Program-made: the position numbers and the translations under genes
Notes under the pieces: model-generated
Database searches by the model: none
Seen by the model: the letters and a program-made list of their open reading frames with translations, nothing else
What the model was told of the DNA's origin: nothing
Shown here: piece after piece, positions 1-64,000 of the stretch
How the letters are laid out: each line of letters begins with the position of its first letter
Numbering within the stretch: position 1 is the first letter of the stretch
Origin: Companilactobacillus heilongjiangensis
GTDB lineage: Bacteria; Bacillota; Bacilli; Lactobacillales; Lactobacillaceae
Length of the DNA stretch: 64,000 nt
Direction of reading: 5' to 3'
Assembly: GCF_000831645.3 (NCBI RefSeq)
Contig: NZ_CP012559.1
Coordinates: forward strand, 1,984,001-2,048,000

Positions 1-291
1 TTCAAGTTGCTTGTCATACTTCAAGTGGCTCAAAGGAGCGATTCCTGTTTGAGCGTAGACAGCGTCAATATCGTGGACACGGTCAGGAGATTCTACTAAA
101 ACATCAAGTGTTTTAGCAAAGCCAAAGTTCTTGTTCACACGTGTGATAACAGCTTTAACTTTTTCACCTGGCAATGCATTGTCAACGAACAATGTGAAGT
201 CATCGACTTTAGCAACACCTTTACCCTCATATGAGAGATCAAGGATGTCTAATTCTATTTCTTGGTTCTTTTTCAAATTTGGTTTTTCCAT
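1..291 (-). CDS. rlmCD: 23S rRNA (uracil-5-)-methyltransferase, N-terminal part (RlmCD/RumA family), cut by window edge
   Basis: The first 97 codons are visible; the rest lies before base 1. The start at 291 is preceded by AGGTG at a good distance. The opening reads MEKPNLKKNQEIELDILDLS, followed by YEGKGVAKVDDFTLFVDNALPG, which is a TRAM RNA-binding domain (about residues 5-65), and then the PLSHLKYDKQLE stretch typical of RumA-like enzymes of lactobacilli. In this branch the iron-sulphur cysteines of E. coli RlmD are usually absent, and none is seen here. The family uses SAM to make m5U in 23S rRNA. It is the last gene of the pcrA-to-dagK block, but a terminator hairpin separates it from dagK, so read-through or its own promoter is needed. 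Whether it is RlmC, RlmD or the dual enzyme cannot be told from this part. Confidence 0.85.
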   Translation of the reverse strand, partial: MEKPNLKKNQEIELDILDLSYEGKGVAKVDDFTLFVDNALPGEKVKAVITRVNKNFGFAKTLDVLVESPDRVHDIDAVYAQTGIAPLSHLKYDKQLE

Positions 292-306
292 TTTTCACCT
301 ATACAT

Positions 307-340
307 AGAAAAAAGAAGTGTCCAAAATCGATACACTTCC
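307..340 (-). terminator. intrinsic terminator after dagK
   Basis: GAAGTGT (315-321) pairs with ACACTTC (333-339). On the minus strand the stem is followed by a T-rich run (bases 306-314 read as A on the plus strand). It closes the pcrA-dagK unit just before the rlmCD ribosome site. Confidence 0.8.
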
Positions 341-350
341 TAATTCTTAT

Positions 351-1379
351 TTATTTATCTGTTTCTTTTTCTTTATCGTTATCTGATTTATCTGAATCAA
401 GGTTCTTTTCTTCTTCGATAATCTTCTCGCCAGCATCTTTTTCACTGAGAGTTGATGTATCAATTGCTTTGAGCGGAATCGAATCAACGTTGGCGTAAAT
501 ATTTAGATGGTTATGCAAGTTAGTAAATTCCATCGGAGCATCCCCACCATATTCACCATCCAAGTTGACCATGACACGATTTTCATCGTTAGCTTTAACA
601 CTGATTTTTTTAGTCTTCGTGTAAATAACCTTTGGATTATAAACATGACGACCACCGTTTAGAACTAAGGCAATCAAATGAACAAGATCACGCAAGTTAG
701 TTTCTTTAACGATAATCAATGAGAAAGTTCCATCACCAATAACTGAGTTGGGCGCAATTTGTTCCATCCCACCGATTGAATTAGTCAATCCGATTAGAAA
801 CATCGTTGCTTTCCCGTCAAAAACACCGTCGTCATATTCGATGTGCATGTCAATAGGACTGATACGAGGCAACATTTCTGCACCTTTTACCAAGTAGGCC
901 AAGTAACCCAAGATTGACTTATAAGCTGAAGGAACTTCATAAGTCAATTCGGTCATTGAACCACCGCCGGCGATATTGATAAAGTAACTTTTACCAGCTT
1001 GTCCAATATCAACTGGTAACTTTTGACCTTTCAAAATCACTTTGGCAGCCTCTACGACATCATCACGTGGAATCTTCAAAGCACGGGCGTAATCATTCGT
1101 TGTTCCGGCCGGAATAATTGCCATTTCAGGACGGTGATCCAAATCGGCAATTCCGTTAACAACTTCATTGATCGTACCATCGCCACCAGCAGCAACAATC
1201 AGGTCAAAACCCTCTTTAGCTACTCGTCTGGCTTCATCTTTAGCTGAGTTTTTTTTCGGTGTCGTTCGATAAGCACTAGCCTCATAACCAGCTTTTTCAA
1301 TAATATTCAAAATGTCTCCAACATTACTGTTCATGGTCTCGTGACCTGAAGTTGGATTATATATAAGTCTAGCTCGCAT
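351..1379 (-). CDS. dagK: diacylglycerol kinase, soluble DgkB/YerQ type
   Basis: 342 aa, the normal length for DgkB-like lipid kinases. It phosphorylates diacylglycerol to phosphatidic acid, recycling the DAG released when lipoteichoic acid is made from phosphatidylglycerol. The nucleotide motif GGDGT is at residues 65-69, followed by NEVVNG, and the lipid-kinase motif IPAGTTNDYARAL comes about 25 residues later. The last ~40 residues are a charged, low-complexity tail (EEEKNLDSDKSDNDKEKE) outside the fold. It lies 12 nt after gatB in the same direction, so it is co-transcribed with gatCAB. The alternative, sphingosine kinase-like protein, is the same fold; context favours DgkB. Confidence 0.92.
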   Translation of the reverse strand: MRARLIYNPTSGHETMNSNVGDILNIIEKAGYEASAYRTTPKKNSAKDEARRVAKEGFDLIVAAGGDGTINEVVNGIADLDHRPEMAIIPAGTTNDYARALKIPRDDVVEAAKVILKGQKLPVDIGQAGKSYFINIAGGGSMTELTYEVPSAYKSILGYLAYLVKGAEMLPRISPIDMHIEYDDGVFDGKATMFLIGLTNSIGGMEQIAPNSVIGDGTFSLIIVKETNLRDLVHLIALVLNGGRHVYNPKVIYTKTKKISVKANDENRVMVNLDGEYGGDAPMEFTNLHNHLNIYANVDSIPLKAIDTSTLSEKDAGEKIIEEEKNLDSDKSDNDKEKETDK

Positions 1380-1391
1380 ATCTTTCCCTCA

Positions 1392-2822
1392 CTAACGACT
1401 CTTTAACTCTGCCATCAAAATCTTATTAACAACCTTAGGATTGGCTTGTCCATGTGTTTGTTTCATGATTTGACCAACCAAGAAACCAACGGCACGATCT
1501 TTACCATTCTTAAAGTCATCGATTGATTGTTGATTATTGTCTAGAATTTCTAAGATCATTGGCTTCAAAACAGCTGGATCAGATTCTTGGACAAGTCCCT
1601 TAGACTTAACCCATTCCTCAGGTTCTGTTCCGTTGCTGATAGTTTCTTGGAAGACCTTCTTAGCAATCTTCGAAGAAATTGTTCCGTTTGAAATCAAGTT
1701 AATCATCTTAGCAAGATGTTCAGGTGTCAACTTAGTATCAAGCAAACCAATTTTCTTATCGTTCAAGTAAGCATTAACTTCACCCATCAACCAGTTAGAA
1801 ACTAGTTTTGGATTAGCGTCGTAACTAACTGCTTCATCAAAGAAGTCAGACATTTCCTTAGTATCTGTCAAAACACCGGCATCATATTCAGGAATTCCTA
1901 ATTCGTTGATGTAGTGGTTACGTCTTACGGAAGCTGTTTCTGGCAAGTTAGCCTTGATTTCAGCAATCCATTCTGGTGAAATTTCATAATCTGGTAGATC
2001 TGGTTCTGGGAAGTAACGATAATCGTCAGCACCGGACTTAACACGCATTAAGAATGTTTCACCAGATTTTTCATCAAAACGTCTTGTTTCTTGGCCAATT
2101 GTGCCGCCTTGTTTAAGGATAGCAGCTTGACGTTTCTCTTCGTAAGCTAGACCTAATCTAACGTGGTTGAATGAGTTCAAGTTCTTCAATTCGACTTTGG
2201 TACCATATGTATCTGATCCAACTGGGCGGATTGAGATATTAGTATCAACACGCATTGAACCTTCTTCCATCTTAACATCAGAAGCACCAGTAAATTGAAT
2301 AATCTTACGAAGATTTTCAAGATATTGATAAGCTTCTTCAGGAGACTTCATATCAGGCTTTGAAACAATTTCAATCAAAGGTGTACCTTGACGGTTCAAA
2401 TCGACATATGAATAGCCGTTGTTACCGTGGGTATTTTTACCAGCATCTTCTTCGACGTGAAGTTCTTCGATACCGATTTTCTTCTTTTCGCCATCAACTT
2501 CAATTTCGATATAGCCATCGTGACCCAATGGTTTGTCTTGTTGAGTAATTTGGTAAGCTTTAGGATTATCTGGATAGAAGTAGTTCTTACGGTCAAAGTG
2601 AGTGTGATTTTCGATATTAGCATTCAAAGCTAATCCGACCATAACACCGAGACGATAAGCATTTTTATTTACAGTTGGCAATGTTCCTGGAAAACCAAAG
2701 TCAATAACGTTGGTATTGATATTAGATTCAGCACCATAAGCAACTGGTGAAGGACTATACATCTTGGACTTAGTCTTTAATTCAACGTGGACTTCTAGTC
2801 CGATAGTTGTTTCAAAATTCAT
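1392..2822 (-). CDS. gatB: Asp-tRNA(Asn)/Glu-tRNA(Gln) amidotransferase subunit B
   Basis: 476 aa, full length. GatB is the kinase/transamidase subunit that binds misacylated Glu-tRNA(Gln) or Asp-tRNA(Asn), activates the carboxylate with ATP and accepts ammonia tunnelled from GatA. The opening [20 protein letters not shown] is the GatB signature, and the C-terminal YqeY-like tail domain (about residues 330-476, ending [18 protein letters not shown]) binds tRNA. The stop and start overlap with gatA by one base, showing translational coupling. Such bacteria usually lack glutaminyl-tRNA synthetase, making this complex essential. Confidence 0.97.
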
Positions 2823-4279
2823 TAGTCTTCCCCCTTGAGTGCAGTTGGTATTTGTTCATAGAATTTATTTTCTTCTTGTAAAGCATAAGCAGCATTGAAG
2901 ACATCTTGTTCAGCAAATGGCTTACCAATGATTTGTAGACCAACTGGCATTCCGTCAGCTAAACCGGCAGGAACTGAAGCAGCAGGCAAACCAGCTAAGT
3001 TAGCAGGAATTGTCAAAATATCATTCATGTACATTGCCAATGGATCGTCAACTTTTTCACCAATCTTGAAAGCAGGTGTTGTTGTTGAAGGTCCCATAAT
3101 TAAATCATAGTCTTTTAAGACGTTATTCATTTCATTGATAAAAATTGTTCTAACTTCAGCAGCCTTCTTGAAGTATGCATCATAAGCACCAGCTGATAGA
3201 GCGAAAGTACCTAGCATGATACGACGTTTAACTTCATCACCGAAACCTTCTGAACGAGAGTTAACGAACAAGTCTTTGATATTCTTAACATCTTTAGCAC
3301 GGTAACCATATCTAACACCATCATATCTTTGAAGGTTAGATGAGGCTTCACTAGATGCTAGGACATAATAAACTTCAACGGCATGTTCCAATGTTGGAAG
3401 ACTAACTTCCTCGACTGTAGCACCCATCTTCTTATAAGCATCAAGAGCTTTATTAACGTTAGCAAGCACGTCAGGATGAGTTCCTTCATGCCAGAATTCC
3501 TTAGGAACGGCAATCTTAACACCATGCATATCTTTGTTCAAGTTAGCACGGTAATCTGGAACTTCTTTTTCTGAACTAGTTGAATCTTTGTCATCATGAC
3601 CAGCAATAACTGAAAGAACAGTTGCTGAATCTTCGACACGTTTTGACATAACACCGACTTGATCAAGACTTGATGCAAAGGCAATAACACCCCAACGAGA
3701 AACACGACCGTAAGTTGGTTTGATACCAAAGATACCATTGAAGGCAGCGGGTTGTCTGATTGAACCACCAGTATCTGTACCTAGGGCAGCAACAACTTCA
3801 CCAGCGGCAACGGCAGCAGCAGAGCCACCTGAAGAACCACCAGGAACGCGACTGAAGTCCCAAGGATTAACTGAAGTTCCATAGTATGAAGTTTCAGTAG
3901 ATGAACCCATGGCAAATTCGTCCAAGTTAGTCTTACCAACGTTAATAGCGCCGGCAGCAGCTAATTTGTCCATAACAGTTGCACTGTAAACAGGCATGAA
4001 ATTATAAAGAATTTTACTTGCGGCAGTAGTCTTAATACCGTTTGTAACGATATTATCCTTGATACCCACTGGAATACCAGCTAATAAACCGTCAACACCT
4101 TCAACGTCAATTTTCTTAGCATCCTCAGTTGCCTTGTCATTGACAGTAATGAAAGTATTTAGCTTTTCAGCATCACCTTTGATATTGTCTAAAGCTTGGT
4201 TTGTAAGAGCTTCGGCAGTTACATCTTTGTTAACTAACTTCTCGTGCAAAGAAGCAATTGTTTCTTTCTTGATATCCAC
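2822..4279 (-). CDS. gatA: Asp-tRNA(Asn)/Glu-tRNA(Gln) amidotransferase subunit A
   Basis: 485 aa, full length. GatA hydrolyses glutamine and channels ammonia to GatB. The amidase-signature triad is visible: Lys74 (in VGIKDN), cis-Ser149 (in PGGSSGGS) and nucleophile Ser173 (in [10 protein letters not shown]). These sit five residues before the equivalent positions of the Staphylococcus enzyme, as expected from a slightly shorter N-terminus. It overlaps gatC at base 4279 and gatB at base 2822, so the three subunits are coupled in translation. Confidence 0.97.
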
Positions 4280-4578
4280 TATTCAGCGTCCTCCTTGTCA
4301 ACAATCGTTGGAACTTTGATAAGGTTATCTTCAACTTCAGGAACATTTTCAAGCATTTGTTCTCTAGTTTCAGTATGGATACCTTTATCTTCACGGAAGA
4401 CAGAGTTGGTGTCAGCCATATTGTAAGTTGGTTCAACACCAGTTGTATCAACTGATGATAATTTGCTTTCCATACCAACAATTTTATCTAGTTGGTCAAC
4501 AAAACTGTCAACTTCATTATCTTGGAATTTTAAATTAGCCAAAGTGGCAACGTGTAAAATTTCATCTTTTGAAATCAT
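4279..4578 (-). CDS. gatC: Asp-tRNA(Asn)/Glu-tRNA(Gln) amidotransferase subunit C
   Basis: 99 aa with the start at 4578, chosen because AAGGAG lies 6-10 nt upstream and the protein then begins [18 protein letters not shown] as GatC proteins do. A longer frame reaching 4662 would run into the end of camS and lacks a ribosome site. GatC is a scaffold that wraps around GatA and stabilises the complex; it has no active site. It lies 13 nt after the camS stop codon, which ties the amidotransferase genes to the upstream pcrA-ligA-camS unit. Confidence 0.95.
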
Positions 4579-4591
4579 TTGTTTCTCCTTT

Positions 4592-5725
4592 TTAATCTGC
4601 ATTATAAACGTGTGAATAGAACTTACCGTTTGTACGTGTAACAACGGCTTGTTGTTCATCAACTGTTTGAATATTGATGTCTAAGTTAGCTCCTGATGGC
4701 AAGTACTTTTGGGCACTTGTCTGAACGAACTGAGTAAAACTAGTTACTTGAGCTAGCCCATCAAATTGAGTATTGATTGTAATATCCATTGCTTTGAGAC
4801 TTGTTCCATCGTAGTGAGCTTGGGCAGTAACTCCCGAAAGATTAGGGAAGTAATTTTGAATATGTTGCTTAAAGTTGGCAAACGCATCGGAATCACTGCT
4901 ACTGATAGCATTATCGCCGTTAACAGTTGGCAACATTTGATTCTTGTAGCCTAAATCACTCCAATTACCTAAACCATCGCTCTTACTCAATGAATATTGG
5001 AAATAAGTTCCCCCAACTAAAGTATCTGCTGGAGCAACTGAATATAAACCAACAACAATTGGAATATTACCGACTTTACTATCTTTACGCAAGCGTTGGA
5101 CAACTTCTTTGGCAATTCTTTCACCTTGAGCCTTTTGCTCTTCAGTAGAAATCGTTGACTTGAAAGTGGCACCATATTGCTTCTTCTGATAGTAATCGAT
5201 CTTATTCATTGCAATACCAATCGACATCCCAGCCAATTTATATTTTCCATCTTGTTTTTGAAGATAATCTTCCTCAAGCATTTGTTGGAAATACATTGGC
5301 GTACGTTTGTCAGGATCAGTTGAGCCATTAGATTCAGGATTCAAACCTGACTCATTCTTGCTGGATTTACGTGCTAACCAATCATTGACAGTACTTGCAC
5401 TCAAAACTTGGCCTTCTTGGAAAACATATGAATTCGTTGAAAATTGTTTCTTCGACAAGCTCATAAGTCCACTTTCGAAACTTCTACTGTTGAACTGATT
5501 ACTATTGTCAGCTGCAGTAAGTCCAGAAATAGGACTAGTTTTATATTTCCCATCACTTAATAAAACATCGTAGCTGCTTGAATCAGACGATGTTGTTGTC
5601 TGAACAGAACTCTTGGAAGAATCGCCACCACCTGATGACAAACTGGAATCTTGTAAATTCCCACAGGCAGCCAACAATAACGAGCACATCAGCAATAGCG
5701 ATGTAGTTTTTAAGAATTTTTTCAA
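4592..5725 (-). CDS. camS: CamS family lipoprotein (sex-pheromone-type precursor)
   Basis: I place the start at the TTG at 5725: AGGAG lies 7 nt upstream inside the overlapping end of ligA, and the protein then begins MKKFLKTTSLLLMCSLLL with lipobox AAC, giving 377 aa. The ATG pair at 5752 overlaps ligA and has no ribosome site. The mature part has a Ser-rich linker (SSLSSGGGDSSKSS) and the CamS fold (DUF, beta-rich). It is lipid-anchored on the outside of the membrane; its biochemical role is unknown. In staphylococci and enterococci, cleaved signal peptides of this family act as mating pheromones. Position between ligA and gatC is conserved in many Firmicutes. Confidence 0.9.
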   Translation of the reverse strand: MKKFLKTTSLLLMCSLLLAACGNLQDSSLSSGGGDSSKSSVQTTTSSDSSSYDVLLSDGKYKTSPISGLTAADNSNQFNSRSFESGLMSLSKKQFSTNSYVFQEGQVLSASTVNDWLARKSSKNESGLNPESNGSTDPDKRTPMYFQQMLEEDYLQKQDGKYKLAGMSIGIAMNKIDYYQKKQYGATFKSTISTEEQKAQGERIAKEVVQRLRKDSKVGNIPIVVGLYSVAPADTLVGGTYFQYSLSKSDGLGNWSDLGYKNQMLPTVNGDNAISSSDSDAFANFKQHIQNYFPNLSGVTAQAHYDGTSLKAMDITINTQFDGLAQVTSFTQFVQTSAQKYLPSGANLDINIQTVDEQQAVVTRTNGKFYSHVYNAD

Positions 5726-5735
5726 AACTGTTCTC

Positions 5736-7769
<2,034 letters not shown>

Positions 7770-10010
7770 TTAATCAGTAACTTTTTTAATTGGGGCATAT
7801 TCTGCCAAGAGACGTTTAATACCTTCACTCTTGAAAGCCACGTCTAACTCAGCGTTATTACCATCGCCATTAACTTTGACAACTGTACCTTGACCCCACT
7901 TCTTGTGTTCAACTTTATCGCCAACGTTCCAGTGCAATTTCTCCGCACCAGAAGCACCTTTGGCTTTCAAAGTTGGTGATTGGAAGGTTGCAGTAGTAGC
8001 AGCTACACGTCGACGGTCCTTATATGACGAATTGCGACCACTTGGACGACCAATATTACCAGCATTGCTGTTGACACGTTCAATAGCATCATCTTTAATT
8101 TCTTCAACGAAACGTGAAGTAGCGTTGTTTTGTAGACGGCCATAAAGCATACGACTGACGGCATTTGTTAAGTAGAGACGCTTTTCAGCACGAGTGATAC
8201 CAACATATGCCAGACGACGCTCTTCTTCGAGGTCATCTTCTTTGAGCAATGAACGACCAAGTGGGAAAATTCCTTCTTCCATACCAACTAGGAAGACAAC
8301 TGGGAATTCCAAACCTTTAGCAGCGTGCAATGTCATCAAAGTAATTTCTTGTTGCTCTTCTTCAATTTGATCTTGATCACTGACCAATGACAATTCAGTT
8401 AAGAACGTTGTCAAACGTGTCTCATCAACATCTGGGTCGGGTTCATAACCTTGGTCAAATTGAGTCGTAACAGTCAAAAGTTCTTCGATATTTTCCACAC
8501 GTGCTTGTGACTCCAAGTTATTTTGTTGTTTCAAATCTTCAACATAACCAGAATCCTCTAGTAAGTGGTCCATCAAGATTGTCATTGACTGATCTTCAGC
8601 CAACTTAGTTAAATTATCAATGACTTTGGCAAAGCCACCGATAGTCTTACGGGGACGGGCAGCCAATGGTGAAAGCTCAATATTTTCAGCAGCTTCTAGC
8701 AATGACCAACTGTGTTCATCCGCATAAGCTTGCAATTTTTCAATTGTACCAGGTCCAATACCACGCTTAGGACTGTTGATAACACGTTGAAAACTCATTG
8801 AGTCATCGTGGTTAGCAATCAAACGCAAGTAAGCTAAGATATCCCTAATTTCCTTACGATCGTAGAACTTATGACCACCAATAATCTTATAAGGCATATT
8901 GGCTTGCATGAGTTTCTCTTCAAATGTACGTGATTGAGCATTTGTTCGATAAAGCACTGCAAAATCACCGTATTTAAAGCCTTCTTGCAATAAATTCTTC
9001 ACTTGATCAACGACATACAATGCTTCATCTGATTCATTTTGACCACGATAAAACTTGATCTTGTCGCCTTCCTGATTATCAGTCCACAAATCCTTAGGCT
9101 TACGGTTACCGTTGTTGTTGATAACTTCATTGGCAGCCTTCAAAATTGTCTTCGTTGAACGATAATTTTGTTCCAACTTAATCGTTGTTGCTTCGGGATA
9201 ATCCTTTTCAAAGTTCATAATATTTTGGATATTAGCACCACGCCAACCGTAAATACTTTGATCAGCATCACCAACAACACAGACGTTGCGGTACTTGGCA
9301 CCTAATTGTTTAACAAGTTTATATTGAGCTTCGTTGGTATCCTGATATTCATCAACGTGAATATATTGGAATTTTTCTTGATACTTTTCCAAAACATCAG
9401 GACACTGGTCGAACAATTCACTTGTTTGCATGATTAAGTCATCGAAATCAAGCGAGTTGTTACGTTCCATCTCTTTAGCATAAACGTCATAAACGCTGGC
9501 AACTGTTTGTTCATAAGGTGAAGCAGCTACCTTGGCATATTCAGCAGGAGTCTGCAATTCGTTCTTAGCATTACTGATCGTACCCAAAATAGCACGCGGA
9601 TCGTAACGCTTAGGATCCAAGTTCATCTTTGTCAAGATTTGCTTCATCAAGGTACGTTGCTCACCAGGATCTGCAATCGTGAACGTCTTAGGTTTGCCCA
9701 TCTTATCGAAATCTCTTCTTAAAATTCTTACACAAAGAGAGTGGAAAGTTGAGACCCAGACATCATTAGCTGACTCATTTAGTAACTTACCGATTCTTTC
9801 CTTCATTTCCTTAGCAGCCTTGTTAGTAAAGGTAATCGCTAAGACATGCCAAGGCATGATATTTTTTTCTTCAATCAAATAAGCCACACGGTGAGTTAAA
9901 ACTCTTGTTTTACCTGAACCGGCGCCGGCCATGATTAAAAGTGGTCCTTCTGTTGCCTTAACCGCGTCTTGTTGCTCGGGGTTAAGACCTTTTAGCATCG
10001 TATCGTCCAA
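7770..10010 (-). CDS. pcrA: ATP-dependent DNA helicase PcrA (UvrD/Rep family)
   Basis: 746 aa. A 3'-5' SF1A helicase needed for repair, replication restart and clearing of RecA filaments. Walker A (AGAGSGKT) is near residues 29-35; the DEYQDT Walker B box, the QNYRS motif and the VYVGITRAEKRL-like motif VI are all present in order. The C-terminal ~70 residues carry the Tudor-like domain (WNVGDKVEHKKWGQGTVVKV) that binds RNA polymerase. The start codon is TTG at 10010, with GAGGG nine bases upstream. It is the first gene of the minus-strand unit that continues through ligA, camS, gatCAB and dagK. Confidence 0.96.
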   Translation of the reverse strand: MDDTMLKGLNPEQQDAVKATEGPLLIMAGAGSGKTRVLTHRVAYLIEEKNIMPWHVLAITFTNKAAKEMKERIGKLLNESANDVWVSTFHSLCVRILRRDFDKMGKPKTFTIADPGEQRTLMKQILTKMNLDPKRYDPRAILGTISNAKNELQTPAEYAKVAASPYEQTVASVYDVYAKEMERNNSLDFDDLIMQTSELFDQCPDVLEKYQEKFQYIHVDEYQDTNEAQYKLVKQLGAKYRNVCVVGDADQSIYGWRGANIQNIMNFEKDYPEATTIKLEQNYRSTKTILKAANEVINNNGNRKPKDLWTDNQEGDKIKFYRGQNESDEALYVVDQVKNLLQEGFKYGDFAVLYRTNAQSRTFEEKLMQANMPYKIIGGHKFYDRKEIRDILAYLRLIANHDDSMSFQRVINSPKRGIGPGTIEKLQAYADEHSWSLLEAAENIELSPLAARPRKTIGGFAKVIDNLTKLAEDQSMTILMDHLLEDSGYVEDLKQQNNLESQARVENIEELLTVTTQFDQGYEPDPDVDETRLTTFLTELSLVSDQDQIEEEQQEITLMTLHAAKGLEFPVVFLVGMEEGIFPLGRSLLKEDDLEEERRLAYVGITRAEKRLYLTNAVSRMLYGRLQNNATSRFVEEIKDDAIERVNSNAGNIGRPSGRNSSYKDRRRVAATTATFQSPTLKAKGASGAEKLHWNVGDKVEHKKWGQGTVVKVNGDGNNAELDVAFKSEGIKRLLAEYAPIKKVTD

Positions 10011-10042
10011 TTTTAAAATCCCTCAAATCTTTGTGTAAAAAG

Positions 10043-10077
10043 TTTTAGTTGTAACTAAAATAGCTGTTTATATTGTA
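10043..10077 (-). promoter_or_regulatory. pcrA-operon promoter with downstream inverted repeat
   Basis: On the minus strand an extended -10 (TG-C-TACAAT; hexamer at 10072-10077) precedes pcrA by about 60 bases. A perfect inverted repeat, TTTTAGTT-GT-AACTAAAA (10043-10060), lies just after the expected transcription start, where an operator or a 5'-UTR hairpin would sit. No good -35 is visible. Confidence 0.5.
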
Positions 10078-10152
10078 GCAAATTTTTCTGCATAGAGCGA
10101 AAGACAACTCGCTAAAATTGAACATATGTTCCTTATTTATTTAATTTTAAGA

Positions 10153-10331
10153 TGCCGACTCCGGTTGCCAATGATTTTCGCCTGCTATGAGGACCGGCGT
10201 GAGCCAAGGTCTCACACCTCGCTTTGAAGCCTTGCAAGTTCGGCAAGTCTCCAAAGTCGCCCTGTGGTGTAATAGCTAAAGCCATAACGCCACCTCCATA
10301 GCTGGTGAAATCATTGGCAACCTCCGTCTAG
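10153..10331 (-). repeat. cloverleaf intergenic repeat E1
   Basis: Full copy. The closing stem is GGTTGCCAATGATTT / AAATCATTGGCAACC (15 bp perfect). In the forward sense hairpin P2 is GGCGTTATGGC / GCTATTACACC. The junction pair is A:T (CACAGGG with GTCCTCA). P4 carries GTGAG/CTCAC where most copies have CGAG/CTCG, a compensatory change. Its TGCCG end points to the pcrA start. It forms an inverted pair with E2. Confidence 0.9.
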
Positions 10332-10483
10332 AGTTTTGGTTAACTCCAAATTTATCATTCTTAGGCGACTACTTTCCTCAAGCATCCCTACAACTGAATA
10401 ATTAAATTTACGCCTTTAATAAACAATACGGAACAAAATTCAATTATCTAAATATTTTTCAAAATTAAATATCCTTACCCACC

Positions 10484-10521
10484 TAAAAAATCTCAACTGA
10501 AAAAATTCAGTTGAGATTTTC
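10484..10521 (-). terminator. bidirectional terminator in the pcrA-purB gap
   Basis: TCTCAACTGA (10491-10500) pairs with TCAGTTGAGA (10507-10516), flanked by A-run and T-run. It lies beyond repeat E2 as seen from purB, so E2 would be part of the purB 3'-UTR. Confidence 0.75.
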
Positions 10522-10599
10522 TTATTATCATTATTAAATCCACACTACCTATCGACCAGAATATCAGTCCAATCAAATAAATCCAAATCAACCAATACC

Positions 10600-10792
10600 C
10601 TAGCCGGAGGGTTCGAGGGAGTGAGTCAGCAGTGAGAAGTGTCGTTAGGACGGTGGTTTCCCGTTCTTACAACACTAGGACGACTTTTGAGACTCGCGGT
10701 TTGTGCGAGGCTCAAAATCGAGGGTCGAGACCGCCCTTTGGCTCGAGCCGGTCCTCACAGCAGACTCAACTCCCTTGAAACCTCCGGCGGCA
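10600..10792 (+). repeat. cloverleaf intergenic repeat E2
   Basis: Full copy, the most diverged in its arms: GAGGGAGTGAGTC / GACTCAACTCCC is imperfect, and P2 is GTGTCGTTAGGACGG / CCGTTCTTACAACAC. The junction pair is A:T. Its TGCCG end stops 5 bp before the purB stop codon. It pairs in inverted orientation with E1, the two enclosing 268 bp of AT-rich sequence. Confidence 0.88.
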
Positions 10793-10797
10793 GCTTA

Positions 10798-12093
10798 TTA
10801 TTCTAGTCCAACACGCTTAAATATTTCGTCAACGTGACGTAAGTGCCAGTGGTAATCGAATGCATCGTCTAAATCTTTGTCTGATAGCTTATCGGTTACT
10901 CTAGAATCATTTTCAAGCATTGTTCTGAAGTCTTTCTTTTCATCCCAAGCTTTGGCAGTAAATGGTTGCACGATATCATAAGCTTGTTCACGTGAATAGC
11001 CAGCTTCAACTAACTTCAACAAGACACGTTGTGAGAAGATCAATCCGTGTGTCAAATTCATGTCTTCAATCATCTTGTCAGGGAATACTGTTAGATCCTT
11101 AGTGATCTTAGTAAATCTGCGTAAGATGTAATCCAACAATTCAGTTGTGTCTGGAATGATAATTCTTTCAGCAGAACTGTGTGAAATGTCTCGTTCATGC
11201 CACAATGGCACATCTTCCAAGGCTGTGAATGCATGTCCTCTGATCACACGAGCCAAACCAGTTACGTTTTCTGAACCGATTGGGTTACGTTTGTGAGGCA
11301 TGGCTGATGAACCTTTTTGTCCAGCAGCGAAGAATTCTTCAGCTTCACGGACTTCAGTTCTTTGTAAGTGACGTACTTCGAGTGCGAAACGTTCAATTGA
11401 TGTAGCAATCAATGCCATTGTTTGAATGTATTCAGCATGTAAGTCACGTGGTAAAACTTGTGTTGAAATTTCTTGGGCACGGATGCCTAGTTTATCACAA
11501 ACAAATTTTTCCACATCAGTTGGAACATTGGCATAACTACCAACGGCACCACTGATTTTACCAGCTTCAACGCCTTTAGCAGCATGGTCGAAACGTTCGA
11601 TATCACGTTTGATTTCAGAATACCAGTTAGCTAAAACTAGTCCGAAAGTTGTAGGTTCAGCGTGAACACCGTGAGTTCTACCAATCATAACAGTATCTTT
11701 GTACTTCAAAGCTTTCTCACCGACTACCTTGAGAAATTCATTCAAATCTTCACGAATAATATCATTAGCCTGTTTCATCAAGTATCCATAGGCTGTATCA
11801 ACGACATCAGTTGATGTTAATCCAAAGTGGACCCACTTCTTCTCTGGTCCCAAGTATCTGGAAACATCTCTTGTAAAAGCAACCACGTCATGTTTTGTTT
11901 CTTTTTCGATTTCAGCAATCTCTGAAACATCAAACTTAGCGTTTTGAGCAATTAACTTAGCATCTTCAGCAGGGATTTCTCCTTCTTTGCTCCATCCTTC
12001 AACGGCCGCAATTTCTACTTCGAGCCAAGCTTGAAATCTGTTTTGGTCTGTCCAAATTGGTTTCATCTGTTCAGTTACATATCTATCAATCAT
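10798..12093 (-). CDS. purB: adenylosuccinate lyase
   Basis: 431 aa, full length. It cleaves SAICAR in purine synthesis and adenylosuccinate in AMP synthesis, releasing fumarate. The fumarase/aspartase signature [11 protein letters not shown] is at residues 261-271 and the general-acid histidine is His141 (TRTHG-like [13 protein letters not shown]). It begins three bases after the stop of the purK-like gene, so the two are one unit. The mRNA probably runs through repeat E2 to the terminator near 10500. Confidence 0.96.
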
Positions 12094-12096
12094 GAA

Positions 12097-13227
12097 TTAT
12101 TCTACTCTCCAAATATTAGTTGTTAGGATATCATTTTTTAATTCTTCGACATCGTCTGAGAAAATTGAAATATAACCGACATCCCGGTCGGCTTGATCCT
12201 TAGCTTTAAATCCGGTGTAATAATTAAATTTCCACTGGGCCTTTTCCTGGAGTAAATCCAAACTCTGTGGCAAGTTACCTTCAATAATTTTCAAGGTAGC
12301 CGCGTTGACCATTGGAAAAATCTCGGGAATTGGCCAGTCACAAATAGCTCTGATATGTAATTCAAATTGCGAAATGCCAGTTGCCTCTGGATAAACATTA
12401 GCTGAATAATTGATTCCTGGAAAGATTCGTTTGACGTACAAGACCCCGGATTGAGATAGGATGAAACCTATGCCAAAAATTCCCACGTAGTTAATATTTT
12501 CAGCTACCATCAAGGCAACTCGTTGCATTTCTGCTTCTACATCTGGATCATTCTTCTTATAAATAAAAGAACTCATCAAATGCGTACCATCATAAATCTC
12601 TTTGATCATTGGAAAAGTATGGATCTTTTGGTCCTTACTCTTGCTGATCATGATTGAATACTCAGTCTTAGTCTCAATCCACGCTTCAAGAATGTAAGTT
12701 CCATCTTGGAGTAACTTCTGCACACGTTCAACATCGTTATCGTTATAAAGAATATGACGTTTCAAAATCGTTTGGTTCTTTTGAATCGGCTTTAAAATAC
12801 ATGGGAAACCAATTTCTTCGACCGCTCTTTTGATATCATCTACCGTTACGATTGAAAAAAATGGTGGCACATTAATATTTAAATCATTCAAGAAGGTTCT
12901 CTCGATATAACGATCTTGAGCAATTGTTAACAAGTCAGCACCTTGAGCAACGTTGAAACTCTTAGCCAATTCCTTTAACAAACTGCTGTCAAAATTCTCG
13001 TCCATATACAAAAGAAGGTCACTTCTATGGCCCAATTCACTTAGATTCTCGATGTTTTCCAACTGACCGACTAAAAAGCTGTCAGCAGCCTGTGTCGCAA
13101 TATCCTTCTCTTCATCGGTTAAAAGCATGGTTCTAAAGCCCATTCTCTTAGCTTCCAATTCAAAAATATATGTTTCACTACCGCCACCAATTATGCCTAA
13201 TGTCTTACCGGGCGCAATAAAAGTCAT
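12097..13227 (-). CDS. PurK-like ATP-grasp protein, divergent and probably not a normal PurK
   Basis: 376 aa, the size of 5-(carboxyamino)imidazole ribonucleotide synthase, with the PurK start (PGKTLGIIGGG) and ATP-grasp layout. Key PurK blocks are changed. The canonical GGGQLGRM reads GGGSETYIFE. The glycine-rich loop after FPCILK (normally RRGGYDGKGQ) reads PIQKNQTILK. The metal-binding region usually like VNEIAPRPHNSGH reads VKRIFPGINYSAN. SQFELHIRAIC is kept. No purE is adjacent. It sits between xpt and purB, so a purine link is likely, but I infer that normal carboxylation activity is lost or altered. Confidence 0.75.
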   Translation of the reverse strand: MTFIAPGKTLGIIGGGSETYIFELEAKRMGFRTMLLTDEEKDIATQAADSFLVGQLENIENLSELGHRSDLLLYMDENFDSSLLKELAKSFNVAQGADLLTIAQDRYIERTFLNDLNINVPPFFSIVTVDDIKRAVEEIGFPCILKPIQKNQTILKRHILYNDNDVERVQKLLQDGTYILEAWIETKTEYSIMISKSKDQKIHTFPMIKEIYDGTHLMSSFIYKKNDPDVEAEMQRVALMVAENINYVGIFGIGFILSQSGVLYVKRIFPGINYSANVYPEATGISQFELHIRAICDWPIPEIFPMVNAATLKIIEGNLPQSLDLLQEKAQWKFNYYTGFKAKDQADRDVGYISIFSDDVEELKNDILTTNIWRVE

Positions 13228-13246
13228 AATTCCACCTTCTTAATTA

Positions 13247-13858
<612 letters not shown>

Positions 13859-13882
13859 TTAGAGTCTATCATACTTTGATTT

Positions 13883-14530
13883 TCACTTGATACCTTCATC
13901 GTATTTTTTCAGATTATATTTTTGAATAACCCGAATAATTTTGTTTGTGTAACCAGGATCAGTCGCATATCCATCAGTTTGTAAAGCCACTGCCGCATCA
14001 ATATAATTCTTCGATTGGATAACTTGCCTGTACTGTTGCGAATTCCAGGTCGTACCATCAACTAGCAATTTTGTATGGTCTTTCATCGATTCACGAAAAT
14101 CCGAATAAACTCGAAAACGTCCATTGATAGTTATCCACTGACCATTGGTGTATTCTTTCGTCTGTAAAACTTTCGTATTGGAAGGGTCTTCACCCTTGAT
14201 ACCAAAGTAATTGTTGTACTGACTAGCAAGTGAACTAGTACCCCAGTCGCTCTCCAAAATTGCTTGAGCAATCGTGATACTAGGTAAAACTCCATATTGT
14301 CTACCCAATTCAACTGCATACGGCGATACTTTTTTGATGAATTGACTGTGGTCTTGTTGGACCATTTCAACCTTTGACTCACTCTGATACTGGACATATC
14401 TTCGATAGCCAAAGAAGCTGACGACAAACACTGCGACAATCGCTATTAAAATAATAGTTGTCCGATTATTCTTGTTACTTTTGCGCCGATAGTTAGTTCG
14501 ACGTGATTTGTATCTCCTCTTTTGTGGCAA
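13883..14530 (-). CDS. membrane-anchored glucosaminidase (GH73, LytG-like)
   Basis: 215 aa. A very basic N-terminus (KRRYKSRRTNYRRKSNK) leads to one membrane segment (about residues 24-40), after which the protein lies outside. The GH73 domain spans about 70-212, with catalytic Glu93 in AILESDWGTSSLASQYNNYF. Such enzymes cut peptidoglycan glycan chains between GlcNAc and MurNAc. The domain is of minimal size with no added wall-binding repeats. Repeat E3 begins 30 bp upstream of the start, so the mRNA may run through it. Family assignment is firm; the exact bond cut is inferred. Confidence 0.88.
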   Translation of the reverse strand: MPQKRRYKSRRTNYRRKSNKNNRTTIILIAIVAVFVVSFFGYRRYVQYQSESKVEMVQQDHSQFIKKVSPYAVELGRQYGVLPSITIAQAILESDWGTSSLASQYNNYFGIKGEDPSNTKVLQTKEYTNGQWITINGRFRVYSDFRESMKDHTKLLVDGTTWNSQQYRQVIQSKNYIDAAVALQTDGYATDPGYTNKIIRVIQKYNLKKYDEGIK

Positions 14531-14560
14531 TTGATCTATCCTTTGTAAGTTTAATCTGCC

Positions 14561-14745
14561 TGCCGTCTCCAGAGCAGAGAAGTATTTCGCCTGCTGTGCG
14601 GAACGATTCGAGCCATAGTTCGGTCTCGAACCTCGGTTTGAAGCCTTGCAAGTTCAGCAAGTCTCCAAACTCGCCCGGTGGTGTAACGGCCAAAGCCGTA
14701 ACGCCACTTCCACTGCTGGTGAATACTTCTCTGCTCTTCCGACTA
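14561..14745 (-). repeat. cloverleaf intergenic repeat E3
   Basis: Full copy of the 'GAAGAG' flavour. Closing stem AGAGCAGAGAAGTATT / AATACTTCTCTGCTCT is 16 bp perfect; P2 is GGCGTTACGGC / GCCGTTACACC. The junction pair is C:G. Its TGCCG end faces the glucosaminidase start 30 bp away. It forms an inverted pair with E4. Confidence 0.92.
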
Positions 14746-14853
14746 ATTTAACTGATATATAAATAGTTTAATGAATTAAAACAAAATCATTATCTGACTT
14801 TTCAAACCTCAATAATAATTTGAAACAGAAACTACCAAAACATAGCACATAAA

Positions 14854-15005
14854 TTAGTTGGAGGGGATAAGAACATTTACACCACCAGGCGTGTTTGGCG
14901 ACTTAACGCTTTTGGGTAAGCCTTCAAACCGAAGTTCGAGACCGTTTCTTGGCTCGGACTGGTCCGCATAGCAGGTAAACATTCTTATCCCCGTAAATGA
15001 AACGG
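14854..15005 (+). repeat. cloverleaf intergenic repeat E4, lacking most of hairpin P2
   Basis: Shortened copy. The closing stem GGGGATAAGAACATTTAC / GTAAACATTCTTATCCCC is kept with two mismatches, and P3 and P4 are present. The 5' half of P2 is missing, leaving only ACACCACCAGGCG. The far end is also eroded (CCCCGTAAATGAAACGG). It lies downstream of the MFS gene and pairs with E3. Confidence 0.85.
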
Positions 15006-15092
15006 AAAACCTTTAGTTAATAAAACTAATTATAGCCGATATACTTGAAGTTTTTGTGATTTAAAACGGAATTTTAACAATTGCTAAAAGTT

Positions 15093-16292
15093 TCAACTAC
15101 TGTGTTTCAATTGCCGTTGTTTTGAGTAATACAGCCACGTTCCTAAAGCTATCAGCTCCAAAAATGCAGAGAAAAGGAAAATACTTTTATAGCCAAAGCC
15201 GATTGCAATCCATGCAGCAATCATTGGTCCCAAAACATTGCCAAACGACTGTGCCGATTGATTATAACTGAAAACTCGTCCAAAAATTGACTTCGGTACG
15301 TTTTGTACAGTTAAAACTTGTATCGACGGAATTAACGCCGCATCAGAAATTCCCAAAATGAATCTTAAAATTATCAGTTGCCAAATATTTTGCACCAAAC
15401 TAGTCAACGCTAAACATATAATTGCGGAAATAAGAAATATTATCATGCTTCGTAAGGCACCAAGCCGATCGATCAAAACTCCAATGACCCCTGCCATCAA
15501 AATTGTAGCGAATCCGGGAGCTGCAGAAACTACCCCGGTCATTATTACCACGTTTTGCCCACTAGAGTTCAATTCTCGGACAAGTAAACTGAGCATCGGT
15601 GTAATTGCATTGGTTGTCGCTTGAACGGCTAAGAGCGACCCAAACAAGGCAATAAAGAATGGCCAACCGATTTTCTTCATCAAAGGAAGAGCTGGTTGGA
15701 GTTCATTTTTCGAAATCGGTGTAAATTCTTCCTTAACGCCAATCCAAGTAGTTAGAAAAACAATGGCCATCAAAAAGCTAGTCACAAAGAAAGCCCCCCG
15801 ATAACCAAACCAAGTGGCCAAAAAGCCTCCAACCAACGGGCCCAACAGCGTTCCAGTAATACTGCCAGTCACTAATTTGCTCATTACCCGACCCTGAATT
15901 TTCTTAGGCGCAGAAACTGACATCAAGGCATTAGCATTGTTGATATAACCAGAAAAGGCTCCTTGAAGGACTCGAAAAAATAATAGAAACCAGACATTTG
16001 GCGAAAAGCCAATCATCAGAATAGTCAGCGTCATGACACCTGAAGCTCGCAAACACATCAGTTTACGCCCTTTTAAATCAGCTAAGCGTCCCCAAAAAGG
16101 CGAAACGATTGCTTTACTCAAATATGTTAATGAAAAAGCAGCTGCCCCCAGTAAATTCAATTCAGCTTTATTGAAATGACCCAAAGTATCAATAAATAAC
16201 ACGATAAAAGGTAACGTCATCGCATTGCCCATATCGGTGATCAAACTACCAAACCATAAAATTCTAAAATTATTGCGCCAATTTGCTTGCAT
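15093..16292 (-). CDS. MFS efflux transporter, drug:H+ antiporter type
   Basis: 399 aa with 12 predicted membrane segments, typical of the DHA1 group. Motif A between segments 2 and 3 reads GRLADLKGRKLM, and the motif C-like GTLLGPLVGGFLATWFG is in segment 5. These support proton-driven export of small hydrophobic molecules; the substrate cannot be told. It stands alone between two cloverleaf repeats (E4 and E5). No local regulator gene is seen. Confidence 0.85.
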   Translation of the reverse strand: MQANWRNNFRILWFGSLITDMGNAMTLPFIVLFIDTLGHFNKAELNLLGAAAFSLTYLSKAIVSPFWGRLADLKGRKLMCLRASGVMTLTILMIGFSPNVWFLLFFRVLQGAFSGYINNANALMSVSAPKKIQGRVMSKLVTGSITGTLLGPLVGGFLATWFGYRGAFFVTSFLMAIVFLTTWIGVKEEFTPISKNELQPALPLMKKIGWPFFIALFGSLLAVQATTNAITPMLSLLVRELNSSGQNVVIMTGVVSAAPGFATILMAGVIGVLIDRLGALRSMIIFLISAIICLALTSLVQNIWQLIILRFILGISDAALIPSIQVLTVQNVPKSIFGRVFSYNQSAQSFGNVLGPMIAAWIAIGFGYKSIFLFSAFLELIALGTWLYYSKQRQLKHSS

Positions 16293-16424
16293 AGCGTAAC
16301 TCCTGAAATTATTTAAATACCCGGGCTCTTCCGATTAGTTAATCAGTAATAACTGAATATAAAGGGATTAAAGTCTGTTTATATTCAAACCATTTTAGAC
16401 ATCAAAACATAATTAGTAATAAAC

Positions 16425-16604
16425 GAGTTGGAAGAGCTGAGAGCATTCATCAGCAGCGAAAGTGGCGTTATTGCTTTAGCAATTACACCACCGGGCGTGT
16501 TGGAGACTTGCCGGTTTTGCAAGGCTTCAACCGAGGTTCGAGACCGCACTTCGGCTCGAACCGTACCGCGCAGCAGATGAATGCTCTCAGCTCTGGAAAC
16601 GGCC
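16425..16604 (+). repeat. cloverleaf intergenic repeat E5
   Basis: Full copy, unpaired. Closing stem GAGCTGAGAGCATTCATC / GATGAATGCTCTCAGCTC is 18 bp perfect; P2 is GGCGTTATTGC / GCAATTACACC. The junction pair is C:G. It lies between the MFS gene and the cspA terminator. Confidence 0.92.
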
Positions 16605-16670
16605 ACAATATAAACAATAGACCAACAAAGTAAATTTCTTGTAAAGTTTATGTAAATTCGAAAAAAGTGC

Positions 16671-16704
16671 AAAAAAAAAAGCTAACTCTGCGAGTTAGCT
16701 TTTA
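16671..16704 (-). terminator. cspA terminator
   Basis: AGCTAACTC (16680-16688) pairs with GAGTTAGCT (16692-16700), followed on the minus strand by a run of about ten T. Confidence 0.88.
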
Positions 16705-16723
16705 TCAAACTTATTTTTTATAA

Positions 16724-16924
16724 TTAAGCTTTGTTAACGTTTGAAGCTTGTGGGCCACGATCTGAATCTTCGATATCAAATGTAACTGCTTGGCCTTCTT
16801 CAAGAGTCTTGTAACCGTCGCCTTGGATAGCTGAGAAATGTACGAATACATCACTACCATCTTCGCGAGTAATAAAACCATAACCTTTTTCTGCGTTAAA
16901 CCATTTAACTGTTCCGTTTTCCAT
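16724..16924 (-). CDS. cspA: cold-shock protein, CspA family
   Basis: 66 aa, the usual CSD size. RNP1 (KGYGFI, residues 13-18) and RNP2 (VFVHF, 26-30) are intact, so it should bind single-stranded RNA as a chaperone. AGGAG precedes the ATG. A TTGAAA-17-TAATAT promoter gives a 5'-UTR of about 118 nt, long as in cold-regulated csp genes. The gene is monocistronic, with its own terminator. Confidence 0.96.
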
Positions 16925-17000
16925 GAACTTTTCCTCCTGATAAGAAAATATTTTTTGTGCATTATTTCGTGGTACATCATGGAAGAAAGTCTAAAATACG

Positions 17001-17077
17001 AAACATTCAAACCATTCGAACCATTCACCATTCAAAAATACAACTACTATATTAACATGCTTGATCAATTATTTCAA
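17001..17077 (-). promoter_or_regulatory. cspA promoter and repeat-bearing 5'-UTR
   Basis: On the minus strand TTGAAA (17072-17077), a 17-bp spacer and TAATAT (17049-17054) form a good sigma-A promoter. The leader then contains four copies of GAATG(GT), read as CATTC on the plus strand at 17004-17034. Leader length and repeats suggest post-transcriptional control. Confidence 0.7.
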
Positions 17078-17109
17078 TCCGCTAAGCGTAAAGTTTCTTT
17101 TACAAATAC

Positions 17110-18018
17110 TTAAATTTCAACATCTCTTAAATGTGGAATCGAATTCTGAGCACCTTGCGTTTGAACCGTAATGGAAGATGCTTTACTAGCAAATTTCATT
17201 GCTTCTTCGATATTATCTAAATCTTGATTTAGCTTTGAAGCTAAATAACCGATAAATGTATCACCAGCGGCTGTCGTATCAACCGTGTTAACTTTGTAAG
17301 CATTAACAAAGCCATTTTTTCCATTCACTGAATAGAAAGCTCCATTAGCACCAACTGTTATTATAACATTTTTTACGCCCATGGTGTGCATTTTGTTTGC
17401 AGCTTCCACCATTGAAGGTTGATCTGTAACCTTAACTCCAGTAATTGCTTCAGCTTCTGTTTCGTTAGGAACGATAATATCGGTTAGCTTCAACAGTTCA
17501 TCCGGAATATAAGTCTTGGCTGGAGCTGGATTTAAAATAGTTAAGACATTGTTCTCTTTAGCAATTCTAAATGCTTCAGTTGATGCTTCAAGTGGTGTTT
17601 CAAATTCAGTAATCAAACAGTCGGCATCAGCAATCGCATCTTTAGCGTTTCTGATATCTTCAGTTGTGATAGTTTGATTAGCACCACCATAAATTAAAAT
17701 ACTGTTTTGACCATTATCATCAAGTAAAATATAGGCTTGACCAGTACCAGCCTTGTCATCTTGTGTAACGTGATCAATGTTCAAACCGTCAAATTTGAAA
17801 GTATCCAACATAAAGTCGGCTGAACGATCTTGACCAATTTTTGCGATGAAAGAAGTTTCTGCACCAGCACGAACGGCTGCGATTGCTTGATTGGCACCCT
17901 TACCACCACCAGCAGTTGAGCGGTCATGCATTGCCATAGTTTCACCTGGTAAAGGTAAACGAGCAATATTTAAAATAATATCTACATTGATTGAACCTAG
18001 TACGACAATTTTTTTCAT
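17110..18018 (-). CDS. rbsK: ribokinase
   Basis: 302 aa, PfkB family. It phosphorylates D-ribose to ribose 5-phosphate. The N-terminal signature GSINVDIILNIARLPLPGET and the GGGKGANQA box are present. The anion-hole/catalytic motif reads AAGDTF with base Asp253 (usually GAGDTF; G to A at the first position is common in the family). It is 12 nt after rbsD. No ribose transporter gene or rbsR is in the window. Confidence 0.95.
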   Translation of the reverse strand: MKKIVVLGSINVDIILNIARLPLPGETMAMHDRSTAGGGKGANQAIAAVRAGAETSFIAKIGQDRSADFMLDTFKFDGLNIDHVTQDDKAGTGQAYILLDDNGQNSILIYGGANQTITTEDIRNAKDAIADADCLITEFETPLEASTEAFRIAKENNVLTILNPAPAKTYIPDELLKLTDIIVPNETEAEAITGVKVTDQPSMVEAANKMHTMGVKNVIITVGANGAFYSVNGKNGFVNAYKVNTVDTTAAGDTFIGYLASKLNQDLDNIEEAMKFASKASSITVQTQGAQNSIPHLRDVEI

Positions 18019-18030
18019 ATTAAAGCTCCT

Positions 18031-18426
18031 CTAAAAGACAACTCCACTTTCAAGTAAAATATTTGAATATGGTGTCTCCTCACCTGTTCTAATGAATGCT
18101 TTAGTATCACTCAAATCTTTTTTCATTTCTTCATGGGGAATAAATTCAATTGGTGTATCGCCAACTAATTTCTTAACAGCAGCCAATTGTTCAGGGTTTT
18201 GGACCTTAATTTCCTCGGCTAAGTAAACCTTTTGAACTTCTAATTCACTCAAAACATTATCCAAAACTTGAATAAAGCTTGGCAAACCTGCTTCAACAGC
18301 TAAGTCAATTTTTTCGGTATCATCAGGAACAGGCATCCCAGCATCGCCAATTCCGATTGTATCGAAGTGTCCCATTTGGGCTATAACCCGTGATATATTT
18401 GAGTTAATAACTCTCGTTTTTTTCAT
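18031..18426 (-). CDS. rbsD: D-ribose pyranase
   Basis: 131 aa from the ATG at 18426, chosen because AAGGTGAG precedes it and the protein then starts [20 protein letters not shown] as RbsD does. It interconverts pyranose and furanose ribose to feed RbsK. The catalytic His is the H of MGH near residue 20. First gene of rbsDK. A catabolite-type operator overlaps the leader. Confidence 0.95.
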
Positions 18427-18443
18427 GAAATTCTCACCTTTTC

Positions 18444-18487
18444 CGTAATCGTTTGCATCAATAATACTACCATGCACAATTATATCA
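18444..18487 (-). promoter_or_regulatory. rbsDK extended -10 promoter and cre/RbsR-like operator
   Basis: On the minus strand TG-A-TATAAT (hexamer at 18479-18484) is an extended -10. Downstream, ATGCAAACGATTACG (18444-18458) fits the cre consensus WTGNAANCGNWNNCW at 14 of 15 positions. At about +14 to +28 it could block elongation, under CcpA or a LacI-family RbsR whose sites look alike. Confidence 0.65.
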
Positions 18488-18594
18488 GTATATATTTTAG
18501 CAATTTCATAATACTAGTAGCAAGTACATATTTTCATTGATTGCGCGGCAACTTAATTATATCCTTAAACAAAGATACATAGTTTTTACTTTTT

Positions 18595-18776
18595 TGCCGC
18601 CGGATGGTGCCAGAGATTTTCACCCGCTATGAGGACCAGGTCGAGCCAAGGTCTCGCCCCTCGATTTGAAGCCTTGCACAAACCGCAAGTCTCCAAAGTC
18701 GCCCTGTGGAGTAAGGACTAAAGTCCTAACTCCACCTTCATAGCAGGCAAAAAATCACTAGGCAACCTACGACTAA
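18595..18776 (-). repeat. cloverleaf intergenic repeat E6
   Basis: Full copy. The closing stem is imperfect (TGCC..GATTTT with AAAATC..GGCA). P2 is near perfect (GGAGTTAGGAC / GTCCTTACTCC). Junction pair A:T. The TGCCG end faces the rbsD promoter. Forms an inverted pair with E7. Confidence 0.88.
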
Positions 18777-18933
18777 TTTACGATTTCAAATAAATTAAAT
18801 GAACTACATCACTAAATCTTTATTGAGATACCCAAAGGTTGACTGTTAATAGACTATTTTACTGAAAGTTTAAGAATACAATTTATTTAATCAAAACATT
18901 CATAAATTGTTTATACTAATTTAGAAAGCAAAT

Positions 18934-19116
18934 TAGTCGGAAGAGATGAGAATATTAACCCGCTGTGGGTGTGGTGTAAGAGCTTTAGCTCTTACACCAC
19001 CGGGCGAGTTTGGAGCCTTACCGTTTTTTGGTAAGGCTTCAAATCGAGGTTCGAGACCGCCTTTTGGCTCGATCCGGTCCGCATAGCGAGTTAATATTCT
19101 CATCTCTGGAGACGGT
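18934..19116 (+). repeat. cloverleaf intergenic repeat E7, in the leader of the DUF6056-like gene
   Basis: Full copy. Closing stem AGAGATGAGAATATTAAC / GTTAATATTCTCATCTCT is 18 bp perfect; P2 GGTGTAAGAGC / GCTCTTACACC is perfect. Junction pair C:G. It ends 31 bp before the ATG of the next gene, too close for a promoter between them, so it probably lies in that gene's 5'-UTR. Confidence 0.93.
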
Positions 19117-19147
19117 CAACTTTTCAATACCTAAAAGAGGACAAAAA

Positions 19148-20551
19148 ATGACACGTACAGCAAAACTTAGTTTTTATTTCATTATATTTATCATCTTCGG
19201 CTTAGTTGGCATGTGGATGCCACTGTTAGGTGATGACCTGCATTGGGGAACTTACTTTGGTAGTAACTACTTCCCTCAAGGCATCTTCCTAAAATATGAC
19301 GGCCGCTACCTTGGTGATTTGCTTGTTATTACGATGACCAAATTCAAGCCAATTGCCTTTCTTGGTTACGGAACTTTTATGACAACAATTGTCTATTTGA
19401 TCCAACGAATTCGTGAACAGATCAAAGCTCCCAAGTCGATTGGTTTGGTCTCCGCATCCCTAGCAACCATTTTCATCCTATTGACTCCCAACACTATCTT
19501 TAAACAAATTTTAGGTTGGCACGCTGGATTTGCTAACTATGTTCCTTCATTAGTATTTCCATTGTTCATGCTTTATTTAGTTTTAAAAAATTATGACAAT
19601 AAAAATATTCACTATTATCGCACTAGTACTTACCTGATATTCTTTGCGGCTATCTTTGCTCAATTCTTTGCGGAACATGTAACAATTTTGAATGTCTTTA
19701 ACAGCATTCTCGTTTGGTTATTCTTAAGAAAACACTTTGGCAATGAATTTAAGAAAGTTCTGAACTTCATTTTAGTTGGTAATTTCATCGGTGCTTTCCT
19801 AATGTTTATCAACGGTGCCTACATAAAAATCCTATTTGGAACTGACTCATATCGCTCACTTAAAGGATCAAGTAATTCCGACACCATGATTCACTACATG
19901 CTCACACAATTTTCAACGAAACACTTAATCATGTTGATTGTTGCCATTCTGATTTTTACCGTGGCAGTAGTCTTCTACACATTGCGTGTTAGAAATACTA
20001 AGCAAAAAATTGCTAATTTTTCACTATTATTATCAAGCTTCGTTGTTGTTGCTCCATTCATCGTCGTTTCACCATTCGGTTCTAGATGTATGTTTGCAAC
20101 CTACATGTTCTTTGCTACCATCTTCATAATTAACTTCGATATGCTATTAGATGGTTACGAAAAGTTTATCCTACCAGTCTTCATGGTTATCGCCATTGGC
20201 CTCGGTATCAAGACTGATGCAATGTCACATAATTATGGCAATACTTTTAAAATGCAAGTTCAATATTCAATGTATCAAAATAATGTTCAACGTAATTCAC
20301 AATATTTCCTACAATATAAAGATACTAATCATATCTGGCTGACTGCTCAAATTCAAAACGATGCTAACTTCTCGGAACTTTACGTTAAGAACAAGGATCG
20401 TAACATGGTCCCAATCAACTATTACGACTGGACTGATGCTGAAAGAAAACTCAAGGGTAAGAAATTCAAAACTCATGATGACTACATGAGAGCCTTTGAC
20501 CAACAAATTCTTAAAAAAGTTAAACTGATTCAAGCTAAGGAAAATAAGTAA
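19148..20551 (+). CDS. polytopic membrane protein, DUF6056-like
   Basis: 467 aa from the ATG at 19148, with AGAGG upstream; the longer frame to 19010 only reads into repeat E7. About 11 membrane segments, beginning with one at residues 8-27 and then the GDDLHWGTYFG motif, which resembles the acidic extracellular motif of GT-C-type glycosyltransferases and DUF6056 proteins. The C-terminal ~80 residues are soluble and probably outside. The likely role is transfer of sugar to a surface polymer, but this is inferred from fold only. It stands alone, between E7 and a terminator. Confidence 0.7.
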   Translation: MTRTAKLSFYFIIFIIFGLVGMWMPLLGDDLHWGTYFGSNYFPQGIFLKYDGRYLGDLLVITMTKFKPIAFLGYGTFMTTIVYLIQRIREQIKAPKSIGLVSASLATIFILLTPNTIFKQILGWHAGFANYVPSLVFPLFMLYLVLKNYDNKNIHYYRTSTYLIFFAAIFAQFFAEHVTILNVFNSILVWLFLRKHFGNEFKKVLNFILVGNFIGAFLMFINGAYIKILFGTDSYRSLKGSSNSDTMIHYMLTQFSTKHLIMLIVAILIFTVAVVFYTLRVRNTKQKIANFSLLLSSFVVVAPFIVVSPFGSRCMFATYMFFATIFIINFDMLLDGYEKFILPVFMVIAIGLGIKTDAMSHNYGNTFKMQVQYSMYQNNVQRNSQYFLQYKDTNHIWLTAQIQNDANFSELYVKNKDRNMVPINYYDWTDAERKLKGKKFKTHDDYMRAFDQQILKKVKLIQAKENK

Positions 20552-20555
20552 ATTA

Positions 20556-20596
20556 AAAAGTTCTAATTGGGATTTCTCCTAATTAGAACTTTTTTT
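20556..20596 (+). terminator. shared terminator overlapping the end of ydbT
   Basis: AGTTCTAATT pairs with AATTAGAACT, followed by TTTTTT on the plus strand. The 3' arm covers the last codons and stop of the convergent ydbT gene (stop at 20579-20581). Confidence 0.8.
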
Positions 20597-22027
20597 GTAC
20601 CATTCAACCACCCTATCAACTTGTGCTTGCGGTAAATATTTAACTTTTAAATTTCTTTCACCAATACCTGAACGACAACTTAATCGCAAATGAGCAAACT
20701 TCTTTCTACCCAACCAGATACTCTGACGGCGTTCTAATAACTGAATGCTGTTCTTAGGTACAAAATACGAATTCTTAGATGTCAGGTGATTATTCTGCAG
20801 GAAGACATATTTATCATCCATCACCGCAACGGCAGCTCTTCTAGCGTTCAAATACGCTGGAACAATCCAGATTATTGCTGAAATCACTATTACGACAAGC
20901 ACTAAAATAACCGAGATTTTGAAGATAAATAAGCCAATTATTAAATCCGTTACCAAACTAAAAATTATGGCATTTCGTAAATCATAGTAATAAGTTCCGG
21001 AATTAGCAGCCAAAGCTTGTCCCTTTTCCACAGGAATATTAGGGAAAAACTTGTGCATAAAACCTGTTAATTTGACTGTTTCAATCACTGGCATAACGAT
21101 AATATCTTTTTCCGTATCCTCTTTTTTAGAGTTGGAAATAATTACCAGTTTAACTGAAGCAATATTCAGCATTCTTCTCAACAAGGTCTGTTTAACTACA
21201 ACTGCTTGAATACGACTTTGAGAAATACTCGTTTTCTTCGTCTTGAAAAATCCATATTGCATCTCAAATTGATTGTTCTCCATTGTCAGATGGAAGTGAT
21301 AATATCGAGCAATTAAAACAAAAACTGACACAAGATAAAAAGCCAAAACTATCAGCAGCATACCCACAACAACTATGACCCAACCTAAGTGGGAAAATTC
21401 TTGAGCAGCCGCCGCGTACATTTGTGCACTGATTGAATGCTGTACCTTGCCATAAATCGCCAAAACAACTAATAATCCTGACAAAAATGCTGGTGACGTT
21501 AAAGAAAATTTGATCAATTCTCGCCACGTTATTGCATATGACTGACCGCTCAGAGTTGTTTCTTCATTTTCAACCACAGTCTCAGTAGTTTTGAACTGTT
21601 TACGATAGTTGTTTAGTTCATCCTTTAAATCCACTGAAACTGCCGCCAAACTCACTTCTGGTCCATCCGAATGACCAGCTGTTTCAATTTCTAGTTCTTC
21701 TAATTTAAATGGTCGCAAGAAGAACCATTGATTAGCTGTCACATTTTGAATTCGATCATAAGGAATATGATTAACTTTCTTAACGAAAATACCCTTTCTA
21801 ACCAAAATCTCTTGATCAAAAAATTGATAGCTGAACGTCATATATTTCACAACATCGCCAACAACTACCAATAAAAAAAGGCTGACAAGACCGGTTATCG
21901 TCCAAAATCTAGCTTGTTGAAACGTCGCAAACGCAAATACAGCCGCAGGAATAAATAAGTTCTTAATATCTTTGTAAAAGAAAAATAAAATGGCAGCCGG
22001 GCTCAATCTTCTCGGTTTAGATATCAT
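20579..22027 (-). CDS. ydbT: bacterial PH-domain membrane protein, YdbT-like
   Basis: 482 aa. Two N-terminal membrane segments, then bPH_2 domains in three places (about residues 65-140, 255-330 and 405-478), separated by further membrane pairs near 185-240 and 350-390. The motif IPYDRIQNVTANQWFFLRPF is the family hallmark. YdbS/YdbT of Bacillus are linked to resistance against antimicrobial compounds made by relatives; the mechanism is unknown. Start and stop overlap with ydbS by 11 nt, so they are coupled. Confidence 0.85.
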   Translation of the reverse strand: MISKPRRLSPAAILFFFYKDIKNLFIPAAVFAFATFQQARFWTITGLVSLFLLVVVGDVVKYMTFSYQFFDQEILVRKGIFVKKVNHIPYDRIQNVTANQWFFLRPFKLEELEIETAGHSDGPEVSLAAVSVDLKDELNNYRKQFKTTETVVENEETTLSGQSYAITWRELIKFSLTSPAFLSGLLVVLAIYGKVQHSISAQMYAAAAQEFSHLGWVIVVVGMLLIVLAFYLVSVFVLIARYYHFHLTMENNQFEMQYGFFKTKKTSISQSRIQAVVVKQTLLRRMLNIASVKLVIISNSKKEDTEKDIIVMPVIETVKLTGFMHKFFPNIPVEKGQALAANSGTYYYDLRNAIIFSLVTDLIIGLFIFKISVILVLVVIVISAIIWIVPAYLNARRAAVAVMDDKYVFLQNNHLTSKNSYFVPKNSIQLLERRQSIWLGRKKFAHLRLSCRSGIGERNLKVKYLPQAQVDRVVEWYKKSSN

Positions 22028-22502
22028 TTTTAGCCTCCTGAGCCAGCTTCATAATAGTCTCCTTCAACTGGTCAGCTTGTTCCGACTTGATACCGTCAAT
22101 CTCACTACGACCTGATGCGGTAACAATAATTACCTTTTGTAAATCTTTCCAACGTAAAATTGGACCCTGTTTCAAAGTTACATTTTGAACTCGGGCAATC
22201 GGAATAATCACTTGCTTCCGAAAAAAATAGCCACTGTGCAATTGAACTTGTCGTTCATCAATGTAATACGTCCAAAATGCCCACAAATAATTGACCAGAA
22301 ACAAACTTCCGATAAATATAATCATCCCTAATATCAAAATAATAATCATTATCAAATCAAAATAACCCTTAGCAGTCGATGATAATGCCAACCTAATAAA
22401 GCCTATTCCAATCATAATTAATGCAAAAATAATAAATTCAATCAACGCATGAATCCGCCAAATAGTTTTAATACCCTTGGGTAGCCTCTTAACTTTATCC
22501 AT
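22017..22502 (-). CDS. ydbS: bacterial PH-domain membrane protein, YdbS-like
   Basis: 161 aa. Two membrane segments (about 18-40 and 48-72) followed by one bPH_2 domain containing IDERQVQLHSGYFFRKQVII and PIARVQNVTLKQGPILRWK. It is the short partner of YdbT and probably forms a complex with it at the membrane. It is the first gene of the pair. No promoter was firmly identified. Confidence 0.85.
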   Translation of the reverse strand: MDKVKRLPKGIKTIWRIHALIEFIIFALIMIGIGFIRLALSSTAKGYFDLIMIIILILGMIIFIGSLFLVNYLWAFWTYYIDERQVQLHSGYFFRKQVIIPIARVQNVTLKQGPILRWKDLQKVIIVTASGRSEIDGIKSEQADQLKETIMKLAQEAKNDI

Positions 22503-22552
22503 ACTTCCCCCCTATATAAATATTTTCTTGAGTATATCAAATTTGCCATATT

Positions 22553-22592
22553 ATAAAAAATCCCTCGTAATATTTAATTACGAAGGATTTTC
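22553..22592 (-). terminator. terminator of the 848-aa surface-protein gene
   Basis: ATCCCTCGTAAT pairs with ATTACGAAGGAT, followed on the minus strand by a T6 run. Confidence 0.85.
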
Positions 22593-22595
22593 TAT

Positions 22596-25142
22596 TTATG
22601 CAAGATATTTAACGAATTCATTTGTCGCGATTCTTAGATATTCTTGTCCACCAATTGTGACAATTCGATCTGCTTTCCATGAACTACCAATAGGAAGTTT
22701 CTTAGCAGTTGCTTCACCTGTACTACTATAAACAGTTGTCTCAGACTCAGCTTTGTAGACAGTTTTAACCGGTTGATAAGTTGTGGAAACTTTCTCGCTA
22801 ATCCAACCATCAGTTGAAACACGATACATTGTAACGCCGTCAATTACAGCGCAACCGTCAGTCTTCCAAACACTGCCACTTGGTAATGTCTTGCCGGTAC
22901 TCTTGCCTTGAGAATCGTAAATCATTGCCTTTTGAGCAACGTTTACAACTGTTGACTTAGTGGCTGGTGTGAATGCCAAAGACTTGGCAACTGGAATAAA
23001 TTCATTGGTAGCAACTTGATAATAACTAGCACCTTTAATCGTAACAATGTTGCTATATTTCCACTCAGTATTTGCCAACAATGATCTAGTCAAAGGCTCA
23101 CCATAGGCATTTACAGGTGTCACAGCAGTACCAAAGGTTCTGACAATACCAGAAGTAGCCTCCTTAACAAAGTTGTAACTCGACGCTTCTACAACTTCAC
23201 CAGAACTCAATAGGTAGAAAAGTTTTCCATGGATAGTGGCGGTTGCTTTAACGCCAATATGAGCTAAAGCGGCCTCAACACCAACGGAATCGTCTGGAAT
23301 ATATTGGAAATCCACCTTTTCGCCATTAGCTGTTTCACTTGGAACTTTGATGGGAGTTGGTTTCTTAGCTGGAGTCGAGCTACTTGAACTTGATGAATGA
23401 GGCTTTGGAATCTTAGCGTATGTCAAAGTAATCACTTGTGGGTCCTGAGTATACGCACCTTTCAAATCAGTTGTCGGACTGGTCAATTTATAACCAGCAA
23501 CTGCGGTATCACCAGTTAAATCGAAGGCATCGCCGATATTTGTACCATTAACAGTCTTTGTCATAATTGATTTACCAGTGCTATCGACGTAGTTAATAGT
23601 TACATTGGGATGATCTTGCCAAATAATAGGTTGTCCGTTCATGAAGTTACTTATGAAAACACTCTTGCCATAATATTTCAAAGTAATTCCATCCAAACTA
23701 GTAGTTGGATTATAGTTAGCATTCAACCCAGCATTACCATATGTCAACGTTGTAGCACTGGTGTCAGCGCCATCCAATTCATATTTATCATTACCAAGAT
23801 TTTTCAAATTATAGATTTTAGCCGTACCTGCAGGCACAGATGTTGAAAAGTAATAGCTGGATGCCAAATCTTCACCGTCTAGTCCAGTGAATGGCTGAGC
23901 GGTAAATTTAATCGGTTGACCTTTGACAGCGTAAATTGGCGTTGGATTATAGGAACCGCCAGTCACACTAATATTAAGGTTGGCTGTCCTATTAACACCT
24001 TTCAAAGGTGAATAATCAGTGACTGAAGTACTATCCAAGCCAAAATAATCGTATTGTTGACCGTTATTAGAATACGCTATTACCCACGGTGCAAGCGTCT
24101 TTAGTTCAGCATTATTAATACCGTTATAATCTTGATCACCATCAAGACCGACTCCTCCATAGGATGGAACTTCCAATTTAGTAATCTGATTTACATCTAT
24201 TTCTTTCGCATTCGGATTACTAAAATTACCAACCAATGACAAATTATTAAATTTAATGCCATACAGAGGCGTCAAATCAGTATTGGCATTAGCATCTGAA
24301 CCAAGTCTTACTCGCAAGTCAATCATATCCGAAGGCAAAAGTTTCAAATATTGAATCCCATTCAAACTTTCAACTGGAGTATATTGCGACGGCGTCAATT
24401 GGGATGTTGCCGGATTTGAAGCCATATAAGTTTGCTCATTGACCTCAAGTGTTACTGCTTTTGTATAACTTTTAATATCCCCGACAGTAATATTATCTGT
24501 TGATTTCAAGCCTAGTCCTGCCTTAACTAACGCTGCTAAAGTTGAATCGGCAAAATTTACCACTGTATCATTAGTAACATTGGCAGGAATTGAATAATCA
24601 ATCGTACTCGTTGTGGGCGTTGTAGTAGTTCCAGTAGTTGTTCCGGGAGCTGTCGGTGTTGTCGTGGGGATAGTTGATCCTGGTAAAGTTATACCTGCTG
24701 TTGAACTACCAGTACTTGAAGTCGTGGTAGTTGGTGCAGTCGCAGTACTGGTTGATGTTGTGGTTGAAGTCGTTGATACTGGAGCAGTTGTAGTACCAGT
24801 TGCCGTTGTAGTTGTTGGTGAAGTCGTTGGCGCTGGAGCAGCAGTAGAACTTGTCGAAATTGTTGCTGTCGTTGTTGTTGTGCTGGTTGACGTCGCAGTA
24901 GCTGGAGCCGTAGTCGTTGTGGGAACAGTCGTAGTCGTAACGGTGCTCGTTGGTTCCACAGCAGTTGTACTGGTCGTCGGAGTTGCTGTCGTCACACTAT
25001 TCAGTGCGGTAGTTGCAGTATCCGTTGAAGTCGTTGTACTGGCAGTTGTAGCTGCCTTAACTGTTTGATTTGATAAAGGTGCTAATAATATAGCTGAAAA
25101 TAATGTTGCCCCTAAATAAACATATTTTTTATTTGATGACAT
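22596..25142 (-). CDS. secreted SLAP-domain surface protein with Thr-rich stalk and MucBP domain
   Basis: 848 aa from the ATG at 25142 (GAAGG upstream); the frame continues upstream without a ribosome site. Signal peptide residues 1-30, cut after TVKA. Residues ~31-200 are almost only Thr, Ser, Ala, Pro and Val, a likely glycosylated stalk. Residues ~215-430 look like an internalin-type leucine-rich region (DLTPLYGIKFNNLSLVGNFS). A MucBP-like domain follows (VTINYVDSTGKSIM). The last ~200 residues carry SLAP units with the recurring YRVSTDGWI/YLRIATNEFV pattern. There is no LPXTG, so SLAP units should hold it non-covalently to wall polymers. The partner is unknown; adhesion is inferred. Confidence 0.85.
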   Translation of the reverse strand: MSSNKKYVYLGATLFSAILLAPLSNQTVKAATTASTTTSTDTATTALNSVTTATPTTSTTAVEPTSTVTTTTVPTTTTAPATATSTSTTTTTATISTSSTAAPAPTTSPTTTTATGTTTAPVSTTSTTTSTSTATAPTTTTSSTGSSTAGITLPGSTIPTTTPTAPGTTTGTTTTPTTSTIDYSIPANVTNDTVVNFADSTLAALVKAGLGLKSTDNITVGDIKSYTKAVTLEVNEQTYMASNPATSQLTPSQYTPVESLNGIQYLKLLPSDMIDLRVRLGSDANANTDLTPLYGIKFNNLSLVGNFSNPNAKEIDVNQITKLEVPSYGGVGLDGDQDYNGINNAELKTLAPWVIAYSNNGQQYDYFGLDSTSVTDYSPLKGVNRTANLNISVTGGSYNPTPIYAVKGQPIKFTAQPFTGLDGEDLASSYYFSTSVPAGTAKIYNLKNLGNDKYELDGADTSATTLTYGNAGLNANYNPTTSLDGITLKYYGKSVFISNFMNGQPIIWQDHPNVTINYVDSTGKSIMTKTVNGTNIGDAFDLTGDTAVAGYKLTSPTTDLKGAYTQDPQVITLTYAKIPKPHSSSSSSSTPAKKPTPIKVPSETANGEKVDFQYIPDDSVGVEAALAHIGVKATATIHGKLFYLLSSGEVVEASSYNFVKEATSGIVRTFGTAVTPVNAYGEPLTRSLLANTEWKYSNIVTIKGASYYQVATNEFIPVAKSLAFTPATKSTVVNVAQKAMIYDSQGKSTGKTLPSGSVWKTDGCAVIDGVTMYRVSTDGWISEKVSTTYQPVKTVYKAESETTVYSSTGEATAKKLPIGSSWKADRIVTIGGQEYLRIATNEFVKYLA

Positions 25143-25317
25143 AATGATTAACCTTCTTTCAGATTTCACCGCCAATTTTAGGTCGAATGACATCATATAC
25201 CAAACAAAAAATATGTTATAATGAACGTGTGATAAATCTTTTGTTAGAGCCATAAAGGATTAATTAATCATAGCTATACCAATTGTAAGAAGTGCATAAT
25301 TTTAGCTCTACTTTAAA

Positions 25318-25356
25318 ACAAAAAAATCTATGGATTTATAACGTCCACAGATTTTA
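25318..25356 (-). terminator. second terminator-like hairpin in the SLAP gap
   Basis: AATCTATGGA pairs with TCCACAGATT with one mismatch, followed on the minus strand by T7. It has no gene of its own immediately upstream, so it may end a short untranslated RNA or catch read-through. Confidence 0.6.
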
Positions 25357-25511
25357 TTCCACTTTTGGAAAACAGTTCTTACAAAAACTGAATCAAAATT
25401 AAGTCTAAATGATAGTACACTACGAATTGTATTAAGGAATGACCTCATATATATTAGATAAATTCTTAAAGTGCATTTGGCAGTGCACATGAAGATTGAA
25501 CATATATATAC

Positions 25512-25550
25512 AAAAAAAGATATCAACGGTCGGCATACCGAAGATATCTA
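25512..25550 (-). terminator. terminator of the 175-aa SLAP gene
   Basis: AGATATC-AA-CGGT pairs with ACCG-AA-GATATCT, followed on the minus strand by T7. Confidence 0.82.
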
Positions 25551-25583
25551 GAGATAGTAATTCACACACACATTAAATTTAAA

Positions 25584-26111
25584 TTAGATAGTAGCACTAA
25601 ATGATTGTTCCACAACATCGTACATGGCAACGTACTGATCAGGGGCAACACGTAAAAATGGAACACCGTTCGAATAATTGATTTCAGTATCTGTAGCCCA
25701 TTTACTATTGGCTGCAAGTTGAACATCATTTCTTTGAACTAAATTATGATCATAAACATTTACATCTTTATCTGCGCCGTCGAGTGATTGAACTTTGATA
25801 ATCATTCGACGGTTTTTGTATGCAAAACTATCCTTTGCACTAAGATATCCATCAGATGAGACTTGGTAATAGTCGCTTCCGTTAATGCTTTGTGTCTTGG
25901 CAACTTGCCAAGTACTGTCTTTGTCCAAAGCAATATTAATTTTGTCTCCGTTTTGATTGTAAAGTTGAGCTTCATCGCTACTTACTTGAGCATAATTACC
26001 CTTTTGAGTAACTGATTGAGCGTTGACATTTGTAACAGAACTGGCTGCAGTGGCAACTGCGCTACCAGTACCTAAAAGTGCACAGACTAGTAGTAACATA
26101 GTTTTCTTCAT
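25584..26111 (-). CDS. small secreted SLAP-domain protein
   Basis: 175 aa. Signal peptide residues 1-31 or so (MKKTMLLLVCALLGTGSAVA, cut near NAQS). The mature protein is two SLAP units: STWQVAKTQSINGSDYYQVS with SDGYLSAKDSF, and SKWATDTEINYSNGVPFLRV with APDQYVAMYDVV. There is nothing else in it, so it is a wall-binding module without cargo, perhaps an S-layer-associated or structural protein. It is a clear paralogue of the 166-aa protein next door. A promoter with a ~155-nt leader is visible. Confidence 0.85.
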   Translation of the reverse strand: MKKTMLLLVCALLGTGSAVATAASSVTNVNAQSVTQKGNYAQVSSDEAQLYNQNGDKINIALDKDSTWQVAKTQSINGSDYYQVSSDGYLSAKDSFAYKNRRMIIKVQSLDGADKDVNVYDHNLVQRNDVQLAANSKWATDTEINYSNGVPFLRVAPDQYVAMYDVVEQSFSATI

Positions 26112-26272
26112 AATAAATAACCTCGATATACATTTTTTAGTTTAATCCCTAGCACACCATTTTTTGGCAGAAAAATAGCGCACACAAAAATTGATTTTGA
26201 TATACAAAAAATAGATTTTTTTATAATTCACACATTTGCTTATACAGATTCGGCATTATCATAAGCACCTTT

Positions 26273-26301
26273 ATAGTACAAGGAATCGGTGATTATTTCA
26301 A
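26273..26301 (-). promoter_or_regulatory. promoter of the 175-aa SLAP gene
   Basis: On the minus strand TTGAAA (26296-26301), a 17-bp spacer and TACTAT (26273-26278). It predicts an untranslated leader of about 155 nt before the start at 26111. The rest of the 26112-26479 gap is AT-rich with no further signal seen besides the terminator of the next gene. Confidence 0.65.
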
Positions 26302-26424
26302 CAAAAATTTGTGAATAATGATATATTTCTCTATTAATTTTTTTATATATTTAATATAACTAAATTACGAAAGTGGTATAATCCCTTGACCTATCTACTT
26401 TTGTAAACCTATACTTCATGAATA

Positions 26425-26466
26425 TAAAAAAAAGAGCTTTCCAAAAAAAAATTTGGATTACCCTTT
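26425..26466 (-). terminator. terminator of the 166-aa SLAP gene
   Basis: TCCAAA pairs with TTTGGA, extended by a second helix AGGGT/GCTCT across an internal loop, with T8 following on the minus strand. Confidence 0.65.
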
Positions 26467-26479
26467 TTAAAAACTAGTA

Positions 26480-26980
26480 TTATCTTTCTGTAAACGATTG
26501 CTGAATCACATTCCACATACCAACATATTCATCGGTGGCAACACGGACAAATGGCATACCATCTGGAGTGGTAATCACACGATCAGAATACCAATAAGTA
26601 CCTGGAGCCAAAGCAACACTTGAGCTCTCAACAAAGTCGTGGTTATAGACAGGAACATCTTCATCGGTCTCTACTCTAATAACCTCTGGTCTATCGCGAT
26701 ACATATAGCTATCACTGGAACTCAAGTACTCATTTGTTCCAATTTGATAGTAATCTTTGCCGTCGATAGTTGCGGTTCTCCCAAGATACCAACAACTATT
26801 TTCAGGCTCTGATTTTCCTAATGAATCGCCAGAGGAATTATATACTTCTGCAGAATGTGCGCTAACGTCAACGAAATATCCGCTAGTTACAGACTCAGCC
26901 TTGACACTTTGGATTGGTAAAAATGAAAATCCTATTCCTAGTAGAATCGTAAAAAACACTACTATAACCTTTCTTTTCAA
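26480..26980 (-). CDS. small secreted SLAP-domain protein
   Basis: 166 aa. The start codon is TTG at 26980, with AAGGAAG seven bases upstream. Signal peptide about residues 1-28 (KRKVIVVFFTILLGIGFSFL, cut after VKA). Two SLAP units follow: SCWYLGRTATIDGKDYYQIG with TNEYLSSSDSY, and TYWYSDRVITTPDGMPFVRV with ATDEYVGMWNVI. Same design as the 175-aa paralogue, about half its residues similar by eye. Its promoter carries a palindrome shared with L1 and L2. Confidence 0.84.
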   Translation of the reverse strand: MKRKVIVVFFTILLGIGFSFLPIQSVKAESVTSGYFVDVSAHSAEVYNSSGDSLGKSEPENSCWYLGRTATIDGKDYYQIGTNEYLSSSDSYMYRDRPEVIRVETDEDVPVYNHDFVESSSVALAPGTYWYSDRVITTPDGMPFVRVATDEYVGMWNVIQQSFTER

Positions 26981-27015
26981 ATTACTTGCTTCCTTAGTCT
27001 CCTTAGACTATTCAG

Positions 27016-27044
27016 ATTATAATATGTTTAAACATTTCTAACAA
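27016..27044 (-). promoter_or_regulatory. promoter of the 166-aa SLAP gene with TGTTTAAACA palindrome
   Basis: On the minus strand TTGTTA (27039-27044), 17-bp spacer and TATAAT (27016-27021), close to consensus. The spacer contains the perfect palindrome ATGTTTAAACAT (27024-27035), a possible repressor site. Confidence 0.75.
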
Positions 27045-27068
27045 CATTCTTACTTACTTAAATATTTA

Positions 27069-27110
27069 TAAAAAAAATCATCAATCTATATAGACTGATG
27101 ATTTTTTTGT
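27069..27110 (-). terminator. terminator of the XRE/TPR regulator gene
   Basis: AAATCATCA pairs with TGATGATTT around TCTATATAGA, with A and T runs on both sides, so it can work in both directions. Confidence 0.85.
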
Positions 27111-27117
27111 TTATCTG

Positions 27118-27951
27118 TTAACGCATTTTGGCGAGCAATGATTCATTCTTATTCGACTTTGCTAAGTACAAGGCAAGATTGTAATAATCTTGATAAGCTT
27201 GCTTTTCATTATTGTCGTCCTTAATTGAATAGGCAGCTTGATAATTGAGTTCATCCAAGAAATAAGATACATGTCTTGTTTGAGCAATGTTTAATCCGCA
27301 ACGACTGAAATCATATGACCTCTTATACAATCCCATGATGTTGTAAGATTTAGCAAGCGTCTTACAAATAAAGAGAATTTCCAAATCACTGGCATTTGAG
27401 ATTTGAGAAACTTCGTCAACTGAAGTAGTGATCATTTTGAAATAATACTGAGCACGATCATTATGCTTTTGTCCTAAGTAATTCATCCCCTTGAACAAAT
27501 ATGCAAGCAAAGTGTAGATATCGTCCCCGGCGGACTTGGTATATTGCAATACCTTGTCTAAATCAAATAATGAAACATCGTAATTCTTGTTCCAGTAATC
27601 CATCACACCACTAATCAATTCATACTGCTTCATGTCATTATCGTTCAACTTACCTTCCAATGATGACATTCTTTCGTCGATATCTGAGATTTTCTCGAGC
27701 AAAACATCCTTTTCAATCGCATCCAAAGCACTCTCTTCCTTGACTGAAGATTCGGTAGTAAAATCACTGAATACATCATTCAACGTCAAGCTCAGCTTCA
27801 AACAAATCTTGATCAAAATGTTAACCGTTGGGGCTATATTATGCTTTTCAATCTTACTTATCGTATTTTGAGTACAAATATCGTTAGCTAACTCAATTTG
27901 AGTCAAATTCATTTCTCGTCTTTTATTATAAATAATAGATCCAAGAAACAA
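27118..27951 (-). CDS. XRE-family transcription regulator with TPR-like C-terminal domain
   Basis: I prefer the TTG at 27951 as start: GGGAG lies ten bases upstream, and the protein then opens FLGSIIYNKRREMNLTQIEL, an XRE helix-turn-helix (residues ~5-60). That gives 277 aa. The longer frame to 28086 adds a hydrophobic stretch with no ribosome site. The C-terminal ~190 residues are helical repeats (FKGMNYLGQKHNDRAQYYFK) as in Rgg/PlcR/PrgX-type regulators that sense short peptides. No convincing peptide gene is seen nearby. It is divergent from the giant SLAP protein gene and next to two small SLAP genes, so it may regulate them; this is inference. Confidence 0.78.
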   Translation of the reverse strand: MFLGSIIYNKRREMNLTQIELANDICTQNTISKIEKHNIAPTVNILIKICLKLSLTLNDVFSDFTTESSVKEESALDAIEKDVLLEKISDIDERMSSLEGKLNDNDMKQYELISGVMDYWNKNYDVSLFDLDKVLQYTKSAGDDIYTLLAYLFKGMNYLGQKHNDRAQYYFKMITTSVDEVSQISNASDLEILFICKTLAKSYNIMGLYKRSYDFSRCGLNIAQTRHVSYFLDELNYQAAYSIKDDNNEKQAYQDYYNLALYLAKSNKNESLLAKMR

Positions 27952-28526
27952 TGGCAACACACTCCCATCTATCGTTATGATATTTATCAATAATACTATA
28001 CCACCACACAAATATATATATGACAGTGTGACCAATAAATAATCCAATTGCACAAAAATTTCTTTCAAATATTTGCATATGCACAATTTTTTTTGTATTA
28101 AATGACGTAATTTATTTTGAAACGGAAAAATGAGAATATTGCATGAATAAATTTTGTGAAGAAAAAATTGGGTATTAAATAACTTATTTTTAGCATTATT
28201 TCTCGATATAGTATGTTGAAATACATGAATATTTATTGATTCAATATATCGGAAAATACTAATTAGATTTAAAGTCCTAATTTTAAAGCTTTTTATATAA
28301 ATCTGCTACATCCCTAATCCGACAATTAATTTGAGATTAATTCCATTAGCATCAAATAATCTAAGATAACGTTTTTTGATTTAAAGAAAGCCTAAAATGC
28401 AATTTTTTCTAAATCTCCCTTTCAACTTTGCAGAACGATTCTTACCGTATCTGAAACATTCACAAACTATTGAGACCATATAATCGAACTAGTTTTTACA
28501 TATTATAGAGGATGGAAGGTCAGAAT
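27952..28526. promoter_or_regulatory. divergent AT-rich control region between the XRE/TPR gene and the 1490-aa surface-protein gene
   Basis: No gene is supported. On the minus strand a TG-G-TATAGT extended -10 precedes the regulator; on the plus strand a TATAAT (28479-28484) lies about 45 bp before the surface-protein start. The middle is very AT-rich. Confidence 0.45.
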
Positions 28527-31500
28527 ATGAGATTTCAACAATTGAAAAGTGATTCGAACATAATCATGCGAAAAAAATTAGTTAAATCAAAAAAGAATTG
28601 GGTCGTGATCAGTAGTCTGATGTTTGCGGGTGGAATGCTTTTATTTGGTACGCCAGATATAGTTCAAGCCGCAGATGTTAAACCTGCTGTGACTAATTCA
28701 ATGCCTTCAAATACTGGTGGGACTTCTTCTTCGCCTACCTTGAATCCTGTTAATAAAAATACAAAAGTTCCGGCAAAAGTTCCTACAAAAACAGTTAAAG
28801 AGGATGTCAAAACACCTGTTACTTCTATAAAGACTCCTACTCCATCAGCCGACATTTCTAAGAAAAAAGTTGAACCTGTAGCAAAATCTGCCGGTACACA
28901 TATTAAGTCAGACGATTTTGTAGCTGATACATCCAAGAAACCAACTGAAACTACGCCAAAAACTGTTACTTCGACTAAATCAGCTTCAAACATACCTACA
29001 GATACGAAGTCTCAGGCTACCAAGCCAATTCAAGCTCCAGAAGTTTCTCCCGTTAAGGGGCAGGCAAATACCACAGAAATAGTCTCAAAAAATGATGACG
29101 TTCTTGGTTGGAAAGTCACTGATAACAATACTATCTTGCATATTTATGGACCTCTGACCGATCAAAAGGGTGGCAATACTGAACATTGGGGTGGTCATAC
29201 AAAACAAATCACTACTATTAGTATTGATAAAGAAGTTAACGCTCCTCTGAATTCTTCTTACCTATTCGCCAATATGGAGAATTTAATCACTATTAATAAC
29301 TTGGGGAATTTGAAATTTTTAAATACAAGAAAAGGTGTTTCTAATACAACTAACACTGAGGGAATGTTTAAAAACGATTCGAAAATAACGAAAATTGATT
29401 TATCTAAAAATAATGTTCGAAAAATACGCAATATAAGTCATATGTTTGAAAATGATACCTTACTTAAATCGATAACTCTTTCTGGCGATTGCTTTATGAA
29501 TATTACTAATGGAAGTTATGCTTTTGCTAATGATGTAAATTTGAACAGTTTTATTAGTACTGATAGGCCCGATTCATCTAGTACTAATGCTTGGAAAATT
29601 GCCTCTGAAGATAAAAAAGATCCCGTTCTCTCAAAAAATTTAAAAGTAAATTTGCTATCTATGTTTAAAAATGATAAATCGCTAACTGATTTAAATATTT
29701 ATTTATGGGACTGGCCAGTATTCACTGAAACTGGTGATTCAACTAAGGGTGAAGGTATGTTTGATGGGACTAACCTAACAAGTATCACTTTAAGCTCCAA
29801 GCTTCATTTCGACCTCAAAACATACCTAACATCCCAAAAAGGAAGCATTTGGATAGCTAGTTCAGTTCAGCCGATAGGTGAATTTAATCCTAAAACTTAT
29901 AAAGGGCCTGCTAAATTTCATGGAATAACAGCAATTGATGATAAACAAAAAGTAACTGATGGTTTAGGGTTTCTATACGATGGAAATATACTAACGGGAA
30001 ACGCAAAAAAGCTTCCTGACCGTGCGATTTATTGGGCAGTCCCAGAACCATCTGAAAAAGATGTAACTAACCAAGTTACGGTTCACACTAATCAAGGGGA
30101 TATAACCAAACGTGTTTCTGGTAAGGTTGGGGATACAAAAATTGTTCATTTGGATTCTAGGTGGACAGCTTCAAATGGAATAATTTATTCCTTACAATCA
30201 GGAAGCTCCGTCAAAGTAACTATAGAACAAACACAAGCAGAAACTCCTAACGGTTATGAAGCTATATACAAATCAATCCCTGTTGATGGCGGCAGTACAT
30301 ACCTTAAGACAAATTTACCAAAAAAATTGGTCCATCTTGAAATTCCAGCAGGCATCGCTGGTGAAATTAAAACTATTACTATTACTAAAGATTCTTTACC
30401 TCAAGGTTACAAAATCAAAAATGGTACACCTAGTACTATCAAAGTAACTTACAGTGATAGTTCAGATAACCACTACACATTCGATTCGACAGAACTTGAG
30501 ATTACTGGAATTACCATCCCTGGAATTTCTAACAAATCTATAAGTACACCTGTCGGGAAAAAATATTTCAATATTCCTGATGGTACAGTTGACACAACAT
30601 CAGAGCCTTTTACTCTACCTGAAACTGATGGATATACTGCACCCAATATAACCGCAACTTACAATGCTAATGGCTCAATTACATTAAGGAGGTTCACTAC
30701 AGGAAAAGACAATGGAGAGATTATTAATCCCATTGAACTAACTGATTCTAGTATTTATACCCCTAATGAAACCAAACCGGGATCATTTGTAGTGACTTTA
30801 AAAGACGGTTCAAATGGTTCAACTGATTATGGAGCTGAATATGTTGGAAAAACTATATCCATCGATTCTCCTGAAATTTCAGGTTACAAACCAAATCAAA
30901 AACAAATCAAGGGAACTATTGACGTCAACGGTAAATTTATTCCTGATCCCGATTCAAGCTATTCCTATACTGGAGACACAGTGAAAAAAAGTGAGTTAAC
31001 GGTCTCTACTCCCAACGGTAACGAAACAATACCTATTCCCGAGGGTAATATTGGCACCTTCAACAAGATTTCTTTTCCAGATATTCCCGGATACACTCCA
31101 AAAAAAATCACAGTAAAATATGTGGTCGATGATAATAAACAGGAAACCGTTATATTTCAAGACTCCGACGGCAAGACCATTGACCCCAGTAAAATCAATA
31201 ATTATCAAGGAAATAACACCAATCCTGGGACTTATACTTTCACTTTAAAAGATGGTTCCAAAGCCACAATTCCATATGGTGAAGAAACCGTTGGTAAAAA
31301 AGTACACTTCAAAGCCCCTACAATAAATGGTTATCACACATCGTCAGGTGCTCAAATCATCGGAACCATCGATGTCGATGGAAAATTTATCCCCGATTCA
31401 TCCCCTGATTCAATCTATCAAGGAGATATATTTGAAATAACCAATCAATCAGTAAATACACCTAATGGTGCAAAGAATTTGGAAATCCCCAAAGGTACTG

Positions 31501-32999
31501 TTGGTACTTCAACGAAAATAGATTTGCCCCCAGTATCTGGCTATACGACTTCAAAAATAACAGTCATTTATAACGCAAACAAAACAATTACGTTAAAGGA
31601 TGATAATAAAAAAATTGTCGACCTAAATAAACTTTCTAACTACACTGGAAAAAGATTCAATTCTGGAACTTTCCATTTCAAATTAAATGCTAATTCTGCC
31701 GGAAGCACTACTTATGGTCCAGTATCAGTTGGTGATTCTTTGAAGATTAAATCACCCGCTATCAAGGGATATACACCTGTAAATGAAGAAATATCTGGCA
31801 AAATCGATGCAACCGGCAACTTCATTCCGGATAATCCCAAAGATTTAAACTATACAGCGATTACGCTTACCGGACATTCTCAAATGATATTAACACCAGT
31901 AGGTAAAGAACCTCTCCAAATTCCAGACGGAAAAGTTGGAACTTCAACCTCCCTCACTCTACCAGAAGTGAATGGCTACACATCTCCAACATTTCGGGTT
32001 AACTATGGACCTAACGGTATAACAATCAGCGACATTGACAACAATCATTCAATTGATTTCGGCAACTCCAACTTTTACACTGGGGTTCCAGTCACCGGTG
32101 CAAAACTTATCGTCAAAAATCCTAATGGACTTGAAACAATCACCCTGACAATTCCTGAAGGAAAATATGGGGACAAATCGAAAACAATTTCAGCTCCAAA
32201 CTTACCTGGCTACTTTGCCCCCGCAATCATCGCCACTTACCAACCCGATGGCACGCTCAAAATTATTGATGCCAAAAATCCAAAACTAGTAATTGATCAA
32301 AAACAGACTTTAACGTACAAAAAAAAGCCCTCAAGGGGCTCAAGTCATCACAATCTGAAACAACCAGATATTTCAGATATAAATCCAATCCAACAAACGA
32401 TTTCAACTTTTGCGGATAAAACAGCTGTCCAAATTTTTCAACTGGATTCAAATAAACAAATGAATTTCATTACCAACCGTGTCCTAAATAATGCAATTAG
32501 TTGGAACAGTGATGCCAAAATAACGGTGAATAGTATTAATTACTATCGGATTGCTGCCAACCAATGGGCTCAAGCAAATCAAGTTTATTTATACAATCCA
32601 ATCAATGAACGAATCAGAACTTACGACGATTCCGCCAAACTACTTTACCAAGCTGAAAATAAACTAATTTCTAATCGTGAGCTGTCCGTAAATAGTGCAT
32701 GGATAACCGACCGTGAAACTGAAATTAATGGCACGAAATATTACCGTGTAGCAACAAATGAATTCGTCAACGCTGACGATGTCTACATCTACTCACCCGT
32801 GGATCTAATCATAACTACTCATAAAGTCCAAACTAAAATTTACACTGCTAAAGGAGACTTAGTCACTGACCGCTCACTTGCGAATAACACGAGTTGGAAA
32901 GTCGACAGCATCACTTATATCAATAACGAAAAATATTATCGCGTGGCCACAAATGAATTTATCAAGTCATCCGATATTGCAATTAAAGATGTTCATTAA
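28527..32999 (+). CDS. giant secreted surface protein: BspA-like region, MucBP-like repeats, three SLAP units
   Basis: 1490 aa from the ATG at 28527 (GGAAGG upstream). The signal region (residues 1-48) has a long basic start (KLVKSKKNWVVISSLMFAGG), recalling KxYKxGKxW-type peptides. Then: a Pro/Thr/Lys-rich stretch (~50-200); a BspA/DUF285-type region (~205-500, TEGMFKNDSKITKIDLSKNN, SHMFENDTLLKSITLSGD); about eight alternating MucBP-like modules (~520-1290), of type A (TPNGNETIPIPEGNIGTFNK...GYT) and type B (PGTYTFTLKDGSK...GTIDVDGKFIPD); and three SLAP units (~1310-1490, YYRVATNEFVNADDVYIYSP). No LPXTG. It is probably a wall-attached adhesin; the ligand is unknown. Confidence 0.86.
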   Translation: MRFQQLKSDSNIIMRKKLVKSKKNWVVISSLMFAGGMLLFGTPDIVQAADVKPAVTNSMPSNTGGTSSSPTLNPVNKNTKVPAKVPTKTVKEDVKTPVTSIKTPTPSADISKKKVEPVAKSAGTHIKSDDFVADTSKKPTETTPKTVTSTKSASNIPTDTKSQATKPIQAPEVSPVKGQANTTEIVSKNDDVLGWKVTDNNTILHIYGPLTDQKGGNTEHWGGHTKQITTISIDKEVNAPLNSSYLFANMENLITINNLGNLKFLNTRKGVSNTTNTEGMFKNDSKITKIDLSKNNVRKIRNISHMFENDTLLKSITLSGDCFMNITNGSYAFANDVNLNSFISTDRPDSSSTNAWKIASEDKKDPVLSKNLKVNLLSMFKNDKSLTDLNIYLWDWPVFTETGDSTKGEGMFDGTNLTSITLSSKLHFDLKTYLTSQKGSIWIASSVQPIGEFNPKTYKGPAKFHGITAIDDKQKVTDGLGFLYDGNILTGNAKKLPDRAIYWAVPEPSEKDVTNQVTVHTNQGDITKRVSGKVGDTKIVHLDSRWTASNGIIYSLQSGSSVKVTIEQTQAETPNGYEAIYKSIPVDGGSTYLKTNLPKKLVHLEIPAGIAGEIKTITITKDSLPQGYKIKNGTPSTIKVTYSDSSDNHYTFDSTELEITGITIPGISNKSISTPVGKKYFNIPDGTVDTTSEPFTLPETDGYTAPNITATYNANGSITLRRFTTGKDNGEIINPIELTDSSIYTPNETKPGSFVVTLKDGSNGSTDYGAEYVGKTISIDSPEISGYKPNQKQIKGTIDVNGKFIPDPDSSYSYTGDTVKKSELTVSTPNGNETIPIPEGNIGTFNKISFPDIPGYTPKKITVKYVVDDNKQETVIFQDSDGKTIDPSKINNYQGNNTNPGTYTFTLKDGSKATIPYGEETVGKKVHFKAPTINGYHTSSGAQIIGTIDVDGKFIPDSSPDSIYQGDIFEITNQSVNTPNGAKNLEIPKGTVGTSTKIDLPPVSGYTTSKITVIYNANKTITLKDDNKKIVDLNKLSNYTGKRFNSGTFHFKLNANSAGSTTYGPVSVGDSLKIKSPAIKGYTPVNEEISGKIDATGNFIPDNPKDLNYTAITLTGHSQMILTPVGKEPLQIPDGKVGTSTSLTLPEVNGYTSPTFRVNYGPNGITISDIDNNHSIDFGNSNFYTGVPVTGAKLIVKNPNGLETITLTIPEGKYGDKSKTISAPNLPGYFAPAIIATYQPDGTLKIIDAKNPKLVIDQKQTLTYKKKPSRGSSHHNLKQPDISDINPIQQTISTFADKTAVQIFQLDSNKQMNFITNRVLNNAISWNSDAKITVNSINYYRIAANQWAQANQVYLYNPINERIRTYDDSAKLLYQAENKLISNRELSVNSAWITDRETEINGTKYYRVATNEFVNADDVYIYSPVDLIITTHKVQTKIYTAKGDLVTDRSLANNTSWKVDSITYINNEKYYRVATNEFIKSSDIAIKDVH

Positions 33000-33025
33000 T
33001 TCTGGGGATAAGTTAGGAGAAAAAA

Positions 33026-33421
33026 ATGGATACTGTTGAAATGAGAAAAGCTTATTTTGAATGGCTCAGAGAAAACGAAAAATATACCGAATTATCAACT
33101 AATTCAATTCGTATTGAAACTCCGTTTTTAGATAACTCGCTTGAACATATTGTTTTATACGTCACTAACGATAATCCTAAAATTATTATCACTGACAACG
33201 GTCGGACTTTGGATAATCTTGAGACTCATGGTTTCACCTTCAAAATAGGATCACCCAGATATATTTTGTTACATTCTATTTTGAAAATGTTTGATTTAGA
33301 TATATTCGATGGTGAAGTACACATTGAGTGTATGGAAGAAGATTTTCCCTTTGCAAAACAGAAAATACTTCAGGGGTTAATCAGAATAAATGATTTAACA
33401 TTTCTTAACGACGTAGACTAG
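33026..33421 (+). CDS. DUF1828-domain protein
   Basis: 131 aa, with TAGGAG upstream of the ATG, 26 nt after the surface-protein stop, so probably in the same transcript. The DUF1828 core is VLYVTNDNPKIIITDNGRTLDNLE. In many relatives DUF1828 is followed by DUF1829 in a ~240-aa protein; here only the first domain exists and the stop is clean. Function is unknown. No obvious nuclease or toxin residue pattern can be claimed. Confidence 0.65.
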   Translation: MDTVEMRKAYFEWLRENEKYTELSTNSIRIETPFLDNSLEHIVLYVTNDNPKIIITDNGRTLDNLETHGFTFKIGSPRYILLHSILKMFDLDIFDGEVHIECMEEDFPFAKQKILQGLIRINDLTFLNDVD

Positions 33422-33465
33422 TTATTAATTAAGAAACTGCTGTAGGATGGCATACTTCAAGACAA

Positions 33466-33504
33466 CAAAAAAAAGCAGCTGAACAAAATCGTTCAACTAC
33501 TTTG
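33466..33504 (-). terminator. tRNA-Leu terminator
   Basis: AAGCAGCTGAAC pairs with GTTCAACTACTT, followed on the minus strand by T8. Confidence 0.8.
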
Positions 33505-33508
33505 ATGA

Positions 33509-33594
33509 TGCGGGTAAGAAGATTCGAACTTCCACGGAGAAAACTCTCCACAAGATCCTTAGTCTTGCGCGTCTGCCAGTTCCGCCATACCCGC
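33509..33594 (-). tRNA. tRNA-Leu (AAG)
   Basis: 86 nt with a complete cloverleaf and the long variable arm of class II tRNAs. The acceptor GCGGGTA pairs with TACCCGC; discriminator A. The anticodon stem CAAGA/TCTTG encloses loop CTAAGGA, giving anticodon AAG (A34 read as inosine-like). CCA is not encoded. Confidence 0.93.
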
Positions 33595-33630
33595 ATGCAC
33601 GTTCTATAATACACATAATTAAAAAATATT

Positions 33631-34095
33631 TCAAGCTGAAATATTAAGATCTTTAATATATTTCAACTTGCCGCGACAGATGCCACAGACATACTTTTGT
33701 GTATTCAACTTCTTAACGCGCCGATAGATATGATGACAGTTGCTGCATTCATAAATATGATAAGTTTTTTTCTTTACACTACTTTGAATTGGTGAATATC
33801 GAAGTCCACCCACTTGCTGTAATAATACTTTAAAAGTACGGTCTCGATGTTGCGCTGGCAAGCCATCGTTATACAAATGATAGTGGCACAATTCATGTTT
33901 GATGACTCCAACTAAAGTTCCATATCCAAATTGTTCGTAAATCTTAGGATTGATATCAATATGGCGGTCATTCAAATGAAATCTCCCACCCGTTGTCTTC
34001 AAACGACTGTTAAAACAAGCTTGATGAATAAAAGGCTTCCCAAAATATTCTTGGGAAACCTTTTTTATTAACTCAGTTAAATCCTGATTATTCAT
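33631..34095 (-). CDS. SprT-like zinc protein
   Basis: 154 aa. The HELCH motif at residues 67-71 is the zinc-protease-like active site of SprT proteins, and a C-terminal zinc ribbon has Cys117, Cys120, Cys137 and Cys140. Bacterial SprT-like proteins (YdcK/SprL) are poorly understood; the eukaryotic relative Spartan cuts DNA-protein crosslinks. Its stop overlaps the neighbouring start by one base (TAATG), so it is translationally coupled to the 144-aa protein upstream. Confidence 0.88.
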   Translation of the reverse strand: MNNQDLTELIKKVSQEYFGKPFIHQACFNSRLKTTGGRFHLNDRHIDINPKIYEQFGYGTLVGVIKHELCHYHLYNDGLPAQHRDRTFKVLLQQVGGLRYSPIQSSVKKKTYHIYECSNCHHIYRRVKKLNTQKYVCGICRGKLKYIKDLNISA

Positions 34096-34529
34096 TATGC
34101 CAAGTCAGTTAATTTTTGAATTAATTTAGAAAATCTATCCATATATTCGTCTTGCTTCTTTTCAGCTTCATCAAAAGCGTGACGATCAACTTGTTTGTCA
34201 GCACCGATACTGTCAGTCATTTCTCCACAACCTTCAACATACTTCTTGAAAGCAGAAACTAGTGAGATATGTGTTCCCATCAATCTTGCAGGAGCCTTGC
34301 CCTTTTCAAGTTTAGCTAGAGCTTCTTGATAGTTCTTAGTTCCAGTAGCGAAATCTTTTTGAATCTTACCGTATTCAACATCGTCCATCTTATCAACTTT
34401 ACTACGATCCAAGGCACCACGAATCTTTTCGTATTCAGGGTTCAACTTATCTTGTTCTTCTTGGATTGCTTGAACAGTATTGTTAATTAATTGACCGTAT
34501 TGCATTGCTCTTTTTTGTGCGGCATTCAT
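34095..34529 (-). CDS. conserved protein of unknown function, helical
   Basis: 144 aa, no signal peptide or membrane segment. It is highly charged and mostly helical (AIQEEQDKLNPEYEKIRGAL; HAFDEAEKKQDEYMDRFSKL), so coiled-coil contacts are likely. I do not recognise the family. It lies 5 nt after the GT2 gene and overlaps the SprT-like gene, so the genes from 36959 down to 33631 look like one unit. A clear ribosome site (GAGGTAATTATT) precedes the ATG. Confidence 0.6.
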   Translation of the reverse strand: MNAAQKRAMQYGQLINNTVQAIQEEQDKLNPEYEKIRGALDRSKVDKMDDVEYGKIQKDFATGTKNYQEALAKLEKGKAPARLMGTHISLVSAFKKYVEGCGEMTDSIGADKQVDRHAFDEAEKKQDEYMDRFSKLIQKLTDLA

Positions 34530-34534
34530 AATAA

Positions 34535-35515
34535 TTACCTCTTATTTTCTTCTTGTGTCTTCTCAGTATAAATATCTCGTTCGACCGTAAATCTAGGGCG
34601 TTGTTTAACCTCATTAAAGATTTTACCAACATACTCACCGATGACACTAATACTAATTAATTGTACACCACCGAGTGCCCAAATGGATATCATTAATGAC
34701 GACCAACCGGGGATTACATCACCATTTACTTTCCGAATAAAACTATAAATCAACAATAATATACTGATGAATACGATGAAAAATCCTAACCCCATAATCA
34801 ACTTAATGGGTACGATTGAAAATGATGTTACACCATCAACGGCAAATTTAATCATCTTGCGTAATGGATACTTTGATTCCCCAGCAAAACGTTCTTTTCT
34901 GGCATAATATACTTTGGCAGATTTGAATCCTACTAATGGAACAATTCCACGTAAGAATAAATTCCGCTCACGATAACTCAACAATACTTGGCAAGCACGT
35001 TGACTCATCAAACGATAATCAGCTGAATCAGGTACCAGTTTTACACCTAAAAATCCCATAAACTTATAGAATGATTCAGCTGTGCTACGCTTAAAAGCTG
35101 TATCAGTATCACGATTATTTCTAACGCCATAGACAACTTCGGCACCCTTAAGATACTCGTCGACCATCTTCGGAATCGCATTAACATCATCTTGAAGATC
35201 AGCATCTATCGTTATAACGGCATCAGAATCTTTTGATGCACTAGTAACTCCAGCTAATAAAGCACCCTGGTGCCCGAAGTTACGGCTTAGTTTAACTCCT
35301 GTAACGGCGTTATATTTTTTAGAAAACTCGTCAATCAATTCCCAAGTTTTATCTTTACTACCATCGTCCACAAAGACAATCTTACTTGTCTCAGAGATTT
35401 TTTTCTCATCCATCAAGCCTTTAACAATCGCTGACAGCTCTTTGGTTGTTTCGTGTAGTACCTCTTCCTCATTGTAACAAGGTACTACGATACTTAATTT
35501 AAATACATCAGACAT
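34535..35515 (-). CDS. family 2 glycosyltransferase, GtrB/DPM1 type
   Basis: 326 aa. The GT-A domain (about 1-230) has VVPCYNEEEVL, FVDDGSKDKT and the metal motif TIDADLQDD. Two C-terminal membrane segments (about 235-260 and 270-295) anchor it. Such enzymes make polyprenyl-phosphate sugars as donors for outside transfer. It overlaps by 8 nt the gene for a GT-C-like protein that could use that donor, a common two-part surface glycosylation set. No GtrA flippase is seen. The sugar and acceptor are unknown. Confidence 0.88.
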   Translation of the reverse strand: MSDVFKLSIVVPCYNEEEVLHETTKELSAIVKGLMDEKKISETSKIVFVDDGSKDKTWELIDEFSKKYNAVTGVKLSRNFGHQGALLAGVTSASKDSDAVITIDADLQDDVNAIPKMVDEYLKGAEVVYGVRNNRDTDTAFKRSTAESFYKFMGFLGVKLVPDSADYRLMSQRACQVLLSYRERNLFLRGIVPLVGFKSAKVYYARKERFAGESKYPLRKMIKFAVDGVTSFSIVPIKLIMGLGFFIVFISILLLIYSFIRKVNGDVIPGWSSLMISIWALGGVQLISISVIGEYVGKIFNEVKQRPRFTVERDIYTEKTQEENKR

Positions 35516-36959
35516 TCATTCTACCCCACTTTGATCTCATCCATTCACAAATGGTAAATAGCCCTAAACCGCCTAAAATAGCGATAACTGGCAAAAATTC
35601 AAGTCGATATCTGCCTTGCACTTCAATTAACAATTGTACGACAGCGTAAGCCATCAGTGGTAGTACTAATAAGAATGTTTTTTGATTTTTATTATGCCAA
35701 AGTTTCAATGAACCTATCCATGAAAAAATAATCAGCATAACGGTGCCCATATAGCCTAATAATTTCGCCATATTGCTTACTTTTAACGAATGCTGGGTCT
35801 CAAATCCGGTAAAGTCAATTGTGGTTGAGCGACTGGCCCAAAGCGTTTCATTCTTGTTCCAGAACAATTTCAGCCAACCGTGAGTGGAATTCAAGTTAGA
35901 AATGTTCTCTCGGATAACTTGATGTTCCTGAGCACTCATCTTGGCACGGCTATCCTTCAAATTGAAACGATTAACCATCCCTTGATCATATGATCCATTG
36001 GAATTGGCATCTAGACCAACTACAAATTTCCACTCAGAATCACGATTAGTCAATCCATACTCATTCAAGCCCGAACTCTTAATTGTCATACCGGCAGCTG
36101 AGAATATCACTTGATAAATGACCAATGTAATCAGAATTTTGCCTAAGCCAGACCAATTGAATTGATTGTTGTGAATAAATAAGTACAACAAAGCATATAC
36201 AACGATCCCGGCAATCACCACTGGTCCAATTGGTCGAATAATACTACCAACTCCCAGCGTTATACCAGCCAAAGCGTATGCCCAATACTGATTCTTCATA
36301 ATCAGATAGAACGTCACTAGAAACAGCAGCATCCCCAAATATTGATTGTCTGCCTGACTGTTTAGAGCAAACCAATCTAAGTCAATCATCAAAATAAAGA
36401 CTGTTAAACGGGCAACACTGACGTTTTTGAACAATTGCATTGCCAAAATATATGACATCAACAGAATCAAAACTTGATACAAGACGTTTAACAATTGAAT
36501 GGCAATAACCTTGTGACCAAAGACTTTTACCACCGTCATAACGTAGACTAGATATCCTGTTTGGTACGCCCACTTGGCGAAATAATCATTGTCATACTTG
36601 TAAATAGCTTTACCCTCAAGAGCTTTCGGAGCAGTTCTCCAGAATGCCTTAAAGTCACTGACTTGTGTTTGTGGCACTAGTTTCAGCCAGATGATTGCCA
36701 CAATGGCAAAGATTAATAAGAGGCTGATAAGAATTAGTCGGTTTAAATTGGGATCATCGTCACGGATACGATATAAGAAAAATCCGACCCCACCGACAAA
36801 AATAATTGCACAAAGAAAAACCAGTACTGTTAATACTGGTTCAACTTTTAAATAATTGATTGTTAGAAAGTGTCCCATCTGAATCAATACGACCGTCGTA
36901 AAGATTGCTAGGCACGCGATAATAATTTTACTAATAATGCCTTGGAATTTACTTAGCAT
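35508..36959 (-). CDS. GT-C-type polytopic glycosyltransferase-like protein
   Basis: 483 aa with about 11-12 membrane segments. A large first outer loop (after residue ~115: QTQVSDFKAFWRTAPKALEG) contains the aspartate typical of PMT/ArnT-like enzymes, and a second outer loop (~290-370) is soluble. It probably moves a sugar from a polyprenyl carrier onto teichoic acid, protein or polysaccharide. It is coupled with the GT2 gene and lies 1 nt after the aminotransferase gene, so all may be co-transcribed. Confidence 0.78.
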   Translation of the reverse strand: MLSKFQGIISKIIIACLAIFTTVVLIQMGHFLTINYLKVEPVLTVLVFLCAIIFVGGVGFFLYRIRDDDPNLNRLILISLLLIFAIVAIIWLKLVPQTQVSDFKAFWRTAPKALEGKAIYKYDNDYFAKWAYQTGYLVYVMTVVKVFGHKVIAIQLLNVLYQVLILLMSYILAMQLFKNVSVARLTVFILMIDLDWFALNSQADNQYLGMLLFLVTFYLIMKNQYWAYALAGITLGVGSIIRPIGPVVIAGIVVYALLYLFIHNNQFNWSGLGKILITLVIYQVIFSAAGMTIKSSGLNEYGLTNRDSEWKFVVGLDANSNGSYDQGMVNRFNLKDSRAKMSAQEHQVIRENISNLNSTHGWLKLFWNKNETLWASRSTTIDFTGFETQHSLKVSNMAKLLGYMGTVMLIIFSWIGSLKLWHNKNQKTFLLVLPLMAYAVVQLLIEVQGRYRLEFLPVIAILGGLGLFTICEWMRSKWGRMNV

Positions 36960-36960
36960 T

Positions 36961-38154
36961 CTATCCCTCTATATTTGCTAATTTTTTTTGGTTTACCAAG
37001 AAACTTTGTAGTTTCGAAATACACTTGTTAATACTATCCATGCTTGCAGCATAGCTGAAACGCAAGTGACCTTCACCACCGATACCAAAGAAACTTCCTG
37101 GTAGAATTGCTAAATGCTCTTCTTCCAATAAATCGTTAGCAAATTTAACGTCGTCTTGTTCGTAACCTTCAGGAATTTTTGCAAATAAGTAAAAGGCTCC
37201 ATCTGGCGTTGGACATTCAAAGCCCATGCCATGTAAGCCAGCATACAAGGCGTCACGTCTTTCTTGATATTGTACTTGCATTGCTTTTGGATCATCGTAG
37301 CCATTTGTATATGCTTCTAAGGCTGCATATTGGGTAATCGATGTGATTGATGTAGTTGCCAATTCATGGATCTTATTGATCTGTGAAATGACCTCTGCAG
37401 GCCCACAAACGACACCAAAGCGCCAACCTGTCATAGCATGTGACTTTGATAGTCCATTCAATAGAATCGTCTGTTCTGGCAAAATATTGCCAAATGAGAC
37501 GTGTTTAAAATTATATGTTAACTCACTATATATTTCGTCACTGATAACGAAAATATCGTGATCTTTCAAAATATCTGCTAAAGCTCGTAATTCATCCTCA
37601 GTGTAACTAACCCCCGTTGGATTACTTGGGAAGTTGAGTAAAAAGATTTTGATACGTGGATTCGTTCTCAAAACCTCTGCTAATACATCAGGAGTGACTT
37701 TGAAGTCAGTCTTTGAAGTATCCAAGTAAACCGGTGAAGCTCCATTGAAATCAGCATCTGGACCATAAATGGTAAATGCTGGTGATGGAATTAAAACCTC
37801 GTCACCATCTTGCAAAATTGCATTGAAGGCTGAGAAAACACCTTCGGTAACACCAGTCGTAGCGACAATCTGCGTCTCTGGATCATAGTTCAAATCGTAC
37901 TTGTCGTGCAGATAGTTAGCTACAGCAACCAATAATTTATGGTTACCTTCTGGCACTGTGTAGTGCGTGTGGTCATCTTCGATGGCTCTAATTGCAGCCT
38001 GTTTGATGTGTTCAGGAGTATGAAAGTTGGGTTCGCCAACGGTCATATTAACAGCTCCTGGTATTTTCTTGGCCCGCGCATTGAACTTAAAAATATCCTG
38101 TTGCTTAATTGCGACAACGGATGGTTTCATTAGGGAGATTAAATCACTTTTCAC
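36961..38154 (-). CDS. class I/II aminotransferase (AraT/PatA-like)
   Basis: 397 aa, full length. Fold-type I PLP enzyme: PLP-binding lysine is Lys237 in NGLSKSHAMTGWR; NFPSNPTG and the terminal arginine motif (HLRFSYAAS) are also present. In lactobacilli such enzymes act on aromatic amino acids or in lysine/methionine pathways; the substrate cannot be assigned. It is the first gene of the unit that continues with the glycosyltransferases. Confidence 0.88.
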   Translation of the reverse strand: MKSDLISLMKPSVVAIKQQDIFKFNARAKKIPGAVNMTVGEPNFHTPEHIKQAAIRAIEDDHTHYTVPEGNHKLLVAVANYLHDKYDLNYDPETQIVATTGVTEGVFSAFNAILQDGDEVLIPSPAFTIYGPDADFNGASPVYLDTSKTDFKVTPDVLAEVLRTNPRIKIFLLNFPSNPTGVSYTEDELRALADILKDHDIFVISDEIYSELTYNFKHVSFGNILPEQTILLNGLSKSHAMTGWRFGVVCGPAEVISQINKIHELATTSITSITQYAALEAYTNGYDDPKAMQVQYQERRDALYAGLHGMGFECPTPDGAFYLFAKIPEGYEQDDVKFANDLLEEEHLAILPGSFFGIGGEGHLRFSYAASMDSINKCISKLQSFLVNQKKLANIEG

Positions 38155-38209
38155 TGTTATACACCTCTTTTAGAAGATTACACTCTCATTCTAACATACG
38201 TTATTTCTT

Positions 38210-38242
38210 AAAAAAAAAGACATTCAAAAAATCTGAATGTCC
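38210..38242 (-). terminator. pncB-nadE terminator
   Basis: GACATTC (38219-38225) pairs with GAATGTC (38234-38240), followed on the minus strand by a long T run. Confidence 0.85.
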
Positions 38243-38262
38243 AAATATGATATAGAACTATA

Positions 38263-39090
38263 CTAATTGTCAAATACGGTATATGGAGAACGGCGCTTGT
38301 GAGCAGTCTTCTTATACCAGTTTTCAATGATTTCAGCACTAGCATCTGAAATGTCTTTACCTTCAAGATAATCGTCAATATCTTTGTAAGATACACCTAA
38401 AGCTTTTTCATCAGGCAAACTAGGACGGTCTTCCTCCAAGTCAGCGGTTGGTACTTTCTCATAAAGATTCTTAGGGGCATCAAGTTTGGCTAACATTACC
38501 TTGCCCTGGCGCTTATCCAAACGGAATAACGGCGTTACATCAGCGGCACCATCACCAAACTTTGTATAAAAACCAGTGATATTTTCAGCAGCGTGATCAG
38601 TTCCAACAACAACACCTTTGTTATCGCCAGCAATCGCATACTGAGCAATCATTCTAGTTCTAGCTTTGATATTACCTTTATTGAAATCAGAAATAGTTAA
38701 ACCATTGTTTTCAACAGCTTTTACCATCGCATCGACACTATCTTTGATGTTGACCCGAACAACTTTATCAGCTTTCATCCATTCGATAGCTTGCATACAG
38801 TCAGACTCGTCAGCTTGTTCACCGTAGGGCAAACGAACTGCGATAAATTGGTAACTGTCGTCGCCAGTTTCAGCGCGTAATTCAGTCATGGCAATTTCTG
38901 ACAGTCTACCTGCCAATGTCGAATCCTGTCCACCAGAAATGCCTAGGACAAGTGTTTTCAAAAAGCTATGTGTCTGTAAGTAATTCTTGAGAAAGTCCAC
39001 TGAGCGTCTAATTTCAGCTTCTGGGTCAATCTTTGGCTTAGTATGTTCAAATTCAATAATTTCTTTTTGCAATGGTCTCATTTTAGTCAC
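38263..39090 (-). CDS. nadE: NAD+ synthase, ammonia-dependent
   Basis: 275 aa, the short NadE without glutaminase domain. It adenylates and amidates NaAD to NAD+. P-loop SGGQDS is at residues 52-57, and [19 protein letters not shown] is the NaAD-binding stretch. Its start overlaps the end of pncB by 8 nt. Together they turn nicotinate into NAD+, with NadD encoded elsewhere. Confidence 0.96.
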
Positions 39091-40555
39091 CTAATCTAAT
39101 GTTGTTTACGTCATTTCTAATCTTCTCAATATACTTCATCTTGTGGCTGTATAGTTTTGAAGATAAATCAACAGGATAGACTTGAGGGTTCAAAATACGT
39201 TTGTATTCGTCCCAAAGTGAATCGAGGTTGTCAGCACAATACTTGCGAATTTCTTTAACATTTGGCAAATCATAAACTAATTTACCGTTAGTAAAGATGT
39301 CGTGCAGCATTGGCTTAGCTTGGAAGTCTTCCACAGTCTTATTGATATAAGTATATTGTGGATGGAACATATAAAGTGAACTGTGTTCTCTAGGATCTTC
39401 ATTCCAGAAAGTTACATAGTCCCCTTCGGATTTATCATTCTTTTCGTTATTAGTAATTCTCCAAACTTGTTTCTTACCAGGTGTGGAAATCTTAGCTGCA
39501 TTACTTGAAAGTTTCAAAGTATCCATCATATTGCCTTTAGAATCTTCGATACTTACCAATTTGTAAACAGCACCTAGAGCTGGTTGATCAAAGGCTGTAA
39601 TAACCTTTGTACCAATTCCCCAGACATCGATTTTAGCATCTTGCATCTTCAAGTTTAAAACGGTCTTTTCATCCAAATCATTGGAAGCGTAAATCTTGGC
39701 ATTTGGGAAACCAGCTTCATCAAGTTGCTTTCTGACACGCTTTGAAATATAGGCCATATCACCGGAGTCAATTCTGACACCTTCAAAATTAATTTTGTCG
39801 CCCATTTCACGAGCAACCTTGATGGCACTAGGCACACCACTCTTCAAAGTATCATATGTATCAACTAAGAAGACACAATTCTTATGTGTTGTAGCGTAAG
39901 CTTTGAAAGCCTCATATTCGTTACGGTATGTTTGCACCAAAGCATGGGCATGTGTACCAGAAATTGGAATACCAAACAACTTACCTGCTAAAACATTACT
40001 TGTAGCATCGAATCCTGCAATATAAGCGGCTCTAGTACCCCAAATGGCAGCATCGACTTCTTGGGCACGACGTGAACCAAATTCCATAACTGGATCATCA
40101 CCACAAACGGTCTTGATACGAGCAGCCTTTGTAGCAATCAAAGTTTGGAAGTTAACCATGTTCAAAATGGCAGTTTCAATCAGTTGGCATTGTGCCAATG
40201 GTCCCTCAACTTGAAGGATAGGTTCTTCATTGAAGACCAAATCCCCTTCATAAGCTGAACGAACTGTACAACTGAATTGCATATCTTTTAGCCAACGTAA
40301 AAATTCTTCATCAAATTCCCCGTATTCACGCAAGTAATCGATATCTGAATCTGAAAAGCTTAAATTCTTGAGATAATTAACGACATGTTCCAGTCCTGCA
40401 AAAACGGCAAAACCGTTGTCGAATGGCAAGCTTCTGAAGTAAACTTCAAAAACAGCCCGACGGTTGTGCAAACCCTTCTTCCAGTATGTATACATCATAT
40501 TTAATTCGTAATAATCCGTATGCAAAGTTAAATCTTCATTTTGAAATTGAGTCAT
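39083..40555 (-). CDS. pncB: nicotinate phosphoribosyltransferase
   Basis: About 490 aa. It makes nicotinate mononucleotide from nicotinate and PRPP. The opening [16 protein letters not shown] and the block [15 protein letters not shown] are family hallmarks. Two ATGs stand in tandem (40558 and 40555); I prefer the second, as AGGGAG is only two bases from the first. Repeat E8 ends about 57 bp upstream, so the promoter must be in or beyond it. Confidence 0.95.
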
Positions 40556-40614
40556 CATAACTCCCTTATAAATTTATATTAATGGCCAGAGGTTTTTGAG
40601 GGTTGCCGCTTTCG

Positions 40615-40785
40615 GTTTCGAATGATTCCGCCTACTGTGGGACCGGCTCGAGCCATAGTGCGGTCTCGACCCTCGCTTTTGAGCCGAAAACCACGTCTCA
40701 AAAACGTCCTGTGCTGTAAGAACGGAAAACCGCCGTCCTAACACCACTACCACTGCTGGCTCCATCATTCGAAACCGGAAGCTAA
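40615..40785 (-). repeat. cloverleaf intergenic repeat E8
   Basis: Full copy, unpaired. Closing stem CGGTTTCGAATGATT / CATCATTCGAAACCG, 14 bp; P2 GGACGGCGG / CCGTTCTTAC with extra pairs. The junction pair is A opposite C, one of the few copies that break the rule. Lies between pncB and the GT4 gene; the remaining part of the 40559-40896 gap shows nothing else. Confidence 0.85.
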
Positions 40786-40896
40786 GATACTGGTTATATC
40801 AGATTATTATTTCGATAGTCTGCAACACGAACAACCATACAAAACCTTCCAAGGCAAAGCCCAAATCAAACTCTGGTTAACAATCTATATTTTACA

Positions 40897-41973
40897 TTAA
40901 TCTGCATTTAAAGTCGCTTCGTATCCATCGTTTACTTTATGAGCTAATTCTTCGATAGAATAGTTGTCTCGAACCTCTTGATAAAGTGCCAATCCTTTTT
41001 GATCAAGGTTGCCATCACGCCACATTGAGTGGGCATCGTTCAAGGCTGCAATCAGTCCTTGTTCATCGCCAGAATCGACTAACCAACCAGTATCGTCATT
41101 GATAACTCTATCGGTAGCACCGACATTTGTCGCAATAACTGGTTTTCCATAAGCAGCTGATTCAAGGTAAACTGTTGGCAAACTTTCTGACTTCGAAGTT
41201 AGGACGGAAACATCACATTCTTGATAATAGTCACCGGTATTTTCACGGAAACCAACGAAATCGACTTTATCTTTGATACCTAATTCTGAAACTAACTTAC
41301 GTAAATCGTCCATCAATGGACCATCGCCGACTAGTGTCAAGCGGTAATTGAACTTAACTTTGCTCAAGGCTTCAAGCAATAAACGATGATTCTTGACCTC
41401 AACCAAACGTGCTACTTCCAGCAAACTGAATGTTGGTTGGCGATTGAATCGCGGATTGATTCCAGAAAAATCGATGGCATTGAAAACTTCAAATGTTTTG
41501 CTTGATCTGATTTTCAATGATTCAAAATATTCTTCCAAATCAGGGTTCATGTAGAAAAGTGAATCTGCGCTTTTTAGAGCGTGTAGATTTAACTTGAGCA
41601 TAACTTTACCTTTGATCCCTGAAAAGTCGATACGGGGGTCAGAATGGACTGTTATGACCCATTTAGCATTGATTTTCTTTCTAATCAAAGACACGATATA
41701 GTTAGCACGTGGACCATGTGTATGCACAATATCGAAGTGATTATTGTTAATATAGTTTGTTAATGGTTTTAGAATCGATAAATCAAAACGTTGTTTTTGT
41801 TTCATTACCGACACGCTCAAGCCATTTTCACGCGCCATCTTTGAAACTGGACCTTCTTGAAAAGTTAATAACGTACTCTTCTCACCAGTTAACTTTTGAC
41901 CTTTCATCAGGTTAACAATATATGTACGAGCTCCACCGTCTTCATTGCCGGCATTAATATGTAAAACCCTCAT
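40897..41973 (-). CDS. family 4 glycosyltransferase
   Basis: 358 aa from the ATG at 41973, where GAGGTG precedes and the protein begins MRVLHINAGNEDGGARTYIV, a typical GT4 start; the longer frame overlaps the divergent tagA leader. GT-B fold: N-terminal acceptor domain, then VARLVEVKNHRLLLEAL and the sugar-nucleotide EX7E-type region (SKSESLPTVYLESAAYGKPV). Retaining transfer from a nucleotide sugar on the cytoplasmic side is expected. It is divergent from tagA, suggesting joint teichoic-acid or polysaccharide work. Confidence 0.85.
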   Translation of the reverse strand: MRVLHINAGNEDGGARTYIVNLMKGQKLTGEKSTLLTFQEGPVSKMARENGLSVSVMKQKQRFDLSILKPLTNYINNNHFDIVHTHGPRANYIVSLIRKKINAKWVITVHSDPRIDFSGIKGKVMLKLNLHALKSADSLFYMNPDLEEYFESLKIRSSKTFEVFNAIDFSGINPRFNRQPTFSLLEVARLVEVKNHRLLLEALSKVKFNYRLTLVGDGPLMDDLRKLVSELGIKDKVDFVGFRENTGDYYQECDVSVLTSKSESLPTVYLESAAYGKPVIATNVGATDRVINDDTGWLVDSGDEQGLIAALNDAHSMWRDGNLDQKGLALYQEVRDNYSIEELAHKVNDGYEATLNAD

Positions 41974-42031
41974 TAAGACACCTCTCAAATTAATCTTTCT
42001 CGTGTATAATAATACATTAAAGGAGAACGCC

Positions 42032-42760
42032 ATGCACAAAAATAGAGTAAATATTTTAGGTACAGAGTTTGATAATTTCACGACTAAACAATTTCATAAA
42101 TACTTGGATGATGATTTGGATGTTAAAGCAAACAAGTTTATCGTAACACCTAATCCTGAAATTGTTCTTTCTGCTAGAAAAGATACCAATTTTTCAGAAA
42201 TTGTCAATAATGCTGATTACGTCATTCCCGATGGAATTGGAGTTATCAAAGGAGCTAAAAGTCTGGGAACTCCACTCCACGAACGAATCACTGGATTCGA
42301 TACTTTACAATATTTAGTTGAAGCGGCTAACCGCAAGTTTTCGAAAGTTTATTTACTTGGTGCTAAGCCAGAAGTTATTGAAGCTAGCGCTGAGAAAATC
42401 AAAAAGGATTACCCTCAAGTTGATCTTGTTGGTTATCACGATGGTTATTTCAAAGATGAAGCAGATATCGTAGCTGAAATTGCTGAAAAGCAACCTAACA
42501 TCGTTTTCGTTGCTCTAGGTTCCCCTAAGCAAGAGATTTTCATCAATAAATACCGTAAGACAACTGATGCTATTTGGATTGGTGTTGGTGGTAGTTTTGA
42601 TGTCTTCTCCGGTACTAAAAAGCGAGCTCCAAAGTTTTTCCAAGCACTTAATTTGGAATGGTTCTACCGTTTGATTAAGGAGCCTACTCGTTTTGGCCGG
42701 ATGTTGGCAATTCCTCGCTATATGAATTTGATTAATAAAGAAAAGAAGAGCCGTAAATAG
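42032..42760 (+). CDS. tagA: WecG/TagA/CpsF family glycosyltransferase
   Basis: 242 aa from the ATG at 42032, with AGGAG upstream. Family 26: it adds ManNAc (or a related sugar) to an undecaprenyl-PP-linked first sugar, making the linkage unit of wall teichoic acid. Hallmarks: NPEIVLSARKD, the catalytic-aspartate loop YVIPDGIGVIKGAK, ERITGFD, and VALGSPKQEIFI. The TATAAT at 42005-42010 is a probable -10, shared gap with the divergent GT4 gene. The precise sugar is inferred from the family. Confidence 0.87.
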   Translation: MHKNRVNILGTEFDNFTTKQFHKYLDDDLDVKANKFIVTPNPEIVLSARKDTNFSEIVNNADYVIPDGIGVIKGAKSLGTPLHERITGFDTLQYLVEAANRKFSKVYLLGAKPEVIEASAEKIKKDYPQVDLVGYHDGYFKDEADIVAEIAEKQPNIVFVALGSPKQEIFINKYRKTTDAIWIGVGGSFDVFSGTKKRAPKFFQALNLEWFYRLIKEPTRFGRMLAIPRYMNLINKEKKSRK

Positions 42761-42842
42761 GCTGAATAACGTCTCCAATCTTCAATATATTTTTATTGGA
42801 AATCCAATTCAAAATTATCAAACTTACTTAAAAAATTAAAAT

Positions 42843-42895
42843 AAAAAAGATTGTCATCCAACTTTTTCATTTCGTTGGATGACAATCCTTTTTTG
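42843..42895 (+). terminator. tagA terminator, bidirectional
   Basis: GATTGTCATCCAAC (42849-42862) pairs perfectly with GTTGGATGACAATC (42874-42887), followed by T6. Confidence 0.92.
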
Positions 42896-42925
42896 TTTCA
42901 AGCATTATTTTTAGTTTATATAGGC

Positions 42926-43050
42926 AGTGGCTCTAAAACGAGTTCCACAGGCCAATTTCTTCCGCTTTGCCTACCTCCCCAAATCATCCGCAAGGTACGC
43001 GGATAATTCGTGAAGCTACGCAAATGCTCGGAAATTCCCGGGCCTGCTCC
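42926..43050. repeat. second type of structured intergenic element
   Basis: GC-rich block between convergent tagA and the ligase-like gene. Outer arms: AGTGG ... CAGGCC-AATTTC pair with GAAATT-CCC-GGCCTG ... CCACT. An inner hairpin ATCCGC-AAGGTAC-GCGGAT follows. It is unlike E1-E19. Only one copy is in the window, so 'repeat' is a guess. Confidence 0.45.
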
Positions 43051-43055
43051 ACTCT

Positions 43056-44450
43056 CTAATCTTCGACATCGATTGTCTCTGGATTCTGTTCACTTCTTAC
43101 AAATATCTTTGCATTTAACATTGCATAACTCAGAATCGAAACGAAGTAAATACTTACTGAAGGTGCTTCGATAACGTGTCCTGTCATCAATGCCATTCCG
43201 AATCCTAACGCTACACTGGCTACTAACATTGCCCACTTAAAGGACCACATGTACTTGAATTTTCTCAAGAATGTGCCGACTAGATATAGTAAGCAATATA
43301 GCAATGGTGCTAAGTAAATGATTGTTCCAATGATACCAAATTGGAAGAAGATATCGATGTAGTCCATTTCGACTAACTTAGCTTTCTTCTCACTCTTAAA
43401 GCTTGTTGCATAGCCCATACCAAATGTCTTTTGAGCTATGGTTGCTTTCTTATAGTTGTGAGCAGCGTTTTCAAAGTAAACTGTCCGACCACTTAGTAAG
43501 TAAGAAACTGTCTTGTTAGTTTCAACGTACTTCTTCTGGTCTTTAGTAATACCTTTTTTAGTCTTAGCTTGTTTCTTCTTATACTTGATCATGTCGCTGT
43601 GCAATTCAGCAGTTCTGGAAACGGCCATGGCTGGATAAGCAGCGAATACTCCACCAAGTGTGATGACTAATAAAGCCACGATTCCGGCGTTGAATTTGCG
43701 ATTGCCGCCATCTTGGAAGAAGTGAATAACTGTTGCCAAAATTCCCATACAAATACCGAAGAGAATTGCTAACAATGAACCTTTTGTACCAATCAACAAT
43801 GCTGAGTAGATTGCCAAAATAATTGTTAACCAGTAGTAAACTCTCGACCACTTGTTAATTTTATTCAAGGCATACCAAATCATAATTGGAAAGGCGATTG
43901 AAACGATAGCACTCAACTCATTAGCAGCGTAGAACCAGCCACTCTCACCTAATTTATAATAGGCATATGAGCTGAAACTTGTGTTTGTAAAGTGTGCCAC
44001 AATCATGATAATACTGATGATGTTAACGGCATAGAAAACTACTTTAGGGAAATAACGGTTGATAACTCGGTCTTCCGCCAATTCTTCAAACGCATAAAAG
44101 TATCCCAGCAACATGACTGGATAATACAAACTTTTTGCTAAGGTTGTTATTTCTAGTGATGGTATAAATAAAACTTTTTGTTTGTAATTAATGATTAAAC
44201 TGATTATCGAAACTATTCCTAAAATCACGAAATACCCGATGACTCGAAACCCTTGTTTGTTATCCCGATTCAGTATCAGGAATATCAGGATATAAAACGC
44301 CGTAACGGCCATAACGGCCATTCGAATCAATACCCCAAAGGTTATATTAATATGTGCTTGAGCCATCAGTCCGGTAACAGCATCTAATACAGGCTGAAAA
44401 ACGATATATAGCATCAAGAAGATACTGTACTTTTTTATAAAGCTTTGCAT
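43056..44450 (-). CDS. O-antigen ligase/polymerase-like membrane protein
   Basis: 464 aa with about 12 membrane segments and one large outer loop (about residues 275-370, lysine-rich MIKYKKKQAKTKKGITKDQK), the layout of Wzy/WaaL-type enzymes. These join or polymerise lipid-linked glycans outside the membrane. The GWFYAANELSAIVSIAFPI region matches the conserved core of the ligase family. With GT4 and TagA next door a surface polysaccharide or teichoic-acid role is likely; the substrate is unknown. Confidence 0.75.
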   Translation of the reverse strand: MQSFIKKYSIFLMLYIVFQPVLDAVTGLMAQAHINITFGVLIRMAVMAVTAFYILIFLILNRDNKQGFRVIGYFVILGIVSIISLIINYKQKVLFIPSLEITTLAKSLYYPVMLLGYFYAFEELAEDRVINRYFPKVVFYAVNIISIIMIVAHFTNTSFSSYAYYKLGESGWFYAANELSAIVSIAFPIMIWYALNKINKWSRVYYWLTIILAIYSALLIGTKGSLLAILFGICMGILATVIHFFQDGGNRKFNAGIVALLVITLGGVFAAYPAMAVSRTAELHSDMIKYKKKQAKTKKGITKDQKKYVETNKTVSYLLSGRTVYFENAAHNYKKATIAQKTFGMGYATSFKSEKKAKLVEMDYIDIFFQFGIIGTIIYLAPLLYCLLYLVGTFLRKFKYMWSFKWAMLVASVALGFGMALMTGHVIEAPSVSIYFVSILSYAMLNAKIFVRSEQNPETIDVED

Positions 44451-44574
44451 AAGTGACTCCCAGTTAAAAATTTAAAAAACATATCAGGTTATATCTTACC
44501 TTAAATCGAATTTTAAAGAAATTAATTATCCCAATTAAAATTCAAAACCTGTTTTATTGTGTACTTCCGCTTCC

Positions 44575-44744
44575 GGTTGCCAGAGAATTTCGCCTGCTGT
44601 GAGGACCGGTTCGAGCCATAGTACGGTCTCGAACCTCGCTTTTGAACCGAAAACCACGTTTCAAAAGTCGTCTTGTGGAGTAAGTGCTAAAGCACTTACT
44701 CCACTTTCACTGCTGGTGAATTCTCTGGCAACCTCCAGCTATAG
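44575..44744 (-). repeat. cloverleaf intergenic repeat E9
   Basis: Full copy. Closing stem GGTTGCCAGAGAATT / AATTCTCTGGCAACC is 15 bp perfect; P2 GGAGTAAGTGC / GCACTTACTCC is perfect. Junction pair A:T. The TGCCG-type end faces the ligase-like gene start. Inverted pair with E10. Confidence 0.92.
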
Positions 44745-44915
44745 CATTCTTTGGCTCATAACCAATCAAATTTCTTAAGTAACTATACCTATCCACCTAA
44801 TTCATTATTAACCAAAGTAAAATCCGGTCTAACCATATAAGTATAAGTAAGACCAAAAATCTTAGTAAATAATACCAAAATCATTTTGAAATTTCACTTC
44901 GTAATAAAACATACA

Positions 44916-45100
44916 CTAGCCGGAGGTTGTCGATGAAATGGAGTATCCCATGGAGGTGGCGTTATGGCTTTAGCCATTACACCACAGGGCGACTTTGGAG
45001 ACTTGCCGAACTCTGGCAAGGCTTCAAAGCGAGACACGAGACCTTGGCTCGAGTCGGTCCTCATGGTAGACTGCCATTTCATCGACAACCGTAGGCGGCA
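44916..45100 (+). repeat. cloverleaf intergenic repeat E10
   Basis: Full copy. Closing stem GGTTGTCGATGAAATGG / CCATTTCATCGACAACC is 17 bp perfect; P2 GGCGTTATGGC / GCCATTACACC. Junction pair A:T. The TGCCG end stops 15 bp before the gntR stop codon. Confidence 0.92.
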
Positions 45101-45115
45101 TATTTCAAAACCCAA

Positions 45116-45820
45116 TTATCTCTCTAAGTAAAATTCAAAACGATCACCGGCATATTGTGAACGAACATATTCGAATGGACGTTCATCATCCAAAGTTGTA
45201 ACTTGGCGAACTCGTAAAACGGCAGATCCACGTTTAACGTTCAAAAAGTTGGCAATTTTTTCTGAAGCAAGGATGGCTGAAACTGTTTGTGTAGCGTTAC
45301 CTAATTTTAACCCAGCCTTGTCTTCAAGTGCTTTATAGAGTGAAGACGTAATGTCTTTTTTATTCAAGCTATCAACGATACCAATTGGAATAGTTGCGAC
45401 TTCAAAACAGATTGGTTGTTTGTCTGCGTAACGAATTCTTTCCATTCGTAACACTTGGTCGCCATTTTTAAGTTTTAATTTTTCAATTTCGCTAATCGAA
45501 GGGTCAGCTACGTGATAGGACACGGTTTTACTTGAGGGCTTCTTACCCTGACTCTCAGTGATTTCAGTAAAACTAGTCGTTCCTGACATCTTTTCTTGAA
45601 CCTTGCTGCTGGCAACATATGTACCAGAACCTACTTGGCGTTGCAAGATTCCCTCATCAACAAGTGTTTGAATCGCTTGGCGTAACGTCATTCGACTAAC
45701 ATCAAAATCTTGAGAAAGCTGTCTCTCTGATGGAATGCGTTCCCCCACAGCCCACTTGCCAGATTCAATTTCTTTTCTAATTTCGTTATGAATTTGTATA
45801 TATACTGGTACCTTCATCAT
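45116..45820 (-). CDS. GntR/HutC-family transcription regulator
   Basis: 234 aa. Winged helix at residues ~1-70 (GERIPSERQLSQDFDVSRMT), then a UTRA ligand domain (~90-232, VLRMERIRYADKQPICFEVA). The layout matches NagR/YvoA-type regulators that sense sugar phosphates, but the effector cannot be told. Start by AAAGGAG, with ATG ATG in tandem. No sugar-use operon is adjacent; the upstream region has TTATACC and GGTATAA half sites, so it may regulate itself. Confidence 0.85.
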   Translation of the reverse strand: MMKVPVYIQIHNEIRKEIESGKWAVGERIPSERQLSQDFDVSRMTLRQAIQTLVDEGILQRQVGSGTYVASSKVQEKMSGTTSFTEITESQGKKPSSKTVSYHVADPSISEIEKLKLKNGDQVLRMERIRYADKQPICFEVATIPIGIVDSLNKKDITSSLYKALEDKAGLKLGNATQTVSAILASEKIANFLNVKRGSAVLRVRQVTTLDDERPFEYVRSQYAGDRFEFYLER

Positions 45821-45851
45821 ATGGACTCCTTTACGAGCATTACTTCTGTTA

Positions 45852-45895
45852 ATTATACCGTATTTCTATAAAAAATTGAGAATTGGTATAAAAAC
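45852..45895 (-). promoter_or_regulatory. gntR promoter with inverted half sites
   Basis: On the minus strand TATAAT at 45852-45857. TTATACC (45853-45859) and GGTATAA (45884-45890 region) form an inverted repeat, and ATACCGTAT is a small palindrome at the -10. They may be the regulator's own operator. Confidence 0.4.
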
Positions 45896-45904
45896 TTAGA
45901 AAAA

Positions 45905-45945
45905 ATAAAAAGGCAAAATTCAAATTATGAATTTTGCCTTTTTAA
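45905..45945 (-). terminator. tRNA-Tyr/Gln terminator, bidirectional
   Basis: AGGCAAAATTC pairs with GAATTTTGCCT, flanked by A5 and T5. Confidence 0.88.
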
Positions 45946-45949
45946 GTTA

Positions 45950-46021
45950 TTGGGTTAGCTGGATTCGAACCAGCGCATGATGGGATCAAAACCCATTGCC
46001 TTACCACTTGGCTATAACCCA
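45950..46021 (-). tRNA. tRNA-Gln (TTG)
   Basis: 72 nt with full cloverleaf. Acceptor TGGGTTA pairs with TAACCCA. Anticodon stem ATGGG/CCCAT, loop TTTTGAT, anticodon TTG. T arm GCTGG-TTCGAAT-CCAGC. CCA is not encoded. Co-transcribed after tRNA-Tyr (5 nt apart). Confidence 0.95.
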
Positions 46022-46026
46022 ATTAA

Positions 46027-46109
46027 TGGAGGGGAGTGGATTCGAACCACCGAACCCGAAGGAGCGGATTTACAGTCCGCCGCGTTTAGCCAGACTTCGC
46101 TACCCCTCC
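46027..46109 (-). tRNA. tRNA-Tyr (GTA)
   Basis: 83 nt, class II with variable arm. Acceptor GGAGGGG pairs with CCCCTCC. Anticodon stem GCGGA/TCCGC, loop CTGTAAA, anticodon GTA. CCA is not encoded. First gene of the two-tRNA unit. Confidence 0.95.
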
Positions 46110-46201
46110 ATGTGTTTAACACATGTCTCATTCGACTTAATAATATTACCGAAAATCCAGATTCATTTCAAGTGATTTTATAAACTTTTTTTATTTGTTC
46201 A

Positions 46202-46351
46202 CTTCCGCCGGAGGATGCCGGTAATTTTTCGCCCGATGTGAGGACCGGTTCGAGCCGAAGCCCACGTCTCAAAAGTCGTCCTGTAATATAAGGACTAGCG
46301 TCCTCATATTACCTTCACTACTGGTGAAAATTACCGGCATCCTCCGGCTAG
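46202..46351 (-). repeat. cloverleaf intergenic repeat E11, lacking most of P3
   Basis: Shortened copy: closing stem GGAGGATGCCGGTAATTTT / AAAATTACCGGCATCCTCC is 19 bp perfect and P2 GTAATATGAGGAC / GTCCTTATATTAC is kept, but P3 and part of P4 are gone. Junction pair A:T. The deletion spares the outer stem. Inverted pair with E12. Confidence 0.87.
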
Positions 46352-46614
46352 GTTTATTAAAAGTGAGCTTTAATCAGCTTAATACTCATATTCGTTTGAA
46401 TTGGTCTAATTTATTCGTCATCAAAATAACCAAATATTTAATCCCCATCAGGTTTAAAAAATTAATCGAATCATTTCATATAAATATTTTTAAAATATCA
46501 AAGGTAACTGAATTTTTAATTCCAATTTTCCAAGAATTAATTCGATGCAGTTTTAAATAATCCCCCTTAAATATTCAGAATCATTAAACATACAATATTA
46601 ACCAAAAATACCAG

Positions 46615-46796
46615 AGCCTCCGGTTGCGAGGGATGGAGTACGCTGTGGAGGTGGCGTTATGGCTTTAGCCATTACACCACAGGGCGACTTTTGAGATTCG
46701 CGTACTCTGCGAAGCTCAAAATCGAGGTTCGAGACCGCCTTTTGGCTCGAACCGGTCCTCATAGCGTAACTCCATCCCTCGCAACCGGAGGCGGCA
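46615..46796 (+). repeat. cloverleaf intergenic repeat E12
   Basis: Full copy with the longest perfect closing stem, 23 bp (includes GGTTGCGAGGGATGGAGT / ACTCCATCCCTCGCAACC). P2 GGCGTTATGGC / GCCATTACACC. Junction pair A:T. Lies after dtpT. The 263 bp between E11 and E12 is AT-rich with no gene supported. Confidence 0.92.
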
Positions 46797-46809
46797 TCCT
46801 TAAAAGAAA

Positions 46810-46845
46810 CAAAAAAAGACCGCAGACAACAAAGTCTACAATCTT
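46810..46845 (-). terminator. dtpT terminator
   Basis: AGACCGCAGAC pairs with GTCTACAATCT (some mismatches), followed on the minus strand by T7. Confidence 0.65.
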
Positions 46846-46857
46846 TAAATAATTTTT

Positions 46858-48333
46858 TTAATTAACACCTTGCATCATCTTTTTAATCCATGGAACACAA
46901 AGGATTAACAATACGGCTGCAACTAATGTAACGATACCTGTAACACCGAAGAACATCATTTCGTTATGTGGATCTCCAGGTACGAATAACTTAACGATTT
47001 GAGCATTAGCAGCTTGTCCAGCTGAATCAGCTAGGAACCACATACTCATCATTTGACCAGAGAAAGCCTTTGGAGCCAATTTAGTTGTGGCTGACAATCC
47101 AACTGGTGAGATTAACATTTCACCAATTTCGATGATACCCCAACTTAGAACTAACCAAAGTGGACTAACTTTTCCACTAGGACTTAATCCAATTAAAGGA
47201 ATGATCAAAACAAAGTATGAAATTGCTGTGGCAACTAATCCCATCCAGAATTTAGATGGTGATGATGGTTGTCTCTTGCTCAACTTAATCCATAACCAAG
47301 CAAAGAATGGTGTATAGATAATGATGAAGAATGGGTTAAGCATTTGGAATTGTGGTGCTGATAAATGCAATCCAGCGAAGTTTAGTTGTGTTTGTTCTGC
47401 AGCAAACAATGCCAAAACAACTGAACCTTGTTCTTCAATTGCCCAGAAAATCATAGCGGCAATGAACAATGGAATATATGCAAAAACACGTGATCTTTCA
47501 ACTTTAGTAACTTTTTTACTCGTTAGCATCATGATGAAGTAACCAACAGGCAAACCGATACCCAAGATACTGATGATCGTTATAACGTTGTCAATTGTAA
47601 AGGCGCGTGCAAAAATCAATGCCACAACAATGATAACAATTGCTACAACTACGATTGAAACTCGTTTGATAAATCTACCACGTTCAGCATCCGTAATTGG
47701 ATCTGGAGCGTGCAAACTTGATTCTGGCAAGTACTTACGTCCGTCCCACCAGTAAACGATCAAACCAATGAACATACCGATAGCAGCTAATGAGAAACCA
47801 GCGTGGAAATTAAATGCGTTACTCATACTGTTAACAGCTTGTGGAGCAAATAGTGAACCCAAGTTGATACCCATGACATAAATACTGAAGCCGGAGTCAC
47901 GTCTTGGATCTCCCTCAGAATACAATCCACCAACCATTTCGGATACGTTTGGTTTCAAAAGTCCAGTACCAATAACAATTAGTCCAATAGATAGGAACAA
48001 TCCAGTTTCACCAATTGGAAGCGATAAGACGATGTGACCAAACATGATCAACACACCACCCCAGAAGACTGTTCTTCTGGCTCCCAAAAGTCTATCACTG
48101 ATAAATCCACCTAGGACACTTGACATATAAACAAGTGAACCATAGATAGACATAACAGAAGCAGCAGTGGTACGGTCCATCCCTAGACCACCCTTAGTTA
48201 CTGCATAGTACATGTAGAAAAGTAAAATGGCACGCATACCGTAGTAACTGAATCTTTCCCAAAATTCAGTTAGGAATAATGTACGCAAGCCTGTCGGTTG
48301 TCCGAAGAAACCTCGATCTTTTTTCTCGTCCAT
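46858..48333 (-). CDS. dtpT: proton-dependent di-/tripeptide transporter, POT family
   Basis: 491 aa with 14 membrane segments, as in bacterial POT proteins. The opening GFFGQPTGLRTLFLTEFWER carries the ExxER motif for proton coupling, and GGFISDRLLGARRTVFWGG is the first PTR2 signature; a second is near FSIYVMGINLGSLF. It imports small peptides, a main nitrogen source for lactobacilli. It is monocistronic between E12 and glpK. Confidence 0.93.
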   Translation of the reverse strand: MDEKKDRGFFGQPTGLRTLFLTEFWERFSYYGMRAILLFYMYYAVTKGGLGMDRTTAASVMSIYGSLVYMSSVLGGFISDRLLGARRTVFWGGVLIMFGHIVLSLPIGETGLFLSIGLIVIGTGLLKPNVSEMVGGLYSEGDPRRDSGFSIYVMGINLGSLFAPQAVNSMSNAFNFHAGFSLAAIGMFIGLIVYWWDGRKYLPESSLHAPDPITDAERGRFIKRVSIVVVAIVIIVVALIFARAFTIDNVITIISILGIGLPVGYFIMMLTSKKVTKVERSRVFAYIPLFIAAMIFWAIEEQGSVVLALFAAEQTQLNFAGLHLSAPQFQMLNPFFIIIYTPFFAWLWIKLSKRQPSSPSKFWMGLVATAISYFVLIIPLIGLSPSGKVSPLWLVLSWGIIEIGEMLISPVGLSATTKLAPKAFSGQMMSMWFLADSAGQAANAQIVKLFVPGDPHNEMMFFGVTGIVTLVAAVLLILCVPWIKKMMQGVN

Positions 48334-48439
48334 TAAAAAATTCTCCTCACATTACACAATGATGTATTAATATTAAACTTTCAAATTCTTCGTGTCAAAG
48401 TATTTTTAATAAAAATACTGCAAATCCTTATATACCAAC

Positions 48440-48478
48440 AAAAAAAAATAAGAGCCCTTTAATATAGGCTCTTATTTT
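48440..48478 (-). terminator. terminator after the second glpK
   Basis: AAATAAGAGCC pairs with GGCTCTTATTT, followed on the minus strand by T8. Confidence 0.88.
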
Positions 48479-49980
48479 TATACCCGGTGTTTGAACGCCA
48501 TAGTTGCCTTCACAGCGTCTTTCCAACCAGCATAGAGATCCTGACGAACTGAATCGTCCATCTCTGATTGATAAATTTTTCCAGTTTCATAATTCTTTTT
48601 AATATCATCCAAATCTTTCCAGAAACCGACACCTAAGCCAGCCATAAAAGCTACCCCTAAGGAAGTCGTTTCTAATTCGGAAGATCTTTGAAGTTGAATG
48701 CCCAAGATATCGGCTTGGAACTGCATCAAATAATCGTTAGCCGAAGCTGCCCCATCAACCTTTAGAACTTCAATTGGAATCTTGGAATCAGAACTCATTG
48801 TTTCAATGATATCTTTAGTTTGATAAGCAATTGCCTGTAACGTTGCTTTAATTAAGTCATTATCCGTTGTCCCACGAGTGATACCAAAAATTGTTCCGTG
48901 AGCTTCATTATCCCAGTATGGTGCGCCTAAACCGGCAAAAGCTGGGACAACATAGACTTCATCTTTACTTGTAGAAGCTTTGGCAGCATCCGAAGTTTCT
49001 GGAGTGCTGTTAATCATACGCATATCATCACGCAACCACTGTAACGCCGCTCCAGCCACAAAGACACTACCCTCTAAGGCATACTTGACTTGACCGTTAA
49101 CGTCATAAGCAATTGTTGTCAATAAATTATTGTCAGACAAAGCTGGTTTATCGCCGGTATTCATCACCGCAAAAGCACCAGTTCCATATGTGTTTTTGAC
49201 CATCCCTTTTTCAAAAGCCATTTGACCAAAGAGTGAAGCTTGTTGCGAACCAGTCATACCAGAAATAGGAATCTCTGAACCATAGAATTGATAATTTTTC
49301 GTTACACCAAAGATTTCTGAGTTTGACTTAACTTCTGGCAACATTGACTTGGGAATATTAAAGAATTTTAATAATTCATCGTCCCATTCCAACGTGTTGA
49401 TATTATAAAGCATCGTTCTGCTGGCATTGGCACAGTCAGTCGCAAAACTTTCACCATCAGTTAATTTCCACAATAACCAAGTATTGACTGTTCCAAAGAG
49501 CAACTCACCTTTTTCAGCACGTTCTTGGGCACCGTCAACGTGATCCAAAATCCAGCGTATTTTAGTGGCAGAGAAATATGGACTGATTATCAAGCCAGTT
49601 TTTTGATGGATTTCATCTTTATAACCAGCTTTAATCAAGTCATTGGCTAAACCGGCAGTTTGACGACTTTGCCAGACAATAGCGTTATAAATTGGCAAAC
49701 CAGTCTCCTTGTCCCAAACAATCGTTGTTTCACGTTGACTGGCGATACCAATTGCTTTAATTTGAGCAGGCTTAATTCCCGAATCAATCAACGCAGTGGC
49801 AATCGTCGTTTGGACAGCATTCCACAACGCATTAGGATCATGCTCGACCCAACCTGGATTCGGCAAAATTTGTTCAATTGGATGTCTGGCAACTGCGACC
49901 TTTTTTCCACTGTGATCAAAGATGATAGCTCGAGCAGTCGTCGTTCCTTCATCGATTGCTAAAATATATTCTTTTTCCAT
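48478..49980 (-). CDS. glycerol kinase paralogue missing the catalytic Asp and the HPr-phosphorylated His
   Basis: 500 aa, clearly GlpK-like and alignable end to end with the upstream gene (about two thirds identical by eye). Two key positions differ. The catalytic Asp of [10 protein letters not shown] is Ser245 here ([10 protein letters not shown]), and the His phosphorylated by HPr in Gram-positive GlpK (YHFYG) is Gln231 (YQFYG). GGAANN near the C-terminus is GAASAND, and TDYSNAS is TDCANAS. The glycerol contacts QRETT and PYFSATK remain. It may be inactive, use another substrate or form mixed oligomers. It lies 39 nt after the intact glpK, past a terminator hairpin. Confidence 0.85.
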
Positions 49981-49998
49981 AATTTACTCCCACACACC

Positions 49999-50019
49999 AA
50001 AAAAGGCGAAGCTCGCCTT

Positions 50020-50021
<2 letters not shown>
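49999..50021 (-). terminator. hairpin between the two glpK genes
   Basis: AAAAGGCGA pairs with TCGCCTTTT, followed on the minus strand by T6. The upstream arm covers the first glpK stop codon. It would reduce read-through into the second copy. Confidence 0.75.
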
Positions 50022-51537
<1,516 letters not shown>

Positions 51538-51542
51538 TCATT

Positions 51543-51590
51543 ATGTAAACGTTTCATACCAAAATATTATAACATTTGCCAAATATTGCA
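51543..51590 (-). promoter_or_regulatory. glpK promoter with cre site
   Basis: On the minus strand TTGTTT, 18-bp spacer, and TG-T-TATAAT (hexamer at 51566-51571). The cre ATGTAAACGTTTCAT (plus strand, 51543-51557) fits WTGNAANCGNWNNCW at 14 of 15 and begins about at the expected start of transcription. Confidence 0.75.
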
Positions 51591-51642
51591 AACAATTATT
51601 AATTTTCTTTCAATATGTTGTCGTTTAGATTATTTTTTAGTC

Positions 51643-54174
51643 TTAATTTCTTTTCTTTATTAAATAATTGAATCCAATAAATAGAATAATCGAAATAGTT
51701 GAAACAATCCAGCCTAACTTCAAACCAGGGACTTGATAATTCAAAACAACTTGGTGATGACCACTTTTCAAATCGATTGCCATCAGATTATCGACAACTT
51801 TATGAATTTTAACTTTTTTACCATCAACGTGTGCATTCCAACCATCATCGTATGGAATACTGAATAGCATTGGTGAAGCTTCTGGGACGTCGATTGTCCC
51901 CCGCACCGTATCATGATTCAAATCAGATGTAATCTTCAGTGAATTGTTACGGAACTTGTGCAATGACTGTAAGAAAGCCTTTTGATCCAAGGATTGGAAA
52001 TACTCAGGATTTAAATCGAGCGACTTATCAGTCACAATTTTTACTTGCACCTTTTTGTTCCGCTTGAAATGACCTAATCGTAAAGTGGCGGCTTTATAAA
52101 CATTGATTGGCTCCGTATCGACCCGCTTACCATTGACGTAAATTTTAGCTTTATCGTAATTCATCGGCGAAACGTAAAAATACATTGGACCACTGGCACG
52201 AGTCACCAATTGATATGTATACATCGTTTTATTTTTAACATTCGTCTGTTGCATGCTGGTCATCAAAGCATTCTTCAGATACTCATAACTATTGCCATTC
52301 AAAGATTGCCAAAGTCGATCTTGATTTGCTAAAGCTCGTTTCGAATACATTTGGAATCCATAAACATCTGAATTAACTAAGAATCCCAACGTTGGCGCAT
52401 TGTAATTTTCCTCGACTTGATAGTGATTGTCCCACTGGCGAACCCGATAATATACACCCAACAAGGCATTGGTCAAATTCGTTCCACCAAAATAACTTAT
52501 TCGACGGACATTAACACTGTAATAACCTAAATTATGCATCATTTCTAACGTATTCTGATTCAACGTTGAACTGTAAAGACTGACACCATTGATATTGAAC
52601 AGAATTGGATCATTGTAATTGTTGTATTTTTCCGGAAAAGCTTTATTCAATCCCGACTTGGAAACGATAATTCGATGTCCCAGATGACTTCTATCTTTGA
52701 CATTCTTCAAAATTGCATCTTCTTTGGCAAACTCTTCTCGATAGACCAACTGATTACCAAAGCCAGCCGTACTCATGACCGAAGTGAAATTAGCAATAAC
52801 TTCAAACGACATCATCAGAATAACTACAACTAGGAACTTTCGATTCATATGGAAAGCCAACAATATTGCACCCGAAATAATGATACAGACGATACTCAAC
52901 CAAAAATATCGACCGTCATATTCACGGTTCGGCATACCAAAGCCGAGCTTTTCAATAATTCGTGGCAACAACCATTCCGTCGAATAACCGATACAGACTA
53001 GAATTCCCGCCAAACATGTGCTCTTAATGATGGTGCTCATATTTTCAAAGACACCAGCATCAAAAGCTTTGTAAGCAATAAAGATACAGACGAACGTGAA
53101 AATGAAACTATTTCGGAACGGAAAACCAGCTGGATTTTGGAACATATGCCACACCGTATTGAAAGTCGTGACAAACATGCTGATAAGTAGCGTCCCCAGC
53201 AGCAATGTTGAGTACCACTTATCTTTATTAGAAATCCGGTCACTGAGGAAAAATGCCAGCAATAAAATCAAAATTGTCGAAGTCATGAAAACTGACGGCC
53301 CATGCTCAAGTCGTTGGTTGAAAGTATTGCCGCCGATTCCCAATTCCGTCAGTGCTTCTAAGCCAAAGCGAGCTGATGGTAAATAGTTCAACACATTGAA
53401 AGAAGTTTTCGCAGTCTTCAACATACCGGCTAACGTTGGTACCAGTACAACTGCCGAACTCATTCCCGCCAGAATTGAGGTAATCAAATAAGTTCTAATC
53501 ACTCGCCATTTGTTGTGCGCCTGAAAGAGATTATTTTCCAAACCAATATATATGAAGAAACAGACTGAAAAGATACACAACATGTACCCTAAATAATAGT
53601 TAAAAATGATTGCTAAAAGAATTGAAAAGAAGTAAAGCACATACTGTTGTTTCTTGATAACTTTCATTACACCGACAGCCACCAACGGTAACATTATCAA
53701 TGCATCAAGCCACATCAGATCATAAAAATATGATGCCACAAATCCGCAGAAACTATAGGCAATTGTGAACATATAATTTGCGACCGATATTTTCTGAAAA
53801 TAGGATTTCAAAAAGTACGCCATCGTAACGCCCATGCTCGAAATTTTCAGCATGATGATAATATTTGCGGCAGCTGGAATCCCCTTAGGACTAAATAAAA
53901 CCAATAACAAATTAAATGGCGATAATAAATAATAACTAATCACTGGGAAGAAGTTGTCTCCCAGTGATTGGCTGAATAAGTAGAGATGAACATTGCCCGT
54001 TACCAATTGACGTCTTAACTCGGTCAAGAATGCTAAGTATTGAGTCCCTAGGTCACTGCTAAGAAAATTATTGTTACCAAAAGGAACCAAGCCAACATAG
54101 GCAAAGGTAATTGAAATAATAACGAAATTAATAAAAAACGCTCCAAGATAATACAGGATACGACGTTTCGACAT
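51643..54174 (-). CDS. yfhO: YfhO-family membrane glycosyltransferase
   Basis: 843 aa. About 12-13 membrane segments in the first ~480 residues, a large outer domain (~490-800) and a final segment (LGWIVSTISIILFIGFNYLI). The first outer loop holds FLSSDLGTQYLAFLTEL, the acidic GT-C motif. Family members glycosylate lipoteichoic acid in Bacillus, Listeria and relatives. Here the sugar is unknown. Repeat E13 begins 40 bp upstream of the start. Confidence 0.88.
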   Translation of the reverse strand: MSKRRILYYLGAFFINFVIISITFAYVGLVPFGNNNFLSSDLGTQYLAFLTELRRQLVTGNVHLYLFSQSLGDNFFPVISYYLLSPFNLLLVLFSPKGIPAAANIIIMLKISSMGVTMAYFLKSYFQKISVANYMFTIAYSFCGFVASYFYDLMWLDALIMLPLVAVGVMKVIKKQQYVLYFFSILLAIIFNYYLGYMLCIFSVCFFIYIGLENNLFQAHNKWRVIRTYLITSILAGMSSAVVLVPTLAGMLKTAKTSFNVLNYLPSARFGLEALTELGIGGNTFNQRLEHGPSVFMTSTILILLLAFFLSDRISNKDKWYSTLLLGTLLISMFVTTFNTVWHMFQNPAGFPFRNSFIFTFVCIFIAYKAFDAGVFENMSTIIKSTCLAGILVCIGYSTEWLLPRIIEKLGFGMPNREYDGRYFWLSIVCIIISGAILLAFHMNRKFLVVVILMMSFEVIANFTSVMSTAGFGNQLVYREEFAKEDAILKNVKDRSHLGHRIIVSKSGLNKAFPEKYNNYNDPILFNINGVSLYSSTLNQNTLEMMHNLGYYSVNVRRISYFGGTNLTNALLGVYYRVRQWDNHYQVEENYNAPTLGFLVNSDVYGFQMYSKRALANQDRLWQSLNGNSYEYLKNALMTSMQQTNVKNKTMYTYQLVTRASGPMYFYVSPMNYDKAKIYVNGKRVDTEPINVYKAATLRLGHFKRNKKVQVKIVTDKSLDLNPEYFQSLDQKAFLQSLHKFRNNSLKITSDLNHDTVRGTIDVPEASPMLFSIPYDDGWNAHVDGKKVKIHKVVDNLMAIDLKSGHHQVVLNYQVPGLKLGWIVSTISIILFIGFNYLIKKRN

Positions 54175-54213
54175 AATAATAGAGTCTCCTTAACTAAAGG
54201 CTGGGTTTTAGGT

Positions 54214-54402
54214 TGCCGCCTACAGTTGTCAGTAATTTTTTACCAGCTATGAGGACCGGTCCGAGCCAAAGTGCGGTCTCGAACCTCGGTTTGAAGCCTC
54301 ACCAAAAACCGGTAAGTCTCCAAACACGCCCTGTGGTGTAAGAGCTAAAGTTCTAACGCCACCTCCACAGCAGGTAAAAATCACTGACAACTTCCGGCTA
54401 AG
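54214..54402 (-). repeat. cloverleaf intergenic repeat E13
   Basis: Full copy. Closing stem GTTGTCAGT-ATTTTT / AAAAAT-ACTGACAAC with one mismatch; P2 GGCGTTAGAAC / GCTCTTACACC, partly mismatched. Junction pair A:T. It lies 40 bp upstream of yfhO. Between it and the small gene at 54760 there is AT-rich sequence and one terminator. Confidence 0.88.
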
Positions 54403-54629
54403 ATATATCTTTATCAACATTTAAATTGATATATCTGATTCGAATATTTCAAAAGCTACATAAATAACTAAACTATAATTTAGAATTTCAAGTATATTCT
54501 CAATCCATAAAATCATAGTAATTATCTATTTTTGACCATTTGAACTCCCTCAAAGATTCCACCCTTTAGTCTTTTACTAACTACTCAAATCATATGGGAT
54601 AATGCGGATAAATGCAAAAATGAAGGCGC

Positions 54630-54655
54630 AAAAAAGGCTTGCTTGCGCAAGCCTG
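54630..54655 (-). terminator. terminator of the 33-aa gene
   Basis: AGGCTTG pairs with CAAGCCT around CTTGCG, followed on the minus strand by T6. Confidence 0.8.
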
Positions 54656-54759
54656 TCATATCTTTTTTCATATATTTTCCTCGGATTATTTTTTTATTGA
54701 TTTTGTTTTTGAATGTGAGTAATTTTGGTTCTCGTATTTTTGTATTTTCTAATAGTAAA

Positions 54760-54861
54760 TTAGTTCAAGAATTTCTTATCATTGTGATCTTTAATCATTT
54801 TAGTGCACGCAGCTGCTAAAACAGATACGCCCGTTAGAACGAGAATTGGATGTTTTTTCAT
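54760..54861 (-). CDS. 33-aa membrane or lipoprotein-like small protein
   Basis: Short frame with a strong ribosome site (GAGGTG, six bases before ATG) and a good terminator about 105 bp downstream. It reads MKKHPILVLTGVSVLAAAC followed by the basic/polar tail TKMIKDHNDKKFLN. One hydrophobic segment (residues 5-18) ends in AAAC, which resembles but does not fully fit a lipobox. It could be a small membrane protein, a tiny lipoprotein or a type I toxin-like peptide; it lacks the Fst/Ldr pattern. No antisense RNA was identified. I do not recognise it. Confidence 0.6.
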   Translation of the reverse strand: MKKHPILVLTGVSVLAAACTKMIKDHNDKKFLN

Positions 54862-54960
54862 ATGTTTCACCTCGTTTTTTTAATAGCCATATTTGACTAT
54901 GTATACATAATAACCAGATATTATGAAAATGGGGTGCGGAAAGTTTGAATTATTTATGAC

Positions 54961-55145
54961 TTTCCGTCTACAGGGATGAGAATATATACCTGCTATGCGG
55001 ACCGGCCCGAGCCACAGTTCGGTCTCGGACCTCGGTTTGAAGCCTTACCAAAGTTCGGTAAGTCTCCAAACTCGCCCGGTGGTGTAACGGCTAAAGCCGT
55101 AACGCCACTGTCACAGCCGGTATATATTCTCATCCCTTCCGACTC
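54961..55145 (-). repeat. cloverleaf intergenic repeat E14
   Basis: Full copy. Closing stem GGGATGAGAATATATACC / GGTATATATTCTCATCCC is 18 bp perfect; P2 GGCGTTACGGC / GCCGTTACACC. Junction pair C:G. Same orientation as E13, so this pair is not inverted. It lies between the small gene and the NTF2-like gene. Confidence 0.92.
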
Positions 55146-55188
55146 TTCTTTTTCTGACTATTTTATTGACTATATCGATAATACTTAT

Positions 55189-55518
55189 TTAACCAGGTAA
55201 AATCTGGACACCTTTTAATTGGTCGCCCATAACCAACATTTTGAATGGACTCGTTCCATTAAAACCATTTCCGCTCACTTCTAAGTTAACTATCCAGCTA
55301 TCATCAGGATTCTGTTTGGCATCGACAAGTTCGAAGTGAGATTTCTTACCGATATTATCAGTCTGATTCCACTTAGCAATTTCAGCGGGACCATTGTATT
55401 CGGTGCCCCAATCGTTCAGTACGGCATCGTTAGTAAATAGGTTAACAAACCCCGTTGAATCAGCGTTATTAGTAGCCTTTATAAAGTTTGTGATTGCCAC
55501 TGGTAAATTAGTATCCAT
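55189..55518 (-). CDS. NTF2/SnoaL-like small protein
   Basis: 109 aa from the ATG at 55518, chosen for the perfect GGAGG five bases upstream. It opens MDTNLPVAITNFIKATNNAD, and FTNDAVLNDWGTEYNGPAEI matches the SnoaL-like/NTF2 cone fold, a pocket used by many enzymes and binding proteins. No family-specific catalytic set can be assigned. It is cytosolic and monocistronic, near a terminator shared with its neighbour. Confidence 0.75.
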   Translation of the reverse strand: MDTNLPVAITNFIKATNNADSTGFVNLFTNDAVLNDWGTEYNGPAEIAKWNQTDNIGKKSHFELVDAKQNPDDSWIVNLEVSGNGFNGTSPFKMLVMGDQLKGVQILPG

Positions 55519-55583
55519 AATAACCTCCAGAAAATGTAATTTAATATTGACCTTAGTTAAACACTTGCTGAAAATTGATTCAA

Positions 55584-55625
55584 CAAAAAACATTGGAACC
55601 TAATTCGCGATTCCAATGTTTTTTT
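55584..55625 (-). terminator. terminator of the 108-aa gene, bidirectional
   Basis: CATTGGAA pairs with TTCCAATG, flanked by A and T runs. Confidence 0.8.
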
Positions 55626-55629
55626 GAAA

Positions 55630-55956
55630 CTATTTATACTTATTCATATTAGTAACAAAATCACTCAACAAAGCTGGATCAATATCCTTATCGGCTTGCA
55701 GTCTTTTAACCAACCATTCACCGAGTTGATAATAACTGCCCCGCTCCAACTCAAACTTCTGGTCATAAACATAACGAATAGCATTTTCATACTTATGATG
55801 TTGCAACAAATTATCCAAATCCTGATAAACCTTACCTTCCGATTCATTCTGTTGATAAATGGCTTCAGTCTTCTGAGAACCGTGATCATCAATCACAATA
55901 TCAAAATCCTCAGACGTTTTATTCTGATGCATAATAAGATTACTGTCGTTATCCAT
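55630..55956 (-). CDS. protein of unknown function, acidic
   Basis: 108 aa from the ATG at 55956 (GAGG eight bases upstream). No signal peptide or membrane segment. The first ~45 residues are polar and probably disordered (NKTSEDFDIVIDDHGSQKTE); the rest looks helical (LDNLLQHHKYENAIRYVYDQ). I do not recognise a family. It is transcribed alone between E15 and the terminator. Confidence 0.6.
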   Translation of the reverse strand: MDNDSNLIMHQNKTSEDFDIVIDDHGSQKTEAIYQQNESEGKVYQDLDNLLQHHKYENAIRYVYDQKFELERGSYYQLGEWLVKRLQADKDIDPALLSDFVTNMNKYK

Positions 55957-56035
55957 AAGTTCATCCTCATTTTTCAAAGTTTTAGAAAATTTCAAAAAAA
56001 TATTTACTACAAATAATTTCGTCATCTAGATACAT

Positions 56036-56220
56036 TAGTCGGAGGTTGCGAGAAAATTTACCCGCTATGGAGGTGGAGTTAGGACTAAAGTCCTAACTCC
56101 ACAGGGCGTGTTTGGAGACTTACCGGTCTTTGGTAAGGCTTCAAACCGAGGTTCGAGACCGCACTTTGGCTCGGGCCAGTCCTCATAGCAGGTGAATTTT
56201 TCTCGCAACCGGAGACGGCA
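56036..56220 (+). repeat. cloverleaf intergenic repeat E15
   Basis: Full copy. Closing stem GGTTGCGAGAAAATT / AATTTTTCTCGCAACC with one bulged base; P2 GGAGTTAGGAC / GTCCTAACTCC is perfect. Junction pair A:T. Its base (GTCGGAGG / CCGGAGAC) mixes the two end flavours. Lies downstream of nox. Confidence 0.92.
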
Positions 56221-56243
56221 CCCAAACTATAGAGCTAATGCAC

Positions 56244-56275
56244 AAAAAAAGCAGTCAAAAATGGCTGCTTTTTCA
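56244..56275 (-). terminator. nox terminator
   Basis: AAGCAG pairs with CTGCTT around TCAAAAATGG, followed on the minus strand by T7. Confidence 0.8.
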
Positions 56276-56304
56276 TTTTATTTTTTTCTATTCAGGGAGT
56301 AATT

Positions 56305-57657
56305 CTATTCTGCTACTTTAGAATCAGCTTTCTCTACAGCGGCACCGGCTAAGGCACTAACATAGTTAACTGGTTTATCAAAGTTTGGTTGGAATAGGAA
56401 GTCAACCATTGATAATTCATCTATCGTAACTTTCTTTTGGATAGCTAATGACAATAGGTTAGCTGATTGTGATACATCATACATACTTGTCAAAGCGCCA
56501 CCTAAAACAACTCTTGTTTCTGGGTCCCAAACGAGATTCATTAAAACAGGTGTTGTTGATAGCATAAATTCAGGGCGATAGTTGTCTTCGAGTGAAACAG
56601 TTTCAACATTCTTGCCCAATACTTCAGCATGTTCTTTAGTCAAACCACTAGCAGCATATGTTCTGCCAAACAATTCAACGGCTGAACTTGCTTGTGTCCC
56701 CATGTATGCGGCAGTATCTTTTTCGATATTCTTACCTACTAAAATACCTTGGCGAACTGAGTTTGTTGCCAATGGAATATATTGGTTATCATTAGTTGGA
56801 TTGTAGTGAACTGATGCAGCATCTCCAGCTGAGAATACATCTTCTTTACTTGTATGCATATACTTATCCACAAGCAATGCACCGTTTGGCAAAGTGTCAA
56901 ATTCATCGGCAAACATCTTTGTGTTAGGACGGAATCCAACGCACATTACGGCAATATCAGCTTCGTAACTGTTCTTGTCAGTTTTAACGATTACACCATT
57001 GCCAGTGTCTTCAAATGATTCAACTTTTTCACCCATACCAAGTTTTACACCGTTGTCGATGTAATCTTTTTCTGCAACAGCTGACATATTAGGATCGAAG
57101 TTCTTTGCTAAAACGTGTGGTAAAGCATCAATCAAAGTTGTTTCTTTGCCCAAAGTAGCGTAACCTTCAGCCAATTCAGCACCGATATAACCAGCACCAA
57201 TAACAATGGCACTCTTAATATCAGCAGCTTTTTCTTTCAATTCGTTAGCGTTTGTCCAGTTCTTGCAAAGCATTACGTGACTTGAATCAATACCTGGAAT
57301 TGGAGGAACGACTGGAGCTGAACCAGTTGTAATTACTAATTTGTCGTATGGTTGTTCAAAAGTTTCGCCATTAACGAGATTTTTAACAGCTAACTTCTTA
57401 TTATCGAAATCAATATTTGTAACATCGTGTTGCATGTGCATGTGAGCACCCAATTCTGTCAAGGCTTCGGGGCTTGCGTAAAACATTTTGTTAGGATCTG
57501 AAACACGGTCACTAACCCATAAAGCAATCCCACATGATAGGAAAGAAAGGTTATCATTACGTTCGAAAACAGAAACTTCCCAATCGGGATGTTCCTTAAG
57601 AATGTTCATAGCTGAGAATGTTCCGGCGTGCGTACAACCTACAATACTTACTTTCAT
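56305..57657 (-). CDS. nox: NADH oxidase, probably H2O-forming
   Basis: 450 aa from the ATG at 57657 (GGGTGG eight bases upstream). FAD-dependent pyridine nucleotide-disulphide fold. The redox-active Cys42 (SFLSCGIALWV) is at the exact position known for NADH oxidase and NADH peroxidase. The NADH-binding GAGYIGAELAEGY follows near residue 160, and the dimerisation domain is C-terminal. It oxidises NADH with O2, resetting NAD+ in aerated cells. A coenzyme-A disulphide reductase is the main alternative. Confidence 0.9.
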   Translation of the reverse strand: MKVSIVGCTHAGTFSAMNILKEHPDWEVSVFERNDNLSFLSCGIALWVSDRVSDPNKMFYASPEALTELGAHMHMQHDVTNIDFDNKKLAVKNLVNGETFEQPYDKLVITTGSAPVVPPIPGIDSSHVMLCKNWTNANELKEKAADIKSAIVIGAGYIGAELAEGYATLGKETTLIDALPHVLAKNFDPNMSAVAEKDYIDNGVKLGMGEKVESFEDTGNGVIVKTDKNSYEADIAVMCVGFRPNTKMFADEFDTLPNGALLVDKYMHTSKEDVFSAGDAASVHYNPTNDNQYIPLATNSVRQGILVGKNIEKDTAAYMGTQASSAVELFGRTYAASGLTKEHAEVLGKNVETVSLEDNYRPEFMLSTTPVLMNLVWDPETRVVLGGALTSMYDVSQSANLLSLAIQKKVTIDELSMVDFLFQPNFDKPVNYVSALAGAAVEKADSKVAE

Positions 57658-57915
57658 AATAAAAACCACCCTTTTTTTAGTAATCTTATAGTTAATATTC
57701 TACCATAATTAAAGCGCTTACATAATATTTAAAAAAATATATCAACATTATAAATGTTGAGAATATTAGCCATAATTTTGCTTATTTAATCCTCATTTTA
57801 CCCCAAAGTGTGTATTATCTCGCATAATGAAGAAAAATTTAGGATACCATTATAATAGAACAATTTACTAAATTTGTTCTATTAAATATAAATAAATATT
57901 TTTTCCAGAAATGAA

Positions 57916-57944
57916 TTTAATTGTTTAAACACATGTGTTATATT
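57916..57944 (+). promoter_or_regulatory. L1 promoter with TGTTTAAACA palindrome
   Basis: TTTAAT (57916-57921), 17-bp spacer, TATATT (57939-57944). The spacer starts with the palindrome TGTTTAAACA (57922-57931). Confidence 0.65.
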
Positions 57945-57950
57945 GTAATC

Positions 57951-58285
57951 GTGAAAGAGGTACAGATATGATCAAATGCATTCCTTCCTTTTTAACTCTT
58001 AATAAGGTTGCGATACACATCCTCATATCGTTAACCTAAAGCTTACTCGCCATTTAGGTGAGAATTGCCCCCCTCAATCAATTCCCACTTAGATACGTTA
58101 TCCCATTACAAATAATTTACTTTGAATGCTTTCGTTAATTTAATTAACAAATCCCTCTCTATTTGACAAATATGGAAACCTCACAAGCATTCATATCTTT
58201 ACCCCTGACACTACTGGTAATGTCGCTACACATTCTTGTAGCAAAGACAAGTTCATCCCCCCAAGATGAGCTTGTTTTTTTTTTT
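57951..58285 (+). ncRNA. candidate small RNA L1
   Basis: About 335 nt from promoter to terminator, paralogous to L2. A Shine-Dalgarno-like GAAAGAGG precedes an ATG (57968) with a 23-codon frame, but alignment with L2 needs indels that break the frame, so RNA rather than peptide is conserved. Shared blocks: a small hairpin CGATA/TATCG; a stem-loop GAATTG/CAATTC with loop containing CCCCCTCAAT; GAATGCTT pairing with AAGCATTC further down; ATCCCTCTC and TTACCCCTGACACTACTGG. C-rich loops can pair with ribosome sites. The terminator is CAAGTTCATC / GATGAGCTTG plus T11 (58247-58285). Confidence 0.6.
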
Positions 58286-58297
58286 GCTTTTTTCTCT

Positions 58298-58481
58298 TGC
58301 CGCTGGAGTATGACAGTAATATTAGTCCGCTATGGGGACCAAGCCGAGCCAAAGTACGGTCTCGAACCTCGATTTTGAACTTCGCACAGTTCGCGAATTT
58401 CAAAACTCGCCCCGTGGCGTTAAGGCTTCAGCCTTAACGCCACCTGCACAGCGGACTATATTACTGTCATCCTCCGGCTAG
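58298..58481 (-). repeat. cloverleaf intergenic repeat E16
   Basis: Full copy. Closing stem ATGACAGTAATAT-AGTCCGC / GCGGACT-ATATTACTGTCAT (one bulge); P2 GGCGTTAAGGC / GCCTTAACGCC is perfect. The junction pair is G:C (CACGGGG with GTCCCCA), the only such copy, and still paired. Starts just after the L1 terminator. Inverted pair with E17. Confidence 0.92.
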
Positions 58482-58744
58482 TTTATTTTTGGACTCGGGG
58501 ATATTCCGGGATTTTATGATCTCTTAATATTCAAAAATCCCAGATTGGTTCCAAAATCATCGTTTCCTAAAATTCCAATTATATATATTTGTTCGACTCA
58601 ATTTGGGTTTATGTTCGACAAATTTGTAGATATTTAATATCCTTAATAAGGTTGAAATCGCTTAATTTGATTTTCTAAATCAAAAGCCAATATTTTCCAT
58701 TCAAGATTAACTAAATATGAATACATTTAATTAATAACGATGAA
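58482..58744. other. AT-rich core between E16 and E17
   Basis: 263 bp without a gene, promoter or terminator that I can support. Its length is nearly that of the cores between E1/E2 (268) and E11/E12 (263), but I see no clear sequence likeness. Confidence 0.5.
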
Positions 58745-58939
58745 TTAGTCGGAAGAGCTGGGAAATATTTGTGTGCCGTGGTAGTGGTATAAGTACGGGA
58801 GTTTCTCCCGTACTTATACCACCGGGCGTGTTTGGAGACTTACCGGCCTTTGGTAAGGCTTCAAACCGAGGTTCGAGACCGCTCTTTGGCTCGGGCCGTT
58901 CCGCACAGCTTGTAAATATTTCCCAGCTCTGGAGACGGT
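58745..58939 (+). repeat. cloverleaf intergenic repeat E17
   Basis: Full copy with the longest P2: GGTATAAGTACGGGAG / CTCCCGTACTTATACC, 16 bp perfect. Closing stem AGCTGGGAAATATTT / AAATATTTCCCAGCT. Junction pair C:G. Lies ~65 bp before the L2 promoter. Confidence 0.92.
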
Positions 58940-59005
58940 CTCCTTCAATACCCCACCTTCAAAAAAGCACTCCATATTTATAAAAAATATTTTTTCTATT
59001 ATGAA

Positions 59006-59034
59006 ATGACATGTTTAAACACATATGGTATATT
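59006..59034 (+). promoter_or_regulatory. L2 promoter with TGTTTAAACA palindrome
   Basis: ATGACA (59006-59011), 17-bp spacer, TATATT (59029-59034). The palindrome TGTTTAAACA (59012-59021) has the same place in the spacer as in L1. Confidence 0.7.
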
Positions 59035-59040
59035 AGTAAC

Positions 59041-59382
59041 TGTGAAAGGGGTAAAGATATGAACAAAAAAACATTCCTTCTTTTAATTCTTAATGAAGGT
59101 TGCGATACATCCTCATATCGTTACCAATAAAGCTTACTCGCATTCTGAAGTGAAGTTGCCCCCTCAATCAGCTTCACTTCCCACCCTCAAATGCGTATCA
59201 TAAGCATCCCTTTAAAATAATAATTTACTTTGAATGCTTTCATTAATTAGCGAATCCCTCTCTCTATTTGATAAATATGGAAACCTCACAAGCATTCATA
59301 TCTTACCCCTGACACTACTGGTAATGCCGTTACATATATGGTATAAAACAAGCCTGCCCTCCTCAGACAGACTTGTTTTTTT
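59041..59382 (+). ncRNA. candidate small RNA L2
   Basis: About 342 nt, paralogue of L1. GAAAGGGG precedes the ATG at 59059, with a 23-codon frame (MNKKTFLLLILNEGC, then DTSSYRYQ) unrelated to that of L1 beyond its start. The stem around the C-rich loop is GAAGTGAAG / CTTCACTTC, 9 bp perfect, where L1 has a different but also paired sequence. The CCCCT of the loop could pair with the molecule's own AGGGG. The terminator is ACAAGCCTG / CAGACAGACTTGT plus T7 (59347-59382). The target is unknown. Confidence 0.6.
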
Positions 59383-59401
59383 GTTCGCATAAATATAACC
59401 T

Positions 59402-59456
59402 TCTCCAGTTGTCAGCAATATATTTCAAAATATTTAATCCACTGCAACAACTCCAA
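59402..59456. repeat. possible remnant of a cloverleaf repeat end
   Basis: CTCCAGTTGTCAGCAATAT resembles the outer arm of E13, and CTGCAACAACTCC shortly after resembles the opposite arm. Nothing of P2-P4 is between them. Weak. Confidence 0.25.
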
Positions 59457-59460
59457 CCAA

Positions 59461-59647
59461 CTAGTCAAAAGAGCTGAGAGTATTCACCCGCTGTGGGTGT
59501 GGCGTTATGGCTTTAGCCATTACACCACCGGGCGTGTTTGGAGACTTACCGGTCTTTGGTAAGGCTTCAAAACCGAGGTTCGAGACCGCCCTTCGGCTCG
59601 GACCGGTCCACATAGCAGGTGAAATACTCTCAGCTCTTTTGACGGCA
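59461..59647 (+). repeat. cloverleaf intergenic repeat E18
   Basis: Full copy. Closing stem AAAAGAGCTGAGAGTATT / AATACTCTCAGCTCTTTT is 18 bp perfect; the base has AAAA:TTTT where relatives have GGAA, so both strands changed together. P2 GGCGTTATGGC / GCCATTACACC. Junction position is C opposite A, not paired. Downstream of the FMN-reductase operon. Confidence 0.92.
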
Positions 59648-59649
59648 CA

Positions 59650-59691
59650 CAAAAAACGTTGATTTCATTTTCATGATTTCAACGTTTTTTT
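59650..59691 (-). terminator. terminator of the flavinylation operon
   Basis: AAAACGTTGA pairs with TCAACGTTTT, extended by TCAT/ATGA, with T6 following on the minus strand. Confidence 0.85.
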
Positions 59692-59692
59692 A

Positions 59693-60949
59693 TTAGTGCT
59701 TTGATGCACTTGATGTTGCATCTACTTTAACTTCAGGCTTAGCAGCTTCTGGTTCAGCTTTATCTGATGCACCAGTTGTAGCGTCAACTTCCGGCTTTTC
59801 TGAAGCACCTGTTGTTGCATCTACCTTGGCATCAGGATCTTTAACTAGTTTTTGACCAGTTTCTTGGAGGTATTGGTCAACGATTGGCTTAACATCAACA
59901 GCCCATTCATTAACACCCTTGTAATTGCCTTCTTCATCGTGCATTGCTTTGTAGTAATGCATAACGTGTGTTGTATCATCGCCACCGGGTACAGGCATTG
60001 AAACTAAATCAGTCTTGCCTGTTCTTAACGTGTTGATAACTTGCTTAACATGCTTGATAACACGAGCAATCTTTGGATGAACTTTGTCCAACGCATCCCC
60101 AACTTGAGCAGGTGTACGTTTGGCTAACATCTTTTCGGTTGGTACGGCATTGTTGTAGTAAATGAATTGATTATTTTCGTCAACATAAGTCAATTCGACT
60201 GGAGATGTCTTGAGGAAATAATTCAATTGGTTAACTGTCAATAATCCGCTATCCAACTTGACGTATGTGTCGCCTTCAACAGCATTAACTTTCTTAGCAG
60301 CTTGATCCAACCAGTCGTCAGCGTTCATATCAACGCCCTTAACAGTTGTATCAGTACCATTTTTAGCGCTCAAATCTTCTTCTTCATAATCAGTTGTTTG
60401 ACCAATCATGTTGATAACTTTGGCAAAACGAATGAAGTTTTGAAGAGTCGATTGTAGAAAATCAACGGTTCTTTGATCCTTGAGATCATCGTTTTCGTCA
60501 AAGGCACTCTTAACGTCACCCAATAAGAATTCGTTACCAGGCAAAACGATAGCATTGACGCCCGGTGCTTCGAGAATTTGTCTCAAGTGCAATTGAGCAC
60601 GTGATGAACCTTGAGTATGGTATGAAGCTCCCACAATCATGACAGGTTTGCCATCAAAAGGATGAACTTCATATGAAAGCCATTCGATTACATTCTTCAA
60701 AGCAGCAGGTACAGTGTGGTTGTGCTCTGGTGTAGCAATAATTACACCGTCAGCGCCTTTTATTTTTTTACATAAATTTTGAATTACATCACTATTAGTC
60801 TGGTCGTCGTCTTGGCTAAACATTGGTACATCGTTAATATCCAATACATCAATGTCAACTAGACCCTCAAAATGCTTGGCGATAAATTTTAGTAATGTTC
60901 GGTTGTATGATTGATCAGCAATTGATCCTGCAATACCAACTAGTTTCAT
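59693..60949 (-). CDS. NAD(P)H-dependent FMN reductase fused to a PAS domain, with three ApbE flavin-acceptor motifs in its tail
   Basis: 418 aa from the ATG at 60949 (GGGGGA upstream). Residues 1-180 are an NADPH-dependent FMN reductase flavodoxin fold ([44 protein letters not shown]). Residues ~248-362 match the PAS domain of DUF438-type proteins ([33 protein letters not shown]). The tail 363-418 is disordered and holds DATTGAS at 377-383 and 389-395 and DATSSAS at 410-416, which fit the ApbE target D-x-x-(S/T)-(G/S)-A-(S/T). With apbE in the same unit, covalent FMN at Ser383, Ser395 and perhaps Ser416 is predicted. No signal peptide: cytosolic. Confidence 0.85.
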
Positions 60950-60959
60950 GTTATTCCCC

Positions 60960-61568
60960 CTAATCTTTATCCCATGAAAATTGCTCGGCCTTTTGCTTGT
61001 TAACAGCATTGGCGTTGTTCAATTGTTTCGAAATATTAACAAATTGTAAGAAGTCTTTGAATAGACCATCTAATTGTTTAACTTCATTAGCATCTTTTAA
61101 GTTTTCATTCTCGTCAAAAGCTTGTAGTGAGTGGCCCAACAAGAATTCTGAACTTGGCATAATGCGAGCTTTCAATTCTGGTGAGTCCAAAATTTGTCTC
61201 AACTGCGATTGAGCACGTGATGAACCAAGTGAGCCGTATGAAGCACCTGTAATCATAACTGGCTTGTCAACGAATGGATGGATGCCATACGACAACCAGG
61301 CTAATGCACTCGTTAAAGCGGCAGTGATTGAGTGGTCATATTCAGGTGTGGCGATAATTACCCCATCAGCTGCCTCAATTTTGGTAGCAATGTCTTTAGC
61401 TGCTTGAGGTACAAATCTGTCAGCACTCTTCTTAAAAATTGGTAAACCTTTAATTTCAACTAATTCAATTTCGGCTTGATTCTGAAAATGTTTTTGCATG
61501 TATTGCAACAATTCGCGGTTGGTTGATTTGTTGGAGTTGGATCCAACAATAGCAATAAATTTATTCAT
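60960..61568 (-). CDS. NADPH-dependent FMN reductase
   Basis: 202 aa from the ATG at 61568 (GGGATG nine bases upstream); a second ATG four codons earlier lacks a spaced ribosome site. Flavodoxin-like fold with [36 protein letters not shown] and [20 protein letters not shown]. It resembles the first ~180 residues of the next gene but lacks PAS and tail, so one may be a duplicate of the other. It should move electrons from NAD(P)H to FMN and may partner the tailed protein. Ten bases separate the two genes. Confidence 0.88.
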
Positions 61569-61635
61569 ATCATTAATCATCCCATTTATATTTTAGTGTC
61601 TTGGTCATTGTAAATTTTTTCACGAAAGAAATCAA

Positions 61636-62565
61636 TTACATCAAAGTGAATTTTCCTTGTAGACCACTAGTTTCCACAGCCTGTAAGTCCTTGGTAATGA
61701 AAACTGCCTCAATCCCAGGTTGCGCTTCAATCAATGCTTTCCCTTGTTCAATCCCTTGATAGAAACCAATTGTCGACCAAATTTCGCCATCAATCGATTT
61801 ATCACTAATTATCGTGACACTGGCAAGGTTATTCTTGATTGGATAGCCTGTTTTTGAGTCGAACATATGGTGATATTCGTGACCATCAATAATTAATTTA
61901 CGTTCATAAATACCTGATGTTCCAATTGATTTAGCGGAAGTTTTGACAGCTCCGAGTGAGACGTCTCTAGGCTTGATTGGATTTTGCACTCCAACCGTCC
62001 ACAACTCATCGGCATGTTGACTTGGTCCCACTAATAAGACGTTGCCACCTAGGTCAATAATGCCTGTTTTAACGCCACGTTCCAACCATAATTGCTTAAT
62101 TTGGTCAGCAATGTACCCTTTGGCAATTCCGCCGAGATCGATTTCCATACCTTTATCAAGTAAGAAAACCGTCTGCTTTTCATCGTCCAATTGAATCCGT
62201 TCTGGATCGATGATTTTCAAACGTTCCTTGATATCAGCATCACTAGGTCGGTTGGCACCTTTGAAACCAATTTTCCAAAGTTTCACCAATGGTCCAATGG
62301 CAACGTTAAAACCAAGGTGTTTACGACTGACTAATACAGCTCGTTTAATCAGGCCATAAGTATCCTCAGGTACTGCTACAGCCTTGATTCCAGCATTGTG
62401 ATTGATTGACATGACTTCTGATTTATCACGGTTAACAGTCAACTTATCTTCAAAACGTTGAATCAATTCATAGCCAGCATCCAAATCTTTCTCATCAGCA
62501 GGTGCAGCCACAGACAAATTTATCACCGTTCCTAAGGCATAGTAGTTCTTATTGATTAGGCTCAT
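61636..62565 (-). CDS. apbE: FAD:protein FMN transferase (ApbE), cytosolic form
   Basis: 309 aa. It transfers FMN from FAD to Ser/Thr of the target motif with Mg2+. Hallmarks: the IDLGGIAKGYIADQI block, the GGNVLLVG strand and EYHHMFDSKTGYPIKN. Unlike many ApbE proteins it has no signal peptide or lipobox (begins MSLINKNYYALGTVIN), so it works inside the cell, where the tailed FMN reductase is. It is 67 nt upstream of the FMN reductase pair in the same direction. Its own substrate in this window is thus likely that reductase. Confidence 0.92.
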   Translation of the reverse strand: MSLINKNYYALGTVINLSVAAPADEKDLDAGYELIQRFEDKLTVNRDKSEVMSINHNAGIKAVAVPEDTYGLIKRAVLVSRKHLGFNVAIGPLVKLWKIGFKGANRPSDADIKERLKIIDPERIQLDDEKQTVFLLDKGMEIDLGGIAKGYIADQIKQLWLERGVKTGIIDLGGNVLLVGPSQHADELWTVGVQNPIKPRDVSLGAVKTSAKSIGTSGIYERKLIIDGHEYHHMFDSKTGYPIKNNLASVTIISDKSIDGEIWSTIGFYQGIEQGKALIEAQPGIEAVFITKDLQAVETSGLQGKFTLM

Positions 62566-62662
62566 CAGGATTTCCTCAATTCATTTAAAAATATTTCATA
62601 ATCGAAAATTACTTGAATATAAATACATTTGAGCACTATTACATTCAAGTATTACCAATTAC

Positions 62663-62847
62663 CTAGTCGGAAGAGCTGGGAAGTATTCACCAGCAGTGGA
62701 AGTGGCATTATTGCTTTAGCAATTACACCACCGGGCTAGTTTGGAGACTCGCGGGTTGTGCGAGGCTTCAAACCGAGGGACGAGACCGAACTTTGGCTCG
62801 GCCCGGTCCGCACAGCAGGCGAAATACTTCTCAGCTCTGGAGACGGA
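62663..62847 (+). repeat. cloverleaf intergenic repeat E19
   Basis: Full copy. Closing stem AGAGCTGGGAAGTATT / AATACTTCTCAGCTCT, 16 bp with one G.T; P2 GGCATTATTGC / GCAATTACACC. Junction pair C:G. It sits in the divergent gap between apbE and the fumarate-reductase-like gene. Confidence 0.92.
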
Positions 62848-62895
62848 AGCAAAAATTATTTTTTTATCGTGAACACTACTCATAATAGTCTTTTA

Positions 62896-62936
62896 TGTCG
62901 ATTTCGACAAAAGGAACTTGTTCACAAGTTTTATAA
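62896..62936 (+). promoter_or_regulatory. candidate operator upstream of the fumarate-reductase-like gene
   Basis: Perfect palindrome TGTCGATTTCGACA (62896-62909), followed by CTTGTTCACAAG (near palindrome) and TTTTATAAT. They lie 50-85 bp before the start. The regulator is unknown. Confidence 0.4.
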
Positions 62937-62983
62937 TTAGAGTTATATTTATCCTATCATTAAGAGGAAATGGAGTGAATGAA

Positions 62984-64000
62984 ATGTTTGATAATTCTAA
63001 TTTAAAATGGGACGCAACATATGATGTCGTCGTTCTAGGTTTCGGTGGCGCTGGTGCTTCTGCTGCCAGATTTGCGGCTGATAATGGTGCCAAAGTTTTA
63101 ATCACAGATTCAGCTCCCGAGGGTCATGAAGGTGGTAATACTCGTTACGCCGGACAAGTTATTTCAACTGGTGCTGACCTTGACGATTTGCGTAAATATT
63201 ACCAAGACTTGGCTTTTCCTTTGTCATACGATAAGGATTTAATGGAAACTTACATCCAAGGTTTATATCGTATTCCTGATTATTTGGAAAATTATCTTGG
63301 CGTAAAGCCATTTATCATGAGAGATCATCCCGAATCACCTGTTTCAAAAGCCTTGCACTTTATGGCTCACGAATATCCAGAATTCCGTGGACAAGCTACT
63401 CACGATTTAGTTGCTATGCATGAAGGCGTTGCTGACTCTGCACTCTGGAAGAATTTGCGTCAACAAGTCTTAGACCGTGCTGATAAGATTGATGTTTTGT
63501 ACAGCACACCAGCTGAACACTTGATTCAAGACCCTAATACTAGAGCCGTTGTTGGTGTTCAAATTAAACGTGACGGCAAAGACTTAAATGTCAGAGCTAA
63601 AAACGGTGTCGTTATGGCAACTGGTGGTTTTGAAAACAATCCTAAGATGGTTGAAACTTACCTTGGAGAAACAAGCTTGAACCCAATCGGTTCACTTTAT
63701 AACAAAGGTATCGGTGTCAAAATGGCCAGTGAAGTCGGTGCAAAGCTTTACAACATGGATAACTACGAAGCCTATGGTATTTTCCATGGTTTGACTCCAA
63801 AGCCTGCTAAGGGTCAACGTTCACAATTCTTGCCATTCGACTGGCCTGCTTTCCACCAAGGTAGCTTAATCGTTGTCGGCGATGACGGTACACGTTACTT
63901 TGATGAAAACGAAATTCACAGACATGGTCACATCAAGGATCATGGCAACTGGAGAATTCCATTGGCTCCACGTCACCCATACGTTGTCTTTGACCAAAAG
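62984..64000 (+). CDS. fumarate-reductase-like FAD flavoprotein, cut by window edge
   Basis: 339 codons are visible and the frame is open at the end. The start ATG at 62984 follows GGAGTG. FAD_binding_2 family: VVVLGFGGAGASAARFAADN binds ADP of FAD, then EGHEGGNTRYAGQ and MATGGFENNPKM. The family includes soluble fumarate, urocanate, acrylate and hydroxycinnamate reductases and ketosteroid dehydrogenases; the catalytic residues lie outside the window. No N-terminal FMN-binding domain or signal peptide is present, so electrons may come from the flavinylated reductase encoded divergently. The acceptor cannot be named. Confidence 0.8.
   Translation, partial: MFDNSNLKWDATYDVVVLGFGGAGASAARFAADNGAKVLITDSAPEGHEGGNTRYAGQVISTGADLDDLRKYYQDLAFPLSYDKDLMETYIQGLYRIPDYLENYLGVKPFIMRDHPESPVSKALHFMAHEYPEFRGQATHDLVAMHEGVADSALWKNLRQQVLDRADKIDVLYSTPAEHLIQDPNTRAVVGVQIKRDGKDLNVRAKNGVVMATGGFENNPKMVETYLGETSLNPIGSLYNKGIGVKMASEVGAKLYNMDNYEAYGIFHGLTPKPAKGQRSQFLPFDWPAFHQGSLIVVGDDGTRYFDENEIHRHGHIKDHGNWRIPLAPRHPYVVFDQK

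Follow-up and report, generated by a model that had tools for sequence, protein, structure and literature searches.

The 19 intergenic elements found in a 64,000-nt stretch of the Companilactobacillus heilongjiangensis chromosome (NZ_CP012559.1; referred to here as the window) probably represent mostly old copies from a large Lactobacillales family of non-autonomous DNA transposons (MITEs), whose young units are characterized by terminal repeats, 7- to 9-bp target duplications, and a foldable cloverleaf in a subterminal position. The initial annotation described the cloverleaves themselves; that they are parts of mobile units, which it had missed, is supported by the unit ends, duplications, and empty sites described below. 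The family is genome-wide, with ∼600 copies in C. heilongjiangensis by extrapolation, which means that, again by extrapolation, a single unnamed structured repeat would account for ∼4% of the chromosome of a free-living lactobacillus.

Cloverleaf elements in the window

All 19 members of the nineteen-copy family claimed in the initial annotation are present, and the stems that it quoted were found in the sequence. The last round of an iterated nhmmer search produced 27 matches, of which 19 represent full or nearly full elements located between positions 10163 and 62838 and the other 8 are short cross-hits to the opposite strand of the elements. A covariance model of the kind proposed in the initial annotation recovered the same 19 copies with scores of 55 to 154 bits, along with 5 partial opposite-strand matches that scored below 26 bits.

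Twelve of the 19 copies form six divergent pairs, an arrangement that the initial annotation did not report. In each pair, the left half is encoded on the minus strand and the right half on the plus strand: E1 (10158..10328, 141.8 bits) and E2 (10604..10787, 125.9 bits); E3 (14566..14742, 154.3 bits) and E4 (14857..14998, 59 bits); E6 (18599..18771, 132.1 bits) and E7 (18936..19113, 138.9 bits); E9 (44568..44740, 132.7 bits) and E10 (44919..45096, 119.9 bits); E11 (46204..46350, 55.4 bits) and E12 (46614..46794, 137.5 bits); and E16 (58300..58480, 132.9 bits) and E17 (58748..58936, 125.4 bits). Two copies are internally shortened, E4, which has largely lost the P2 stem, and E11, while E17, a member of the AGAGCTGGGAAA subfamily, has an extended P2. 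Single cloverleaves are represented by E5 (16428..16599, plus strand, 143 bits), E8 (40605..40785, minus strand, 98.4 bits), and E19 (62666..62844, plus strand, 144.4 bits). The remaining copies are E13 (54218..54398, 145.8 bits) and E14 (54965..55144, 149.6 bits) on the minus strand and E15 (56036..56216, 143.8 bits) and E18 (59462..59645, 141.3 bits) on the plus strand. The E8 insertion site is the loop of a terminator-like hairpin, and the E11/E12 pair adjoins tRNA genes on the E11 side and the 3′ end of a POT-family transporter gene on the E12 side. As noticed in the initial annotation, the elements are richer in GC than their surroundings (52% in the cores, 32% in other intergenic DNA, and 38% in the window overall). 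Their placement outside genes holds for 92 of 100 copies, whose overlap with any crude open reading frame (ORF) call is 30 nt at most; the other 8 have longer overlaps.

Mobile units

Terminal inverted repeats were identified for two young subfamilies and are unrecognizable in most old pairs. In the C. heilongjiangensis genome, one end sequence produced 75 matches with up to 3 mismatches, compared to 3 for a reversed-pattern control; in Companilactobacillus huachuanensis (genome G011), another end sequence produced 546 matches with up to 2 mismatches, compared to 10 for the control. In the window, the insert that surrounds E13 bears outer ACTAAAGG/CCTTTAGT repeats. Exact target duplications of 7 to 9 bp, mostly of 8 bp, flank 12 of 29 closed units and 5 of 8 further ones (17 of 37 in total), and an exact duplication of at least 7 bp is absent from the remaining 20. 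The closed units are short, from 101 to 488 bp (288 to 339 bp in 20 of the first 29), and contain no transposase gene of their own; clean duplications are also borne by units that lack a full cloverleaf. Young units contain one subterminal cloverleaf of ∼180 nt, oriented so that its 3′ side faces the end of the unit, and in both subfamilies the cloverleaf is 92% identical among copies, compared to 70 to 72% for the spacer. Two outward-facing modules are found in some units and in most close neighbors.

Several of the window loci have counterparts without the element. The E3/E4 locus contains no such pair in G011 and G034, and the E6/E7 locus in G011 has a 215-nt gap without a pair. At the E8 site, 20 of 22 relatives have a gap of 36 to 91 nt, G034 carries another insert, and L135 has a long gap. 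The gap at the E9/E10 site is 61 to 202 nt in 22 of 23 relatives, with a long gap kept in G011. The E13 site has a gap of 9 to 22 nt in several relatives, the E15 site one of 0 to 10 nt in L064 and L146 (from a single species) and in L063, and the E19 site one of 69 to 71 nt without the element in G011, L145, L146, and L147.

A search among ISL3, IS256, and Y1 transposases revealed none with matching ends. ISL3 is absent from G000 and G011, IS256 is absent from all four genomes searched, and neither occurs in the two genomes with young units. Y1/RAYT is missing in G023 and G034 in spite of their many copies, whereas G002 and G025 carry it but have no match. All three were rejected as candidate mobilizers.

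Outward-facing neighbors

The divergent arrangement seen in the window is general: neighbors within 600 bp of each other are divergent in 63 of 66 cases (29 of 31 in C. heilongjiangensis, 23 of 24 in other Companilactobacillus, and 11 of 11 in other genera). Judged by eye, the two halves of a pair often come from different subfamilies. Over 60 pairs, the complementarity of the outer flanks was hardly above that of shuffled flanks (2 of 60 score at least 14, compared to 1.8% of shuffled partners), so that outer inverted repeats were rejected as a general property of pairs. Because of the mixed subfamilies and the poorly complementary outer flanks, many pairs may be the products of two insertions. 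An autonomous element enclosed between two cloverleaves was sought among five divergent neighbors separated by 600 to 4,500 bp, which provided no candidate: three hold ORFs of at least 150 amino acids, ordinary genes by eye, and two hold none. Longer spacings between terminal repeats, in the six G011 and G034 regions examined, proved to be those of separate units.

Predicted fold and strand asymmetry

The predicted fold is a four-stem cloverleaf of ∼180 nt, in which P1 encloses P2 and an inner P3/P4 junction. For all 19 window copies, RNAalifold predicted 57 pairs, with two-sided changes in 33 of them. The observation in the initial annotation that the two arms of a stem change together was borne out in a set of 101 copies from the window and 400 kb of the same genome, where 39 of 51 pairs show two-sided changes, compared to 27.5 in shuffles. 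The number of cells with two-sided changes was 648, as opposed to 180 ± 10 after shuffling, and the covariation score was 0.40, as opposed to 0.16 for shuffles, which break the relatedness of the copies, and 0.05 to 0.06 for slid partners, which keep it. Pairing of at least 12 of the 14 closing-stem bases was seen in 92 of 100 copies with the native partner arm, compared to 12 of 100 when the arm was that of another copy. Within one genome, hundreds of naturally varied versions of a single RNA-like fold are available for structure work.

While covariation and closing-stem pairing uphold the earlier proposal that the fold is maintained, of the two forms offered for it, structured RNA and DNA cruciform, the latter is at odds with the strand asymmetry. 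At pairs predicted on both strands, the ratios of G-U to A-C mismatches in four sets were 52:13, 11:6, 16:5, and 29:6, counted in alignments fitted to the sense-strand model and among copies whose common ancestry makes them not independent. In the closing stem, with the pairing picked by Watson-Crick matches only, the ratio was 28:3. For pairs found only in the antisense-strand prediction, the respective ratios were 93:84, 11:18, 18:22, and 29:6, i.e., the G-U excess is absent in two of the four sets. A single P2 position contributes 51 A-C and 1 G-U, and the union of pairs with 1 × 1 mismatches yields 240:203, or 240:104 after the removal of one invariant A-C position. An early count of 353:63 was dropped because its structure came from a sense-strand prediction, which biased it. 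Overall, the asymmetry is clear, though not the same in all counts. An excess of G-U over A-C in strand-neutral counts implies that one strand is kept folded; a cruciform, like templated repair of palindromes, treats both strands alike and is therefore disfavored relative to a structured RNA or to a single strand that acts as DNA. These counts support the view that the outward-reading strand of the module has been kept foldable by selection, in the manner of a functional RNA.

Possible roles of the cloverleaf

Our tentative suggestion is that the module might act in cis as RNA. Any transcript crossing a two-cloverleaf unit, from either side, would exit with one sense cloverleaf just before the next gene; the folded leader could then serve as a processing or stabilizing insulator of the downstream mRNA, which would make intergenic insertion less costly. 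The lack of a conserved promoter directly upstream of the cloverleaf (see below) speaks against an RNA role.

A second, somewhat doubtful possibility is that the cloverleaf serves transposition, in that a transposase would recognize the unit end as folded single-stranded DNA or as the corresponding RNA, so that only foldable copies are copied. Such a role would agree with the subterminal position and fixed orientation of the module in young units, with the outward orientation of neighbors, and with the better conservation of the cloverleaf than of the spacer among young copies; the strand-specific folding suits single-stranded DNA as well. However, units of 101 to 156 bp without a full cloverleaf bear exact or near-exact duplications of 7 to 9 bp (L158, L203, and L234), unless they suffered deletions after insertion, which is possible. 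The combination of terminal repeats and an 8-bp duplication is also unlike the IS200/IS605 type of elements, which are hairpin-ended. A more specific proposal, that a cloverleaf RNA encoded at the end of a terminal-repeat DNA transposon is needed for, or used in, transposition or site choice and has spread over Lactobacillales, seems quite unlikely. The sites to which such a choice would apply lie beside terminators and beside other copies, with the 5′ side inward.

It is unlikely that the cloverleaf represents a small RNA that acts in trans and was either spread by the transposon or derived from it by domestication, even though, of the eight candidates scored per genome, one was a match in each of eight genomes from another genus. 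In the five of these genomes that were read, the match lies between infB and rbfA, and in one of them two P2 pairs carry two-sided changes, while an A-C mismatch at another P2 position has become a pair. No conserved promoter was seen just upstream of the cloverleaf in C. heilongjiangensis, where TATAAT-like sites number 96, compared to 134 after shuffling, and a single trans role would sit oddly with a broadly similar fold in ∼600 copies.

Hairpin-templated repair of imperfect palindromes, raised in the initial annotation, could keep the arms matched in the absence of any selection on folding. Transversions account for 17 of the 61 two-sided paired cells in one subfamily (based on 30 of its 31 copies), and this favors such repair because point mutation would have to pass through a mismatch. 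Templated repair is nevertheless blind to the sense strand, yet G-U exceeds A-C at both-strand pairs in all four sets and in the closing stem (28:3). As the sole cause of the pattern it is accordingly improbable; it may still add to it, and the antisense-derived counts are less clear.

It is also very doubtful that the cloverleaf works as a terminator or insulator for transcription that enters the unit from outside, with the antisense strand ending in a T-rich CTARTTTATTTT-like tract. A conserved A-rich tract located just 5′ of the module does correspond to a T-rich tract after a stem on the other strand, but the strand that is kept folded by the strand-neutral counts is the opposite one.

REP/REPIN elements, which are associated with RAYT, are high-copy inverted pairs of palindromic units. 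The view that the present elements are REP/REPINs moved by the Y1 (RAYT) transposase accounts for their inverted pairs, high copy number, and TAG motif 5′ of a stem but is extremely improbable given the size of the module (∼180 nt versus 20 to 40 bp for REPs, as stated in PMC3733652), the presence of terminal repeats and target duplications, and the lack of correlation between the distributions of Y1 and of the copies.

Relation to known families

The initial annotation knew of no named family that fits, and none emerged from Rfam 15 or from the open-licence literature searched. The Rfam comparison that it had proposed (4,227 models at the gathering score) detected only three tRNAs in the window; at E values up to 5, nothing overlapped any element, and there was no match on the elements at ten related loci. 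The family is best placed among the structured MITEs, for which BOX and bcr1, both compared by description, are the nearest known examples. According to PMC3049150, the pneumococcal BOX repeats, described along with RUP and SPRITE, are high-copy, non-autonomous, and considered parasitic; their terminal repeats pair in the predicted transcript, they have a stable RNA fold and a modular boxA-boxB-boxC organization with tandem boxB, and Streptococcus suis has BOX types with end modules of 115 and 133 nt. The elements described here are likewise high-copy and non-autonomous, with terminal repeats and a stable fold; unlike BOX as described, they have a four-stem cloverleaf with measured covariation, located subterminally in a longer unit and often in outward pairs, and belong to Lactobacillaceae. 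The bcr1-bcr3 repeats of Bacillus cereus are, according to PMC3446304 and PMC2267715, MITE-like intergenic repeats whose predicted structure is conserved; transcription was found for about half of all bcr repeat copies, and bcr1 is listed as being 147 to 167 bp long and present in 12 to 31 copies. The present family shares with bcr1, by that description, the MITE-like nature, intergenic location, and conserved predicted structure but comes from another order and has ∼600 copies rather than 12 to 31. Prokaryotic MITEs in general, as outlined in PMC10969869, have an AT-rich body, intergenic location, terminal and direct repeats, and stem-loop transcripts; by comparison with that outline, the units described here contain a G+C-rich cloverleaf under a structural constraint of its own. 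With these units, one could test directly why elaborate folds persist in some bacterial MITEs, whether to aid movement or to soften the effect on neighboring genes.

Distribution

A class-wide sample of 398 genomes contained no match to the model apart from C. heilongjiangensis itself, and a blastn search with one element, E18, detected no plasmid or phage copies. The 150 top-scoring copies show no clear replication-strand bias. In Lactobacillales outside Lactobacillaceae, the element is rare. The survey of Lactobacillaceae called for in the initial annotation found it in 12 of the 40 genera sampled, with Levilactobacillus brevis among the carriers. Its distribution among the genomes sampled is patchy, and the family is a possible marker for strain typing.

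Elements, fold, and copy number

An iterated profile search of the window recovered the same 19 full or near-full elements (E1 to E19) that had been listed in the initial annotation, along with 8 short cross-hits. Full copies fold into a long closing stem, P1, that encloses P2 together with an inner P3/P4 junction; RNAalifold on the 19 copies predicts 57 pairs, 33 of them with two-sided changes. The covariance model of the 140-position core, built from 17 copies (the shortened E4 and E11 were excluded), scores 55 to 154 bits on all 19 elements, and its 5 partial opposite-strand matches in the window are each below 26 bits. In agreement with the earlier view that no named family fits, no Rfam 15 family was found on any element of the window, either at the gathering score or at E ≤5. 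The short open reading frame beside E5 carries a subthreshold match to the cspA thermoregulator (window 16674-17056, minus strand; 66.8 bits versus a gathering score of 78). The pneumococcal BOX element (PMC3049150) and the Bacillus cereus bcr repeats (PMC2267715, PMC3446304) are, by description, the nearest in kind. Searches of an open-licence library turned up no publication describing a comparable element from lactobacilli.

The window and 20 evenly spread 20-kb stretches of the same single-contig 2.79-Mb genome (464 kb in all) contain 101 matches at E ≤1e-5; scaled from 100 of these (one match cut by a stretch end was excluded), there are ∼600 copies per genome, which at 180 nt per copy would occupy an extrapolated ∼4% of the chromosome. 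Among the best 150 of 1,491 candidates from the whole genome, the ones that were scored, all 150 are matches.

Covariation and the folded strand

The matched arm changes noted earlier hold up in the 101 copies, above the shuffled and slid controls: 39 of 51 pairs show two-sided changes (27.5 ± 1.5 in shuffles), as do 648 cells (180 ± 10 in shuffles), and the covariation score is 0.40, compared with 0.16 for shuffled and 0.05 to 0.06 for slid partners. P1, which falls partly outside the covariance model, has 74 distinct 5' arms among 95; of 100 copies, 92 pair at least 12 of the 14 bases with their own partner arm, whereas only 12 do so when the arm is taken from another copy.

Palindrome repair and cruciforms treat both strands alike, whereas in RNA a G-U pair is tolerated but an A-C mismatch is not. 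Where the two strands' predictions share a pair, G-U exceeds A-C in all four sets (52:13 in the own genome, 11:6 in Companilactobacillus huachuanensis G011, 16:5 in the related genome G034, and 29:6 in other genera), and the concordance between separate genomes is a stronger argument than these raw counts, which come from related copies and are not independent events. For pairs taken from the antisense-strand prediction, the ratios are 93:84, 11:18, 18:22, and 29:6, respectively; choosing the structure on that strand would favor the reversal seen in two sets. A count of 353:63 was discarded as biased because its structure had been predicted on the sense strand. The union of both strands' predictions with 1x1 mismatches added gives 240:203 in the own genome, or 240:104 without a single invariant A-C position, and one P2 position runs contrary to the trend (51 A-C, 1 G-U). 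In P1, where pairing was selected on Watson-Crick matches only, the ratio is 28:3. We conclude that the strand kept folded is the outward-reading one, with its 3' side toward the unit end; the counts fit RNA and single-stranded DNA equally. The initial proposal of a structured RNA or a DNA cruciform survives as a one-strand fold, and the cruciform is disfavored.

Mobility and constraint within units

The elements belong to mobile units. In several Companilactobacillus relatives, short gaps replace E8, E9/E10, E13, E15, and E19, and G011 is without the pairs E3/E4 and E6/E7 at matching loci; in other relatives, some of these sites hold long gaps or other elements. The complete unit is visible in young subfamilies: the terminal inverted repeat of the one in the own genome, ACGCATGGTGCTAGTTGA, has 75 matches with ≤3 mismatches (3 for the reversed-pattern control), and that of the one in G011, CTAAAGGTTGAAAG, has 546 with ≤2 mismatches (control, 10). 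Closed units measure 288 to 339 bp in 20 of 29 cases, and exact 7- to 9-bp duplications accompany 12 of the 29 and 5 of 8 further ones. At a fixed 8 bp, flanks agree in at least 7 positions in 38% and 19% of cases, versus 5.5% and 1% for shuffled flanks. The cloverleaf is located close to one end of young closed units, its 3' side outward. Three candidate mobilizers are disfavored by their distribution: Y1 transposases do not track the elements across the genomes compared, the ISL3 transposase was not found in either genome with young units (G000 and G011), and the IS256 transposase was not found in any of four genomes searched. One C. huachuanensis cloverleaf unit (L230, 953-1440) is split by a different small element whose inverted repeats read AGGCTGCTGAAAAACT. 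At window 40580-40900, E8 and its 5' flank lie within the loop of a terminator-like hairpin that is uninterrupted in C. huachuanensis.

In both young subfamilies (9 and 10 cloverleaf-bearing units of 230 to 360 bp), identity is 92% in the cloverleaf and 70 to 72% in the spacer; conservation is higher in the cloverleaf than in the spacer for 35 of 36 and 44 of 45 unit comparisons, which share copies (one G011 deletion copy was dropped). Conserved DNA flanking the module amounts to an A-rich tract plus TAGYC upstream and GRCGGCA downstream, and nothing more; no promoter motif is enriched around it in 74 and 61 anchorable copies above 80 bits. Taken as a whole, the analyses show or support mobile units, a constrained one-strand fold, and an outward orientation.

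Divergent pairs

Neighbors less than 600 bp apart are arranged minus then plus, with 5' sides facing each other and 3' sides pointing outward. This holds for 29 of 31 cases in the own genome, for 23 of 24 from other Companilactobacillus, and for all 11 from other genera, of which one belongs to another family (G610). Excluded from this count were the own-genome match cut at a stretch end (from the 101), 7 of 36 matches of one relatives' set (L080, and L081 of the same species as G011), 8 partial, edge, or weak matches among 83, and five infB-rbfA copies. This outward-facing arrangement, which includes 12 of the 19 window elements, is an addition to the initial annotation. Young own-genome copies with a neighbor, tallied by eye without a weak match (L180) and a duplicate locus (L186), are divergent in 6 cases, in the same direction in 3, and convergent in none.

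Pairs may arise as one unit or by separate insertions. The two-cloverleaf insert of G034 at the E8 locus seems to have moved as a single unit, since its ends resemble CTAAAGGTTGAAA and TTAACA is common to both sides. Many other pairs combine different subfamilies (by eye), and a comparison of outer flanks found no common outer repeats in many of them.

In many of the pair flanks compared, the T-run of a terminator-like hairpin lies ∼10 to 25 nt outside the element, as at window 58240-58300, which may reflect either target choice or survival. The transporter-tRNA gap (window 46109-46858; near 11450-12600 in most of L058 to L081 and L133) is an apparent hot spot, where several Companilactobacillus species carry divergent cloverleaf pairs of differing subfamilies; in Companilactobacillus musae (L133), the gap, next to a POT-family transporter, holds only a terminator. 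Shorter diverged relatives at this locus (L063 11853-11981, L067 11762-12473, and L065 11550-12150) apparently lack P4, and those of L065 and L067 stand as divergent pairs (both by eye). Another divergent-pair spacer (L042, ∼4555-4966) has, by eye, a small open reading frame starting MTDKERSSKQIKVSNLSKK.

Possible function

Tentatively, the module may act as RNA in cis. Whichever side of a two-cloverleaf unit a transcript entered, it would meet an antisense module first and a sense module last, so that each read-through mRNA would exit with a folded leader ahead of the next gene; such a leader would serve as a processing or stabilizing insulator, which would suit a Gram-positive host. A role of the cloverleaf in transposition is only slightly less likely, and a trans-acting RNA is improbable. 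Still poorer candidates are an inward terminator and, as the sole cause of the matched arms, the templated repair raised initially, which is blind to strand and yet faces an excess of G-U over A-C both at the both-strand pairs and in P1.

Taxonomic distribution

Matches at E ≤1e-4 occur in 27 of 36 Companilactobacillus genomes; first-look candidates are most numerous in four related ones (G000, G011, G023, and G034; 935 to 1,502 each), and these four, G012, and G015 have at least 90 scored candidates each. Across Lactobacillaceae, 77 of 301 genomes and 12 of 40 genera have matches, Levilactobacillus brevis (L150) included, compared with 28 of 395 genomes in the order-wide sample and 1 of 398, the own genome, in the class sample. 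The 28 include eight genomes of one other genus, with one match each among the eight candidates scored per genome. Plasmid and phage records gave no blastn match to the one element queried. In the five of these eight that were read, which are of another family and whose IF2 looks streptococcal, the cloverleaf relative lies between infB and rbfA and runs antisense to the operon (L218 to L222, near 5000-5650). In one of them, compensatory changes occur at this fixed site: both partners of two P2 pairs have changed, and a further position goes from A-C to a pair. The A-C of the other four would be a G-U on the operon strand, which does not favor the cloverleaf strand at that position.
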